Shown: positions 1 through 64,000 of the stretch, one piece after another
Layout: each line of letters starts with the position of its first letter
Position numbering within the stretch: the stretch's first letter is position 1
Assembly: GCA_018398585.1 (NCBI GenBank)
Contig: JAGTTD010000010.1
Span: forward strand, 4,481,501-4,545,500
Direction: 5' to 3'
Origin: Simmondsia chinensis
Taxonomy: Eukaryota; Streptophyta; Magnoliopsida; Caryophyllales; Simmondsiaceae
Length of the DNA: 64,000 nucleotides
The notes under the pieces: model-generated
Told to the model about the DNA's origin: nothing
Seen by the model: only the letters and a program-made list of their open reading frames with translations
Databases searched by the model: none
Program-made: the position numbers and the translations under genes

Positions 1-21
1 TGAAAACCCGACCTGTCAGAT

Positions 22-1086
22 TTATACTAGGTGAGACCGAGCTTTGTCCAAGTAGCGACAAGAGATGCTGATATTGGCTTGCAGAAAGCCCGACAACAGG
101 GTTGTCACCGGTCGGTTCTTCACTGCCGCAGTGAACTGTGGCTGCTGCTGCCCTTCCGGCTGTCCCGACCTCCTTAGGTCCCTGTTTCTTCCAACCTGGG
201 GGGTATCCAATCAATTCAAAACACCTCTCCTTGGTGTGACCCTATTTCTTACAGTGAGAACAGGTAAAACGGTTAGTGCGACGGGAATTATTTCCCATTG
301 GAGAACCTCCTGGCCCCTTCGCTGCTAAGACCGCAGCTTCGGGCATCACAAACGAGCCCGCTGCCACGCTTTGCTGCTTCTCTTCCTGACACAACACTGA
401 ATAGGCACTTCCCACAGAGGTTAAAGGTTTAGTGTTCATAAGCTGTGAACGCACAGTTGAAAAGGAAAGGTCAAGACCCATCAAAAGGTCCAACAATTTT
501 TCCATATCACGAATTTGCAAAAAAGCTTTGGCGTGTCCACAAGTACATGGCGGTATTTCGACTAGTGTGTATAATTCATCCCAAAAGGATCTCAACTTAG
601 TGAAATAAGTTGAAACAGGCAAATTTTCTTGCTTCAAATGCGAGATCTCACGTTTTAATTCGTAAATACGAGGGACATTACCTTGAGAAAATCTCTCATG
701 CAAATCAAGCCAAATATCATGTGCAGTTTCTAAATAAGTAATGCTCTCATTAATCTCTTTCGACACAGAATTTGAGAGCCAAGTTGCAACCATGGAGTCA
801 CAAGCACTCCAAGTTTCAAAATCCGGTGAATCTTCATCCGATTTGGTAATACTACCATCAAGAAATCCAATTTTTATCTTTGCTTTAAAAACCTTTAAAA
901 TAGCCCTTCTCCAAAAGGATAATTAGGTCCTGTTAAAGTGTTTTGGACAAAAATCAAGCCGGGATTATCCGAGGGATGTAGGTAAAACGGTGAGTTAACA
1001 TCAATGACTCCCCCTGTCGGGAAAGCCGGCATGATAGTTTGATCATTATTTGCTTGAGTAGTCTCGTTATTGTTAACACCCGCCAT
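22..1086 (-). pseudogene. Copia gag polyprotein, broken
   Basis: The N-terminal block (1086-895) reads as the copia-like gag N-terminus, with a YLHPSDNPGL motif typical of plant Retrotran_gag_3 proteins. The next block (793-242) is the UBN2-type gag core (VATWLSNSV, IWLDLHERFSQGN, KREISHLKQ). It runs into a CCHC zinc knuckle read as CSHCKK-stop-GHTKERC near 255-215, so an in-frame TAG interrupts the nucleic-acid-binding motif. The segment to 22 is the gag C-terminal linker. The two main blocks are not continuous (disruption around 795-895). Gag packages element RNA into virus-like particles; this copy is a relic. Confidence 0.8.
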
Positions 1087-1225
1087 ATTCTACCAAACCA
1101 AAACACAAAAACAAGCACAAGAAGCAAAGGGAAAAGAACAACTCACAAAAGACACACCAATGTGTGCTGCGGCAGTGAGGAAACAAAGGAAAAAAAAAAC
1201 GACACTTAATGCAAGAATGGAACTT

Positions 1226-1237
1226 GCTCTGATACCA
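1226..1237 (-). other. Copia primer binding site (tRNA-iMet type)
   Basis: The reverse complement of GCTCTGATACCA is TGGTATCAGAGC, the usual plant copia PBS complementary to the 3' end of initiator tRNA-Met. It abuts the LTR edge at 1238. Confidence 0.85.
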
Positions 1238-1576
1238 TGTAAAAACTTAAGATAACAATGTAAAGCTTAAGGTAAGAAGATGGGAAAAGATTATTATATT
1301 GGATGATTAAGAAATGAAACAATACAACCTATTTATACTAGATGAAGGACAAACCCAATCATCTTCCCAAGCAAAGAGTTACAAAAAGAAAAACAAAATA
1401 AAAGCTAGTAGTAATGGCCTTAATGGGCCGGTTGGGAGAGGGAGAGCAAGTGACTAAATATCTAGAGAAATAAATATCTACCTACTCACTAATTACATAA
1501 AGAATATGTTAAGAATAAATGCAGATACTAAAGTATACAAATACGAAGACATGAATATGAAATACTAATTTCAACA
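1238..1576 (-). repeat. 5' LTR of the copia element (about 339 bp)
   Basis: On the minus strand the LTR starts TGTTGAAATTAG and ends ACATGG/PBS; on the plus strand it starts TGTAAAAAC at 1238 and ends TTTCAACA at 1576. The inner edge is fixed by the abutting primer binding site. No partner LTR is in the window. Confidence 0.8.
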
Positions 1577-1976
1577 CTTTCCGTGGTTCAATCTTATTGA
1601 CTACTTAACGAAACATGACATGTCATCCTAGACAACGTCCATCTCATGGAACGTTTAAGAAAAACAATCACAGGTATTTTTGACTCGTAAAATATAATTA
1701 GACAATAAATAAATAAAATAATTTTATTTATTTAATGTTTAAAAAAAACCTAACTGATTGGGTTTTTTTAGATTACCTAATCCAATAGCCAACACTGGGA
1801 CTCCTATTGTCTACTATCCCTTTTTAGATGGCGTTGTTTTGAAGTTTTAGGTCGGGGTTATATGAACCTCTTTTCCTATAATTCACATTAGGAAAAAAAA
1901 AACATGGTCCCTTCCGCTCATGCAAACCTTACTTGCCGTTGGTTTTTGCCAAGTAAGACCCTTTTTTTTTTATCAG
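1577..1976. other. AT-rich intergenic stretch
   Basis: No coding signal seen. It contains short A and T tracts and the target site (poly-T then ATCAG, about 1960-1976) into which the downstream SINE inserted. Confidence 0.5.
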
Positions 1977-2221
1977 GCACCAATGTACTGGATCTTATTA
2001 GAACTCCGAAGTTAAGCGTGCTTGGGCTAGAGTAGTACCATGATGGGTGACCTCTTGGGAAGTCCTCGTGTTGCCAACCCTATAAGGTCGGGGGTCCTCG
2101 GAAACAACCTCTCGGCAGGGTTACACCCTCAAGGGGTAAGACTGCATACATCTACCAGCCCCGACTCCGCTTAGGCCGGAGCCCTTGAGGCACTGGGTCT
2201 GTTATTATTGTTGTAGACGCC
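1977..2221 (+). mobile_element. 5S-rRNA-headed SINE with RTE-LINE-like 3' tail
   Basis: Bases 1977-2081 match plant 5S rRNA from about its 17th base onward, including the internal pol III boxes (AAGTTAAGCGTGCTTGG and GATGGGTGACCTCTTGGGAA). Bases 2090-2221 are a body (GGTCCTCGGAAACAACCTCT, CCGGAGCCCTTGAGGCACTG) ending in a TTATTATTGTTGTA tail. The body and tail equal the 3' end of the RTE LINE at 54484-57352. A TSD is visible: CCTTTTTTTTTTATCAG at 1960-1976 and CCTTTCTTTTATCAG at 2222-2236. The 3' part also resembles the conserved 3' domain known from many angiosperm SINEs. It is not a functional 5S gene, because 5S identity stops and LINE-like sequence follows. Confidence 0.85.
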
Positions 2222-2236
2222 TTTCTTTTATCAGTA

Positions 2237-3455
2237 ATGAGGCTAGCACCCGGGGCTTCTATCATTTTCTATTTGGTCCCTAAGCCAATAACAAATGCGA
2301 GGTATGCAGTCTTACTTTTGCAAAGAGGGTCATGCATCACAGAGGGAATTATTTTTCGTTTCATGGTCGATTTAAGATTGAGATGAATTCTGCTTTGTTG
2401 AATAGTAGGCTGATGAAAGTAGCTAAATCCTAATTTGTTAGTGTTTTTTTTTTGTTTTTTTATAATTGACCCATCGTGGAATTTTATTAAAAAGGAAGAA
2501 AGGTACAATTTACAATCCGGTCAAGAGATTCTAAGCAACAAACGATCCCAACAACACAATAACACCAAAAAAGACCAAAACACACCAAACCAAGATGCCA
2601 AAAACACCCCAAAAAACACCAACAAAACACCGATAACACACCCGAACCATCAAAAGCACCAACAAAACGCCTAGTGTTAAAGCACAAATTGGAGTTAGAT
2701 GCTTCATTTATGAAATCTTTTTCTTAGTTAACATGAATGTTAATGTGATTTTGAGTCATTAAACCTAGGGATGCGGCAATGGAGCAAGGCAGGTGTGAAG
2801 GTACCTCCATACCTGTATTTAGGGATGCACATGGTCCGGGCTTGTGGATTTTGGATATCAAGCCGGACCTTTTCTTCTTACAAGCCAAAATGGATCAAAC
2901 CCTAATTATGGAGCGGTCCTATCCAGTTTATGGTTTTTACCTCAATAATAAACAATATTATAAAGATTATTATTAACCTAATTAAGAAATCAAAAAGTTA
3001 ACAATAAAATCATCATCAACTACAAAATCATCCCTAAATATGAAAACATTACTTCTCTTACCAATTTACATATTTACCCTTCAATTAAACTGGTGTAGAG
3101 GTGGTCAAAATCGGGTTCTACTTAGGATTATTAGAGGTTTTCAGGATTGGAAGTGTAGAATTGAATCGAGAATTGTTAGATTCTACTAAACATATAGTAT
3201 AATTTTTTTCGGAATTTAAAATTAGTTATACAGTTCTCGAAAGTTTTTTTAAAGGCCACAACTTACAACAATACTATAAAAAATACAATGAAATAAAATA
3301 ATACATTATCATTAAAATAGATGTCTCATTCCATGGTCAAATAACCGTGAGAGCTTTCAACTGCTAATCAAACTATATATTAAGGTTGCAGCTTACAATT
3401 AAGCTTAATTTAAGGTTTTAAGAGTATATAAATGCTTAATTTAACTTGCTAATCA

Positions 3456-3507
<52 letters not shown>

Positions 3508-4247
3508 GTTGCAACATAAAATTAAGCTTAATTTAAGTTTCATGAGAGTATATAAATGCTAAATTTAACTTTCTACTTTATAATAAAGAGTAAGTTCGTT
3601 TATAGTATATAAATTTTATATTTTATAACTTTTTATTTGTATGCATTGGTAAGATCAAAGTAGGATCAGTAGAATTGTCAATTAGTATTAAAAATCTATC
3701 CCTTAGTTTCGTTTCATACTAATGAATTGTAAGATTCTATAAAATTGAGATTTTACTCAAGATTTAGATCGATGGATGATAGTGAGATCTTAGAATGATA
3801 AGATTTTAAGATTTGAATTGGGACTTTAATAAACTATATTGTAGTGTAGTAAAACTTGTCAATCTATAGATATACTCTTTGAGTTACATAAATTTTAAAA
3901 ATGATAATGATTTACAGTTTCGGTCCGATCTACATTTCTCAAAATTATAAAACCGAACCCCTTTTTATAAATAGTAAATCAGGCCTAGCCGTAAAATATG
4001 GTTGGTAAGGAGATGACTAGTGCACCAATGATCATCCCAAAAGGATATATTTTTACTATCACACCTCCTTTCCATCTAATTTATTTTTTTCCATAGTTCT
4101 CTATTATTAAAGATTTTTCTCCATACAAAATCCTTCTACTTCGGAACATGACCCAAGAAGCCGTACTCCTTAATTTTTTACAGATCCAAAATAGGAAGAA
4201 AAACGGCTCTTGGATTTGTCATCGGGGATGTATATAGTAAATACCTA
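2237..4247. other. Gene-free AT-rich intergenic DNA with repeat relics
   Basis: No gene recognised. It contains an A/C-rich stretch (2530-2680), a GGTCCGGGCTTG-type dispersed-repeat relic (about 2815-2940), a second relic near 3090-3250, a tandem duplication with a TA microsatellite (3362-3575) and another relic around 3900-3990. Short ORFs here have low-complexity composition. Confidence 0.5.
3362..3575. repeat. Imperfect tandem duplication split by a (TA)n microsatellite
   Basis: CTAATCAAACTATATATTAA is followed by TTGCAGC..AATTAAGCTTAATTTAAG and AGAGTATATAAATGC, and this whole block recurs at about 3446-3575. In the second copy the TATATA part has expanded to roughly 22 TA dinucleotides (about 3458-3502). 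Confidence 0.75.
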
Positions 4248-4608
4248 GTGGCGGGACACTGGAATATAAAATCTTCTTCGGTCCTTTTAGCCAAAGCAAT
4301 TGTGGCACAAGAAGGATTCAGAAAAGTTGTGATCTTAGGACACTTCAATATTTGGTTGGGAGGTGATAGTCTAGTAGTTATCATATCATTCAAGGTGAAA
4401 CTACTGCGCCTTAGAAAATCAGAAGGTAACAGAAGATATTTTGTAGTTTATTCAAGACTGTACGAACACAAAAATCATACATTGCTATAAAGAGACAAAT
4501 AGGGTGGCTAATTGGATTGCAAAATTTGGACACTCTGTCCTGACAAATGTTTATTGGTCTCTTCCATTTTCTCCTACTCTTGCGAAGCTGCTTCATGAAG
4601 ATATTTAG
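4248..4608 (+). pseudogene. Degenerate RNase H-like (RVT_3) relic of a non-LTR retroelement
   Basis: The frame from 4248 reads AKAIVAQEGFRKVVILG and IWLGGDSLVVI, matching the plant RVT_3 RNase H pattern (AxAxxREGLxxA ... DSLxVV). After a frameshift, CYKETNRVANWIAKFGH at 4483-4533 matches the RVT_3 end (RExNxVADxLAxxG), stopping at 4608. No reverse transcriptase core is nearby, so this is a small coding relic, either of an L1-type LINE or of a host RNase-H-like gene. Confidence 0.6.
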
Positions 4609-4709
4609 GTAAAGTTGTCCAAAGGAGAGCAATCTAAGGCTTTCTTACCTTCCCAAAAACTGTCATCATAAAAATTGAATATTCCATGTTATTACCCTAT
4701 GGATCGGTG

Positions 4710-4850
4710 ACCTCTTTGGAAATCCTTGTGTTGCACCCCTCGGGTTAGGAGTTCTCAAAAACAGCTTTCTGAAGGAGAAAGGTTGTGTAGATCCACTCTC
4801 CAAGACCCTACTTAGGTGGAAGCCATTGGGACACCGTGAATGTTGCCTAG
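4710..4850 (+). mobile_element. 5'-truncated 5S-headed SINE copy
   Basis: It starts inside the 5S-derived head (ACCTCTTTGGAAATCCTTGT, matching 5S box C), passes through the body (GGTTAGGAGTTCTCAAAAAC, GGTGGAAGCCATTGGGACAC) and ends at a degraded GTTG tail. A 17-bp TSD with one mismatch flanks it: TACCCTATGGATCGGTG (4693-4709) and TACCCTATGGATTGGTG (4851-4867). Because the TSD sits directly at the truncation point, this copy was inserted already truncated. Confidence 0.8.
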
Positions 4851-4877
4851 TACCCTATGGATTGGTGTATTAGTTTT

Positions 4878-5352
4878 TGTGTGGAAATAAACAATTCTGC
4901 CTATATGCAATCGAATCAAATACCACGACAAATCGAGAAATAAATAGACTAAAAGAGAAAAGAAACAATAGACACAATGATTTATGTAGAAACCCCTTTA
5001 CAATCGAAAGGGGAGAAAACCACAGGCGAAGATCGGAACTTTTATTATTGAATCAAAAGAAGAATTGCAATATTTCTCTCACACTCAATTTTATTGGTGG
5101 CGGTGCCTCTGGGGGAAAATACCTCGCTTTAGAATTGCATACATTATGACGTAATCTTATGTCCGTATTTATAGAGCTGGGAAAAACGTGCTTCCTGATC
5201 GATCGTTACTTCACCGATCAATCGCCACGCTCACTGGAGGCGTCCTTCTTTTACGTAACTTTCCCGATCGATCGAGCTGCACCCCGATCGATCGGCCTTC
5301 TCACGGCTTCTCTTCTTAAAATACCAAGTAATTTTGAGATATTTTCCTAACA
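4878..5352 (-). repeat. 3' LTR of the 4.9-9.9 kb copia element
   Basis: On the plus strand it starts TGTGTGGAAATAAAC and ends TTTTCCTAACA. It contains several CGATCGATCG motifs and ACACAATGATTTA. It matches 9425-9880 with scattered substitutions and small indels. Confidence 0.9.
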
Positions 5353-5439
5353 AATCTCCACCTTGGCTCAAAATTAACGTCAACAATAAAATAACTTCAC
5401 CTTCTCCACAAACGCCCTCTCAACCGGGGCTAACACACA

Positions 5440-6878
5440 TCAAACTGAAAGACCCATCAAATTTGAGCAGTCCTCGAATTTGCTCCCTGGTAGAACCTTA
5501 GTGAACATGTCAACTGGATTGTCCTCAGTCCCAATTTTCTTCAACTCTACCTTCCGCTCGTTAATCAGATCTCTAATAAAATGATGCTTCACATCTATAT
5601 GCTTCGTTCTGTCATGATGTGACATCTGATCTTTCGCTAGGTGAATGGCGGACTGACTATCACAGTAGACTTTAACTGTGCTCTGCTCAACACTGATTTC
5701 ACTGATCAAACCTCTCAACCAGACGGCTTCTTTGAATGCTTCTGTCACTGCCATATACTCCGCCTCGGTAGTAGACTGTGCTGTAACAGACTGTAAACAC
5801 GCTCTCCAACTGATAGTTGTGTCACCTAAACAAAACACATATCTCGATGTGGACTTCCTCTTATTGAGGTCTCCACCATAATCAGAATCTACATACCTAA
5901 CCAAGCAGCACTTACTTTTCTCATATTTCAAACACAAATTAGAAGTTCCACGAAGATACTTGAGAATCCACTTCACAGCATGCCAATGCTCTTTACCTGG
6001 ATTCGCCATGTACCTACTAACTTTGCTCACTGCAAAAGCAATATCTGGACGCGTATAAACCATTGCATACATAATACTGCCCACTGCACTAGAATAGGGA
6101 ATCTGAGACATGTTCCTAACATCCTTCTCAGTCTGAGGCGAATCTAATGCTGAGAGTCTGAAGTGAGCTGCTAAGGGCGTACTAACTGGATTAGCATGCT
6201 TCATATGAAACCTATCTAACACCTTCTCAATATACTTCTCCTGAGACAAGTATAATTTTTTGGCTTTTCGGTCTCTACAAATCTCCATGCCTAAAATCTT
6301 CTTAGCTGCTCCAAGATCTTTCATCTCAAACTCACTCTTCAACATAGATTTCAAATTATCAACATCCTTCATGTTTCGTGCTGCAATCAACGTACAAAAG
6401 CAAATAAACAAAGCATAATCAGTCTTTCTGAAGCACACACAACTATCGTACTTACTCCTGATGTACCCATGACCTGTCATGAACTGATCAAATCTCCTAT
6501 ACCACTGCCTACGAGATTGCCTCAAACCATATAAAGACTTCTTAAGAAACATACATGATCTTCCTTTCCTTTTACAACAAAACCCTCGAGCTGATGCATA
6601 AAGATACTCTCTTTTAGTTCACCATGCAAAAATGCAGTCTCCACATCTAACTGCTCAAGCTCCAAGTCATGCATGGCAACCAAAAACAAAAGTGCACGAA
6701 TCAAAGTATGTCTAACTACAGGTGAAAATATGTCATGAAAATGAATACCCTGTACTTGACTGTAGCCTTTAGCTACCAAACGTGCCTTGTATCTTGCATC
6801 TTCAACTCCAGGAATGCCCTCTTTTCTTTTGAAGACCCATTTGCAACCAATAAGTCTTTTCTCTGTTTGAGGCTTCAC
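5440..6878 (-). pseudogene. Copia reverse transcriptase and RNase H, disrupted
   Basis: The N-terminal block (6878-6522) has KWVFKRKEG, ARLVAKGYSQ and LDVETAFLHGEL. A frameshift near 6540 leads to SLYGLRQSRRQWY and the rest to 5440. The catalytic YVDD box should follow YALFICF, but the frame reads FCTLIAAR, so the aspartate pair has been deleted. The RNase H part is well kept (VGSIMYAMVYTRPDIAF, VDSDYGGDLNKRKS, TEAEYMAVTEA, KHIDVKHHFIRD). It would copy element RNA to DNA; the lost YVDD makes this copy inactive. Confidence 0.9.
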
Positions 6879-7156
6879 TAGTTACCATGTCTGGTTCTTA
6901 TGAAGAGACTGCATCTCTTCATTCATAGCAACGAGCCACTTCTCAGCATCTGATCTTGATACAGCCTCTGAATAAGAAGTCGGTTCACTGTCATCTAACG
7001 ACTCAGCAGTAGTGAGGGCATAAGTAATAAGTAATCATCTCCTCATACCCATATCTCTTTGGAGGCCTGATATGACCCCTCGGTCTACCACCAGCTATAG
7101 TATTATTCTCCACCTGCTAACCTTGCATGATCAGTAACAACATCAAAAACCCGTAC

Positions 7157-7357
7157 CTAAGGTACTGGAATACTCTCTAGCTGAACAACCTGCTGATCTG
7201 ACTGTATCTCTGTAACTTTAGGTGTCTCAACCTGAACTGTATCACTGTCAATGGAGGGTGTGTGCGGCGGATTAAGTAGAGCAGACTCATTAAAGGTAAC
7301 ATCTCTACTAGTCAGAAACTTCTGAGCACTTGGATCCCACAATCTGTATCCCTTCAC
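7157..7357 (-). pseudogene. Copia integrase C-terminal region fragment
   Basis: [23 protein letters not shown] is the standard copia integrase C-terminal signature, seen here as GYRLWDP and SRDVTFNE. It is followed by a low-complexity acidic linker. It is separated from the upstream core (7694) and the downstream RT by stops. Confidence 0.8.
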
Positions 7358-7693
7358 ACCTGACGAATAACCAAAAAAGATGCATTTCTTGGCCTAGGCT
7401 CCAGCTTACCATCATTTACATATGCATATGCAGGACAACCAAAAAAATTTAATCTGAGAATAATTAGAAGTAGAACCAGACCATACCTCTTTAGGTGTCT
7501 TCATCTACAATGAAGAATGCGGTGTCTTGTTCACAAGATAGCAAGCCATGCTAACTGCTTCTGCCCACCATTCTCTTTTCAAACCTGCATTTGAAAGCAT
7601 ACATCGAGCCTTCTCAAGTAACGTCCTGTTCAATCTTTCAGCTACTCCATTTTGGTGAGGTCGACCTGTACATGTTCTGTGTATGACTATACC

Positions 7694-8513
7694 CTAATCT
7701 TCACAAAATCTAGTGAAGTCACCTTCAACAAACTCAAGACCATTATCGGTCATCAACCTCTTGATCGGCTTCCCTGTCTGTTTTTCAAGCAGAATCTTCC
7801 ATTTCTTGAAGACAACATACACTTCATTTTTCTGCTTCAGAAAATAGACCCAAACTTTACGTGAGTAATCATCAGTAAACGTTAGAAGATACCTGGACCC
7901 ACCTTTAGAAGCCACTCTGGAAGGTCCCCACAGATCAGAATGTATGTAATCTAACATTCCATTTGTCTGATGCACTGCTGACTTGAAGCTGACTCTTTTC
8001 TGCTTCCTATAAACATAGTGCTTACAGAATTCCATCAGTCCTATTGACTGACCACAAAGTAGTCCCATTTTACTCAGCTCAGACAATGCCTTATCACCAA
8101 TGTGACCCATTCTCATGTGACACAGTCTTGTGATCTCTGCATCTATCATAGCAGATGTGGAAACAATAACTGAACCTGTCACGATTGTACCTGCAAGCTC
8201 ATACAAAGTACCAACCCTATTTCCTTTCATCACAACTAAAGCACCCTTACTGACCCGCATGACTCCACCTTCAGCAGTGTACTTGTACCCACTAGACTTA
8301 AGGGTACCTAGAGAAATCAAGTTCTTCTTTAATTCTTGGATCATCACTCAAGGTTCTAATAGCCCCATCAAACATCCTCAAATGGACTGTTCCAATCCCC
8401 ACTACCTTACAAGCAGCATCGTTACCCATCAAGACAACTCCACCTTGTATAGACTTATACGTAGAGAACCAGTCTCTATTTGGAGTAACGTGATATGAAC
8501 AACCCGAATCCAC
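7694..8513 (-). pseudogene. Copia protease, GAG-pre-integrase and integrase core
   Basis: The retropepsin active site reads DSGCSYHVT near 8511-8485. It is followed by the pre-integrase HHCC region (LCHMRMGHIGDKALSELSK ... CKHYVYRKQKR; the CxxC half is degraded to CKHYVYR) and the integrase core (LDYIHSDLWGPS, FTDDYSRKVWVYFLK, LMTDNGLEF), which supply D and D of the DDE triad. A frame change near 8347-8298 separates protease from integrase. Confidence 0.85.
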
Positions 8514-8671
8514 GACTCACTTATCCTTGGACCTGGACTAAGAATCAACAACTAATAGAAACTCCCCTTCACTATCATCCTGTACAACACTGGCCTCAGC
8601 GGACTTGTCTTTGCCCTGGTCACCCCTGTTAACCTTTTTCAATTTATTTTTGTACTTGTAACAGTCTTTCT

Positions 8672-9388
8672 TTATGTGCCCTTTCTTGTAATAATAATGG
8701 TACGACAGGTTCTTATGTCTAGATTTAAACCTAGGCTTTTTCCACCATTGGATCCCCTATGTTTTGGTCTACCTCTCACATGCAAACTATTACCTGAGTC
8801 ATTCACCGAGTCAGATAACTCCCTATCTACCCATTCTTTACTCACAATGTTTCTTTTCACCTCATCAACAGTAATGGTCGGCCTACCCCCGTATATCATG
8901 CTTTCTACGAAGCTCTTATACGAATTAGGGAGCGAACACAGTAATAACATAGCTTGATCCTCGTCCTTAGGGACATCATCCAATTCCTTTAATTCTTGTA
9001 TAATAGAGGTAAACTCGCTAAGATGGTTTTTAAGAGATGTACCTTCTGTTATATGGAAAGTGAACAACCGACGCTTCACTACGAGTTTGTTGGAGACTGG
9101 CTTGTGGCAAAACATGTCTAATAATTTCTCTCATAACTCCTTTACGGTTTCCATCTCCAATACCTCTGACAGAACATCATCAGCCAAACACATCTGTATC
9201 GTTGTGACAGCCTTATCATCCATCTCTTCCCATTGTGCCTCGGTCATAGCCTCAGGTTTCTTCTCTTTCCCCTCCAGTGCTTTCTTCAAGCCGTTCTGAG
9301 TCAGGAGTCCTTTCACACGAACTTGCCATAAGCTGAAGCTTCCCTAACCATTGAACTTCTCTACCTGGGTCTTAATACCTGATGCCAT
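8672..9388 (-). pseudogene. Copia gag, disrupted
   Basis: It starts MASGIKTQVEKFN at 9388. The body has LTQNGLKKALEGKE, MTEAQWEEMDDKA and LEGTSLKNHLSEF-like text that fits UBN2 copia gag. Stops near 9347 and 9131 break the frame. Toward 8690-8640 a zinc-knuckle-like stretch (KKGHIKKDC) has lost its first cysteines. Gag would form the particle shell; this copy cannot. Confidence 0.8.
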
Positions 9389-9424
9389 TGTACCAATTCG
9401 AAGAACCAGGCTCTGATACCAATT

Positions 9425-9880
9425 TGTGCGGAAATAAACAATTCTCCTGGTATGCAATTGAATCAAATGCCACGACAAATCGAGAAATAAATGGAATAAA
9501 AGAGAAAAGAAACAATAGACACAATGATTTACATGAAAACCCCTTTACAATCGAAAGGGGAGAAAACCACGGGCGAAGATCGAAGCTTTTATTATTGAAT
9601 CAAAAGAAAAATTACAATATTTCTCTCATACTCAATTTTATTGGTGGCGGCGCCGTTGGGGGAAAATGCCTCACTTTAGAATTGGATACATTGTGACGTA
9701 ATCCTACGTCAGTATTTATAGAGTTGGGAAAAACGCGCTGCCCGATCGATCAGCTAGCTCACTGGAGGCGTCCTTCTTTTACGTAACTTTTCCGATCGAT
9801 CGAGCTGCACCCTGATCGATCGGCCTTCTCACGGCTTCTCTTCTTAAAATACCAAGTAATTTTGAGACATTTTCCTAACA
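9425..9880 (-). repeat. 5' LTR of the 4.9-9.9 kb copia element
   Basis: It starts TGTGCGGAAATAAAC and ends TTTTCCTAACA. The PBS (minus TGGTATCAGAGCC, 9421-9409) lies just inside it with a 3-nt gap. It is followed by the TSD copy GTTTT. Confidence 0.9.
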
Positions 9881-9885
9881 GTTTT

Positions 9886-10693
9886 GTAGTTCGCAAATTC
9901 TGTAAAATAATTTTTTAGGCCAAAAGTAATACGTATTTCATAAAATAATTTAAATAAAGGTGTGAAAAGGTGTAAAATTTGTTGTTCTTTGTTGGTGAGC
10001 CCACCATTTCTGCGTTGTTTCCCTCATCCCACATGCAAACTGTAATATAAAGACACTGTTAATAAAAAAGAACTGGATAAGAGGCCCAATTTACACCCAT
10101 ATACACTATCGTTTTGGACTATTTTATTAAGTACATATAACTTTTATACAAGAATATTATTTCACAGGATTTGTAAATTAAAAAGCTAACGCATCAAATA
10201 TCGGATTATATTATATAATTTACCCAAAATTTTAACATATAAAAAAGTTACACTATCAAAAGCTTCTCCTCACTTGGCCTAACTAGTAAAATCCAATCAC
10301 GGATGACGTTTCTAATCCCAATAATCATCACTACTAGACCGAGCCTTGCCCGAAACTAGAGCTCTCATATGTTTGACCCCTTTGTCATAGCCTTTGCATG
10401 AGTATAAGCCACACCCACATTATCTTCCACTCCAAATGAAAGGCCCAGATCACCATAAACTCAATCTATCCACAAATTCACAAATTCAGTCTCCTTTAAG
10501 CCCCACAATATCATCCATCACACCCATTTTATACCACTTGATCACCATGCAAAGACACATGTAAACTTCATAAAGGAACCGTCTTTCATGCCAAATTGAA
10601 CCATAAAAAAGGGGGGAAGTCAGAATTTGAAGGGTCTTGTTCAGTTGCACACCAAGTGTTTGTTGAACTGATTGAACCAGTTTGGTGCTTGTC
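9886..10693. promoter_or_regulatory. Intergenic DNA upstream of HPR1 (promoter side)
   Basis: The span between the copia TSD and the HPR1 start codon. It must hold the HPR1 promoter and 5'UTR, but I see no TATA box or motif I would stake a position on. It is AT-rich to about 10260, then more mixed. Confidence 0.35.
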
Positions 10694-13600
10694 ATGGCGA
10701 AACCAGTGTCAATTGAGGTGTATAACCCAAGTGGGAAGTATAGGGTTATTAGCACAAAGCCCATGCCTGGGACCCGGTGGATTAATCTCTTGGTTCAACA
10801 AGATTGCCGGCTTGAGGTGATTTTTCTTCTTTGCTTTTTGGGGAGTCCACGTATGAGTCTAGTAAGAATCTCGTGTTGGAGTTATTAGAGAAGAGATTAA
10901 CATATAAGCCTGTAGGTTACTACACCTGAAGTTGCACTGATATATAGATCTTATGTACGCTAACTTTATGGGTCATGCCAAAAAGCCCAATGAAATTAAC
11001 TTCATCTGTCCTGTAACTGAAACTTTTCGGAGGAGTGCGTCTCAAAAGTTTAAGCTAATGGATGAAGGCCTATGAATGATTCTGCACTCTAACATGCCCC
11101 CTCACGAAATGCCATTTAGGCTTGAAGCTTGAATATTGCACTGACTCACCTCATACTTTATGCTTAAATTGGGCTATTGAGATTCAAACTTGCTACCTCT
11201 TAGTCAATGAGGCTTTGGTACCATGTCAAGGAATTAACTATCTAAAAGTTTAAGATAATAGATGAAGGCAGATGAACGGTTTTATATTCTAACATACATG
11301 TGAATTCACTATAAGTTCAACGGGTTCAATCCCAAAACCAATTAGCTTTATCGCAACTCAAATTTGTGACATTTTTAACTATTGGCACATGTTAAGTTTC
11401 CGACTTCATGTTAGTTGGTTATATATTTCACTTGAATTTCTAACATAATTTGGTTTTCTGCCAACTTCAGATTTGCACCCAGAAGAAAACAATCTTGTCT
11501 GTGGAAGATATCATAGCTTTGATCGGGAATAAGTGTGACGGGGTCATTGGGCAGGTAATGCTAACTTCACTGAGCATAAGGGTGATGAAAAATGACCATA
11601 GTTTTGTCTAGATATCATGAAATATTATAAACATATATGTATATATAATATGATATATTATAAACATACGAGTATGAATGCAATATGAAGAATCCACATT
11701 AGTTGTTATAACAATATAAAGTGAATTATTCAGGGGGTGCTTAAACTAACTGGGACAGTTGTATTATCAAAATAGAGAATACTAATAAAAACTTGCTCTG
11801 GACCCCTAAAATTTTTTCATCGACCCTGCTGATTTGGGTTTTGCTATGTTTTCCTTTTGATGTTGTAATTTTGGGTTTTCAGTTGACAGAAGACTGGGGA
11901 GACACTTTGTTCTCTGCGTTGAGCAGGGCAGGGGGAAAAGCATTCAGCAACATGGCTGTTGGTTATAACAATGTTGATGTCAGTGCTGCCAACAAATATG
12001 GTGTTGCTGTGGGCAACACTCCTGTAAGTTCTTTCTCATGCTTGCTACACAAAAAACTATCCCTAGGGAGGATTGGAACGGGGAATCAAATAAAGACTGT
12101 TATGTAATGTAGTGGATTTAGACATAGACAGTACATGGTTGGTCATTACATAATGTACTTTTGTCAAGCCTTCATAATGTATGTATATTATATTTTATTT
12201 ACGAAACATATTTATAATGTATTTATAAAACTATAAAAGAGGCATAAAAATTAGTAGTTGTGTAATTATTCATTCAAGTTTACGTATAGGTTTAAGAACA
12301 AGTTATATTTCTTTAGCAGAACACATTTATTAATATATTTATATGCAAAAATATGTAAAGGTTACACATTAGTGATTGTATGATATTTATTCAAATTTTT
12401 GTAAACATAAGGCTTAAAAACAACTTATGGTCCCCTTAAGAAGCTCAATGCAATCATTAGCGACTTCATTTGATTCTATGGCTATCACCACAATTTCAGC
12501 AAGCAATTAGAAAACAGGAAAATGCAGATAAAGATGGAAAATGCTTTAAGTTTTTTAACTTTGTATTCGTTTAATTAGGGGGTTCTCACAGAGACTACAG
12601 CAGAGTTAGCTGCTGCACTTTCCTTAGCAGCTGCAAGAAGGGTAGTTGAAGCTGATGAGTTCATGAGGGCTGGTCTTTATGACGGATGGCTTCCGCACTT
12701 GTAAGATCTCGTGCATCGCTCTATGTTAGCCATAATACCCATGGTCTAGGTTCGATTTAGATAGCAATTTGATGGTCTGAGAGAAAATGAGAAGAGAAGA
12801 GAGAATCAAATACAATAACACAATGATTTACATGAAAATCCCTCAAATGAGGGAAAAACTAAGGGTAGAAGGATTAAAAAAGCTTTCACTAAATCTAGAA
12901 TGGGTAGGAAACTCAAAATTACTCTCAATGCAGAGAAGCCCTATGAGATTGTATTTAGTAAGGAGCAAATAGCAAACCCTTGAGAAAATGGGTATATTGG
13001 CTCGGTCCTTTTACTCCACCAAAGACCTCCGTTTCAAAATCTAGACTGAAAATTGGAGACAAAATAGAACACTATGTGCTTTTCGATTCTGAATTCTGTT
13101 ATTAAAGACAATTGTGGGTATCTTGTATTTTTTAAACAGGTTCGTTGGAAACTTGCTTAAAGGGCAGACAGTTGGCGTGATAGGAGCTGGTCGCATCGGT
13201 TCAGCTTATGCCAGAATGATGGTATTTATCATTAACCAGATTCTACAATCATTTTGTTGTCCAAATTGTGTGCTTCATTGTTTAATGCATCTGGTGATAA
13301 TCACTGAATATGAAAGAGGATGGTGTTAGTGTTAGGACCCTCCACTAACACAGAACCCTAAATCGAAAAATAGCAAACAAAACTAAAAGAATTCCGGGAA
13401 AACAATAATACCGGAAGTTACATTGCTCATCCAAAGCCTACATCCACCTAGGGGTGGGGCAACCAAATACATTATGTAAACTGAAGATTACAGTCTTCTT
13501 TTTGCTCATGCTTTACCATACTAGGCGCAAGAGGTTCATATTTATAGGTCTCTACAACCATAACAGTTAGGCAACTCAACCATCACTATCGATACTGCCA

Positions 13601-16600
13601 TGAGAGCCACTAAATGTGGCCATTTGAAGGGACTTTAAAAATGCCTGATTTAATGTGCTGTTTAGGGAGACCATTAGTCTCCACACCAAAGAATATCAGC
13701 CTAACAGTTAAGAACTGGGTAGAAATCGCATGTTGTTTAGAAAAATGAAGCATTAGGTTATGGAAAATACATCGCATTAGCCTTGATATTGCAACAAGGG
13801 AAAAGGGGGGTGGATAATTTTCTCATGTAAAGCTTAAGGCTCCCTTTGTATGAAGGAAGGAATTTTCCTTTCTGGCAAATATTTCTCTTAAAAATATTTT
13901 TTTTGCTAGGATTATTTTTTGTTTAATTTTTTTTTTGTTGGGTTTAGGGAATCAATTTGATTATAAATCAGTATTGGACTCATGTTTGATCCATTTGAGT
14001 TTGGGGTGAGATGTTTTTTTAGAAGAGGTTAAGGTGAGATGATGATGTAAAATTATGACATAAAAGGTTTTCTCTGTCATAGAGGAAAGCACATTTCTTC
14101 CTTCATGGGTAGAAGTCAATTTCTCCACCACAAAGGAAAAGATTTTCTCCTTAAATTGTTGACTATTTACATTCTTTGCTCATAAATCTTCCTTTTTCCT
14201 CTCATCTAGTTACTTCCCGGTCTCTCAAGACTTCTTGCATTTGCTCTTACTAAAAATTAATTGATTGTAGGGTGATTTACCCTATTAGTCCTTGTGCTTT
14301 GTGTCAATTTTTAATCCATTGAACTTCTAATTGTGTCAGTTTAGTCTTTCCATAATTGAAATTGTTCCAATGAAGTCCAATTATAAATAATGTTAATTTT
14401 TTGACTAATTCATGTTACGGTTTAAATTAGAAAATAGTAGAAAAATATGCAAGTGTTAATTTGACGTGGAAAGCATGTGCAAGTCTTAATTAACTTTAAA
14501 TTTTCAATCATAAATTCACGATAATTTTAGAATTATAAGGAATAAATTGACACAATTAAGAGTTCAGAGATTAAATTGACACGATAGTCAAAATACAAAG
14601 ACTAATGACACAATTAAAAGTTTGGGGACTAAATTCACACAGTAGTCTCTAGTTTTGCTACTTTCAAATTAAAGAAGTATTTTTCGTACGCCAGATGATT
14701 CATGAGCTTATGTATTATCCCATGTATATATGGTTTTTTGCTTACTTTTCTGCCTTACTTGAGTTGAAGCTCACAAGCCATTACTTGACATATTTTCAAT
14801 GGAGATCAACTGCATCCTTGATAATTGTTACTTTGGCTTTATTTTACAATAAGGTACAACAACAACAACAGACTCAGTGCCTCCAAGGGCTCCAGCAAAA
14901 GTAGGGTATGGGGAGGATAGGTGTACGCAGCTTTCCCCCTTCAGGGGGCTACCCTGAAGAGAGGCTGTTTCCGAGGACCCCCAACCTAAAAAGATAGTTT
15001 GCACCCATCAACCAAGGACCTGGCAACAGGAGAAGCATTAGGATATAAAGAAAAGGATATAGAGAAAAAGATAAAGATAAAAAAGATGATAAAGATAGAG
15101 GATAGAAATAGAGGTAGAAGGGATAAAGAAAAAGAGTGAGAAAGGAATAGATAAGGTAGAGACAAAGACTACCCTACTCCAGTCGGAACATCTAAAACCC
15201 CTATGCTAGCCCTCCATAGGGCCCTATCTAAGGCCATCTCCTCCCGAAGGTTTAGGTAGGTGAGGTTTTGTCGGATCGTCTCCAGCCATCTCTTCTTTGG
15301 CCTGCCTCTGCCTCTTCTGCCTAGAGTAGTAAGGGGCTGTTCGCATCTCCTGACTGGAGCGTTGTCCGGTCTCCTTCTGACATGTCCGAACCACCTCAGA
15401 CGTTGCTCCCTTAATTTATCTTCAATGAAGGTTACGCCCAATTTGCCTCTTATGATGTCGTTTCTGATCCTATCCTTTCTTGTGTGTCCACACATCCACC
15501 TTAGCATTCGCATCTCCGCCACTTTCATTTTCTGTGTGTGCTGTTGTTTCATCGCCCTGCACTCCGCTCCATATGCCATGGCTGGCCTCACAACCGTCTT
15601 ATAGTATCTTCCCTTTAGCTTAAAGGGGAACTTCCTATCACAAAGTACCGCGGAGGCCATCCTCCACTTATGCCATCCCGCTTTGATCCTGTAGCTGACA
15701 TCCTCGTCCACTTCGCCATTGTGCTGTATCGTAGACCTCAAGTACCTGAATCTTTATTTTGCAGTAAGGTATTAGTTTGAATTAGGATAATTAGATGTTG
15801 ATATGATACACGGGAAAATAAGCAAAAAAAAATATATAGAAAAATGTTAGGAAGTAGTCATGTTATGTAGACTCTATTTTTTGATCGAAGGAAGAAATAA
15901 TATTAAGAAAAAAATAATATATAAAGAGTTAAAGATAACTGTCCTCAAAATTACAATCATGCTAATGACATAAAGCCCTCTAGTCCCTCTATAAATTAAT
16001 TAAAACTATGTTGGTGAAGCCTCCAAAGCTCTTTGTTCAAAGAGCTCTTAAGAATTCCACATTTTCCAATAAGAAATTAACTGGTTTTTAAAAATCCTAT
16101 CATTTCTTTCTAGCCGAATATACCAAAGAATCCTAATCTTGGATGTGGAGAATAATATTAAGATGTATTTCCTTTTTCCTAAGTCATAGAACTTCATTAG
16201 GATGCCCTCAACCGATCTTGCGTTAATCCACATCCGGCTAAAAAGAGAGATATCATACACCATAAATCCCAAGTCATTGCACATTACAAAATAAATGATC
16301 GCAGTTGTATCCAATGCTCTCCCGAGTCTGGGAAACATGGGCCTCCATGTGTTTCATAGACTGCTGTCTTCTTTACAGGTCGAAGGGTTCAAAATGAACT
16401 TGATTTACTACGATTTGTACCAATCAACTCGCTTAGAAAAGTTTGTCACCGGTAAGTCTTTGTCAGATTTGACATATTTGCAAGTGTTTGATTCTTGAAT
16501 GAGAGGCATCAGCTTTTGTTTTAATGCAGCATATGGCGAATTTCTGAGGGCCAATGGCGAGCAGCCTGTCACTTGGAAAAGAGCAGCAAGTATGGATGAA

Positions 16601-19600
16601 GTTCTTCAAGAGGCTGATGTGGTATTGACTCCTGCTAACCTTAGTCTATTCTAGCTTCAAATGATGTCTAATTGTCTTCTGTTTAGACTGTTAAGGAACG
16701 AACTATATCAAAAGCACTATTAAGTGAGATACGCAAGTGGTTGTACTCTGGCATATTTCCTTTATGCAAACACCCGTTGCTGTAACTTGGACAATGCACA
16801 TACTCATTTTATACCTTACATTGGAATCACATTAATATTGTGGGAAGGGCTATTGGCATTTGAACTTGAGATCTCTTAGTCAAAGAAATCTTGATATCAT
16901 ATCTAGGAACCAACTATCCAAATAGCTAAATCTGTTAGATAAAAGTGTATGAATCGTTTTTATACTCCAAATAATGATTGAACCTCTTTGCAGATAAGTT
17001 TACACCCCATCTTAGATAAAACAACTTACCATCTCGTCAACAAAGAGAGACTCGCAAAGATGAAGAAGGTGAAGTTTTAATAGCATTTCTTGCTAACTTT
17101 TAGAGGATAATTAGAGACAATTTCAACGCCTGGTGCTTAGATATTATAGCCTGTTTGAACAGGAAGCGATCCTTATTAACTGCAGCAGAGGTCCTGTGAT
17201 TGATGAAGCCGCTCTTGTTGAACATCTCAAGGCAAACCCCATGTTTCGAGTTGGTCTTGATGTTTTCGAGGTATTACATTAGCCCGTCTTCATTTAAATT
17301 AACCCGTTACGGGTCATCAGTTGTAGAAATAAATATGCACTGTAAATTTGTCTGTTAGGATGAGCCATACATGAAACCTGGTCTTGCTGAGATGAAGAAT
17401 GCCATTGTGGTGCCTCACATAGCCTCTGCTTCCAAGGTAGAAACGCTTCTCTTTCTTCATTATTTGGTTTATAAAGAGGGTGTTGTTATTGTTAGGAGAA
17501 TTATTTATAAGAGCAGTGCTGTGACTTGTAATGAATAACACAAAATTGTTCTGGTAATGAACACTGTTGTTCTAGTGATAACATTACCTTGTAAAAAAGG
17601 TGGTCCAATGCCTAAGATTCTCAACGAAATGGGGTTGTAAGGATTAGACGTACAAAATGTCACCACACCTTATGGAGAGGTTGTTTCCTAGACTTAGTTA
17701 TGTGATATTTGTGTCACAATATGAAACCCCTGAAACCATGATAGAAATTACACAAATATTAAATCGGGTATCTTGTCTATAAATGGTATACAATGCTTAT
17801 GGAGAATTTTCAGAAAATATATGGAGTAAAACTAATTGTATCAAGGCAACCTCTTCCTAACATCATGTGTAAAAACCATGAATTTAATTTCTTGTCAACA
17901 ACAACAGGAGGCCCAGTGCCATAAGGGCTCCCGCATGAGTGGGGTCTGGGAACTTAATTTCCTGTCACAGTGAACGAAACCAATGGAATCAGATATAAAC
18001 CGCTACATAAAGTAAAGCTATCTGTTACATAATGATACTTTTACAATCACCTTTATCCATACGTATTTTATGCCATTTATCAAAGCATACCTTTGATTGA
18101 TTCTGATTTAAATTTTTGCAAACATAAGCTTAAAAATAAGTTATGTTTCGTAGAAAAGAAAACCAAATGTGATTGTTTCAACCAGGGTCGGACATAATCC
18201 CAAGCGAGCCAAGCAATCGCTTGGGGCCCCCAAATTTTTAGGATTGTGGTTTTTAAAGTATAAATTGCTAATATTAATAAATTTTGCGATTATAATTTTT
18301 GTTAAGTTGTTATATATGAGAGGCCCTATTTGAAATTTTTGCTTGAAGCCCCCAAAAATGTCAGGACCGGCCCTGGTTTCAACCTGTTAATCTCTGTAAG
18401 AACCTTCTTCTGTGACATTGACAGCGACTGTGACACAATCACGAACTGCGATTTGATTTCATCAATGAAAACTAATCTCTACCATATCCGTTGTCTTGCA
18501 GTGGACTCGTGAGGGAATGGCAACATTGGCTGCTCTGAATGTGCTGGTATACCATTTACTACAAACTTCATTTATACAAGCTCTAAATTAGGGATGACAA
18601 TGGGATACGGTGGGTACAAGGTGTCTCCCTAATACCCGCATCCGCTATCCAAATTCATACCTCTTACCTGCAGGTACGAGGTAGATACCCGTACCTGCCC
18701 CTGCAGGTAGAAACTAATCCTACCTATGGGTATCCGACTAGTATCTATTACCCGCCCCATATACGCACCCCAATTTGTCCACCCAATGGTTATCCATATT
18801 AGCCATTGTATAATTATTTAATTTTTTTGGAATTCAATTATAATTTTCCACGTTATTGCATAGACAAATTGAGTACATAACTTGAGCATATATATCTTCT
18901 TCCATTCTTAAATCAATTAAATATAAAATGGTGTGAGTAGTGTGGAGATAGATATGGAGTAGGTATGGCAGGTACGAAGCGGGTATAACATTATCCTCGT
19001 ACCTGCTCTATACTCGTGGGTATTTCCGCATGAATCTTACCTGTGCCCATTACCCGCCTCACATGTGATAGGTAAAACTTTAACGTGCTCAACCTGTTTC
19101 TTCCTTTATTTCAGGGGAAAATCAAAGGATACCCGGTTTGGTCTGATCCGAATCGAGTTGAGCCATTTCTGAACGAGAATGCTTCTCCCCCAGCCGCTTG
19201 TCCTAGCATCATCAACGCGAAGGCCTTGAGTAAACCCTTCTTCCAACCTTCTCCTCGTTGTTAAAGAACCAATTCTTCTAAAAGTTCAAATTGTTGGGTG
19301 AAAGTACATGAATGGTTTTATACTCCAATAGACTCCATCGCACTACTACTCATTGAGTTCGAACTGTGGGTAGTAAACAAACACACCTTTAACCTTGTAC
19401 TTAAAATCTATTAATTAGAATTTAGATTCTTGAGTTTCCAACTTGATGCCTCATTGGTTAAAGAGACTCAAACGAGGAACCAATGTAACTTTATCAAAAG
19501 CTTATAGATTGTTATATGAAGGTTAAAAAAATGGTTTTATACTTTGACATACCACCTCACGCAAATGCATAGTGACTTGAAGCGTAGATAGTGCACATAT

Positions 19601-19857
19601 GCCCATATCATACTTTGCGCCGGAATCATATTAATATTAAAAATATGGCTTGTTGAGATTCGAACTCAAGACCCTTCAGTGAAAGATCAGACCCCGATAT
19701 TATAGCAAGAAACCAACTATCCAAAAAGTTGAACTTCTTGTAAGGTTTCCAAATAATTTTATACTCTTAACACGCAACACTCATGTACGGTTTGGGGATT
19801 GTATTTAACTATATGATATGCATCAATATTGCAGGTTTACCAGGTTCAAAGCTATAA
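10694..19857 (+). CDS. HPR1: Peroxisomal NADH-dependent hydroxypyruvate reductase (glycerate dehydrogenase), 13 exons
   Basis: It reduces hydroxypyruvate to glycerate in leaf peroxisomes during photorespiration. Exons: 10694-10816, 11471-11554, 11883-12023, 12579-12700, 13140-13221, 16379-16451, 16530-16621, 16994-17068, 17163-17270, 17359-17436, 18502-18546, 19115-19229, 19835-19857. All introns are GT-AG, phases join cleanly and there is no stop in 386 codons, the same length as the Arabidopsis protein. It opens MAKPVSIEVYNPSGKY. The Rossmann motif GAGRIG is at residues 172-177. The expected catalytic Arg (NCSRGP, R273), Glu (DEP, E302) and His (VVPHIAS, H320) are present. The C-terminus is SKL, a type-1 peroxisomal signal. 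ATG 10694 is chosen by homology; the in-frame TTG at 10682 is not needed. Several introns hold transposon relics, yet the exons are intact, so the gene is probably functional. Confidence 0.97.
11035..11330. repeat. Dispersed repeat family, copy 1 (HPR1 intron 1)
   Basis: A module whose two ends are direct repeats of an AAAAGTTTAAG...GATGAAGGC...GAAYGGTTTTA phrase, around a body with CCCCTCACG and GATTCAAACTTGCTACCTCTTAGTCA. Related text recurs in later HPR1 introns (about 16795-16975, 19280-19350, 19430-19770). Class unknown. Confidence 0.5.
12765..13060. repeat. Copia-LTR-like remnant in HPR1 intron 4
   Basis: ACACAATGATTTACATGAAAA followed by CCCTCAAATGAGGGAAAAAC and GGATTAAAAAAGCTTTCACT parallels the layout of the copia LTR at 9425-9880 (same opening phrase, then a paired C/G block, then AAGCTTT). 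No internal domain nearby; likely a solo LTR or fragment. Confidence 0.4.
14280..14650. repeat. MITE-like inverted repeat in HPR1 intron 5
   Basis: The left arm (CTATTAGTCCTTGTGCTTTG, CTAATTGTGTCAGTTTAGTC) pairs imperfectly with the right arm around 14540-14640 (GACACAATTAAGAGTTCAG, CAAAGACTAATGACACAATT). This gives arms of roughly 70 bp around an AT-rich middle with no coding capacity, which suggests a non-autonomous DNA transposon. Confidence 0.55.
14857..15751 (-). mobile_element. 5'-truncated RTE-clade LINE in HPR1 intron 5
   Basis: It carries the C-terminal part of an RTE reverse transcriptase and a 3' end of AAC/GTT repeats. A 20-bp TSD with 18 matches flanks it exactly (14837-14856 and 15752-15771, both CTTTATTTT..CA.TAAGGTA). 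The orientation is opposite to HPR1. It is a close relative of the LINE at 54484-57352 but much shorter, as expected from incomplete target-primed reverse transcription. Confidence 0.92.
15169..15741 (-). pseudogene. RTE LINE ORF, C-terminal fragment
   Basis: It starts within STIQHNGEVDEDVSYRIKAG, downstream of the RT catalytic core, and runs through VVRPAMAYGAECRAMK, RMLRWMCGHTRKDRIRND, REQRLRWFGHVRRRPDN and GRRGRGRPKKRWLE to a normal end. This is the conserved RTE thumb and C-terminal region. It has no promoter or start and is not functional. Confidence 0.88.
16048..16338 (-). pseudogene. L1-type LINE zf-RVT relic in HPR1 intron 5
   Basis: The frame ends WYIRLERNDRIFKNQ and YWKMW, matching the zf-RVT module (WxxWxERNxRxFxxK) found at the C-terminus of plant L1 elements. 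The rest of the frame is degenerate. It lies just upstream of exon 6 (16379). Confidence 0.5.
16795..16975. repeat. Dispersed repeat family, copy 2 (HPR1 intron 7)
   Basis: Shares GGAATCACATTAATATTGTG, TTGAACTTGAGATCTCTTAG, AACCAACTATCCAAA and TGAATCGTTTTTATACTCCA with the modules at 11035 and 19430. Only one end of the module is present. Confidence 0.45.
17898..17950 (-). mobile_element. 53-bp LINE/SINE tail insertion in HPR1 intron 10
   Basis: ACAACAACAGGAGGCCCAGT through GGGGTCTGGG equals only the last ~50 bp of the RTE-LINE/SINE 3' end. A 17-bp TSD with two mismatches (AATTTAATTTCTTGTCA at 17881-17897, AACTTAATTTCCTGTCA at 17951-17967) flanks it exactly. Confidence 0.85.
18183..18375. 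mobile_element. hAT-like MITE in HPR1 intron 10
   Basis: A 193-bp element bounded by a perfect 8-bp TSD, GTTTCAAC (18175-18182 and 18376-18383), the length typical of hAT transposons. The TIRs are CAGGGTCGG and CCGGCCCTG (8 of 9 match). Interior AT-rich with GGGGCCCCCAAATTT. A related partial copy lies at about 63405-63560. Confidence 0.85.
18590..19075. repeat. Unclassified dispersed repeat in HPR1 intron 11
   Basis: It opens AGGGATGACAATGGGATACG and repeats TACCYG/CGGGTA words throughout, closing with CCCATTACCCGCCTCAC. The ends are loosely inverted (GACAATGGG near the start, CCCATTACCCGC at the end). Class not certain. Confidence 0.45.
19430..19770. repeat. Dispersed repeat family, copy 3 (HPR1 intron 12)
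   Basis: Holds AAAAGCTTATAGATTG, ACCTCACGCAAATGC, GGAATCATATTAATATT, GAGATTCGAACTCAAG and AACCAACTATCC, in the same order as the copy in intron 1, with the direct-repeat phrase at both ends. A shorter partial copy sits at about 19280-19350. Confidence 0.5.
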
Positions 19858-22540
19858 TTAGAGACAGTGTATGTTGATAAGAGTGATTGGCTCTGAGCTT
19901 CCTCAATGAAGATCTTATGGATATGAAATGAGTGTATTTTCTTGTGAATAATGTGAATGATCTGTATTTTCTTATACCTATTAAAATATACTTGGCTGTT
20001 CTCCTTGTGTCTATTGCTGAATATATTATATATATTCTACTGTGAACATTTAAAATTACTTGTATAATATATAGTTAAAAAATTTTAGTAGGTAAACTGA
20101 AGGCGGGCAACATTTTCCCTAAATTATGAAAAGGGAAACTTCTCGAGGAAAAAAGAGAATGGTGTTGATGTATTTACATGCTTTTTAGGGTTACAGGCTT
20201 TTAGGAAACAATCTCTCTATAAGTTAGCATACTATATGGATAAGACTGCGTATATTTTACTTACAGACCCTGTGTTGGCAAGAGTCTCTTTGAAGTATTG
20301 GGTGGTGGTGGTTGTATTCATATATCTATAGAGGTGTTGAAAGGTTGAATGAGGAATATTTCTACTGTACAGAATTTTTGCCTGTGTGTCGACACATAGG
20401 TAGGTGATTTCTGAATACATTTTTTTTGTAATTTTGAGCACATTATTGGTTATTGGGAGTACATTTTTACTTACAAAATTTTACTTTTCTGCATAGTAGA
20501 ACTTCTGGTTGAATGAGATATTGGAAATCTGACATAATAAAGTTTGCATTAACTGTTGGATGTATTAGTAGTCACATTAGTCTTTTTTTTTTAATGTTGT
20601 CTATGTTTTTTATTTATTTATGAAACTTATACTCGTTGATTATCTCTAATTTATTTTCCTTTTAAGGTATTTTAGCCTCTGATCAACAGTGTGAATGAGC
20701 CAAGTGTTCAATGAGCTACTCATATACGCAATTGGTTTAGGCTTGTTTATGCTTGATTGTTACTTTAAGCTAAAAGGTCTGAAGTTCGATTTCTGCTTTG
20801 AACCTTTCTTTAAAGAATTTCTGACTTAACTAACTCCTGTGGTGTGAGAGTCACCTTATCGGTTAATATTTACTATATAACTGGGCTTTTCGTTAGCAAA
20901 ACAATAAAATGGGTTTAATTTTTTATATTCTTACATTGTGTACTCGTCACAACATGAATTTCAATTAAGTGAATATTGATCCATAATATTATTCTTAACA
21001 ATGCACATCTTAATTATGAGAGGGTAGCGAAGCTTTGGGGTTAATTTTTTTTTTTTTTTTTAAATCTTTCAAAATTGGATATTTTCTCTGTAATTAAAAG
21101 CAACTTTTTCATCTTTTTATTCAGAATGTTAAAAATGATAGAAAAAAAATATCATTTCTAATCTCTAACAACCGAACAAAAGCTTCAATGTCACAACGTT
21201 GCATTCGATTTAGCTTTTAAACGGTTCAAAATTATGATAAAGTACCAATTGACTGTACACGTTATGTATGATTGATTAAAAAAAAAAAAAAAATTCATTA
21301 AGAAGAGAACAATGGCGTATCTCCTCTCGCACATGAACTGAAGAGAAGGAACTTTATGAAACTTCAGAGAATTATTTACATATCATAGATTTTTTTTTTT
21401 TTGAATGGATTTACATAATCATAGATGAATGAGTCAAATGTTCTTATGAGAGAGTAAGAGCGTAAAAGAGGCAAATCATGACCCTCCATTGTAATTGACG
21501 GCCAATAATTATTAACATAAAAAAAAAATTACATCTAAGATTTATTGAGTATTGAAAAAAAAAAATTTTCCTTCCTTACCCTTCTTTCTTTTTGCTGCAT
21601 GAAAGAGTATTGACGGTAAATTGTTATTTTTTTTAATATTTAACAAATATTGGTTCATTATAACAGAGGACTTAAAATTTGCCCCTCTCACGCTTTCACC
21701 CTCTCATAAGAACGTCACTATATATATATATATATATATAATCAAAAAAATTGCAAAATATACAAAAGAAGAGCAGGAAGGCCCTATAAACAGTGAAGAA
21801 ATACAGAATAAGAAACAATTCAACCAACAAATGAGCAAAAAAAAAAAAGTGAAAAATGATAAAGATATATACAGAAAAAAAAGGAAAATATGTACATGAA
21901 AATATCCTAGTAATAAGGATTTTGCATGGTTAATAATATAAATCTTTGTACATCTTTTTCACAGCTAAAATAGAAAATAAAAAGTAACTTTAGTCAGAGC
22001 TTATTCAAAATATTGTATTAAAAAGACTATATTAACATTAAATTATCACCATGACCATCACGCCCTGCCACCCCTCCACTGTCCACAACGACTTAATCAT
22101 CGTAAATTTCCCACAAACCATCACCCACTAAAGCTTGCTATCATCTATCGCCTTTGTTTGTTACCACCATGATCCACACCAGTGCCATGGTGCACAACCA
22201 CCATCTATATCATTAAGTTCTTTTACAAATATATATACCTGAACACTTCTTCTTAAGAAAAAGGTCCTCGTATCTTACATATCATCACACAATAAAAGAT
22301 ATAGATCTTAAAGCATACGAATTGTACATGTAAAATCGGTACCAACCCAACGAGGACCCTTTGCAAATGTAGGTGGTCAATTTCGTGTTAATTTGATCAA
22401 AATCAGTACCAACAGCACGGGAGGAAGAAGAAGGGGATCCCCATAACAACAAAGAGATTGTACATGTAAAAACACATTCTTCATATCAAATTTTCAACAT
22501 ATTAAACCGCGATTGTTCTCCGACACATACCATGGCAAAA
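19858..22540. other. Intergenic DNA between HPR1 and PIS (tail to tail)
   Basis: The 3'UTR of HPR1 should occupy the first few hundred bases and that of PIS the last few hundred. In between: poly-T and poly-A tracts (for example 21042-21061, 21278-21292), a TA microsatellite (21720-21740) and a degenerate LINE/SINE tail (20240-20315). The short ORFs are low complexity and no further gene is seen. Confidence 0.5.
20240..20315 (+). repeat. Degenerate LINE/SINE 3'-tail copy
   Basis: ATAAGACTGCGTATATTTTA, ACAGACCCTGTGTTGGCA and GTATTGGGTGGTGGTGGTTG align loosely with the 3' end of the SINE at 2139-2215 (GTAAGACTGCATACATCTAC ... GGCACTGGGT..TTGTTG). No TSD recognised; old copy. Confidence 0.4.
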
Positions 22541-25500
22541 TCACTGCTTTTGCTTTCTGGTTATGTCATATAGCACACAGGCATCTGCAGCAGTCTTCAG
22601 CTGCAAAAAGAAGGGAAAAAAGGATGAAGTATGATGAAGAAGAGTTATTCACTCGTAAATATTAAGATAAATGGAGATAATAATTATGATGCTCTAAGTT
22701 TCACAAGTAGACACATCTTGAACAAGTCACCTTTGGTTAATACCACACAAGTGGAAGAATCATTGGAGAGAAATAGGCTGACAAAAGAAACCTAAGGAAG
22801 AGGGAAAAAAGCATGTGAAATTTACATGGAAAACCTTTACAAAGAAGGTCAAAACTGATGCAGTTAAACCAGAAAGAGTGGCTAGATTTCCCTTTTCGAG
22901 GCTTAACTAGACTTGATGATAGAAATTGGAGGGGGGGAGAAATTCAAAGAGAGGGAGAAGAGTATAGTGGGGAGAAGATTCAACTTTAACATTCATCCAA
23001 TGCTCAAGCTCAACAACTACCCAGTAGTGCCTCAAAGAGACTCCCGCCAAGGTAGGGTTTAAGAAGGGTAAAATGTACTCAACCTTACCCCTATAGGGTG
23101 CTACATTGTAGAGAGGGTGTTTCCAAATCCAATGCTCAAGCCCATACAACCTAGTTACCTTTTATACTAAATCAGCCAATTACTCACTAAAAGACAAGAT
23201 TACCTAAATTACTATTAAAATAAAACTGCCAACTAAAATACTACTAGGTCATGCACGTGATTAATTTATTTTGCCCTGCAACGAAAATGAAGAGAGAGAG
23301 AACCTGATAGCATCTATATAAATGGTACATTACACAAAACAGTTTGTTTTTTGACTCAAGTGTGTCGGGGAGGGGTGTTAATCCAAAAAAGAGAGATTAT
23401 TAAGAAAAACAAGAATTATTAACATAAAGCTTTCCAATCCCTAGAGGGATATTTTGGATTTGCCCCTATAGTTTACATAGAAAGATCAAAAGAAAAACGC
23501 TGAAGATTTTGGGCAACATGTGTGGAATATTCCCTCTTTTCCATGAACTCACGAAAGCCAATGCACCCAAGAACTCTAATAAAAACATGCACATATATCA
23601 CTTTTGTCTCTCTAACTCTGAACCGAACCTACTTATGTCACATTCCATATACCACATTCCCTCCCATATTTTCAAATCGAGATAGCAGAAGCTATAAACT
23701 AGATATAGCAAAGGTACAAGGGGTGCTTCCGTGTACCACATACATGCCAAAAAATTTCATATGCACAACCCACCCCATGCGAGAGTAGTACTAAGATGGG
23801 TGACCTCCTAGAAATTCCTCGTGTTGCGCCCCTTAGGTTGGGGATTCTCGGAAACAACCTCTCTTTAGGGCAGCACCCTGAAGGGGGAAAGCTGCGTACA
23901 TCCCCCCCGACCCTGCTTAGGCGGGAGCCCTTGGGGCATAGGGAATATTAGGTATAAAGCAATCCGATACCCACACTATTATCTGCAAGTACCCAACAAT
24001 ATCAACCCTTTTGTCTCTACCTCCTCTGAAACTACCTATGTCAACATTCCCTCCCACATTCACAAATCCAGATAGCAGCTTTAGATGCCAAGACGAGATG
24101 CTAGTTTCACAAATCGGTCATTGCAGGCCTGTACTCCCCCATTACTTTATTGCTCATGCAGAAGCTGCTAAACCTATCTGCTAGGAACTCTTGAAGTTGA
24201 CAAAAAGTTGCGACCTCACATGAAAATTCCGGAAGCATGTTTTGTCAACAAGCTTTATCATGCAAATTTTAGGTCAAGACCAAGACACGATAACTTGGCA
24301 ACCAGGGCCTTGCACGTTCTTCAGGTTTGTAATTATAATGAAAATCCTATCCTTACCTGTATTCTTCTTTCTTTGACTAAGCATGCAAATATCTATACTT
24401 TCTCATAGTCTCGTGTAAGTGAGATGAGTTGAGCGGAACACCCCTTTCCTGATCTCGAGCCCAACAACTGCTTCCGAAATCGAGTTCGAATTGAGCTTTT
24501 ATCAAGCTTTTAACTATTGTTTGAACTTGATACTTGGCTCGACTCATCTTATCAATCAAATGGAGTTGAATCGAGCTCATAATCAAGCCAAGCTCGCTAC
24601 AAAATCCAACTACTTGAATTACAATCGAACTATTATCACATTATTCTTTTAGCTAATACCGATCGTGAAAGCCTTTATCAAGCCCTTATCAACTTGTTCA
24701 CAAATGTTAATGAGTCAAGCACCCTTATTCAAACTCAACTTGCTAAATTTATTGAGCTCGCACAAACTTCACTGGATATTGAGCCTCCAAAACAAACATG
24801 AATGAGCCATACTCAATATCGAACACGAGCATTTCATCAAACGTTTCTTTTGATTACAACCTATTTGTGAGGCTTGGAATTCTGACAACCTAAATAGCAC
24901 TTACAAAGGAAATAGTCTCATTGATTGGCAATTTTGTCTGGCGTTGCATTTTGGTGCAAGGCTAAGCAATTTAAAGTAAAAACATTTAATGACAATTTCA
25001 CGTATAAATTCTAAGTATCTTCGTTTTCTATGGTGTTTAGGACAGACAGGTAATAAGAACATTTCAATCAATGTTTCGACTATTAATCCTTTGGATACTG
25101 CTCACCTTTAAAGTTTGTGCAGCCTAGCATAAGAATTGTAAAGTAATAAATGATATGACATAGAAATGCCAAAACATGCACAAGGGCTATAAGAGTTAAA
25201 ATAGCCTAGACAGCAAGGAATGCCAGATTTAATGGCTTCCCAACACTCATAAGCCCTGAAAGAGTACATACAGAGAATGATTCATTTCAGTCATACATAA
25301 AGACGAAGTCCTGAATCGTCGACTCAAGCAAAGGATGTACAATATGCCCAATTAAACCTTGTGAAGGTTAGAGGAGAATTATGAAGATCAGTGAAGTGAA
25401 ATTTCAGATGAACCCGGTACTCACAACAAGAGTAGGAAACCAATGAAAGTAGTGGTTTCATTGTCATAGATTAAGTGCAGAAATAGACCAACATCACCAT

Positions 25501-28347
25501 AAAAAATACAGCAAAACATCCCAGTGCCTAGGAGGGCCCCCGCTATGGCAGGTCTGGGGGGAGGACATATGCAGTCTTACCCTTACAGGCCTATCCTGAA
25601 GGGAGGCTGTTTACAAGGCTCCCAACCTTAAAAGAAAAGAAAAGGATAAACAATTGGAAATCATTTTCCTACTTAAGTAGCAAAAAATGATCAACTTATT
25701 CATTCCGATGTATGGACAACAGTGTGATTGCAGAGAAAGTTCCTGGGTGGGAGAGTGACGTACCTGTATCACATTAACTATCTGCTTAACAGCCCATCCA
25801 AATAGAACTAGAACTTCCAGGACACAAAGAGGCAAACTTTGTCTTCCAGATGCCACTAGAACCTACAATGTGATCACACAAAAATCGGTAATATAAAGGA
25901 TGAGTCGATTCAAGAAAATAAGAAGAAATGGAAACACCTTTTTGAGTAATTAAATCTTACATTGATCACATCTTCACTTTGGCTCTTCGCAAGAACAAAT
26001 AGGATTATGTACAGAACCTGTGAAATTATCAAATTACATGAAGAACTGCATTCTAATGAGCTTCCCTGCGTTGACATATAGACCGAATTTCTGAAACTTA
26101 CCTCACATGAGACACAACAGAAGGCCATAAATATCCGGTTCCCATAGTATGCTCTAAAAAGCCAATTAGAGCTGTCTTTTACATCTTTATGACTAGCCTT
26201 CCCTGACAAGAAAGAACTACAACGAAAAAGTAATGAAATTTGTTTAGTAGCCCAATACAGAACCAAACACTCAAACAGAAGTTCGCGCCATAGCCAATAG
26301 AACAGTGTTAAACAGCAAAAATGACATCTCTGGATACCTGTACATCTGGAGCCAGTGGCTGGCAATATCCAACGCAAGCAATGACACAAAAAACAAGCCA
26401 GGCCTGAAAATATATACATCTACTGATGTCAGGTGCACACATATATCAAAGAAGCTGATAAGATCTTTCGGATGGAAATACACATTACCTATATATTTGA
26501 GAAAGTATCACGAGTAAACAGGCCGTGCTAATCCTGGATCAATCAAGTTTTCAAATGAGTTAAGGCAAGCATAGTTTGATGTAACATTTGCAGGTGCAAA
26601 GAGGAGAGAGGAAGAGCACCTATCCGTCACCATGTCCAGAACAGCTCCAAAAGTTGATACTGAAAGTATGTGATAAAAGAGTCAAAAGCTAAATTAGATA
26701 TTCTCGCATGTGTACATACGGGCATAACCCATTGAGGTAACATGTTATTCTACAATACAGAACATGCAGAACTTTAAGATCTATAGAAAGAAACTTGAGG
26801 TCCCGTTTTCATTAATGTAGCTCTGACTGGATTGATGTAGCCCAGTAACTCAATTCATATTGGAAAAAATAGACAAAGATTACCACTGATCAAATGGTGA
26901 AGATTAGGTCACTTCAAGCGTAATGAATGCAATTACATTAGTTCAGAGAGGACATAAAACAGAAGAATCAAGTTTCCATTTCTAAAGTTAGGGGATTGCA
27001 GTACCATGTTTCTCTGAAATGCCAAAATAAAATGTATGTAGTTAGAGCATAGTGATCGCATGACAAAATACAAGAAAATGGGAAGGCTTTACTTAGAGTT
27101 TCAAGCTAGCAACTTAAATCTGGATACTTTACCCTCTTTAACACTGCAATATCCATAAAGGATAAGAAAATATTGCCAAACGAGTATCTAGAGTCCCCTA
27201 AAAAATATAAATAGCATAGCATCCATAGAAACCCGGATTTAAAGAGGGTAAGAAGTTCTACATAGATGTTCCAATGCTACCACGGCTCTGACAATACCTA
27301 CAGAAGCTGCTGAATAAGAGCCAAACAGAGCAATCACACTCCACAAAGGGAACAGACATAAGCTAATGGTTAAAAGGATTTTTAGCATCATTCAATAATT
27401 TGACCATTGCAACACTGAAAATATGCGTTTCTCTGAAGATTTACCTTGGTAGACCCGCAAAAGATGAGTTCATCAAAAATGATTTAATCATAATTGGTAA
27501 TACTATGCCTTACTCTCAGAATACTAACGACAGAGATCTATAGAATCAAAACAAAAATCTTATTTACATGACAAGAATTCTATAAGGATTTAAATCATAT
27601 CAGAGGCGACAAAGTTCATACTGTCTTGCAGTTACTGATGCAAGCCTCAACCTTTTCAAAGCTGGAAGTGGTGGTATGTGCAGCAACACAGTAAACTTTC
27701 AATTCAGTAATCAATTATTATTAGTGAGGACATTCTAACCAAACAAAATTTTCCGAAAAGCAACTCCTACGCCAACATGATGTTGGTGACCAGCTTGCCA
27801 TAGCACTACTGTTTGAGAACAGGCAACCACTGCCTACAAGAAAGCGTATTCCAATGTGCATTAGTTACCTTGGTTGAATTTACGAGCGAACCATCCATCT
27901 AAGCCATCACATACAAAGCTGCAATCAAAAAGGCAGCAATATTACACTTGAATTCCACATAACAAAGACCAGGAAAGTCAAACTAGAACCATACATGTAA
28001 GGACTACAAGCTGCAAGTCAATAGTGGTCACCTTATAAAATAAAGAATCGCAAAAAGCTCCTTATGGGAGAAACATATAGCAAAGGCAGCACAATTCATT
28101 AAAACCCTAATGTAACCTGCATCACCAGAAATATAAGTGTGGATAAAACATTAAGACAAAGCGCACTGCTCCCATTGTTGATAGGCCTAAATACCCTTTA
28201 CAATGATGCAGAAAAACGAGAGAGGGCCCGGGGGGGGGGGGGGGGGGGGCGCTCCTAAAAGAAAATTGAATAAACAAAATGTTTACCTATAATATTGGGT
28301 ATGTAAAGATATATAGTCATCATCCTCAATTTAGGTGTATCAGACAT
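22541..28347 (-). CDS. PIS1: CDP-diacylglycerol-inositol 3-phosphatidyltransferase (phosphatidylinositol synthase), 10 coding exons
   Basis: It makes phosphatidylinositol from CDP-diacylglycerol and myo-inositol in the ER membrane. Exons 5' to 3': 28347-28287, 28116-28032, 27918-27869, 26659-26620, 26533-26489, 26403-26338, 26216-26102, 26017-25961, 25862-25764, 22600-22541. They total 678 bp (225 residues plus stop), close to the 227 of Arabidopsis PIS1. All introns are GT-AG and phases agree. It starts MSDTPKLRMMTIYLYIPNII. The CDP-alcohol phosphotransferase motif DGx2ARx8Gx3Dx3D reads D53, D56-G57, A60-R61, G70, D74, D78, complete. Hydrophobic membrane stretches include FFVSLLALDIASHW and VLYIILFVLA. 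The last intron (22601-25763) holds SINE and LINE pieces. It should be functional; the paralogue number is a homology guess. Confidence 0.95.
22740..23180. repeat. Retroelement-LTR-like remnant in PIS last intron
   Basis: ATTTACATGGAAAACCTTTA resembles the copia LTR phrase at 9529 (ATTTACATGAAAACCCCTTTAC), followed by mixed AT-rich sequence. A LINE/SINE tail is inserted within it. Not enough remains to place borders. Confidence 0.3.
23013..23126 (-). mobile_element. LINE/SINE 3'-tail insertion in PIS last intron
   Basis: ACAACTACCCAGTAGTGCCT, ACCTTACCCCTATAGGGTGC and AGAGAGGGTGTTTCCAA align to the RTE-LINE/SINE 3' end. An 18-bp TSD with one mismatch (ATCCAATGCTCAAGCYCA at 22995-23012 and 23127-23144) bounds it. 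5'-truncated. Confidence 0.85.
23777..23950 (+). mobile_element. 5S-headed SINE copy, 5'-truncated, in PIS last intron
   Basis: GCGAGAGTAGTACTAAGATG and GGTGACCTCCTAGAAATTCC match the 3' half of 5S rRNA. It continues into the shared body (GGATTCTCGGAAACAACCTC, AAGCTGCGTACATCC, GCGGGAGCCCTTGGGGCATA). I could not find a convincing TSD. Confidence 0.8.
24420..24850. repeat. hAT-like 'GAGCTCGAGC' repeat relic in PIS last intron
   Basis: Dense in TCGAGC, GCTCG and TCAAGC words (for example CAAGCCAAGCTCGCTAC), the same wording as the hAT-like element at 33921-34635. Borders not found. Confidence 0.35.
25518..25631 (-). mobile_element. LINE/SINE 3'-tail copy in PIS last intron
   Basis: ATCCCAGTGCCTAGGAGGGC, GGTCTGGGGGGAGGACATAT, CCCTTACAGGCCTATCCTGA and GGAGGCTGTTTACAAGGCTC align to the RTE tail. 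The AAC repeat at the tail end has been lost or mutated to ACAGCAAAAC. No clear TSD. Confidence 0.7.
28230..28249. repeat. Poly-G run (20 G) in PIS intron 1
   Basis: An uninterrupted run of 20 guanines following GGGCCC, in the intron after the first coding exon. Comparable runs occur in and beyond the right MULE end. Confidence 0.85.
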
Positions 28348-28589
28348 GGTTGATTTCTACAACAAAGCAAGATTGTCTTCACCACATAAGTTGAATGGTC
28401 TTCTAGTTACTTTTTCCTGCGAGCATCGATAACATGTCGACGTAACTATCAGATGGAAGTGAATGGAAACCACATCCTCTCCCACTATGATAAAATGACC
28501 TATATAAATATGTTATGGCTCTCATGGATAAGATCCCAGTACAATTTCTAACACCAGAATCAATTAATTCATAACATATAAACCTCTAA

Positions 28590-29745
28590 GGTCTTGTTTG
28601 GCGCATTGAAGCCTACAATTAGGGTTAACATTGGAATTGGGGTCTAGAATTCCAATTCAATGGAATTAGGTTTTAACTAAAATCATACATTCCAATTTCT
28701 TTGGATGGATGGAAGAAATTGTAATTCCGTATTAACCCTATTGATCTGAAAACTTAAAATGATTCAACACTAACCCAAAGACTAAACCAACCCAACCTAA
28801 ATTTGACCCGAAACTCAAACTCACCCTACTTGAATGACTCAAACCTAAATTGATCTGACCCGACTGGAGCTTGATCCGTGTAACTTAAGTTGGAATTATC
28901 CAAACCGATAGACCTAAAATCTAAGATGACTCAAACCTAAAATGACCCTACCTAAATCGAGTCAGACATGAACATGACCAACTGATCTTGACCAAAACCT
29001 ATAGATAACTAAAACTGAACTTGATCTGACATGACTCAGCTCAACCTAACTTTGACCTAGCCCAGGTAACTCGGAACTAAAAATGATGCAACCTGATTAA
29101 CTTGAAACCAATATCCCCTAAATCATCCTACCCAACTCAAACCTGACCTATGCTAATTCGAATTCTAAAATGTGTCCATTTGGCAAACACAAAATGCGAA
29201 ATAACTTAAGCACAATATGGTTCAATTATAACCCAACCCAAGTTGACCCGAAACTTGAATTGATCCAATTTGTCTGAAACCCTACCCTAGTCAGCTCGAA
29301 ATCCGGAATAATCTAACTTGATTGACTCAAAACCCGGGACGATTAGCTATGGAATAACAAACTTCCAGTTCTTTGGTTAGCCAAAAAATGAAATTTCAAT
29401 TCCATCCTAATTCAAATTCCATCAGTATAGGGATTACAATTATAATTCCACAATCCAATTTCAAAACCCATGTGCCAATGGCCCAATTGAAATGCATAAT
29501 AACCATCATTAATGAGAATGAAATGATTTAAGCATCTCATCCATGTATGTCTTCATCCCAAAATTCCATCCTAATTCAAATTCCATCAGTATAAGGATTA
29601 GAATTACAATTCCACAATCCAATTTCAAAATCCATGCGCCAATGGCCCAATTGAAATGCATAACCATCATTAATGAGAATGAAATGATTTAAGCATCATG
29701 GTTGAATCCAGATTCATCCACGTATGTCTTCATTCCAAAATTACG
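28590..29745. repeat. Repeat-derived block in the PIS 5'UTR intron
   Basis: It starts GGTCTTGTTTGGCGCATTG, typical of MITE ends. From 28740 to 29330 there are many degenerate ACCCRAACYY / TTGACCCGA words. A direct duplication of ~165 bp follows (about 29397-29561 and 29562-29745, both with TTCCATCCTAATTCAAATTC and GCCAATGGCCCAATTGAAAT). No coding capacity. Confidence 0.55.
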
Positions 29746-29789
29746 CATTATAACACTCAATTGAATGCCCATCTCATAACATCAAGGAA

Positions 29790-29918
29790 CAATACAACAA
29801 CAACAACCCGGTGCCTCTCCCACCACAGCAGGGTTAGGCGACTAAGATATATGCAGCCTTACCCCCACAAGTTGCTACCCTGAAGAGAGGCTATTCCGGA
29901 GGGCTCCTAACCTTAAAG
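29790..29918 (-). mobile_element. LINE/SINE 3'-tail insertion in PIS 5'UTR intron
   Basis: ACAACAACAACAACCCGGTG, CCTTACCCCCACAAGTTGCT and AGAGAGGCTATTCCGGAGGG match the RTE tail. A TSD AACATCAAGGAA flanks it (29778-29789 and 29919-29930). Confidence 0.85.
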
Positions 29919-30113
29919 AACATCAAGGAAAGATACAGATTCATAAATGATGAAGTTGACGTATTCTACTATGAAATAAATCAATCAACTATCCAAAATC
30001 CTCCAAGTCATTGGTGACGGCAGGCCAGCGGTGGCGCGTAGCCGTACGCGCTTCGGTCAAGAAGAGCAGCGCCGCGTGGCGGTGTTTGACCGCCCACGAC
30101 CAGATCGGTATAC

Positions 30114-30310
30114 CTGAGTGGTCGAAATCAAAGCCCAGGAGACTGACTCCGTCGTACGGCGGTGGATCGACCGGTCCTGGTTCGAAGAGGACGGCGGCGG
30201 AGGAGAGAAGTGGCGGTGTGAGTCGAGCTCAGCGGTGGTGCGCGCAAGGTGGTGGTGGTTTTTTAGGGTTAGGGTTTCCGTAGAAGGAAGAAACGAGAGA
30301 TTCGGGCGCT
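30114..30310 (-). promoter_or_regulatory. Probable PIS 5'UTR leader exon and telo-box
   Basis: A GC-rich island in AT-rich DNA. On the minus strand it holds AAACCCTAACCCTAA (30277-30263), a telo-box common near plant transcription starts, and CTCTCCTCCGCCGCCG. It can end at a donor CACTCAG/GTATAC at 30114. A matching acceptor TTGTTGTAG lies about 9 bp upstream of the PIS start codon. The transcript structure is inferred; cDNA is needed. Confidence 0.45.
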
Positions 30311-30379
30311 GTGATGGTCAAAAAAAAACAAAAAAAACAAAAAAAAACAAAAAAAAGAAAGGATTTATTTATATTTTAT

Positions 30380-30876
30380 TATCCGATATTTTTTAAAATA
30401 ATAAAAATGACTCTGAATTTTTTAAATTAATAAAAAGGCTCCTAAGTTTTTATGTTATTAATAAAGAAGACTCTTCTCTAGCATGATAACATCATTTTTT
30501 ATAAACATAATTGACGTGACAATTATTTTTTTATTAATATTACAGTAAAATGACAAAGTACACTTACTGCTTATATTCTTACATTATTAGGACAAAATTC
30601 CAAATGTTATAATCTAAAAAAATCTATTTTCTCTTAATTTATTTAAAAATATGGTTATTAAAGGGTACTTTTATTATTTTACTGTAGCATTAATAAAAAT
30701 GTAACTTCCACTTCAGTTTGTCGATAGAAAATGATATTATCATGCCGGAGAGTGAACCTTTTATTAATATGAAAAAAATTAGGGGTCTTTTTATTAATAT
30801 GACAAAAACTTAGGGGCCTCTTTATCAGCTCAAAAGGTCAGAGTCCTTTTTATTATTTCAAAAAACGTCGGGTTAC
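30380..30876. repeat. Long inverted repeat (MITE-like) immediately upstream of PIS
   Basis: The left arm (30380-~30565: ATCCGATATTTTTTAAAATA, AATGACTCTGAA, GGCTCCTAAGTTTTTATG, GCATGATAACATCATTTT) pairs with the right arm (~30690-30876: AAAATGATATTATCATGCC, GACAAAAACTTAGGGGCCTC, GTCAGAGTCC, ACGTCGGGTTAC). The ~185-bp arms surround an AT-rich loop. Transcribed, it would fold into a long hairpin. Confidence 0.75.
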
Positions 30877-33260
30877 TAAAATGTAAATAACCCAAAACAA
30901 AATTAGAATTTTTTTTTTTTGAAGAGATAAAGAGAACAATGCACGAGTTGTTGATAAATGACTCATTCTAGTGAATTAACATAAGCAAATTTTTTTTCAA
31001 GTTTTTGCCATTACTTCCCAACACTCGGGGGAGCGGGTGATGAGTTTTGAACCTGCGACTATTGCTTTGGGGGTAAGAGACGAACTACTATACTAACATA
31101 TTTAGCTCAAAGGTATGTGAGATTCATGAGAATGTTAGACCTTGCCAACATGCGGGTATGTTTTGGCTTGGAGATGCCACTGTGGCTACTCCACCCTTTG
31201 CCGTGTGATCTTGTGGGGTCTGTTCTTGTGTTTTGTGTTTTAAAAGACATTGTGAATCCCGACTTGTAGGTCCAATGTTGTAATACATTTGCTCGATTCT
31301 CTAGCTTAGAGGCAACAAACTTTCCTTCCTTAGTGGGGTTTTAGTAACGAGGATGCATTTGGTTTTTGCTACTCGAAGTCAAATTTCTCAAAGTTCTTTT
31401 TCCGGTAGAAACCAGAGAATGTCCAAAGTGCTTGGGAGGCATCAATATAGAGACCGGTAGAATACTTTTTATCTGTGTGGCATAGAGCCCCTTTTACTGT
31501 ATTGTTCTATTTATTAAGGGCTATGTTTGTATATGTAAATTTGTAAGTGAACTCACCCCCTTTTAAGGGCAGCGATCAATATAGTAATTTTGAATTGCAC
31601 CGAGTACGGTCACAGTCCTCCAATGCAATTATGTATATTTCGCCAAGTATGGTTATAGACTTATAGTTCAAGTTTTACTTCTAGATATACCTTTTGGGAT
31701 GGAATGAGAATCTTTTGGTTTGTTCTTATCCAATATCGAGTTCGGCTTTCCTACCTCTATTTTTCAATATTAAAGCAATTTAAGCACAAGGTGTGAGGTG
31801 ATCATGTGCATTATCCATACTTCAAGCCCAGACGGGCATTTGCGTTAGGGGGCATGTTAGAGTACAATACCAATCCTAGGCCTTCACCCATCAGATTAGG
31901 CTTTTGTGAAAGTTGGTTCCTTGACAGTTATACTTTTTGTCATTCCCAAGAAATTCCAAATGACTATCGCAATATATATTTAAGTAGGAACCTTACGACT
32001 AGGTTTTTGTTTAAAATAACTCCTCTTGCATTAAACCTTGGTTAAATAAGTTTATCTGGGTTAAGCTTCCAGTCCTTCAAGTTATCCGATACCCCAGAGG
32101 CTGGTTAATAGGTAGAGGTAGCCAGATGAGGACAAGTTGTCTTGACATAAATTTCAAATGATTTACTATTTTGATTTAGAAAATTGAGGGCGGACAATTT
32201 CTAACAATCAAAGAGTTACCTAGACAAGAATGAGTATGTGTCAAAGTAGGCCTCTATGGAAGGCCATTCCCATGCAAGCTATGTCGCAAGATTCAGTCAT
32301 TAGGCTCCTACTTACATTGTTCTCATAAGGCGTGTTGAATGACTCGATCCTTGTTTCAGTTTGTGGATGAAGATTTAGACCTTAATATTCAAGATCTTCC
32401 CACAACTTCTAAAGCGGATTAAATGGGTTACAAATTACATCAAATTAGGGAATTGGAGAGCTCGCCTTCCATTGGGGTTCTTCACCTCTTAAGTTTGCCT
32501 ACCCGAACCGGCATGTAGGACCTCCCAGGGCCGAGTTGGAGGGGCCTAAGGCATCATATGTGTTTAGGGGAGCCAGAGGTCTCACTGGCTCTAGATAGTC
32601 GTATGTAGATCTGCCTCCTTCTCCAATGTCTTAGAGCCAAATTAAGGAAGGTGTACTTGTCAGCAACAATATCCCGAAAATTCAATTATTTAATTTTTAT
32701 TTACTAATAAATAAATAAATAAATGTACGAAACGAGTCATGAGATTGGCGTTGTCTATAATGACATATTAATATTTGATTTTAGGTGGTAAACGAGGTTG
32801 AGCCACATATATACTTAGATCAAAGGAAGTGATATGTTATTAAAATTACGTTTGCAGTCGCTGGCAAATTTGGGATACTTATGATATGTCAAGACTATAA
32901 TATGGTATACGAGATGACTTATCTTGGTCAGGTTGATAGAGATCTAGAAACACCATATTAGTGTCTGTTAATTAGATTGGAATATTGAGTTGGACCACTT
33001 GAATTATTTATTTCACACCATTTTTCTTCAGAAACATTGTTCTGTCTAATAATGCGTAAGAATCAATTCCTAAAATCTAATTTCTCCAAAAAAATCACTA
33101 CAATCTTTAATTATTATAGAGATAACCTCGTAACCAAAATCTCCCCAACAACAAGAAGAGAGAATAGATTAAGTACAAGAAATAACGGGGGCTGGCTCAG
33201 GCTATGTTTTTGCATGTATTGTACAGTGATTATTATTGCTAATTATCAAAAAAATTAAGT
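30877..33260. other. Gene-free intergenic DNA
   Basis: No reading frame with recognisable content. There are AT-rich tracts, an AAATAAATAAATAAAT run near 32690-32720 and a stretch around 31840 (GGGGGCATGTTAGAGTACAA) reminiscent of old LTR-retroelement ends. I cannot assign it further. Confidence 0.4.
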
Positions 33261-33484
33261 TTGGCATCCGTTAACATAACAAAATCAAATAGTAAAAGGA
33301 AAATAAGGAAAGAGAGATGAAGAAATGAGAAAAGAGAATTTAAAAAATTATAGAGTGATTTTAGTAACTAATAAAAATAAAATGTATTTTTCCTTAATTT
33401 GCCCTTAACCCTCCTTAATTTTCTCATTTCTCTTTCCTTATTTTTTCTCTTACTATTTGATTTTGTTGTGTTAACGGGTGCCAA
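33261..33484. mobile_element. MITE with ~70-bp TIRs
   Basis: It starts TTGGCATCCGTTAACATAAC and ends with its complement, ACGGGTGCCAA. The arms continue AAAATCAAATAGTAAAAGGA / CTTACTATTTGATTTTGTTG and then GGAAAATAAGGAAAGAGA / TCTCTTTCCTTATTTTTT. Total 224 bp, no ORF, and no certain TSD, so the superfamily is open. Confidence 0.8.
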
Positions 33485-33920
33485 CCGAGATGATAAGTGC
33501 AAATATAATGCAAAGTTGATGTCCTTTTAATTTTGTCATTCTTCCACTTGGATAAGTGATGAGATAATAAGTTAGGTAACCTATTGTCTAATAATATTGT
33601 TTCTTTCATTTTGTTTATTCCTTTGATCAACCTTTCCTTAAACTTTATTTGACCTAATTAAGCTAATATTTCTTTTCCCATAATTAAATTTGATACTCAA
33701 TATTCATATAAAATGGACAAAAAATCGACGGACATAACTTGTTATTCTTATATTTGTCTTTCTTGTTTCATGTTATGATAATGTGAACCCATTATCTCGT
33801 GAACTTATTACTTGTTTTTTTGTCATTCGATAATTTACTATATCTAGTAACTTTATTATTGGGATAAAAAGACAACTTGAGTGAACATAAAACGCAGGGC
33901 AATGTTTCTTGTGCTATCAT

Positions 33921-34635
33921 TAGGGCTGCAAATGAGCCGAGCCGAGCCACGGTTTGCTCGGATTGACTCGTTAACTAAATGAAACTGGCTCGGTATCAGT
34001 AGCATTTATCTAATCGAACTGCATATCTATGCTCGGCTTGAAACGTTTATTAAATAAGACCGGCTCGGTATCAGTATCATTTAGGGGCTTGATTTGGCGA
34101 GCAGGCTTGTGGAGCTTTATAGGCTCATTTACACATTGGCTCATTGGCTCATTTATTAGGTTTGTTAAGCTCATTTATTATGTTTGTCAGACTCATTTAT
34201 GATCATTTTTACTTGGATTTCTAGAAACATGTAATAAAATAAATCATGCATGAAAATTGGAAATAAAAAAATTTACATGTAATTCAATTCAGTAATTCTA
34301 CACAGCAGCAGAAGAAAAGTATCCAATCAACAAATAACTTGTTAATTGATAAAACAGATGAACTTCACTCTTCAATAATAATAATAATAAAAAAAAACAC
34401 ACATAATGAATGGTGAAGGAAGCGTTACATGGTGCAATCTAGATATGTGAGCCAATAATCGAGCCAGTTCATGAGCCTATAAACGAGCTGACTCGTGAGC
34501 CTTTCGAGCGAGTTAGCCTCGGTTTGATTTAGCTAGTCTATTTAAATGAGTCAAGCCAATTCTCGAGTCAGCTTAGACGAACCCCAGTCAAGTCAAATCA
34601 GCTTGCGAGTCGATTTGGCTCATTTGCCGCCCTTA
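33921..34635. mobile_element. hAT-like non-autonomous element (715 bp)
   Basis: A direct 7-bp TSD CTATCAT at 33914-33920 and 34636-34642 bounds it. The ends are inverted: TAGGGCTGCAAATGAGCC at the left, GGCTCATTTGCCGCCCTTA at the right. The interior is dense in GAGCCGAGCC / GCTCGGCTTG words and has no transposase. The family is common in plant genomes; assignment to hAT rests on end style and TSD size. Confidence 0.8.
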
Positions 34636-34642
34636 CTATCAT

Positions 34643-35164
34643 AGTATCAGGCCGTAGAAGAGAAGGAGAAGTAGGGCGTATTATTAGTGTACATATAAGA
34701 TAGGGTTTTCATTTTCTTTATTCCTATTTTACCCCAAGGGTCAACCTGTTAACCCTGGGAACATTACGTGTAGTTTTTTTTTTTGACCTTTGCCTATATA
34801 ATTAAAGACCTCTATACAGTCACTTTCATTATCAGTCAACATAATTGTTCAATCTTCAACATGCAACGCCTTGTTTTTTCATTCTTTTGGATAGTTGGAG
34901 GCGTGAAAAAAGCCAAAAAAGCTTATAAGTGGAGCCTCCACTATACTAAAATCTCCCCGACGGTACTATAATAATATAGAAGACTTATCCAAGGGACAGC
35001 TTTTTGTTGCTGGATGAAGGTCTTACGTCAGCTAAGAAGACGGAAAATTCCATATTATTTGCGGTCCTGGAGACCGGGGAGATTCCGAGAAAGAAGGGTC
35101 TGTTTCCGTGTAGTCTTGAACTCTTTCTATGGTAAAAATCTCGGGTTCCATAACAACATATACA
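34643..35164. other. Intergenic DNA left of the MULE
   Basis: A T9 tract near 34770 and short random ORFs only. No gene or structured element recognised between the hAT-like element and the MULE target site. Confidence 0.4.
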
Positions 35165-35173
35165 AAAGAAGAT

Positions 35174-35343
35174 GGGAAATCATAGCAAACAGACCCTCAC
35201 CCCCCATTTAATCTATTTTGAACCCCTATCTCACTAAACCAAATCTTTAGGACGATTTTGCCCCTGCCTTTTAACCCCCCAACGTCCAGTCTCTCTCTCC
35301 CCATCTCTCCCCTCATTTAATGCAACTCTATCTCCTCTGCAAA
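35174..35343 (+). repeat. Left MULE terminal inverted repeat
   Basis: It pairs with 62029-62238: GGGAAATCATA.CAAACAGA, TCTATTTTGAACCCCTAT, CACTAAA.CAA, TTTTAGGAC/CTTTAGGAC, CCTTTTAACC, AACGTCCA.TCTCTCTCTC and CCCCTCATTTAATGCAAC occur in the same order. Short C-runs here correspond to long homopolymer runs in the right TIR. Confidence 0.9.
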
Positions 35344-35421
35344 AACATCTCTATCTCCTCGCCCCCATTATTTCCCTCCCGTTTTCACTCTCTCTCCCCT
35401 CTGCATTATCATTTTGTGCAG

Positions 35422-38400
35422 GTGTGTTTTAAGTCATTAGTGGTGTATTATTAATCATACACCGTGTATGATTGGTTTAAATGGTGTGAAATCATTTTCT
35501 CTTGGTGTGTTTCAAATCATTTGTGGTGTATGATCAATCATACACCATGTATGATTGGTCTAAATGGTGTAAAATCATCTTTTTTATGTGTGTTTCTAGT
35601 GATAAGTGGTGTACGTTTAACCATACACCGTGTGTGATAGGTTTTAACGGTGTAAAATTAACTTGTGTTAGTGTGTGTTAAGTAATTAGGGGTGTATGAT
35701 CAATTATACACCGTGTATGATTGCTTTTAATGGCGTAAAACCAACCAGTTTATGTGTGTTTCTACTGATAAGTGGCGTATGTTTAACCATACACCGTGTA
35801 TTATAAGTTTTAACGGTGTAAAATCAACTTGTGTTAGTGTGTGTTAGGTCATTAGTGGTGTATGATTAATCATATACCATGTATGATTAATCATACACCG
35901 TGTATGATTGCTTTTAATAGTGTAAAATCAACTTGTCTAGGTATGTTTCAAGTAAATAGTGGTGTATGATTGCTTTTAATGTTGTAAAACCAACTAGTTT
36001 ATCTGTGTTTCTACTGATTAGTGGTGTATGTTTAATCATACACCGTGTATGATAAGTTTTAATGGTGTAAAATCAACTTGTGTTAGTGTGTTTTAAGTCA
36101 TTAGTGGTGTATGATTACTTTTAATAGTGTAAAACCAACTTGTCTAGGTGTGTTTCAAGTAAATAGTGGTGTATGATCAATCATACACCGTGTATGATTG
36201 CTTTTAATAGTGTAAAACCAACTAGTTTATGTGTGTTTCTACTGATTAGTGGTGTATGTTTAACCATACACCATATATGATAGGTTTTAACGGTATAAAA
36301 TCAACTTGTGTTAGTGTGTGTTAAGTAAACAGTGGTGTATGATTAATCATACACCGTGTATGTTTGGTTTTAATGGTGTAAAATCAACTTATGTTAGTGT
36401 GTGTTAAGTAAACAGTGGTGTATGATTAATTATACACCGTGTATGATTGGTTTTAATGGCGTAAAACCAACTTGTGTAGATGTATTTTAAGGAATTAGTG
36501 GTGTATGATCAATCATATACGGAGTATAATTAGTTTTAATGGTGTAAAATCAACTTGTGTTTGTGTGTATTAAGTAATTAGTAGTGTATGATCAATCATA
36601 CACCGTGTATGATAGGTTTTAATTGTATAAAATCAACTTGTTTATGTGTGTTTCTAGTGATTAGTAGTGTATGTTTAACCATACACTGTGTATGATAGGT
36701 TTTAACGGTGTAAAATGAATTTATGTTAGTGTGTGTTAAGTAAACAGTGGTATATGATTAATCATACACAGTGTATGATTGGTTTTAATGGTGTAAAATT
36801 AAATTGTTTTAGTGTCTTTCAAGTCATTAGTGGTGTATGATCAAGCATACACCGTGTATGATTGGTCTAAATGCTGTGAAATCAACTTGTTTATGTGTGT
36901 TTGTAGTGATTAGTGGTGTACGTTTAACTATACACCATGTATGATAGGTTTTAACTGTGTAAAATCAACTTATGTTAGTGTGTGTTAAGTAAACAGTGGT
37001 GTATGATTAATCACACACAGCATATGATTGGTTTTAATGGTGTAAAATCAACTTGTTTTAGTGTCTTTCAAGTCATTAGTGGTGTATGATCAACGATACA
37101 CCGTGTATGATTGGTCTAAATGATGTGAAATCAACTTGTTTATGTGTGTTTCTAGCGATTAGTGGTGTATGTTTAACCATACACCGTGTATGATAGGTTT
37201 TAACGGTGTAAAATTAACTTGTGTTAGTGTGTGTTAAGTAAACAGTGGTGTATGATTAGTGGTCTAAATGGTGTGAAATCAAGTTGTTTATGTGTGTTTC
37301 TAGTGATTAGAGGTGTATGTATAACCATACACCATGTATTATAGGTTTTAACTGTATAAAATCAATCATACACCGTGTATGATAGGTCTAAATGGTGCGA
37401 AATCAACTTGTTTATATGTGTTTCTAGTGATTAGAGTTGTATGTATGACCATACACCATGTATGATAGGTTTTAACTGTACAAAATCAACTTATGTTAGT
37501 GTGTGTTAAGTAAACAGTAGTGTATGATTAATCATACAACGTGTATGATTGGTTTTACTGGTGTAAAATCAACTTGTTTTAGTGTCTTTCAAGTCATTAG
37601 TGGTGTACGATCAATCATACACCGTGTATGATTGGTCTAAATAGTGCGAAATCAACTTGTTTATGCGTGTTTCTAGTTATTAGAGGTGTATGTTTAACCA
37701 TACCATGTATGATAGGTTTTAACTGTGTAAAATTAACTTATGTTAGTGTGTGTTAAGTAAACAGTGGTATATGATTAATCATACACCGTGTATGATTTGC
37801 CAAAATGGTACGAAATCAATTTGTTTATGTGTGTTTCTAGTGATTGGTGGTGTATGTTTAACCATACACCGTGCGTGATAGGTTTTCACGGTGTAAAATC
37901 AACTTGTGTTAGTGTATGTTAAGTAATTAGTGGTGTCTGATCAATCATACACCGTGTATAATTGCTTTTAATGGTGTAAAACCAACCAGTTTATTTGTGT
38001 TTCTACTTATTAGTTATGTATTTTTGACCATACACCGTGTATGATAGGTTTTAATGGTGTAAAATCAACTTGTGTTAGTGTGTGTAAAGTCATTGGTGGC
38101 GTATGATTAATCATACACCGTGTATGATTGCTTTTAATAGTGTAAAACCAACTTGTCTAGGTGTGTTTCAAGTAAATAGTGGTGTATGATCAATCAAACA
38201 CCGTGTATGATTGCTTTTAATGTTGTAAAACCAACTAGTTTATGTGTGTTTCTACTGATTAGTGGTGTATGTTTAATCATACATCGTGCATGATGGGTTT
38301 TAATGGTGTAAAATCAACCTGTGTTAGTGTGTTTTAAGTCATTAGTAGTGTATGATTAATCATACACCGTATATGATTGCTTTTAATGGTGTAAAATCAA

Positions 38401-40280
38401 CTAGTTTATGTGTGTTTCTACTGATTAGTGGTGTATGTTTAACCATACACCATGTATGATAGGTTTTAACGGTGTAAAATCAACTTGTGTTAGTGTGTGT
38501 TAAGGCATTAATGGTGTATGATTAATCATACACCGTGTATGATTACTTTTAATAGTATAAAACCAACTTGTCTAGGTGTGTTTCAAGTAAATAGTGGTAT
38601 ATGATCAATCATACACCGTATATGATTGCTTTTAATGTTGTAAAACCAACTAGTTTATGTGTGTTTCTACTGATTAGTGGTGTATGTTTAATCATACACC
38701 GTGTATGATAGGTTATAATGGTGTAAAATCAACTTGTGTTAGTGTGTTTTAAGTCATTAGTGGTGTATGATTAATCATACACCATGTATGATTGGTTTTA
38801 ATAGTGTAAAACCAACTTATCTAGGTGTGTTTCAAGTAAATAGTGGTGTATGATCAATCATACGCCATGTATAATTGCTTTTAATGGTGTAAAATCAACT
38901 AGTTTATGTGTGTTTCTACTGATTCGTGGTGTATGTTTAACCATACACCGTGTATCATAGGTTTTAACGGTGTAAAATCAACTTGTGTTAGTGTGTGTTA
39001 AGTCATTAGTGGTGTATGATTAATCATACACCGTGTATGATTGCTTTTAATAGTGTAAAACCAACTTTTCTAGGTGTGTTTCAAGTAAATAGTCGTGTAT
39101 GATCAATCATACACCGTGTATGATAGGTTTTAATGTTGTAAAACCAACTAGTTTATGTGTGTTTCTACTGATTAGTGGTGTATGTTTAATCATACACAGT
39201 GTTTGATAGGTTTTAATGGTGTAAAATCAACTTGTGTTAGTGTGTTTTAAGTCATTAGTGGTGTATGATTAATCATACACCGTGTATGATTGCTTTTAAT
39301 AGTGTAAAACCAACTTGTCTAGGTATGTTTCATACACCGTGTATGATTGCTTTTAATAGTGTAAAACCAACTTGTCTAGGTATGTTTCAAGTAAATAGTG
39401 GTGTATGATCAATCATACACCGTGTATGGTTGCTTTTAATGGTGAAAACCAACTAGTTTATGTGTGTTTCTATTGATTAGTGGTGTATGTTTAACCATAC
39501 ACCGTATATGATAGGTTTTAACGGTGCAAAATTAACTTGTGTTAGTGTGTGTTAAGTAAACAGCTGTGTATGATTGGTTTTAATGGTGTAAAATCGACTT
39601 ATGTTAGTGTGTGTTAAGTAAACAGTGGTGTATGATTAATCATACACGGTGTATGATTAATCATACACCGTGTATGATTGGTTTTAATGGTGTAAAATCA
39701 ATTTGTGTTTATGTGCGTTAAGTAATTAGTGGTGTATGATCAATCATACACCGTGTATGATAGGTTTTAATGGTATAAAATCAACTTTATTATGTGTGTT
39801 TTAGTGATTAGTGGTGTATGTTTAACCATACACTGTGTATGATAGGTTTTAACGGTATAAAATCAACTTGTGTTAGTGTATTTTAAGTCATTTGTTGTGT
39901 ATGATTAATCATACACCGTGTATGATAGGTTTTAACGGTGTAAAATCAACTTGTGTTAGTGTGTGTTAAGTAAATAGTGGTGTATGATTAATCATACACC
40001 GTGTATGATAAGTTTTAATAGTGTAAAATCAACTTATTTTAGTATGTGTTAAGTAAACAGTGGTGTATGATTAATCATACATCGTGCATGATTGCTTTTA
40101 ATGGTGTAAAATCAACTTGTGTTGGTGTGTTATAAGTAAACAGTGGTGTATAATTAGTCATATACCGTGTATGATTGGTTTTAATTGTGTGAAATCAACT
40201 TGTCTAGGTGTGTTTCAAGTCATTAGTAGTGTATGATTAATCATACGATGTGCATTGTTGGTTTTAATGGTGTATCATGG
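35422..40280 (+). repeat. Left ~83-bp tandem array (about 58 units), palindromic
   Basis: The unit is about 83 bp. Each has a near-palindrome such as GTGTATGATTAATCATACAC followed by CGTGTATGAT (a third arm), then a TTTTAATGGTGTAAAATCAA spacer and a GTGTGTTTMAAGTCATTAGTG phrase. Spacer variants (CTTGTCTAGGTG, CTAGTTTATGTG, CTTGTGTTAGTG) recur in order in many places, giving a trimeric higher-order repeat of about 249 bp (for example 38100-39300). Unit count is length divided by period. The array begins exactly at a strong donor (TGTGCAG/GTGTGT, 35421/35422) and ends shortly before the acceptor TTTTATTTTAG at 40320, so it is probably an intron. Confidence 0.93.
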
Positions 40281-40320
40281 GTTTAATCTTGGGTTTTGTG
40301 CTGTTTTTCTTTTATTTTAG

Positions 40321-42296
40321 ATGGCATTTGAGACACGCATGAGGAGCCGATCAGAAGTGGAGGTTGGTTTCATTTTCCCTAGGAGTCGCTGGAAATTCCT
40401 ACCGGTTAACCAGATGGGAATGTCAACCAAAGCTATAACGGAGATTAGGAAAACCTTGAAGGACGACGAATCCAAGGTTTGACACAGTATCCATATGAAT
40501 TATGTTGACTTTTTACTATTACATTTATGATCCTTTATTAACTAAAAGTGTTTTGCATTATAGCTTGCCCTTGTTTCAAATTACAATGTCGGGCATCTGC
40601 TCGAGCTGCGTGAGACTAATGTCGGCTTCTGGCATAGTCTGATTCACGTTGTCCTTCTCCACCAGGTGGCCAACCCAAATCCCGAGGAGTTATCATTCTT
40701 GTTTGGTGGGAATATTGTGCACCTCGGGAGGAGGGAATTTTGTATTATAATCGGCTTGAGATATGCCAGTGTAGAAGATGTACGCGGTGGTTCCAACAGG
40801 CTAATTGCCAAGTACGGCATGAGGGGGAGGATGAGTAGGCAGCAGCTGCTTGAAGCACGTAGTACCTGCTCCACTATGGAGGACCAGGTTAAGCTTGTTG
40901 TTGTCTACTTGGTCGAGGGTCTACTGTTCGCCAAACATAAGAGAACAACCATTGACCCAAACATCCTGGCCCTCGTGGACGACGTAGACTCTTTTAATAG
41001 TGTTGCTTGGGGATCCTTGAGCTGAAAATTCTTGGTGCGGAAACTCAAAGATTTCGTAGCAAAAAAGCAAGACGGTTTGGAAAAGACCTACTCCGTCCAA
41101 GGGTTCTACGATGTGGTTTCCAAATTTGCCATGGAAACCATTCCAGAACTGGCTAAGGTTGGGGTGGTGAGGATTGGCAATCAGTATGTTGAGCGGATCC
41201 TTAACTGGAAAATGGACAAAAGGGTTCGTACAGCGCTCCATTGTCAACACTGTTTGATCAGGTAATAATACAATATTTTGATACTATTTTACCATTAGTC
41301 GTTTGATATCAATTGCATTAGAATTACTATTTGGTACTTTTATTAACGTTCATATGATGTATCTTTCTTTGATCAGCGATTGAATGCCGAATTGATTAGA
41401 CTGACGAGTGCAGAAGCCAGTCAGCCTAATCTACAAGGCATTCCCATTGCTGAGGATGGTGAAATGGGAGTTCAAACTCATGATGGGGCAATGCCAGCAG
41501 ATTCAAACTTTGATCCAGAACCGTTGGCTACTCAACACCCCTTGCCCACATCCCACTACAAACCATCTATTACGTAAAAAAATTTGGCGTTTCAATCGGT
41601 AATCACAATTCGTTTTGTGTTTATACAATTGCATTTGTTCTTGTACGTATCATATTAGTTAAATGCAATTTTATGATGATTTAAAGGACATACTGTAGGT
41701 TATTGAGAGACTTGAAGCAATGGAGAAAGAAATGGAAAGCATGCGGCAAATAAACCTTCAATTTGAAAGCAAACTTGAAGAACAACAGCAACAGATCTAG
41801 TTAAATGAGAGCACTATTCAAGCGCAAAAGGATCTGTTGCAAGCATATGAACAAAGGTTTGAAGCTCATGAGGCTAAGATTCAGGAGCTTTCATACCGAT
41901 TGCCTCATGTCACAACTCCCCATCATTCTCCATCACCTTCATCTCCTTCATACCCTGTTGAAACTCCACAACAAGCAATTATTATTTTTCCTCCACATAC
42001 TGTGTAAGACACTACGAATCTTTGTTATTGTCCCAATTCAGTGAGTATGTTTTCATGCATGCTGAAATTCATTCACTTTGATATTTGTTCTGCCAACCCA
42101 GGGATGAGGGAAATGTCTTCAAGCAACCAATGTCAACATATTTGGATGACGATGCTTGCTTGGTGACAGTGTCTAAGACACTATGGGAATTGGAACACCA
42201 GAGGAGGGACCCCAAGCCAAACCCAAAATACAAAGGTGATGAATGGACTGCTGAGGGTAAGAGCAAACAGCAAAGGAGGACGGCTTCTCTACCATA
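40321..42296 (+). pseudogene. DUF1985 N-terminal and coiled-coil part of a MULE-borne DUF1985/Ulp1 gene, with nonsense codons
   Basis: It starts MAFETRMRSRSEVEVGF right after an acceptor. Exon 40321-40476 joins 40564 in frame. NPEELSFLFGGNIVHLGRRE and FCIIIGLRY are the DUF1985 core. The frame hits TGA at 41023-41025 (family members read Trp here), then continues openly (VRKLKDFVAKKQDGLEKTYS) to a donor at 41261. Later exons include 41377-41599 and 41699-42006 (coiled coil ERLEAMEKEMESMRQ ... QKDLLQAYEQRFEAHEAK with a TAG where Gln is expected), then 42085-42294. The phase across intron 41262-41376 does not fit cleanly. DUF1985 plus Ulp1 genes are typical MULE passengers. The N-terminal half is likely broken. 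Confidence 0.8.
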
Positions 42297-42419
42297 ACCG
42301 GTTCTGCCCTTAAATACATTCCAACCTCCCTCCAAATAACAACAAAAAGAGTTTGAAGTTTTTTACAAAAGTTTCTACGCAAAGGTTAAAAAGTGAGTGC
42401 GTAATAACACTATACTTTT

Positions 42420-42712
42420 TGATGGTGTATGATTAATCATACACCGTGTATGATTAATCATACACCGTGTATGATTGGTTTAAATGGTGTGAAATCATTC
42501 TCTGTTGTGTGTTTTATGTCATAAATGGTGTATGATCAACCATACACCGTGTATGATAGGTTTTAATGGTGTAAAATTAATTTGTGTAAGTGTGTTTCAA
42601 GTAATTAGTGGTGTAGGATCAATCATACACGGTGCATGCTAGGCTTTAATGGTGTGTAATCATGTTGTGTTGGTATGTTTTAAGTCACTAATGGTATATG
42701 ATTGATCATTTT
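42420..42712 (+). repeat. Small ~83-bp array in the intron before the Ulp1 exons
   Basis: About 3-4 units in the same orientation as the left array (GTGTATGATTAATCATACAC, then TGGTTTAAATGGTGTGAAAT). It runs up to the acceptor TTTTGCAG at 42709-42716 and so lies inside the gene. Confidence 0.9.
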
Positions 42713-42716
42713 GCAG

Positions 42717-43460
42717 GAAATGGATGTCATAATATATTATCTTATGCAGAAGAAACACGTATTGCCAGATAATTTTGATATGAGGGCAACATGTTCAAAC
42801 ACAATCATTGCTTCTCTATTGCGATCCATTTTCCTTGGCGTGCAGAACGGTGAAACAAAAATTGAAACAGCTTTCGATGATTGGGATTCGTTGATAATCA
42901 AGTTTCTTGTAGGGGACGACAAATATGGGGTACGATGCCATGACCTTGACAGGGTACACATGCCCATCAATCAAACTGGTCACCATTGGTTTCTTGCTGC
43001 CATCCATTTTATTGAATGGGGGATAAAGGTTTTTGATTCTCTGTACTCCGCAACAGCAAAGGGATCAAGGTTAGAGCATGTGGAGCCAATTGCAAGATTA
43101 CTTCCATATGCTCTTGAGAAGGTTGATGTTTGGGTCTTCAGGAAGGAGCTGTCTGAATTCAGAGGCAAACCTTTCCAAATCACCTACGAACCCGATTCAT
43201 GCCCACAACAAATGGGGTATGACATATATTACCTTGTATATTATTTATTATTCAATGGAAAAAAGTCAGTAATTATGTTACAATGAAGCCTAATATCCTA
43301 TTGTGTCATCTGTTTTATATTGAAATGCAGGTCAGATTGTGGCATGTTTGTCGTAAAGTTTATTGAATTTTTGCTTACAAATGGCCTCAGCATCTCCCAA
43401 TACACATACTTGTATAGTCATGGAAGAAAGAAACAGATGAAAATGTATACAAGTGAATAA
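42717..43460 (+). CDS. Ulp1-like SUMO protease (C48) catalytic domain of the MULE-borne gene
   Basis: Two exons, 42717-43216 and 43331-43460, join in phase (ATG-GG / G-TCA) to give 208 residues with no stop. The cysteine-protease set is complete: His in TGHHWFLAAI, Asp in KVFDSL, oxyanion Gln in SCPQQMG and nucleophile Cys in GSDCGMFVVKF. Enzymes of this family remove SUMO from lysines or process SUMO precursors; the targets of transposon versions are unknown. A poly(A)-signal-like AATAAAAT lies near 43683. The domain is open although the upstream part of the gene carries stops, so either it is young or a shorter product is made. Confidence 0.85.
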
Positions 43461-43909
43461 AATTATGTGATGTGTATATGTTATTGTACATTACCATAGG
43501 ATTTACACTGTAATCATTGTACTATGAAAAATAATCACTTTCACATGTATTGGTTAGTAAATTTGTTGAGGTTGCTATAGATATTTGTTCCATTACATGT
43601 ACTCAGTATAGTACGTGTTATACTTGCTTTAGATTTGTACCAATTGTAAATAGCGTCATTATAGGATGTATGTATTTTATCCAATAAAATACAAAATTGA
43701 TTTTACTTTGTCAGCTTTCATTCTTTCACTTTCTCTCTTCCATTTTCCCTTCTTAGAAGATCTCATCAGCCCTTCCATAGCTCAAACCAGAACTCACTTA
43801 TTCGTTCTAGATAAGATTCATGGCCCAACATGACAACAAATATAAGGGCATGATGCTCACTGGAAGATTTACAATTTGTGACAGGGCATCATGACCTCAT
43901 TACACCAGT
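43461..43909. other. 3' flank of the Ulp1 gene inside the MULE
   Basis: AT-rich, probably 3'UTR and terminator region (CCAATAAAATACAAAATTG near 43680-43698). No ORF of note. The orientation of the arrays switches from plus to minus across this gap. Confidence 0.5.
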
Positions 43910-45385
43910 ACAAAATTTTACACTATTAAAACTTATCATACATCTTGTATGATTGATCATGCATCACTAATTTCTTGAAAAACACCTATACGAGTTCATT
44001 TCACACCATTTAAACCTATCATATACAGTATATGATTGATCATACACTACTAATTACTTCAAACACATTAAAACAAGTTGATTTCACATCATTTAAACCT
44101 ATCATACACCGTGTATGATTGATCATACACCACTAATTACTTCAAAAACACCAAAACAATTTGATTTCACACCATTAAAACCTATCACATACCGTGGATG
44201 ATTGATTATACAACATTAATTACTTGAAACACATTAATACAAGTTCATTTCACACCATTTAAACCCAACATGGTGTATGATTGATCATACACCACTAATT
44301 ACTTAAAACACTTACACAAATTGATTTTACACCATTAAAACTTATCATACACCGTGTATGATCAATCATACACCACTAATTACTTGAAACACACCTATAC
44401 AAGTTCATTTCACACCCTTAAAACCCACATTACACCGTTTACGATTAATCATACACCACTAATTACTTCAAACACATTAAAGCAAGTTGATTTCACACCA
44501 TTTAAACCCATCATACACGGTGTATGATTGATCATACACCACTAATTACTTAAAATACACTTACACAAATTAATTTTACACCATTAAAACTTATCATATA
44601 TCGTGTATGATTGATCATACACCACTAAATACTTCAAAAACACCTACACAATTTGATTTCACACCAGTAAAACCTATCATACACCACTAATTACTTGAAA
44701 CACATTAATACAAGTTCATTTCACACCATTAAAACCTGTCATACACGGTGTATGATTGATCATACACCACTATTTACTTCAAACACATTAGTTGATTTCA
44801 CACCTTTTAAACCTATCATACACCGTGTATGATCGATCATATACCACTAATTACTTCAAAAACACCTACACAATTTGATTTCACACCATTAAAACCTATC
44901 ATACACCGTGTATGATTGATCATATACTACTAATTACTTGAAACACATTAATACAAGTTCATTTCACACCATTTAAACCCATCATTCACGGTGTATGAAT
45001 TATCATACAACCACTAATTACTTCAAAAACACCTACACAATTTGATTTTACACCATTAAAACTTATCATACACCGTATATGATCAATCATACACCACTAT
45101 TTACTCTAAAGACACTTACACAAATTGATTTTATACCATTAAGACAAATCATACACCATGTATGGTTGATCATACATCACTCATTACCTGAATCACACAT
45201 GTACAAGTTCATTTCACACCATTTAAACCTGTCATACACGGTGTATGATGGTTCATACGCCACTGATTACTTAAAACACACTTACACAAGTTGATTTCAC
45301 ACCATTAAAACCCATCATACATGGTGTATGATTGATCATACACTACTAGTTTCTTAAAACACACCTATACAAGTTGACTTCACAA
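43910..45385 (-). repeat. Central ~83-bp array (about 18 units), reverse orientation
   Basis: Units read ...CATTTAAACCTATCATACAC, CGTGTATGATTGATCATACACCACTAATTACTTCAAACACATTAAAACAAGTTGATTTCACAC, the reverse complement of the left array. It lies between the Ulp1 gene and the captured AGO exon. Confidence 0.92.
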
Positions 45386-45411
45386 AACTAATGATACTTT
45401 CTTGGAATCAC

Positions 45412-45595
45412 AGTGCCACCAGCATATTATGCGCATCTGGCAGCATTCCGAGCACATTACTATGTTGAAGAGGATGCAAATGAAAGTAGTTCTAGTAGTG
45501 GTGGTTGTGGGCCAGTGATAGTTGAGAGGCAGCGAGAGGTACGAGCACTTCCACGGATCAAGGAGAATGTCAAGGATGTGATATTTTACTGCTGA
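45412..45595 (+). pseudogene. Captured 3'-terminal exon of a plant ARGONAUTE gene
   Basis: After an intron-like TTTCTTGGAATCACAG, the frame reads VPPAYYAHLAAFRAHYYVEE, an acidic/Ser-rich linker and RALPRIKENVKDVIFYC then stop. That is the C-terminus of a plant AGO PIWI domain (AGO1/5/10-like). It includes the His of YYAHL, the last member of the PIWI catalytic set. It covers only the last ~60 codons. Arrays flank it on both sides, so the fragment sits inside the MULE, as in a Pack-MULE capture. It cannot make an AGO protein, but it could be a source of small RNAs against host AGO transcripts. Confidence 0.9.
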
Positions 45596-45640
45596 AGATA
45601 ATCGGTTCCTCAGCCATTTTATTTTGGTTTTTGGGACATG

Positions 45641-45844
45641 CAACGTTGTATTGAATGTGCGGTGCGGGTGGGTTCCTTAATTCTGTACTACATCTCAGCC
45701 GTTGATTTTGGGTCACAAACTAGAGAAAAACTCTTGTCATAACACCGAATCTCTTCTCATCCAACCCATTAATACACAATCAACGGCAGAGATGTAGTAC
45801 AAAACTGAGGAACTCGCTCGTGCTGCACAGACAACACAATGTTG
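45641..45844. mobile_element. 204-bp MITE just 3' of the AGO fragment
   Basis: The ~70-bp ends are inverted: CAACGTTGTATTGAATGTGC .. GTTCCTTAATTCTGTACTAC .. TCAGCCGTTGATT at the left against AATCAACGGCAGAGATGTAG .. GAGGAACTCGC .. GACAACACAATGTTG at the right. No certain TSD. It may have come with the AGO fragment as part of its 3' region. Confidence 0.75.
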
Positions 45845-46029
45845 AGACCGATAAGTGGATGCTTGGCATCATGGGCAACTCCTCCATTTATAGGCAAAAT
45901 CATAATCGTGGGGGAGGGGTAGGATAAAATAGGTGGTAGTTGAGGTCATTAAATGTCTTGCTCGAGTGTTAATTATGACCCCTGCACTTTCAATTTTCAA
46001 ACCCCAACTACTCCAACCGGTTCTCCTCC

Positions 46030-46135
46030 ATTTAAAGCAGTCATACATCATGTATGATAGATCATACACCATCAGATACTTAAAACACACAAACAGAAGT
46101 TGACATTACACCATTTAAACCAACCTTATAAATGT
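46030..46135 (-). repeat. Single array unit downstream of MURA
   Basis: TCATACATCATGTATGATAG and ATCATACACCATCAGATACT, then CACATTACACCATTTAAACC, match the reverse-oriented unit, about one copy. Confidence 0.8.
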
Positions 46136-46249
46136 CAATGTGTTATGGATAATACACAACTGTCATTAATAATGCACGTCTATTAATAGTACACAATTTC
46201 ACCGATATTAATAGTAATTATACTGTAAAAAAAAAAAGATAAACGTAAG

Positions 46250-49248
46250 TTAATTCGGAGGAGGGACATGATAAGAATGATAGATAGTGTTTGTGGACGT
46301 GCCTTCTCCACTCGAGTGCAGAGCAATTGGATTTTTACAAGTTGATCGATTGTGCCTGTGTTCCTGGCATCGATTGCACTTTTGCGGTACATGTTTCTCG
46401 CTGACTGAAGGAATCCTCCTCTTCCTCCTCCTCCCGGAAGAGGTTCGAACATCCGGTGGAAAAAGATTCATTTTTGATATGTGATGAGGGATAGACCAAT
46501 TACTTATGTGCGGCATCGGGTACAAGACGCCTCTGTACGACTCGTACCAATAAACTCTTGAATAATATGGCAAGCATAAGTCGTACAGATCATAAGGACC
46601 ATGTCTTACAACCACCAACGCATGCTCACATGGAAGCTACTCCAGCTGAAACTTGCGACAGGTACATGTCCAAAGTGACAGATTAACCCAAAAATTCTTA
46701 TCCCCATCAATGACATCGAAGTTATACTCATCTGCTGGCAAAATCTGCATTGCATAAAAGATAGACATACACGATTAATAATGGTAATGCAAAAAAAAAA
46801 AAAGGAACAAAACCAACAATTATCATGTCTAAAAGTGCAGGGATTACTACTGATAAATCATACACCATAATGTACTTGAAACACAGCATACCAAGTTGAT
46901 TTTACACCATTAAAACCTATCATACACCGTGTATGATTAACCATACACCACTAATTAGTTCTAACACACTCAAACAAGCTGATTTCACACCATTTAGACC
47001 AATCATACACGGTGTATGATTGATCGTACACCAAGTTGATTTTAAACCATTAAAACACAATAAAACAAATTGATTTTACACCATTAAGACCAATCATACA
47101 TGGTGTATGATGGATCATACACCACTAATTACTTGAAACACATTAAAACAAGTTGATTTTACACCCTTAAAGCCTATCATACACGGCGTATGATTAACCA
47201 TACACGACTACTTAGTTGTAACACACTAAAACATGCGTTGCAATTGGGATTGAACATGACGAATAGAACAAGACTTACGGTCATCATTTGTGATAGTTTC
47301 AATCTTTCTTGTAATTTTTTCCGATGTCGGGGGACATTGTACCGGCACAAGCTTTGGCCATGGTTCTTCTATCATGAAACTACTTCTGCAACACTAGCCG
47401 AATCTCATCAATTAAAGCAGTAATGGGATAATCATGCACCTTAACAAAAACAACATTCATCGATTCTGATATATTTGTTGTCATTATATTATACTGATGG
47501 CAAGGGGAGTGGGAACGAGTCCACTTGTCCAATCCCACGGTCTTCAAGAACTCTTGAAGGCTGTATGCTTTAGCTGTTTGGTAGTAGTGTTGATCCAACT
47601 ACTTTGTTTTACTTTTGAATTTGGACTTCATGTTGTTCAGCAAGTGGTACATGCACAAACCATGGAATGCGTTGGGGAAAACTTCTTCCACCGCTCTGGG
47701 GATGCTTCGATGTCGATTAGATACAATAACATGGCTGCTAGGCTCCCCAATAACTTCCTTTAATTGGCTGAGGAACCAATGCCACGATGTGTCATTCTCT
47801 GAATCATCGATACCGAAAGCAATCAGGAAAATTTGTTGATTGGCATCGTGACAAACGGCCATGAACAGAACACCCCGGTATTTTTCCTTCAGATGCGTTG
47901 CATCAATGCTCATAACAGGACGGCAAAACTGCAATCGTTTAATTGAAGCATCGAATGCAATGAAAAGGTACTGAAATTTTCTTCCATCATCTGTCTGTAA
48001 ATGAAACACAGTACCAAAATTGGTCTGTTGGAGAACATGCAAATATGCAGGCAGGTTTGCATATGGCTGTTCGGGGGAACCCAATCTGACATTGTCATAT
48101 GCAAACTCTCTACCCCTCCAAGCAATACTGGAGCTGATCTCAACACCATAGCAGCTACGAATGTCATCTATGATATCCTGCGGCTTGAACACTCTTCCAG
48201 GGTTGATAATTTTCTTACGGACACATTCCCCGACGACCCAGCTGGTTGCTTGCCTATATATAATAGTGGTGAGATCGGTAGGGTGGGTATGATTATTTTC
48301 AACTTTTGTAACCATCCAATACCCACCATCTGCCAGACACATAGCCCGAACCCTCCATGTGCAACCCTCTTGCACACAACGAACAACCGTTAAGGATTTG
48401 TTAGACTGGAAGCTCCTAAATTCAAAATTTTCCCTTAGTTCAATTACTGCCAAGTTAATCAACAAATCCTTCTTCTATTTAAATAGTTGATTCACCTCAA
48501 TTACCTCAACCATCCTACCCTGCCCATATACCCCGTCAATCCTGCTACTCTCATCACCGGAACCAACATCATCATCATAATGAGGATCAACAGTAGCTTG
48601 GACGTCAGGTTGGACATTCGGTTGAACGCTGGGTTCTGCATTCTGTTCCACTGTAGGTTCGACAGTAGGAGGTGATGTGCCCACTTCAGGGCAAATATTC
48701 TGCTTGTCAGAAATGTGCCCATGTGGAGGTGATGGATCGGTTGTAGTCGGTTGCACATGGGATAAATTTATATTATCCAAATTGTCGCACGAACTTTGAT
48801 TGGAATTTTCTCAATCTTCACCGGTCGTTGTAGCTGTCGCTGTCGCCGTAGACACCACAGGGTCCAAACCATCATTGTTCTCATCACCATCTGGTAATGT
48901 TTGAATAGGACTCCGTTGCTCACCAAAGTAAGGGTTCCTATCAACTGTGGACTCAACAATAAAGAACAAGGTATACTTCGCCCTATCTTCTTTTGCCAGT
49001 GCCTTCCAAATCATAACTGACCTATCATTATTGATATCATACAAAGGCATGTCCCGAACGCCGGTAAGAAATTGAAATTGCATCTTCGAACCTGCATCCA
49101 CCTGAACACCCATCAACTCCACCAAAGTCCTTTGCAAGCCAGCAAAGTCAGTCTTCTCATCCACAAAAACAAAATCCAGCTTTCCACCAACATACTCTGC
49201 CCTCTCGTTAAAGTGTCCACTGTACCGAACAATAGCAACATCAGTCAT
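46250..49248 (-). pseudogene. MULE transposase (MURA-like), disrupted by several nonsense codons
   Basis: It starts MTDVAIVRYSGHF at 49248 after a splice-like TTCACAG. Domains in order: an N-terminal DUF4283/PB1-like region (ERAEYVGGKLDFVF); a Pro/Val-rich acidic linker; the MuDR DNA-binding zinc finger (RCVQEGCTWRVRA ... NNHTHP); the MULE catalytic domain (MSIDATHLKEKYRG, HWFLSQLKE, HGLCMYHLLNNMKSKFK); a SWIM zinc finger (CTCRKFQLE-stop-LPCEHAL) after an intron; and a CCHC knuckle (CNRCQEHRHNRSTC). In-frame stops occur near 48811, 48475, 47599, 47380 and 46647, and a frameshift lies near 47330. Stops sit where family members have Gln, Arg or Trp. A cut-and-paste transposase, inactive in this copy. 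Confidence 0.92.
46850..47225 (-). repeat. ~83-bp array inside the MURA intron (about 4-5 units)
   Basis: Reverse-oriented units (ACCATTAAAACCTATCATAC, CGTGTATGATTAACCATACACCAC) lie between the catalytic-domain exon and the SWIM exon (acceptor near 46758). Confidence 0.9.
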
Positions 49249-49284
49249 TACTGTGAACACGAAAGTAACATGATATTAGACCAC

Positions 49285-50159
49285 TAATTACATGAGACAC
49301 ACCAAGATAAAATGAAAGAACAACATTTAAACCAATCGTACATGGTGTATGATTAATCATACCTTACTAATGACTTGAAAGACACAGAAACAAGTTGATT
49401 TACACCCTTAAAACCTATCATACACGGTGTATGATTGATCATACACCGCTATTTTCTTAAAACACACTAAAACAAGTTGATTTCACACCATTTAGACCAA
49501 TCATACACGGTGTATGATTGATCATATACCACTAATTGCTTAAAATAGATTAATACAAGTTGATTTTACACCCTTAAAACCTATCATACAAGGTGTATCA
49601 TTGATCATACACCACTATTTTCTTAAAACACACTAAAACAAGTTGATTTCACACCATTTAGACCAATCATACATGGTGTATGATTAATCATACACTACTA
49701 TTTACTTAAAACACATCAAAATAAGTTGATTTTACACCCTTAAAACCTATCATACATGGTGTATGATTAATCATACACCACTAATTGCTTAAAATACACT
49801 TAAACAAGTTGTTTTCACACCATTTAGACCAATCATACACGGTGTATGATTGATCTTACACCATTAATGACTTAAAATACACTAAAGCAAGTTGATTTAC
49901 ACCGTTAAACCCTATCACATATGGTGTATGATTGATCATACACCACTAATTACTTAAATCACATTAAAACAAGTTGATTTTATACCCTTAAAACCAATCA
50001 TACACCACTAATTGCTTAAAACACACTTAAACAAGTTGATTTCACACCATTTAGACCAATCATATACGGTGCATGATTGATCATACACCACTATTTACTA
50101 AAAACACATTAAAACAAGTTGATTTTACACCCTTAAAACCTATCATACACAGTGTATGA
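49285..50159 (-). repeat. Right array, inner part (about 10 units)
   Basis: Reverse-oriented ~83-bp units. Two spacer types alternate (CACACCATTTAGACC and CACCCTTAAAACC), giving a dimeric ~166-bp higher-order repeat. Its last unit is cut at 50159 by the Ty3 element; the other half continues at 58383. Confidence 0.92.
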
Positions 50160-50480
50160 TGTCAAGCTTCAAGATGATCTTGTAGCTTAACCTAGTGATA
50201 GAATAGAGTTAAGATGAGAAAGAAGGGAAATAGGGATGGGAATTGAAGAAGAATCAAGATGAGAGAAGAAAATATCTCAATGTGATATGTGTGTTTGTAT
50301 TCATTGATACCGGCTGCAACTAACAACCTTATGCTTATATAGTATAGCTAAGTATGAAAGATCAAGCAAAACATAACTAACTCACTTTGGGCCTAAGCCC
50401 AACAACATGACTTACAACCTTTAACTCATAAATCAAAAACAATAAACCAATTCTATTATAATTTAGCTCAGTGTATAACA
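50160..50480 (-). repeat. 3' LTR of the Ty3 element
   Basis: TGTCAAGCTTCAAGATGATC ... GTGTATAACA. It differs from the 5' LTR at five places (for example TGTC/TGTT, GGGATGGG/GGGATGAG). Confidence 0.95.
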
Positions 50481-50491
50481 TTCCCTCTCCC

Positions 50492-51035
50492 TTAAGAGCT
50501 TTCTTGACTCAAGAAAGAAAAGGTTGGGAATTGGCTTCTAATGAAGTGTTCTGCTTCCCAGGTGGTCTTCTCCTCCTCCAAATTTGTCCATTGTATCAGT
50601 AGCTTCTTGTGTCTCTTGGGTGTAGTCTTCAGCAATCTGGTTCCAAGGACAGTAGCTGGTCCTAGCTTGATGGCTCCATTAGATCCAATCTCTGGTGGTT
50701 GCTGTGTACTCCTCATGCCTTTCTTCAGAAGGGATACATGAAAAACAGGATGTATATATGAATCAGGAGGTAGTTTAAGCCAGTGAGCTACTTGTCCAAT
50801 TCTTTCCGCAATTCTGTAAGGCCCAAAAAATCTTGCACTGAGCTTCACATTTTTCCTCACTACCATGGTCGCTTGTCTGTAAGGTTAGAGCTTAAGGTAG
50901 ACCATATCTCCCACTTCAAAGGCCTTATCTACACGCTTCTTGTTGGCATAATGTTTCATTCTTGCTTGAGCAAGGTGGAGGTTGTCCTTGAGGAGCTGTA
51001 GCAACTGTCTTCTCTGCTACAGTAAATCACCAGCC
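50492..51035 (-). pseudogene. Ty3 integrase C-terminus with chromodomain-like end
   Basis: LSARFFGPYRIAERIGQVAH and HPVFHVSLLKKG are the conserved chromovirus integrase C-terminal motifs. The last ~35 residues (KLLIQWTNLEEEKTTWEAEH) have the chromodomain pattern W..L....ATWE. A TAA (likely from CAA) lies before VVRKN at about 50885. Chromodomains guide insertion toward particular chromatin. Confidence 0.85.
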
Positions 51036-51638
51036 TCAGGAGTGGAGGACACGAATTTCTGCAACAATAGGGGAGAGGGTGGTGCATAGCCATAGACAAT
51101 GAAAGTAAGTATTGTACCAAAACTCAGCTAATGACAACCATTTACCCCACTGCTTAGGCTGACAGAACACCATGCTTTTGAAGCACTGCTCCAAGCATTG
51201 ATTGACCCTCTCTGTTTGTCCGTCAGTTTGTGGATGGTATGAAGAGCTTAGAACCAAGGTGGTGCCTAACAAGCTGAATAGCTCCCTCCAGAAGTGGCTG
51301 GTGAACAACTTGTCACGGTCAGAGACTATGGTGTGTGGCAAATCATGTAGCTTGTATATGTTGTCAACGAAGAGCTTAGCAAGTTTTTCTGCTGTAATTG
51401 GTCTAGCAAGTGCAAGGAAGTGGCTGAATTTGGTAAATCTGTCTACCACTACCCAAATTACCTCCTTCCCTTCAGACTTTGGCAGGCCCTCAATGAAATC
51501 CATGCTGATGTGTTGCCAAGATCCTTCAGGGATTGGTAGGGGTTGAAGGAGGCCTTGTTACTTATGATTCTCAAGTTTGGTTTGTTGACAAACCTCACAA
51601 CTTTGCACAAACTCTTTCACCTCCTTATTCAGCCCATT
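51036..51638 (-). pseudogene. Ty3 integrase core
   Basis: A zinc-finger half CEVCQQTK (near 51597) precedes a stop. The open core follows (MDFIEGLPKSEGKEVIWVVV, DRDKLFTSHFWRELF, GQTERVNQCLEQCFK), which has the D, D and E of the catalytic triad. A deletion near 51110 (NTYFHC then a jump toward YGYAPP in another frame) ends it. Confidence 0.88.
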
Positions 51639-53384
51639 CTAGTCAAATTGAGCCTTCAACCTCTGGTAGGTACCTTCTACCCCAAAGTGTCCTCCCCAAG
51701 CAGAGTCGTGGCCTGCAGCAATGATATGTTGTCTTAGTTCAGTTGTGGCCCCAATGTAGAGCTTCCCTTGCAATCGGATAGTTTCCTGAACAATTGTAAC
51801 ATCAGAGCCAATAGTTGCCTTGTCCTGCCCTTTTATGGAGAATGCAGTGATACATTCTTGTGCAAATTCATCACCCTCATAAGACCTGTGCACTTCATCC
51901 ATCCAGGCTGGTAAGATGATGGACACAACCCCACATGAGTCATGTTCAGCTTCCTTAAATCTCCTTGATAGAGCATCGGCCGCCTGATTTTCTTTCCCTT
52001 TCTTGTACTCTATAGCATAAGTCAGCCCCAACATCCTCATCAGGCCTTTTTTCTGAATTCTGGTGATGATCTTTTGCTCCAGCAGATATTTCAAACTCTG
52101 ACGGTCTATTCTTATGATGAATCGATGACCCTCCAAGTAATGCCTCCACTTGTCAACAGCTAGCAGTATTGCCAAGTATTCCTTCTCATATGTTGATAAT
52201 TCTTGATGTTTGGCACTAAGAGCCTGGCTGAGATAAGCAATTGGTCTTCCTCCTTGTGACAGAATAGCCCCAATGCCACTCCCACTTGCATTTGTTTCTA
52301 AGATGAACTCCTCAACAAAGTTAGGCATGGCTAAGATAGGGGCTGCACACATTGCTTCCTTCAAGGCTTCAAAAGCACTTTGAGCCTTAGCAGTCCATAG
52401 GAAGGCATCTTTCTTCAGAAGGTCTGTCAATGGCTTGGCAATGGATCCATAACCAGCTATGAATTTCCTGTAATAGCCTGTTAAACCCAAGAATCCTCTT
52501 AGTTGCTTCAAGGTAGTGGGAATTGGCCACTCCCTCATGGCTTTTACTTTAGAAGAATCAGTGGCAAATCCTTCTTGGGAGATGACATGACCCAGATACT
52601 CAATCTGAGGCTGCGCAAAAGAGCACTTGGATAGCTTGGCGTACAGCTTGTGACTTCTCATCAGCAGGAATACTTCCTTCAAGTGACTCACATGTTCTTC
52701 CAGTGAAGAGCTATAGATGAGTATGTCATCGAAGAATACCAGAAAAAATATTCTCAATAGCGGTTTGAAAACTTCATTCATGACTGCTTGGAATGTAGCT
52801 GGAATATTTGTCAAACCAAAAGGCATGACTACAAACTCAAAATGTCCATGGTGAGTCCTGAATGCTGTCCTGTAGATGTCTGGCTCTAAGACTATGATTT
52901 GATGATAACCTTGCCTCAAGTCCAACTTGGAAAAGAAGCAAGCCCCTCTCAACTCATCAAGGAGGTCATCAATAACGGGGATTGGAAACTTGTCCTTAAT
53001 GGTCATGGAGTTCAGCTGTCTGTAGTCAATACACATTCTAGTCGATTCATCCTTCTTCTTCACTAAGATAACAGGAGATGCAAATGGACTGTGGCTAGGT
53101 CGGATGAAGCATGACTTGAGTAGCTCTTCCACTTGCCTATCTATCTCTGTTCTTTGTGAATGAGGACACCTGTAAGGCCGAAGTTTCACAGGTTCTGAAT
53201 TCATCTTTAATGGAATTGCATGATCTAAGTTCCTCTTGGGAGGTAAGGCTGTTGGCACTTCAAACAAGTCCTTGAACTCTTCAATTAGATCATGTACTAC
53301 TGAGTGAGGCTGGACCTGCACTTTAGAGGGAGAGACAACAAAAAATTGCCCAACCCACTGGTAGGCCTTTTTCCTGATCCCCAC
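51639..53384 (-). CDS. Ty3 reverse transcriptase, RNase H and integrase N-terminus
   Basis: An open 581-codon frame. RT: RMCIDYRQLNSMTIKDKFPI, FSKLDLRQGYHQI, TAFRTHHGHFEFVVMPFGLT and catalytic FFDDILIYS. RNase H: FILETNASGSGIGAILSQ, YEKEYLAI, AADALSRRF. The frame ends in the integrase zinc-finger region (HDSAWGGHFGVEGTYQRL) at a TAG where Trp is usual. It copies element RNA to DNA. This is the best-kept part of the element, though the polyprotein is not continuous with protease or integrase here. Confidence 0.93.
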   Translation of the reverse strand: MGIRKKAYQWVGQFFVVSPSKVQVQPHSVVHDLIEEFKDLFEVPTALPPKRNLDHAIPLKMNSEPVKLRPYRCPHSQRTEIDRQVEELLKSCFIRPSHSPFASPVILVKKKDESTRMCIDYRQLNSMTIKDKFPIPVIDDLLDELRGACFFSKLDLRQGYHQIIVLEPDIYRTAFRTHHGHFEFVVMPFGLTNIPATFQAVMNEVFKPLLRIFFLVFFDDILIYSSSLEEHVSHLKEVFLLMRSHKLYAKLSKCSFAQPQIEYLGHVISQEGFATDSSKVKAMREWPIPTTLKQLRGFLGLTGYYRKFIAGYGSIAKPLTDLLKKDAFLWTAKAQSAFEALKEAMCAAPILAMPNFVEEFILETNASGSGIGAILSQGGRPIAYLSQALSAKHQELSTYEKEYLAILLAVDKWRHYLEGHRFIIRIDRQSLKYLLEQKIITRIQKKGLMRMLGLTYAIEYKKGKENQAADALSRRFKEAEHDSCGVVSIILPAWMDEVHRSYEGDEFAQECITAFSIKGQDKATIGSDVTIVQETIRLQGKLYIGATTELRQHIIAAGHDSAWGGHFGVEGTYQRLKAQFD

Positions 53385-53420
53385 ACTTAACCCCTTGCTA
53401 GTAATCAGCTGAATTTGGCC

Positions 53421-54483
53421 TTAATCTGCCATGCCTTGCAGCTTAACTGTGGAACCATGCATATCAAAAGAGACTACCAACTGAGCAAAATCAATGACCA
53501 CAGGGCTAAAGGTCCTCATCCAATTCACCCCAAGGACCATTTCACATCCTCCTAGGGGGAGAATTCTGAAATCATAGGTGAACTTATGGTTCTGCATAGT
53601 CCAATTGAAGTTCTGGCACTTAGTCCGAGTGAGGATTGAGTTTCCATCAGCTACGGTTACAGCTAAAGGGTGTGTTCTGATGATCTCATGGCCCACCTTC
53701 CTAACTATCTTAGGATCAATGAAGCTATGCGTGCTACCACTATCAATCAGAATCACAATGGACTTTTTGCTAGCTTGCCCCTTGATCCTAATGGTATTGT
53801 GAGCCCCATTGCCTGTTAGTGCCTTCATTGAAATTTCCACTTCATCCTCCAAGACTTCCTCTGCACTGTCTGTTTTAGAATTAGCCTCTTCACTATCGGA
53901 ATCATCCTCAGCTGTAGCCCCTCTTGCAGACATGAGATACTTAGCGTTACACTTATGTCCAAAGAAGTAAGGTTGGTTGCATTTAAAACACAACCTCTTA
54001 TCCTTCCTGTCATCAGTATGCCCCTGTTTCATTTTCCCAGTGTTCTTTATTTGTGAAGAAGCTCCACTGGATCTGCTCCTACCCCCTTCACTTGTAGCTA
54101 AGACAGTAAAACAGCTTGGCTTTGGCATATGCCTTAGACAAAGTTCTGGGTCCTACGGCCTTCACCAAGTTCTTTATGTTTGGTTTCAGACCACTGATGA
54201 AATTGGACACAATAGGCCTCAGTTGCTTGTGGGTAGGCCGCTATCATACTTGCTCTAAGGTTTTCAAATCTAACCATGTATTCCTTCATAGAAGTAACTT
54301 GAATTACTTTGTTAAAATTATCAACTATATCACTAGAATCCTCATCTCCATATCTCTCACACAATTCCATCACAAATTCATCCAAAGTCAAGGAAGGGTT
54401 GCTTTTCAAGAGGCTACAAATCCATACCTCGTGATCACCATGGAGGTATACAGAAGCTAGCTCAACTCTCTAATCATCAGCAA
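53421..54483 (-). pseudogene. Ty3 gag C-terminal half, zinc knuckle and aspartic protease
   Basis: Beyond the LINE the gag core resumes (RVELASVYLHGDHEVW, NPSLTLDEFVMELCERYGDE, YMVRFENLRASM). A frame change near 54130 leads to the zinc knuckle CFKCNQPYFFGHKC and the protease active site LIDSGSTHSFI, with GVNWMRTFSPVVIDF. Zinc knuckle and protease share one open frame (54128-53421). Confidence 0.88.
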
Positions 54484-54904
54484 CAACAACAACTACAATA
54501 ACAACAACAACAAACCCAGTGCCTCCAAGGGCTCCGGCCAAAAGCAGGGTCTGGGGAGGGTAGATGTATGCAGCCTTCCCCCTTCAAGGGGCTACCTTGA
54601 AGAGAGCCTGTTTCCGAGGACCCCTAGCCTAAAAAGATGGTCTGCATCCATCAGCCAAAGACTTGGCACAGGAGAAACATAAAAAATGCATAAGTATGGC
54701 AAAAAAAAAAAAAAAAAAAGGTAAAAGAGATAAAGAAAGAGAACGAGAATGAGAATGAGATAGGGATAGAAAAGATAGAGACAAAGACTATCCTACTTTA
54801 ACCGGATCATCCAATACCCTTATGCTAGCCCTCCATTGGGGCCTATCTAAGGCCATCTCCTCCCAAAGGTTTATGTGGGTGAGGTCTTGTCGGTTCGTTT
54901 AAAG

Positions 54905-56619
54905 TCATCTCTTCTTTGGTCTGCCTCTACCTCTTCTGCCTAATGTAGTAAGAGGCTGTTCGCATCTTCTGATTGGAGTGTCGTCCGGTCTCCTTCTGAC
55001 ATGTCCGAACCACCTCAGACGTTGCTCCCTTAATTTATCTTCAATGGGAGCTACGCCCAGTTTGCCTCTTATGATGTCGTTTCTGATCCTATTCTTCCTT
55101 GTGTGTCCGCACATCCACCTCAGCATTCGCATCTCCGCCACCTTCATCTTCTGTGTGTGCTGTTGTTTCATCGCCCTGCACTCCGCCCCATACGCCATGG
55201 CTGGCCGCACCACCGTCTTGTTGTATCTTCCCTTTAGCTTCAAAAGGAATTTCCTATCACAAAGTACCACGGAGGCCATCCTCCACTTGTGCCATCCCGC
55301 TTTGATCCTGTAGCTGACATCCTCGTCCACTTCGCCGTTGTGCTGTATCGTGGACCCTAAGTACCTGAATCTCTCCTTCTTCGAAATGGCCTCGTGTCCA
55401 ATCTTGACTTCTTCCCGGCTAGGCATGATAGAGGGATCGAACTTGAGTTCCATGTGCTCGGTCTTGGCTCTGCTTGGTCGCAAACCCTTCGACTCTAAAA
55501 CTCCTCTCCACAGTTCCAGTTTCTCATTTATCTCTTCCCGCGACTCTCCCACCAGTACTATGTCATCTACAAAAAGCATGCACCAAGGTACACATCCCTG
55601 GATGTGCCTAGTGAGCTCGTCCATAACCAAAATGAACAGATAGGGGCTCAAGGCAGACCCTTGGTGAACCCCTACTGTTATCGGGAAAGCGCCTGACTCC
55701 CCATCCACTGTACGCACCATAGTCTGTGCCTCTTCATACATGTCTTTAATGGCTCGGATGTATGGTACAGGGATGCCTTTCCTGTCCAAAACTCTCCAAA
55801 GGACCTCCCTTGGCACTCTATCAAATGCCTTCTCTAAATCAACGAAAACCATATGAAGGTCCTTTTGTCTCTCCCTATTTTGCTCTATCGTCCGGCTTAG
55901 GATGTGGATGGCTTCTATTGTTGATCTCCCGGGCATAAATCCAAACTGGTTCTCGGACACCTCAGTCAGATGCCTTAACCTCCTCTCTATGACCCGTTCC
56001 CACAACTTCAGAGTGTGGCACATTAGTTTGATACCCTGATAGTTGGCCCAACTCTAAATGTCGCCTTTGTTCTTATATATCGGTATCAATGTGCTCTTCC
56101 TCCATTCCTCAGGCATCTTGTCCCCCTAGAGGATTTGGTTAAATAGTTTAGTCAGCCAAATGACGCCCTTTTGTCCAAGACATTTCCATGCTTCTACGGG
56201 GATGCCATCTGGGCCAACTGCTTTACCCCTTCCCATGGATCTCGAGGCTTCCTTGACTTCGTCGAGGCTAATTTGCCTACATTCGCAATGGTTTTGATGC
56301 ACCTCAGATGTTTGAAGATCACCTAAGGATATCTTTGTCCCCCCTTGTTCGTTGAACAGCTCTTGAAAGTACATTTTCTACCTAGACTTGAGTAGATGCC
56401 GGTCCACGAGTACCTGTCCATCTTCCCCTCTTATGCATTGCACTCTATCCAGGTCTCTGGTCTTCCTTTCTCTAGCTTTGGCGATTCTATATAAGTCCCT
56501 CGCACCCTCCTTGGTCTCCATCCTTTTGTAGAAGTCCTCATAAGCTCTTGATTCTGCTTCTCTGACTGCTCGCTTTGCTTCTCTCCTGGCTTGAATATAC
56601 CGCTGTCGCTTATCCTCAT
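54905..56619 (-). pseudogene. RTE LINE reverse transcriptase, disrupted
   Basis: Linker (56619-56431), N-terminal RT (GRGKAVGPDGIPVEAWKCLG, near 56240) and main RT block (56023-54905): ENQFGFMPGRSTIEAI, LHMVFVDLEKAFDRVPRE, GVHQGSALSPYLFILVMDEL and the catalytic CMLFVDDIVLVGES. The thumb (RYLGSTIQHNGEVDEDVSYR) and C-terminus follow. Stops near 56050, 56126 and 56430 break the frame. The C-terminal part is nearly the same as the copy in HPR1 intron 5. Confidence 0.9.
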
Positions 56620-56650
56620 CCTTGCTATGGTCCCACTCTCTGAAACAAAC

Positions 56651-57352
56651 TCATTTCACCTTAATCTTCTCTAAGACCTCGTCACCCCACCACCAGGATT
56701 CTCTGTTACTTGGTGCCCTTCCCTTTGACGTGCCGAGGACTTCCCGTGCCAGCCCTCTGATCTTTTGGGCCAGATGGTTCCACATCTGGTTTGTGTCTCC
56801 TTCAAAGTCCTCCCTGAGTTCAGCCTCCACTTTTTCCTTGCATAACTCATACTTCTCCCCCTTAAGCTCCCTCCAACAAGTGTGCATATGCGCAGGTTTG
56901 CAGATTCTTTTGGCCCGCCCCTTGGCCTTTATATCCGCCCACAGCACCCTATGTTGCGTAGACAGGTCTTCACCTGGGTTAGTCTTGTAATCCCTGCAGT
57001 CTCTTTGCAACCTTCTCCTTAATAGTATGTAGTCAATCTGTGTTCTTATCCCGCCACTTTGGTACGTGATGATGTGTTGCTCGCGCTTTCTGAAGAAGGT
57101 GTTGGCCACTGTTAGGTCGTAAGTAACCGAGAAGTCTAATACGGCTTTGCCCTCTGCATTCCGGGTTCCAAAACCGAATCCTCCGTGGTGAGGAGCATAA
57201 CCGTCCTTCGTTGCGCCAACGTGTCCATTGAAATCCCCGCCAATCATTACTTGTTCGGTTGGGGGTATGCCCTGTATCATTGTGTCTAAGTCCTCCCAAA
57301 AAGTAGCCTTCTCATGCTCAGACAGTCCGGTTTGAGGTGCGTAGGCACGGAA
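56651..57352 (-). pseudogene. RTE LINE endonuclease domain (truncated)
   Basis: AYAPQTGLSEHEKATFWEDL, MIGGDFNGHVG (catalytic GDFN motif) and the C-terminal RTQIDYILLRRRLQ and STQHRVLWADIK show an APE-like endonuclease that nicks target DNA. The N-terminal third is missing because of 5' truncation. A stop near 56650 separates it from the linker (56619-56431). Confidence 0.88.
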
Positions 57353-58003
57353 CATTAGCAATGTGATAGAAAAGAAAATAGCGTTCACACCTCCTCAGCC
57401 AAGAGTGTGCTTGCTTCCCTTCAAAGGGCTCTAACTAGATCCGTGGTTGTCTGAAACCACCAGCCTTATAGCAGGATGAGTTGTCATTTTTCACAGAGTC
57501 CGGTGGCTGTGGTTGATCAGCTGGTTGATCATTCTGTCCCATTGATAAGCTAGCAGCAGGAACATGTCTGTGCTCTGGGGGTGATCCTGTGGCCCCACCG
57601 CTACATTAGGAATGAGGGGTGGCTCCCCTCTTGGAGGTTGGCCCAATTGACTAGCAGGCAACAAAACCCCAGCACTGGATGATGCCTCCTGTCTATCGAT
57701 TTGAGCTTGAAGACCAGCAATCTGCTCATCAAACCTCCTGCTCTGCTGTTGCATTTGATCAGACAGCTTCTGATCATGCCCTGATTGCATTACTCTCACC
57801 TGGGCAAACATCTGTTCCATTTGTGTTTGAAGCATTGCCTTCATTTCCTCTCTGAATTGGGATATAGTGAGTTTCTCTGAATTGGGAGCTACTACTCCTT
57901 CCACTACTGCTGCATAAGAAACATTTGGATCCACATTAGCAGCTACTGCTGCTGCGGCTGCTGCGTTAGCTGCTCCAGCTGTTGTGGTTACTCATCCGGA
58001 CAT
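57353..58003 (-). pseudogene. Ty3 gag, N-terminal half (upstream of LINE insertion)
   Basis: It would start MSG at 58003, with a TGA as fourth codon. An Ala-rich stretch and VDPNVSYAAVVEG follow, then coiled-coil-like text (FREEMKAMLQTQMEQMFAQ). After a frameshift near 57500, the Ty3 gag core begins (EPFEGKQAHSWLRRCERYFL, FYHIAN) and is cut by the LINE. The reading resumes at 54480 on the far side of the LINE. Confidence 0.85.
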
Positions 58004-58061
58004 GGATGACTATTGCTCAATGATCAGAATCAACCCAATAGTAACAGGCTTTGATACCAAT
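57935..58061 (-). other. Ty3 5' leader with PBS
   Basis: The region between the 5' LTR and the gag body. PBS TGGTATCAAAGC is at 58060-58049 (minus). It is short, as in many chromoviruses, and overlaps the first gag codons. Confidence 0.6.
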
Positions 58062-58382
58062 TGTTAAGCTTCAAGATGATCTTGTAGCTTAACCTAGTGA
58101 TAGAATAGAGTTAAGATGAGAAAGAAGGGAAATAGGGATGAGAATTGAAGAAGAATCAAGATGAGAGAAGAAAATATCTCAATGAGATATGTGTGTTTGT
58201 ATTCATTGATACCGGCTGCAACTAACAACCTTATGCTTATATAGTATAGCTAAGTATGAAAGATCAAGCAAAACATAACTAACTCACTTTGGGCCTAAGC
58301 CCAACAACATGACTTACAACCTTTAACTCATAAATCAAAAACAATAAACCAATTCTATTACAATTTAGCTCGGTGTATAACA
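58062..58382 (-). repeat. 5' LTR of the Ty3 element
   Basis: TGTTAAGCTTCAAGATGATC ... GTGTATAACA. A TATA-like CTTATATAGTATAG sits mid-LTR in both copies (plus-strand reading). Confidence 0.95.
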
Positions 58383-61300
58383 TATAATTGATCATACACC
58401 ACTATTTTCATAAAACACACTAAAACAAGTTGATTTCACACCATTTAGACCTATCATACACGGTGTAAGATTGATCATACACCACTATTTTCTTAAAATA
58501 CACTAGAACAAGTTGATTTCACACCATTTAGACCAATCATACACAGTGTATGATTGATCATACGCCACTAATTGCTTAAAACAGATTAATACAAGTTGAT
58601 TTTACACCCTTAAAACCTATCATACATGGTGTATGATTGATCATACACCACTGTTTTCTTAAAACACACTAAAACAAGTTGATTTCACACCATTTAGACC
58701 AATCATACACGGTGTATGATTAATTATACACCACTATTTACTTAAAACACATCAAAACAAGTTGATTTTACACCCTTAAAACCTATCATATACGGTGTAT
58801 GATTGATCATACACCACTAATTGCTTAAAACACACTAAAACAAGTTGTTTTCACACCATTTAAATCAATCATATACGGTGTATGATTGATCTTACACCAC
58901 TAATAACTTAAAACACACTAAAACAAGTTGATTTACACCATTAAAACCTATCACATACGGTGTATGATTGATCATATACTACTAATTACTTAAATCACAT
59001 TAAAACAAGTTGATTTTACACCCTTAAAACCAATCATACATGGTGTATGATTAATCATACACCACTAATTGCTTAAAATACACTAAAACAAGTCGATTTT
59101 ACATCATTTAGACCAATCATACACGGTGCATGATTGATCATACACCACTATTTACTAAAAACACATTAAAACAAGTTGATTTTACACCCTTAAAACCGAT
59201 CATACATGGTGTATGATTGATCATACACCAAAAATTGCTTAAAATACACTAAAATAAGTTGTTTTCACACCATTTAGACTAATCATACACGGTGTATGAT
59301 TGATCATACACTGCTATTTTCTTAAAACATATGATTGATCATACACTACTAATGACTTAAAACACATTAAAACAAGTTGATTTTACTCCCTTAAAACCTA
59401 TCATACACGGTGTATGATTAATCATACACCACTAATAGCTTAAAACTCACTAAAACAAGTTGATTTCACACCATTTAGACCAATCATACACGGTGTATGA
59501 TTTATCATACACCACTATTTACTTAAAACCCATTAAAATAAGTTGATTTTATACCATTAAAACCTATCATATATGGTGTATGATTGATCACATACCACTA
59601 ATTGCTTAAAACACACTAAAACAAGTTATTTTCACACCATTTAGACCAATCATACACGGTGTATGATTGATCATATACCACTATTTACTTAAAACATATT
59701 AAAACAAGTTGATTTTACACCCCTAAAACCTATCATACACGGTGTATGATTGATCATATACCACTATTTTCTTAAAACAGATTAACATAAGTTGATTTTA
59801 CACCCTTAAAACCTATCATACAAGGTGTATGATTGATCATACACCGCTATTTTCTTAAAACACACTAAAACAAGTTGATTTCACACCATTTAGACCTATC
59901 ATACACGGTGTATGATTGGTCATACACCACTATTTTCTTAAAACACACTAAAATAAGTTAATTTCACACCATTTAGACCAATCATACACGGTGTATGATT
60001 AATCATACACCACTATTTACTTAAAACACATTAAAACAAGTTAATTTTACACCCTTAAAACCTATCATACACGGTGTATGATTGATCATACACCACAAAT
60101 TACTTAAAACACGCTAAAGCAAGTTGTTTTCACACCATTTAGACCTATCATACACAGTGTATGATTGATCTTATACCACTAATGACTTGAAAGACACTAA
60201 AACAAGTTCATTTCACACCATTAATACCTATCATGCACGGTGTATGATACATCATACACCACTAATGACTTAAAACATATTAAAACAAGTTGATTTTACA
60301 CCCTTAAAACCAATCATACACCGTGTATGATTGATCATACACCACTAATTGCTTAAAACACACTAAACTAAGTTGTTTTCACAGCATTTAGACCAATCAT
60401 ACACGGTGTATGATTGATCTTACACTACTAATGACTTGAAAGACATTAAAACAAATTTATTTTACACCCTTAAAACCTATTATACACGGTGTATGATTGA
60501 TCATACACCACAAATTGCTTAAAACACACTAAAACAAGTTATTTTCACACAATTTAGATCAATTATACACGATGTATGATTGATCTTACACCACTAATGA
60601 CTTGAAAGACGCTAAAACAAGTTGATTTACACCATTAAAACCAATCATAAGGGTTTTTGATTGATCATAAACCACTATTTTCTTAAAACACACTAAAACA
60701 AGTTGATTTCACACCATTTAGACCAATCATATATGGTGTATGACTGATCATACACCACTATTTACTTAAAACACATTAAAACAAGTTGATTTTACACCTT
60801 TAAAACCTATCATACACGGTGTATGATTGATCATACAACACAAATTGCTTAACATACACCAACACAACATAGTATTACAACATTTAAACCAATCATACAC
60901 CTTGTATGATTTGGGATAAAACGATTATTGACTTCAAACAACCAACAATATATGACATTACACCATTTAAACCAATCATAAACCATTAATTACTTCAAAC
61001 AACCAACAAAAAATGATATTACACCATTTAAACCCATCATACATGGTGTATGATCAATCATACACCAATAATGACTTAAAACACACCAACACAACTTGAT
61101 ATTATACCATTTAAACCAACCATACATGGCGTATGATTGATCATACACTACTCATTACTTGAAACACGCCAAGAGAAAATGATTTCACACTGCTAAAACC
61201 AATCATACACGGTGTATAATTAATAATACACCATTAATGTCTTAACTCACACCAATATACTGTGATAATATACCATTTAAACCAACCATACACGGTGTAT

Positions 61301-61680
61301 GATTGATCATACCCCACTCATTACTTGAAACACACCAACGGAAAATGATTTCACACCATTAAAACCAATCATACACTATTAATGAGTTGAAACACACCAT
61401 AAGAAAATGATAATACACCATTTACACCCATCAGACATGGTGTATGATTGGTCATACCTCATAAATGACTTGTAACACACTAACACCAAATGACAAAGAT
61501 CCATACCATTAAAACCAATCATATATGGTGTATGATTAATCATACACCATTAATGAGTTGAAACACATTATAAGAAAATGATAATACACCATTTACACCA
61601 ATCATACACGGTGTATGATTGATCATACACCATAAATGACTTGTAACACACTAACACCAAATGACAAAGATCCATTAACG
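58383..61680 (-). repeat. Right array, outer part (about 40 units)
   Basis: A continuation of 49285-50159 beyond the Ty3 insertion, same orientation and same alternation of CACACCATTTAGACC and CACCCTTAAAACC spacers (~166-bp dimer). Units toward 60900-61680 are more divergent (AATGACTTGTAACACACTAA, AATGAGTTGAAACACACC). It ends next to a donor-like GAAG/GTAAAA (minus, near 61708). Confidence 0.93.
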
Positions 61681-62028
61681 ACAAATGCATGAAATAATCA
61701 TTTTACCTTCAATGTCTGATCTGAGAACCATGAAATGTGTAATGACTCAACCTTAGACCTACCGCAATGCCACAATGCTCCAAACCCGTTCTTACAAGGC
61801 CTTCTTCTTCTTCTTCCTAGGGCCCAAGTAGGACAAGGAAACATGCAGGACGTTGAGAATGGAGCTCGGGGATTCCAAAATGAGAGAAAAAGAACAAAGA
61901 AGAGAGAATGAGATATGAGAGAAGGAAGACAAACGGGGGAAAAGAAAAGGGAAGGATAGAATGAAAAGCAACATAGTTGACAAAAAGTCAAAAAATTGTC
62001 CTTTTGCATTAAATGAGGAGAGAGAAGG
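61681..62028 (-). other. Inner flank of the right MULE TIR (possible leader exon of MURA)
   Basis: On the minus strand this region runs from the TIR toward the array and ends in GACATTGAAG/GTAAAATG, a plausible splice donor at about 61708. The 103-codon frame here has no recognisable domain. I read it as promoter plus 5' leader of the transposase transcript, mirroring the left side. Confidence 0.4.
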
Positions 62029-62238
62029 GCACAGGAGAGAGAGGTTGCATTAAATGAGGGGAAAGAAGGGGAGAGAGAGAGTGGACGTTTTTTTTTTGGG
62101 GGGGGGGGGGGGGGGGAGGTTAAAAGGCTGGGCCAAAATGGTCCTAAAAGGTTGATTTAGTGATATAGGGGTTCAAAATAGATTGGGGGGGGGGGGGGGG
62201 GGGGGGGGGGAGGGGGAATCTGTTTGGTATGATTTCCC
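62029..62238 (-). repeat. Right MULE terminal inverted repeat, inflated by poly-G runs
   Basis: The reverse complement of the left TIR with two G-runs inserted or expanded (62098-62116 and 62185-62210). A second TTGCATTAAATGAGG block lies just inside (about 62006-62020), so the inner edge is duplicated. Confidence 0.88.
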
Positions 62239-62396
62239 AAAGAAGATTAGAAAATGACTTAGATTTTAAAGATAGAGTATATAATCCTAGTAAGGTGCTT
62301 TCTTAAACTAATAGAATCTTTACTCAATGGAGAATCAGGAAAGATGTGGTTAGCAACTTCACGATCCATTCTAGGCCGAATAATGTTACTAGTTCG

Positions 62397-62480
62397 AGGA
62401 GAGGGGTTAGGTGGCGACCTACTGCCTCTTAGAGAGGGGTTAGGTGGCACCCCGCTGCCTCTCAGAGAGGGGTTGGGTGA
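62397..62480. repeat. Short tandem repeat (~34 bp x 2.5)
   Basis: AGAGGGGTTAGGTGGC followed by GACCTACTGCCTCTTAG, then the same with CACCCCGCTGCCTCTC, then AGAGAGGGGTTGGGTG. Two full units plus a partial one. Confidence 0.8.
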
Positions 62481-62604
62481 AAGTCAGTTTTGATGGTTTA
62501 AGATGCAATAATTTTTCATCGATATGTTTTATAATTTAAGACAGTAGAAAGAACAATCTTGGCTTTGATTATGTGAATGTATTACTAACACCCAATTTCT
62601 TCTA

Positions 62605-62824
62605 GTGGAGGCTTGGGCAGCTAGAGAAGGTATTAAGAGATGTCTTGATTTGGGTGTACTTCATTTGCATATAGAAGAAGATAATCTTACTGATCTTGGC
62701 AGATTAGGACCATCTTAGCAAATATTTGGATTTTCTTTGTCATTTTGTAGAGGTTCAAGTTTGCCAAGCGTATCAAGAGGTTAATGACGCGGCAAATAAA
62801 GTTGCAGTGAGGGATTGGCTATAG
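62605..62824 (+). pseudogene. RNase H-like (RVT_3) relic
   Basis: VEAWAAREGIKRCLDLGV and LHLHIEEDNLTDL match RVT_3 (AEAxAxREGLxxAxxLG ... xxExDN). After stops and a frame change, YQEVNDAANKVAVRDWL matches the RExNxxADxLA end. Same family of relic as at 4248-4608. Confidence 0.55.
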
Positions 62825-62934
62825 AGAATAAGAAGGATGAAATCTATACACAGCTATATAATATAATATGTTATGAAAAGCCAGATTTTGCTAACTATGT
62901 GTAGCTAATCTAGCGTTTTCCTTACCTATTAAAA

Positions 62935-62971
<37 letters not shown>
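62935..62971. repeat. Poly-G run (37 G)
   Basis: An uninterrupted run of 37 guanines, the longest in the window. Homopolymer lengths of this size are uncertain in any assembly. Confidence 0.8.
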
Positions 62972-62972
<1 letters not shown>

Positions 62973-63640
62973 ACAACATATGCAAAAGAAAAAACGTGAA
63001 AAACCTGAGACACTTAAAACTCATCAAGTGTTACATATTGAGATTTTTTTTATGAAGATAAACAAACTGCATTTTTTTCAATAATTAGCGACAAAGTCGC
63101 AGTATAAAACAGGTCATTCGAACAAGCGATGCCTTAATGAATCCATATAAAAGCAAGAATAAGAAACAAAAAGTAACAAACATCCAATAAAACAAGAATA
63201 CAAGGCAAAAAAAAAAGGTATTATACGGGTACATCACCACCGAATGATTTGAATTGAACTATACAATACTGGCTCAACAAAGAGTCCAAATCTAAGGTTA
63301 ACTACATCAAAATTAACCACAATATCAAGAATCTTGTAATATAACAACAACATATAATAACAAAATTTATTGGTACTATTTCTAGCCAACCTTATGACTT
63401 CAAATCAGCCCGGTCTTGACATTTTTGTGGTCCCAAAAAAATAACAAATGAAGCCCCTCATGTACAACAAATTATAAAAATTCTAAGCACAAAACTTATT
63501 AATATTAATAACTACAATCTCGAAAATTTTGAAGCCCCTAAAATTTGGGAACCTCAAATGTTATATACCAAAGGAGGTTCCATCCCAAAACCAATTGGCA
63601 ATGGGTGGAGTAGCTCCTTAGGTATATAAAATGATACTTC
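62972..63640. other. AT-rich intergenic DNA
   Basis: No gene seen. About 63405-63560 resembles the hAT-like MITE of 18183-18375 (CCCGGTCTTGACATTTTTG, AAGCCCCTAAAATTTGGG) but lacks clean ends. Confidence 0.4.
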
Positions 63641-63642
63641 CT

Positions 63643-64000
63643 CTTTTTTTTTGATAAATATCGGCGCAGCCGAAGGACAACACCGGGCCTCGATAGAGCG
63701 AGCCCAAACACCTTTGAAGAGATGGAGAAAGACCAGAGAAAACAAGACCGGGAAAAGATAAAAACAGGGGAGGGGCAAAACGGAAACAGAGCAAAAAAAA
63801 CAGGAAAAAACAGGAGGCAACAAAAAAACAGACAACCAGCAAAACACAAAAAAGAAGGACGAGGGGCAAAAAGAGAAAAGCAGGGACAAGGAGCAAAAAC
63901 CAAAAACTGGAAGAGAAGACGCAGCAGAACAGGGGCAGAAAGCGGAGCCGAAGAGAGCAGGAAGAAGGGACCAGAAATACAAGACCTGAGAACAAGTGAC
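63643..64000 (-). repeat. Probable 3' end of an L1-type LINE (runs off window)
   Basis: On the minus strand it ends CCGATATTTATCAAAAAAAAA, like the ATCA(n) ends of plant L1 elements. The rest is purine-rich on the plus strand (pyrimidine-rich on minus). No RT motif within the window, so the call is tentative. Confidence 0.35.

Follow-up and report, generated by a model that had tools for sequence, protein, structure and literature searches.

What, if anything, does a transposable element gain from tandem repeats that fill the non-coding space around and within its own genes? This question is raised by an element at 35174-62238 of the window, by which we mean the whole 64,000-nucleotide stretch of Simmondsia chinensis DNA analyzed here. 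The element is a TIR-bearing MULE with a direct 9-bp TSD, AAAGAAGAT, on its left (35165..35173) and right (62239..62247) flanks. Its TIRs align locally over 187 bases at the left end (35174..35360, plus strand) and 224 bases at the right (62015..62238, minus strand), both are homologous in seven other copies, and the window copy contains a MULE transposase domain (Pfam MULE, 4.1e-23; DBD_Tnp_Mut, 4.8e-6). An earlier note on this DNA had identified a MULE bounded by a TSD and TIRs, an assignment upheld by the AAAGAAGAT direct repeat, the TIR alignment and the transposase domain. The search it proposed for further family members with the same TIRs and arrays yields seven more full-length copies that share the layout of the window element. 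TIR ends can be located in all eight copies, and the 9-bp TSD is exact in six, with eight of nine bases matching in C11 and seven of nine in C30.

The two genes converge, as claimed earlier, with a DUF1985/Ulp1 gene on the plus strand and MURA on the minus strand. The first coding exon of the DUF1985/Ulp1 gene (40321..40476) has an acceptor AG immediately 5′ of its ATG and is followed by the DUF1985 exon (40564..41261; Pfam E 2.6e-13), additional exons placed roughly at 41379..42393 with the L013 gene model as a guide, the Ulp1 (Peptidase_C48) exon (42717..43216; Pfam E 1.5e-9, and read from sequence) and a final Ulp1 exon, also read from sequence, that carries SDCGMF (43331..43460). MURA comprises an N-terminal part (48838..49248) with an acceptor AG two bases 5′ of the ATG, a core with the Pfam MULE and DBD_Tnp_Mut matches (47599..48474) and a C-terminal exon (46253..46742). 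Among the transposases found, those of elm are nearest. That the DUF1985 and Ulp1 domains belong to one gene is borne out by Pfam and by the L013 model, which joins DUF1985 (E 2.4e-13) and a near-complete C48 domain (E 1.6e-21) in a single gene; one exon start of this model was set by comparison with the window, as no AG there left the frame open. C48 matches occur in all eight copies and DUF1985 in all eight members of alignment A1; for the C48b query, translated out of frame, we rely on the match position alone. For the DUF1985 exon, dN/dS has a median of 0.31 (105 pairs, 15 copies) and is low between distant copies, and some shallow pairs give high values (0.92 for L038-L040 in DUF1985; 2.06 for W-C3 in C48). 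No DUF287 match appears at E <= 1 in the one gene model searched with Pfam (L013), the DUF1985 exon and the 804-aa model have no protein match at E <= 0.001 in a word-based search that requires shared 5-residue words, and the C48 exon has none at E <= 0.01 among PDB sequences. The AlphaFold prediction for the DUF1985 exon is poor (mean pLDDT 37, eight rows). Separately, seven of the eight DUF1985 members match Plant mobile domain at E <= 0.1 (best, 4e-4), which we treat as a lead only; the score of the first member, 17.2 bits, is below the cut-off of 34.9.

The window copy is decayed. Both genes contain in-frame stops, one of them at 41023-41025 in the DUF1985 exon; the DUF1985/Ulp1 gene lacks one later exon that the seven other copies possess; and MURA reads VSN where seven of the nine copies covering that stretch have VSD. 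An LTR-type insertion with a LINE-like stretch, foreign to the MULE (50160..58361, minus strand; RVT_1 and RNase H matches), has 300-base direct repeats (50160-50459 and 58062-58361) that are 99% identical. Because it splits the right array, the MULE proper measures ~19 kb.

Arrays occupy the large non-coding gaps in all eight copies and make up 40-67% of the element; a by-eye comparison of lists from these copies reveals no overlap of an array segment with a coding match. In the window, where arrays were called with TRF, the left array of ~83-bp units (35422..40274, plus strand) precedes the coding start of the DUF1985/Ulp1 gene and is probably contained in the leader intron, and another array lies in an internal intron of the same gene (42425..42709, plus). 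The remaining arrays are on the minus strand: one between the 3′ ends of both genes, in MURA sense (43915..45384), one in an internal intron of MURA (46851..47233), and the MURA-adjoining (49320..50160) and outer (58383..61675) parts of the right array. The opposed orientation reported earlier is seen in every one of the eight copies, flipping between the convergent genes barring scattered single opposite-sense matches. Confinement to first introns, by contrast, does not hold, as internal introns and intergenic space contain arrays too, some lie up to ~10 kb from an end of the element, and in L038, a sequenced subfamily member, the main array is upstream of the leader. An array-bearing relative, L012, has TIRs, opposed arrays and an exact 9-bp TSD, and no DUF1985, C48 or MURA matches.

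Most of the predicted splice sites are conserved. The acceptors proposed ahead of the two ATGs (40321 and 49248) are retained, that before the first DUF1985/Ulp1 coding exon in 8/8 copies (its ATG in seven) and that before the MURA ATG in all seven copies with a MURA N-terminal match. The right donor, previously put at about 61708, also finds support: the right leader end (61707..61760, minus strand) has a predicted donor GAAG/GTAAAAT, which puts the intron start at 61706, and its GT is present in six of eight copies and altered in C15 and C11. The left donor assigned to TGTGCAG/GTGTGT at 35421 proves instead to be a deletion scar. In the seven other copies the stretch separating TIR from array is ~700-800 bp longer, and the bases that precede GTG at the matching array position are CTG, CTA or TTG, never CAG. 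The true left donor likely falls within the ~700-800 bp missing from the window copy; in undeleted copies, a likely candidate is an AAG/GT located ~390-490 bp in from the left end, and its GT is kept in 10 of the 11 copies or subfamily members read.

The palindrome GTGTATGATTRATCATACAC, allowing up to three mismatches, occurs 124 times in the window, every time within the element, and is absent from each of five mononucleotide shuffles of the element; genome-wide, motif matches exceed 25,000 on each strand. The ~83-bp units have ~20.75-bp sub-repeats. With the word GTGT, chosen for periodicity after the unit had been inspected, the left array of the window (n = 262) has a power of 97.1 at 20.75 bp and 4.3 near 10.5 bp, peaks elsewhere fall at 10.35 bp in L014 (power 43.9) and 10.25 bp in L012 (power 40.2), and L038 and L040 have weak peaks at 10.90 and 10.20 bp (n = 11 and 12). 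Outside the 82-84 range, 71 of 156 palindrome spacings differ by no more than 1.3 bp from a multiple of 20.75, where 13% would be expected if spacings were uniform, but slippage between sub-repeats would give the same excess. Helical phasing is only partly supported. We reject the head-to-head palindrome as a specially constrained site because its conservation is no higher than that of the remaining unit. Mean identity of the palindrome is 0.837 versus 0.845-0.865 elsewhere with sub-repeat 3 as anchor (691 units, eight copies) and 0.772 versus 0.792-0.859 with sub-repeat 4 (753 units), where the outside ranges include the anchored sub-repeat and a palindrome-anchored run is excluded, as its near-symmetrical anchor mixes strands. 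In L038 and L040, which have a different array unit and where GTGTATGATTRATCATACAC is rare, a tail-to-tail dyad is retained.

By analogy with known systems, we think it probable that the window element, a decayed copy, belongs to an amplified TIR-MULE family equipped with an anti-silencing module of the VANC/KIU type. In this reading, the DUF1985-Ulp1 protein would bind the repeated array motifs, whether in introns, between genes or in terminal non-coding DNA, and, once bound, could strip silencing marks locally; both convergent genes could then be transcribed through the arrays, which would be spliced out. The changed unit and retained dyad of L038 and L040 parallel the way in which VANC targets are described to differ between families (PMC5735166, PMC10398659). 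Counting against such a module are the lack of extra conservation in the palindrome, the absent DUF287 match, the intact TIRs, the pLDDT of 37 and the high dN/dS of the shallow pairs noted above.

Could the arrays have grown without any reader? A T-rich intron repeat might have spread by slippage or unequal exchange into all non-coding gaps with no protein target, and the near-even conservation along the unit without palindrome-specific constraint, together with ~21-bp spacing steps that slippage between sub-repeats can produce, fits such neutral satellite growth. We nevertheless consider it unlikely, given identical placement in 8/8 copies with orientation following the genes, a dyad kept by subfamily members having another unit, and the persistence of arrays and TIRs in L012. 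Arrays near both ends in opposed orientation, and the retention of only ends and arrays in L012, would also suit extended subterminal repeats bound by MURA for transposition, with the DUF1985/Ulp1 gene a passenger. This proposal seems to us more doubtful still: arrays also occur in internal introns and between genes, up to ~10 kb from an end, and the low dN/dS of the DUF1985 gene between distant copies argues that it is not a mere passenger.

A role in RNA, whether as a T-rich sense intron that boosts expression or splicing or as a small-RNA decoy, would agree with a sense strand that is 38-40% T in six stretches of array in the window copy and with an orientation that follows the genes even in internal introns. 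However, the intergenic array and the main array of L038 fall outside predicted introns and the inverted half-site dyads point to a reader of DNA, making this the least probable of the alternatives and, in our estimation, a remote one. Returning to the anti-silencing module, a more detailed version is possible and is offered tentatively. In TIR-MULEs of this host, the DUF1985-Ulp1 protein may read inverted GTGTATGAT half-sites on a ~20.75 bp lattice, or two helical turns, and thereby turn the element's own introns into kilobase anti-silencing platforms, tolerable as the T-rich strand is the gene sense; a nested subfamily would have switched its unit and kept the tail-to-tail dyad.

More broadly, should the element's own protein target the arrays, sequence-specific anti-silencing would extend beyond the TIR-less VANDALs of Arabidopsis to another plant, where it would take an extreme form in MULEs that bear TIRs. 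Subfamilies with shared versus shifted motifs would then offer a ready test of co-change between DUF1985 proteins and their DNA targets, as well as of how genes can be transcribed across kilobases of repeats of the kind on which silencing normally acts. If the GTGTATGAT-lattice reading is also true, the unit switch of the subfamily would be a natural experiment in protein-target co-evolution outside TIR-less VANDALs.

Much of this has precedent. DUF1985 and DUF287 occur in VANC proteins, confirming the link between VANC and DUF1985 made in the earlier note; VANCs that contain DUF1985 bind motifs of nine bases located in tandem repeats, and the repeats bound by VANC21 sit in introns as well as in intergenic and terminal non-coding DNA, including introns of VANC21 and VANB21 (PMC5735166). 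Ulp1 is carried by some VANCs, according to a review (PMC13317346), and is described in both orientations in grapevine TIR-MULEs in an article that also cites melon TIR-MULEs (PMC2528002). As these texts already report DUF1985 VANCs with intron targets, VANCs that carry Ulp1, and TIR-MULEs with Ulp1, the claim of a distinct design was too strong.

VANDAL21/VANC21 and VANDAL6/VANC6 of Arabidopsis resemble the present family as MULEs with a DUF1985 gene, which acts in anti-silencing in VANDALs, in tandem-repeat motifs within introns, intergenic and terminal non-coding DNA, and in motif change between related families (PMC5735166, PMC10398659). VANDALs are described as non-TIR MULEs with degenerate TIRs (PMC10398659), whereas the TIRs here are intact, and our element differs further from VANDAL21 and VANDAL6 in its Ulp1 domain, missing DUF287 match and array share. 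KIU/Kaonashi VANDALs likewise combine a VANC-type gene and captured Ulp1 beside a transposase gene, but are described as non-TIR MULEs (PMC13317346). The grapevine and melon Ulp1 TIR-MULEs share TIRs, a 9-bp TSD and Ulp1 in either orientation to the transposase, but the term 'tandem repeat' is absent from the main text of PMC2528002. By description, barley Abermu MULEs are similar in their TIRs (138-145 bp, GGG...CCC ends), 9-bp TSD, large size and an ORF opposite to the transposase, and the main text of PMC9168764 contains neither 'tandem repeat' nor 'Ulp1'. Set beside these systems, what is new here is the extent of the arrays, their ~20.75-bp sub-repeat, an orientation that follows the genes, the presence of TIRs and a change of motif from one related subfamily to another.

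A single MULE insertion spans 35174-62238. Its ends, GGGAAATCATA[G/C]CAAACAGA..., are inverted repeats aligning over 187 and 224 bases, and a direct 9-bp duplication, AAAGAAGAT, lies outside both, bearing out the boundaries proposed in the earlier note. The two convergent genes described there were recovered as well: the plus strand carries one gene with a DUF1985 and an Ulp1-type C48 domain, and the minus strand carries MURA, the transposase gene. The window copy has the Ulp1-like residues HHWF, FDSL, CPQQ and DCG, which we take to be the catalytic positions of the Ulp1 domain. An LTR-type insertion at 50160-58361, with 99% identical direct repeats of 300 bases (50160-50459 and 58062-58361), contains a Gypsy-like polyprotein and a LINE-like stretch and splits the right array, so that the MULE proper is ~19 kb. 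Gypsy-like RT/RNase H lies on the minus strand of this insertion, with a LINE-like RT and a weak endonuclease match inside. Long G runs occur in or beside the right TIR (62104-62121, 62185-62216 and 62935-62971), and other copies have C/G runs of differing lengths at these places.

The element belongs to a family. In the host genome (831 Mb, 35 contigs), 40 of 281 candidates from a left-end search were scored, all 40 being listed, and taking loci where opposite-sense ends pair at 16-24 kb yielded seven more copies with the same TIRs and arrays, or eight with the window copy. At least one further end pair (on C29), and possibly one on C10, lie outside this sample. Both ends are present in all eight copies; the 9-bp duplication is exact in six, 8/9 in C11 and 7/9 in C30. 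The first exon, DUF1985, C48 and the C-terminal exon of MURA are matched in every copy; among the eight searched, C11 gave no match to the MURA core or N-terminus queries. The window copy lacks one exon that all seven others have. At three other loci (L009, L010 and L011; G000:C1:1355000-1385000), two array-bearing stretches ~17-18 kb apart have very similar palindrome spacing and look as if the whole element had been duplicated. DUF1985 itself is abundant, with at least 150 loci above the Pfam cut-off (150 of 521 candidates scored), many of those listed lying in open reading frames ~270 aa long.

Array segments account for 40-67% of element length in the eight copies, the window copy's 40% being reckoned on a length that includes the nested insertion, and, compared by eye, overlap coding matches in none. 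The earlier note placed the arrays in probable first introns; in all eight copies they do precede each coding start, and they are equally present within the DUF1985/Ulp1 gene in an internal intron, next to the C-terminal exon of MURA and in the gap separating the 3′ ends of the genes. Their opposite orientation was confirmed: it flips past the DUF1985/Ulp1 gene, which puts the intergenic stretch in the sense of MURA. In six array stretches from the window copy, T accounts for 38-40% of the sense strand. Copies with the genes and without arrays, which the earlier note had set against its reading, were not found among the eight examined. Genome-wide, the head-to-head palindrome of the unit has 25,454 forward and 26,737 reverse matches at ≤1 mismatch, and a reversed palindrome has none; given that the 87,689 bp of array from the eight copies contain 635 forward matches, the host genome carries, by rough estimate, about 3.5 Mb of such arrays.

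Four sub-repeats make up the 83-bp unit; they are 21, 20, 21 and 21 bp long and all start with GTGT, and GTGT-to-GTGT distances in four left arrays peak at 21, 41-42, 62, 83, 104, 124-125, 145, 166 and 187 bp. In the window left array, periodicity power is 97.1 at 20.75 bp versus 4.3 near 10.5 bp, and the repeat is thus a two-turn one with no clean single-turn component. We rejected the head-to-head palindrome as a specially conserved site, its conservation being not above that of the rest of the unit.

The predicted splice sites fared unevenly. The left donor proposed at 35421 was rejected as a deletion scar: all seven other copies have ~700-800 bp extra at this position, and none reads CAG there. 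The true left donor likely follows TTTAATCACCATTTCC, judging from sequence conservation, with GT kept in 10 of 11 sequences read (C3, C22, C15, C2, C14, C30 and the further loci L035, L037, L013 and L038) and GC in C11; the L040 match is too brief to read, and L036 and L039 gave no match. On the MURA side, the donor proposed at ~61708 keeps its GT in six of eight copies and is changed in two. The acceptors suggested before both ATGs held up, in 8/8 copies for the DUF1985/Ulp1 gene and in all seven found for MURA. Splicing at these candidate sites is predicted from sequence evidence only.

Among six loci sampled from the DUF1985 list, two (L038 and L040) have arrays built of 173-174-bp units, L040 additionally having short stretches of 83-bp units. 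The main array of L038 lies upstream of the leader and a second one in an internal intron; its leader intron holds just a few degenerate units. When ≤3 mismatches are allowed, L038 has 27 and L040 has 24 occurrences of the tail-to-tail dyad ATCATACAC-N-GTGTATGAT, and 3 and 8 of the head-to-head dyad; the other 18 sequences counted have similar numbers of both. In one first-order Markov sequence for each of the 20 loci, the head-to-head dyad was absent from all, and a looser tail-to-tail dyad from 19, with one occurrence for C30. A midpoint-rooted tree built from 15 DUF1985 exons groups L038 with L040 in a single clade (100/100), adjoined (97/99) by L013, which carries an array of the 83-bp type. 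Because L038 and L040 are close relatives, the unit change represents one shift rather than several.

Some relatives carry arrays or ends with less coding sequence. L012 (1060-8754) has TIR-like ends and an exact 9-bp duplication, AAATTTTTT, and its 214-216-bp units form two opposed arrays; tblastn with DUF1985, C48 and MURA queries found no match in it, nor in L042, which is 1.8 kb long and has three copies of the motif and a 7/9 duplication. L041 (526-8785; 8.3 kb) has TIRs and two opposed C48 exon copies, its ends being present with no clear duplication.

At the DUF1985 exon, dN/dS has a median of 0.31 (15 copies giving 105 pairs). The medians for C48 (10 copies, 44 pairs), the MURA core (9 copies, 36 pairs) and the MURA N-terminus (8 copies, 28 pairs) are 0.44, 0.48 and 0.47, respectively. 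Values tend to be low between distant copies (L035-L038 DUF1985, 0.21; window copy-L040 MURA core, 0.19) and higher between close ones (L038-L040 DUF1985, 0.92; window copy-C3 C48, 2.06), as would be expected if source copies maintain the genes and new copies let them decay once inserted.

As a lead, the DUF1985 exon (L038:2608-3306 and its paralogues) may resemble the plant mobile domain, matching it below threshold in seven of eight aligned members (best E 4e-4); PMC7156037 places this domain in MAIN and MAIL1, host proteins of transposon silencing. Four of the features seen here have each been published before: motif arrays within introns, VANCs with DUF1985, VANCs carrying Ulp1, and TIR-MULEs with Ulp1. 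Literature searched by title and start of abstract contained no TIR-MULE with such arrays, and a 2022 eudicot paper may cover more.

The gene, the arrays, their places and the unit shift fit the VANC/KIU scheme best, and by analogy each step from binding through anti-silencing would operate here. According to PMC5735166, VANC21 binds a 9-base motif, tandemly repeated in VANC21 and VANB21 introns and other non-coding DNA, and causes DNA methylation loss; the paper also marks DUF1985 and DUF287 regions on VANC proteins. The family described here likewise has a DUF1985 gene and repeat arrays in introns and other non-coding DNA. Its Ulp1 domain recalls KIU-type VANCs, which carry Ulp1 (PMC13317346). 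Finally, VANC6 is associated with motifs other than those of VANC21 (PMC5735166), and here too the array unit shifts within the family.
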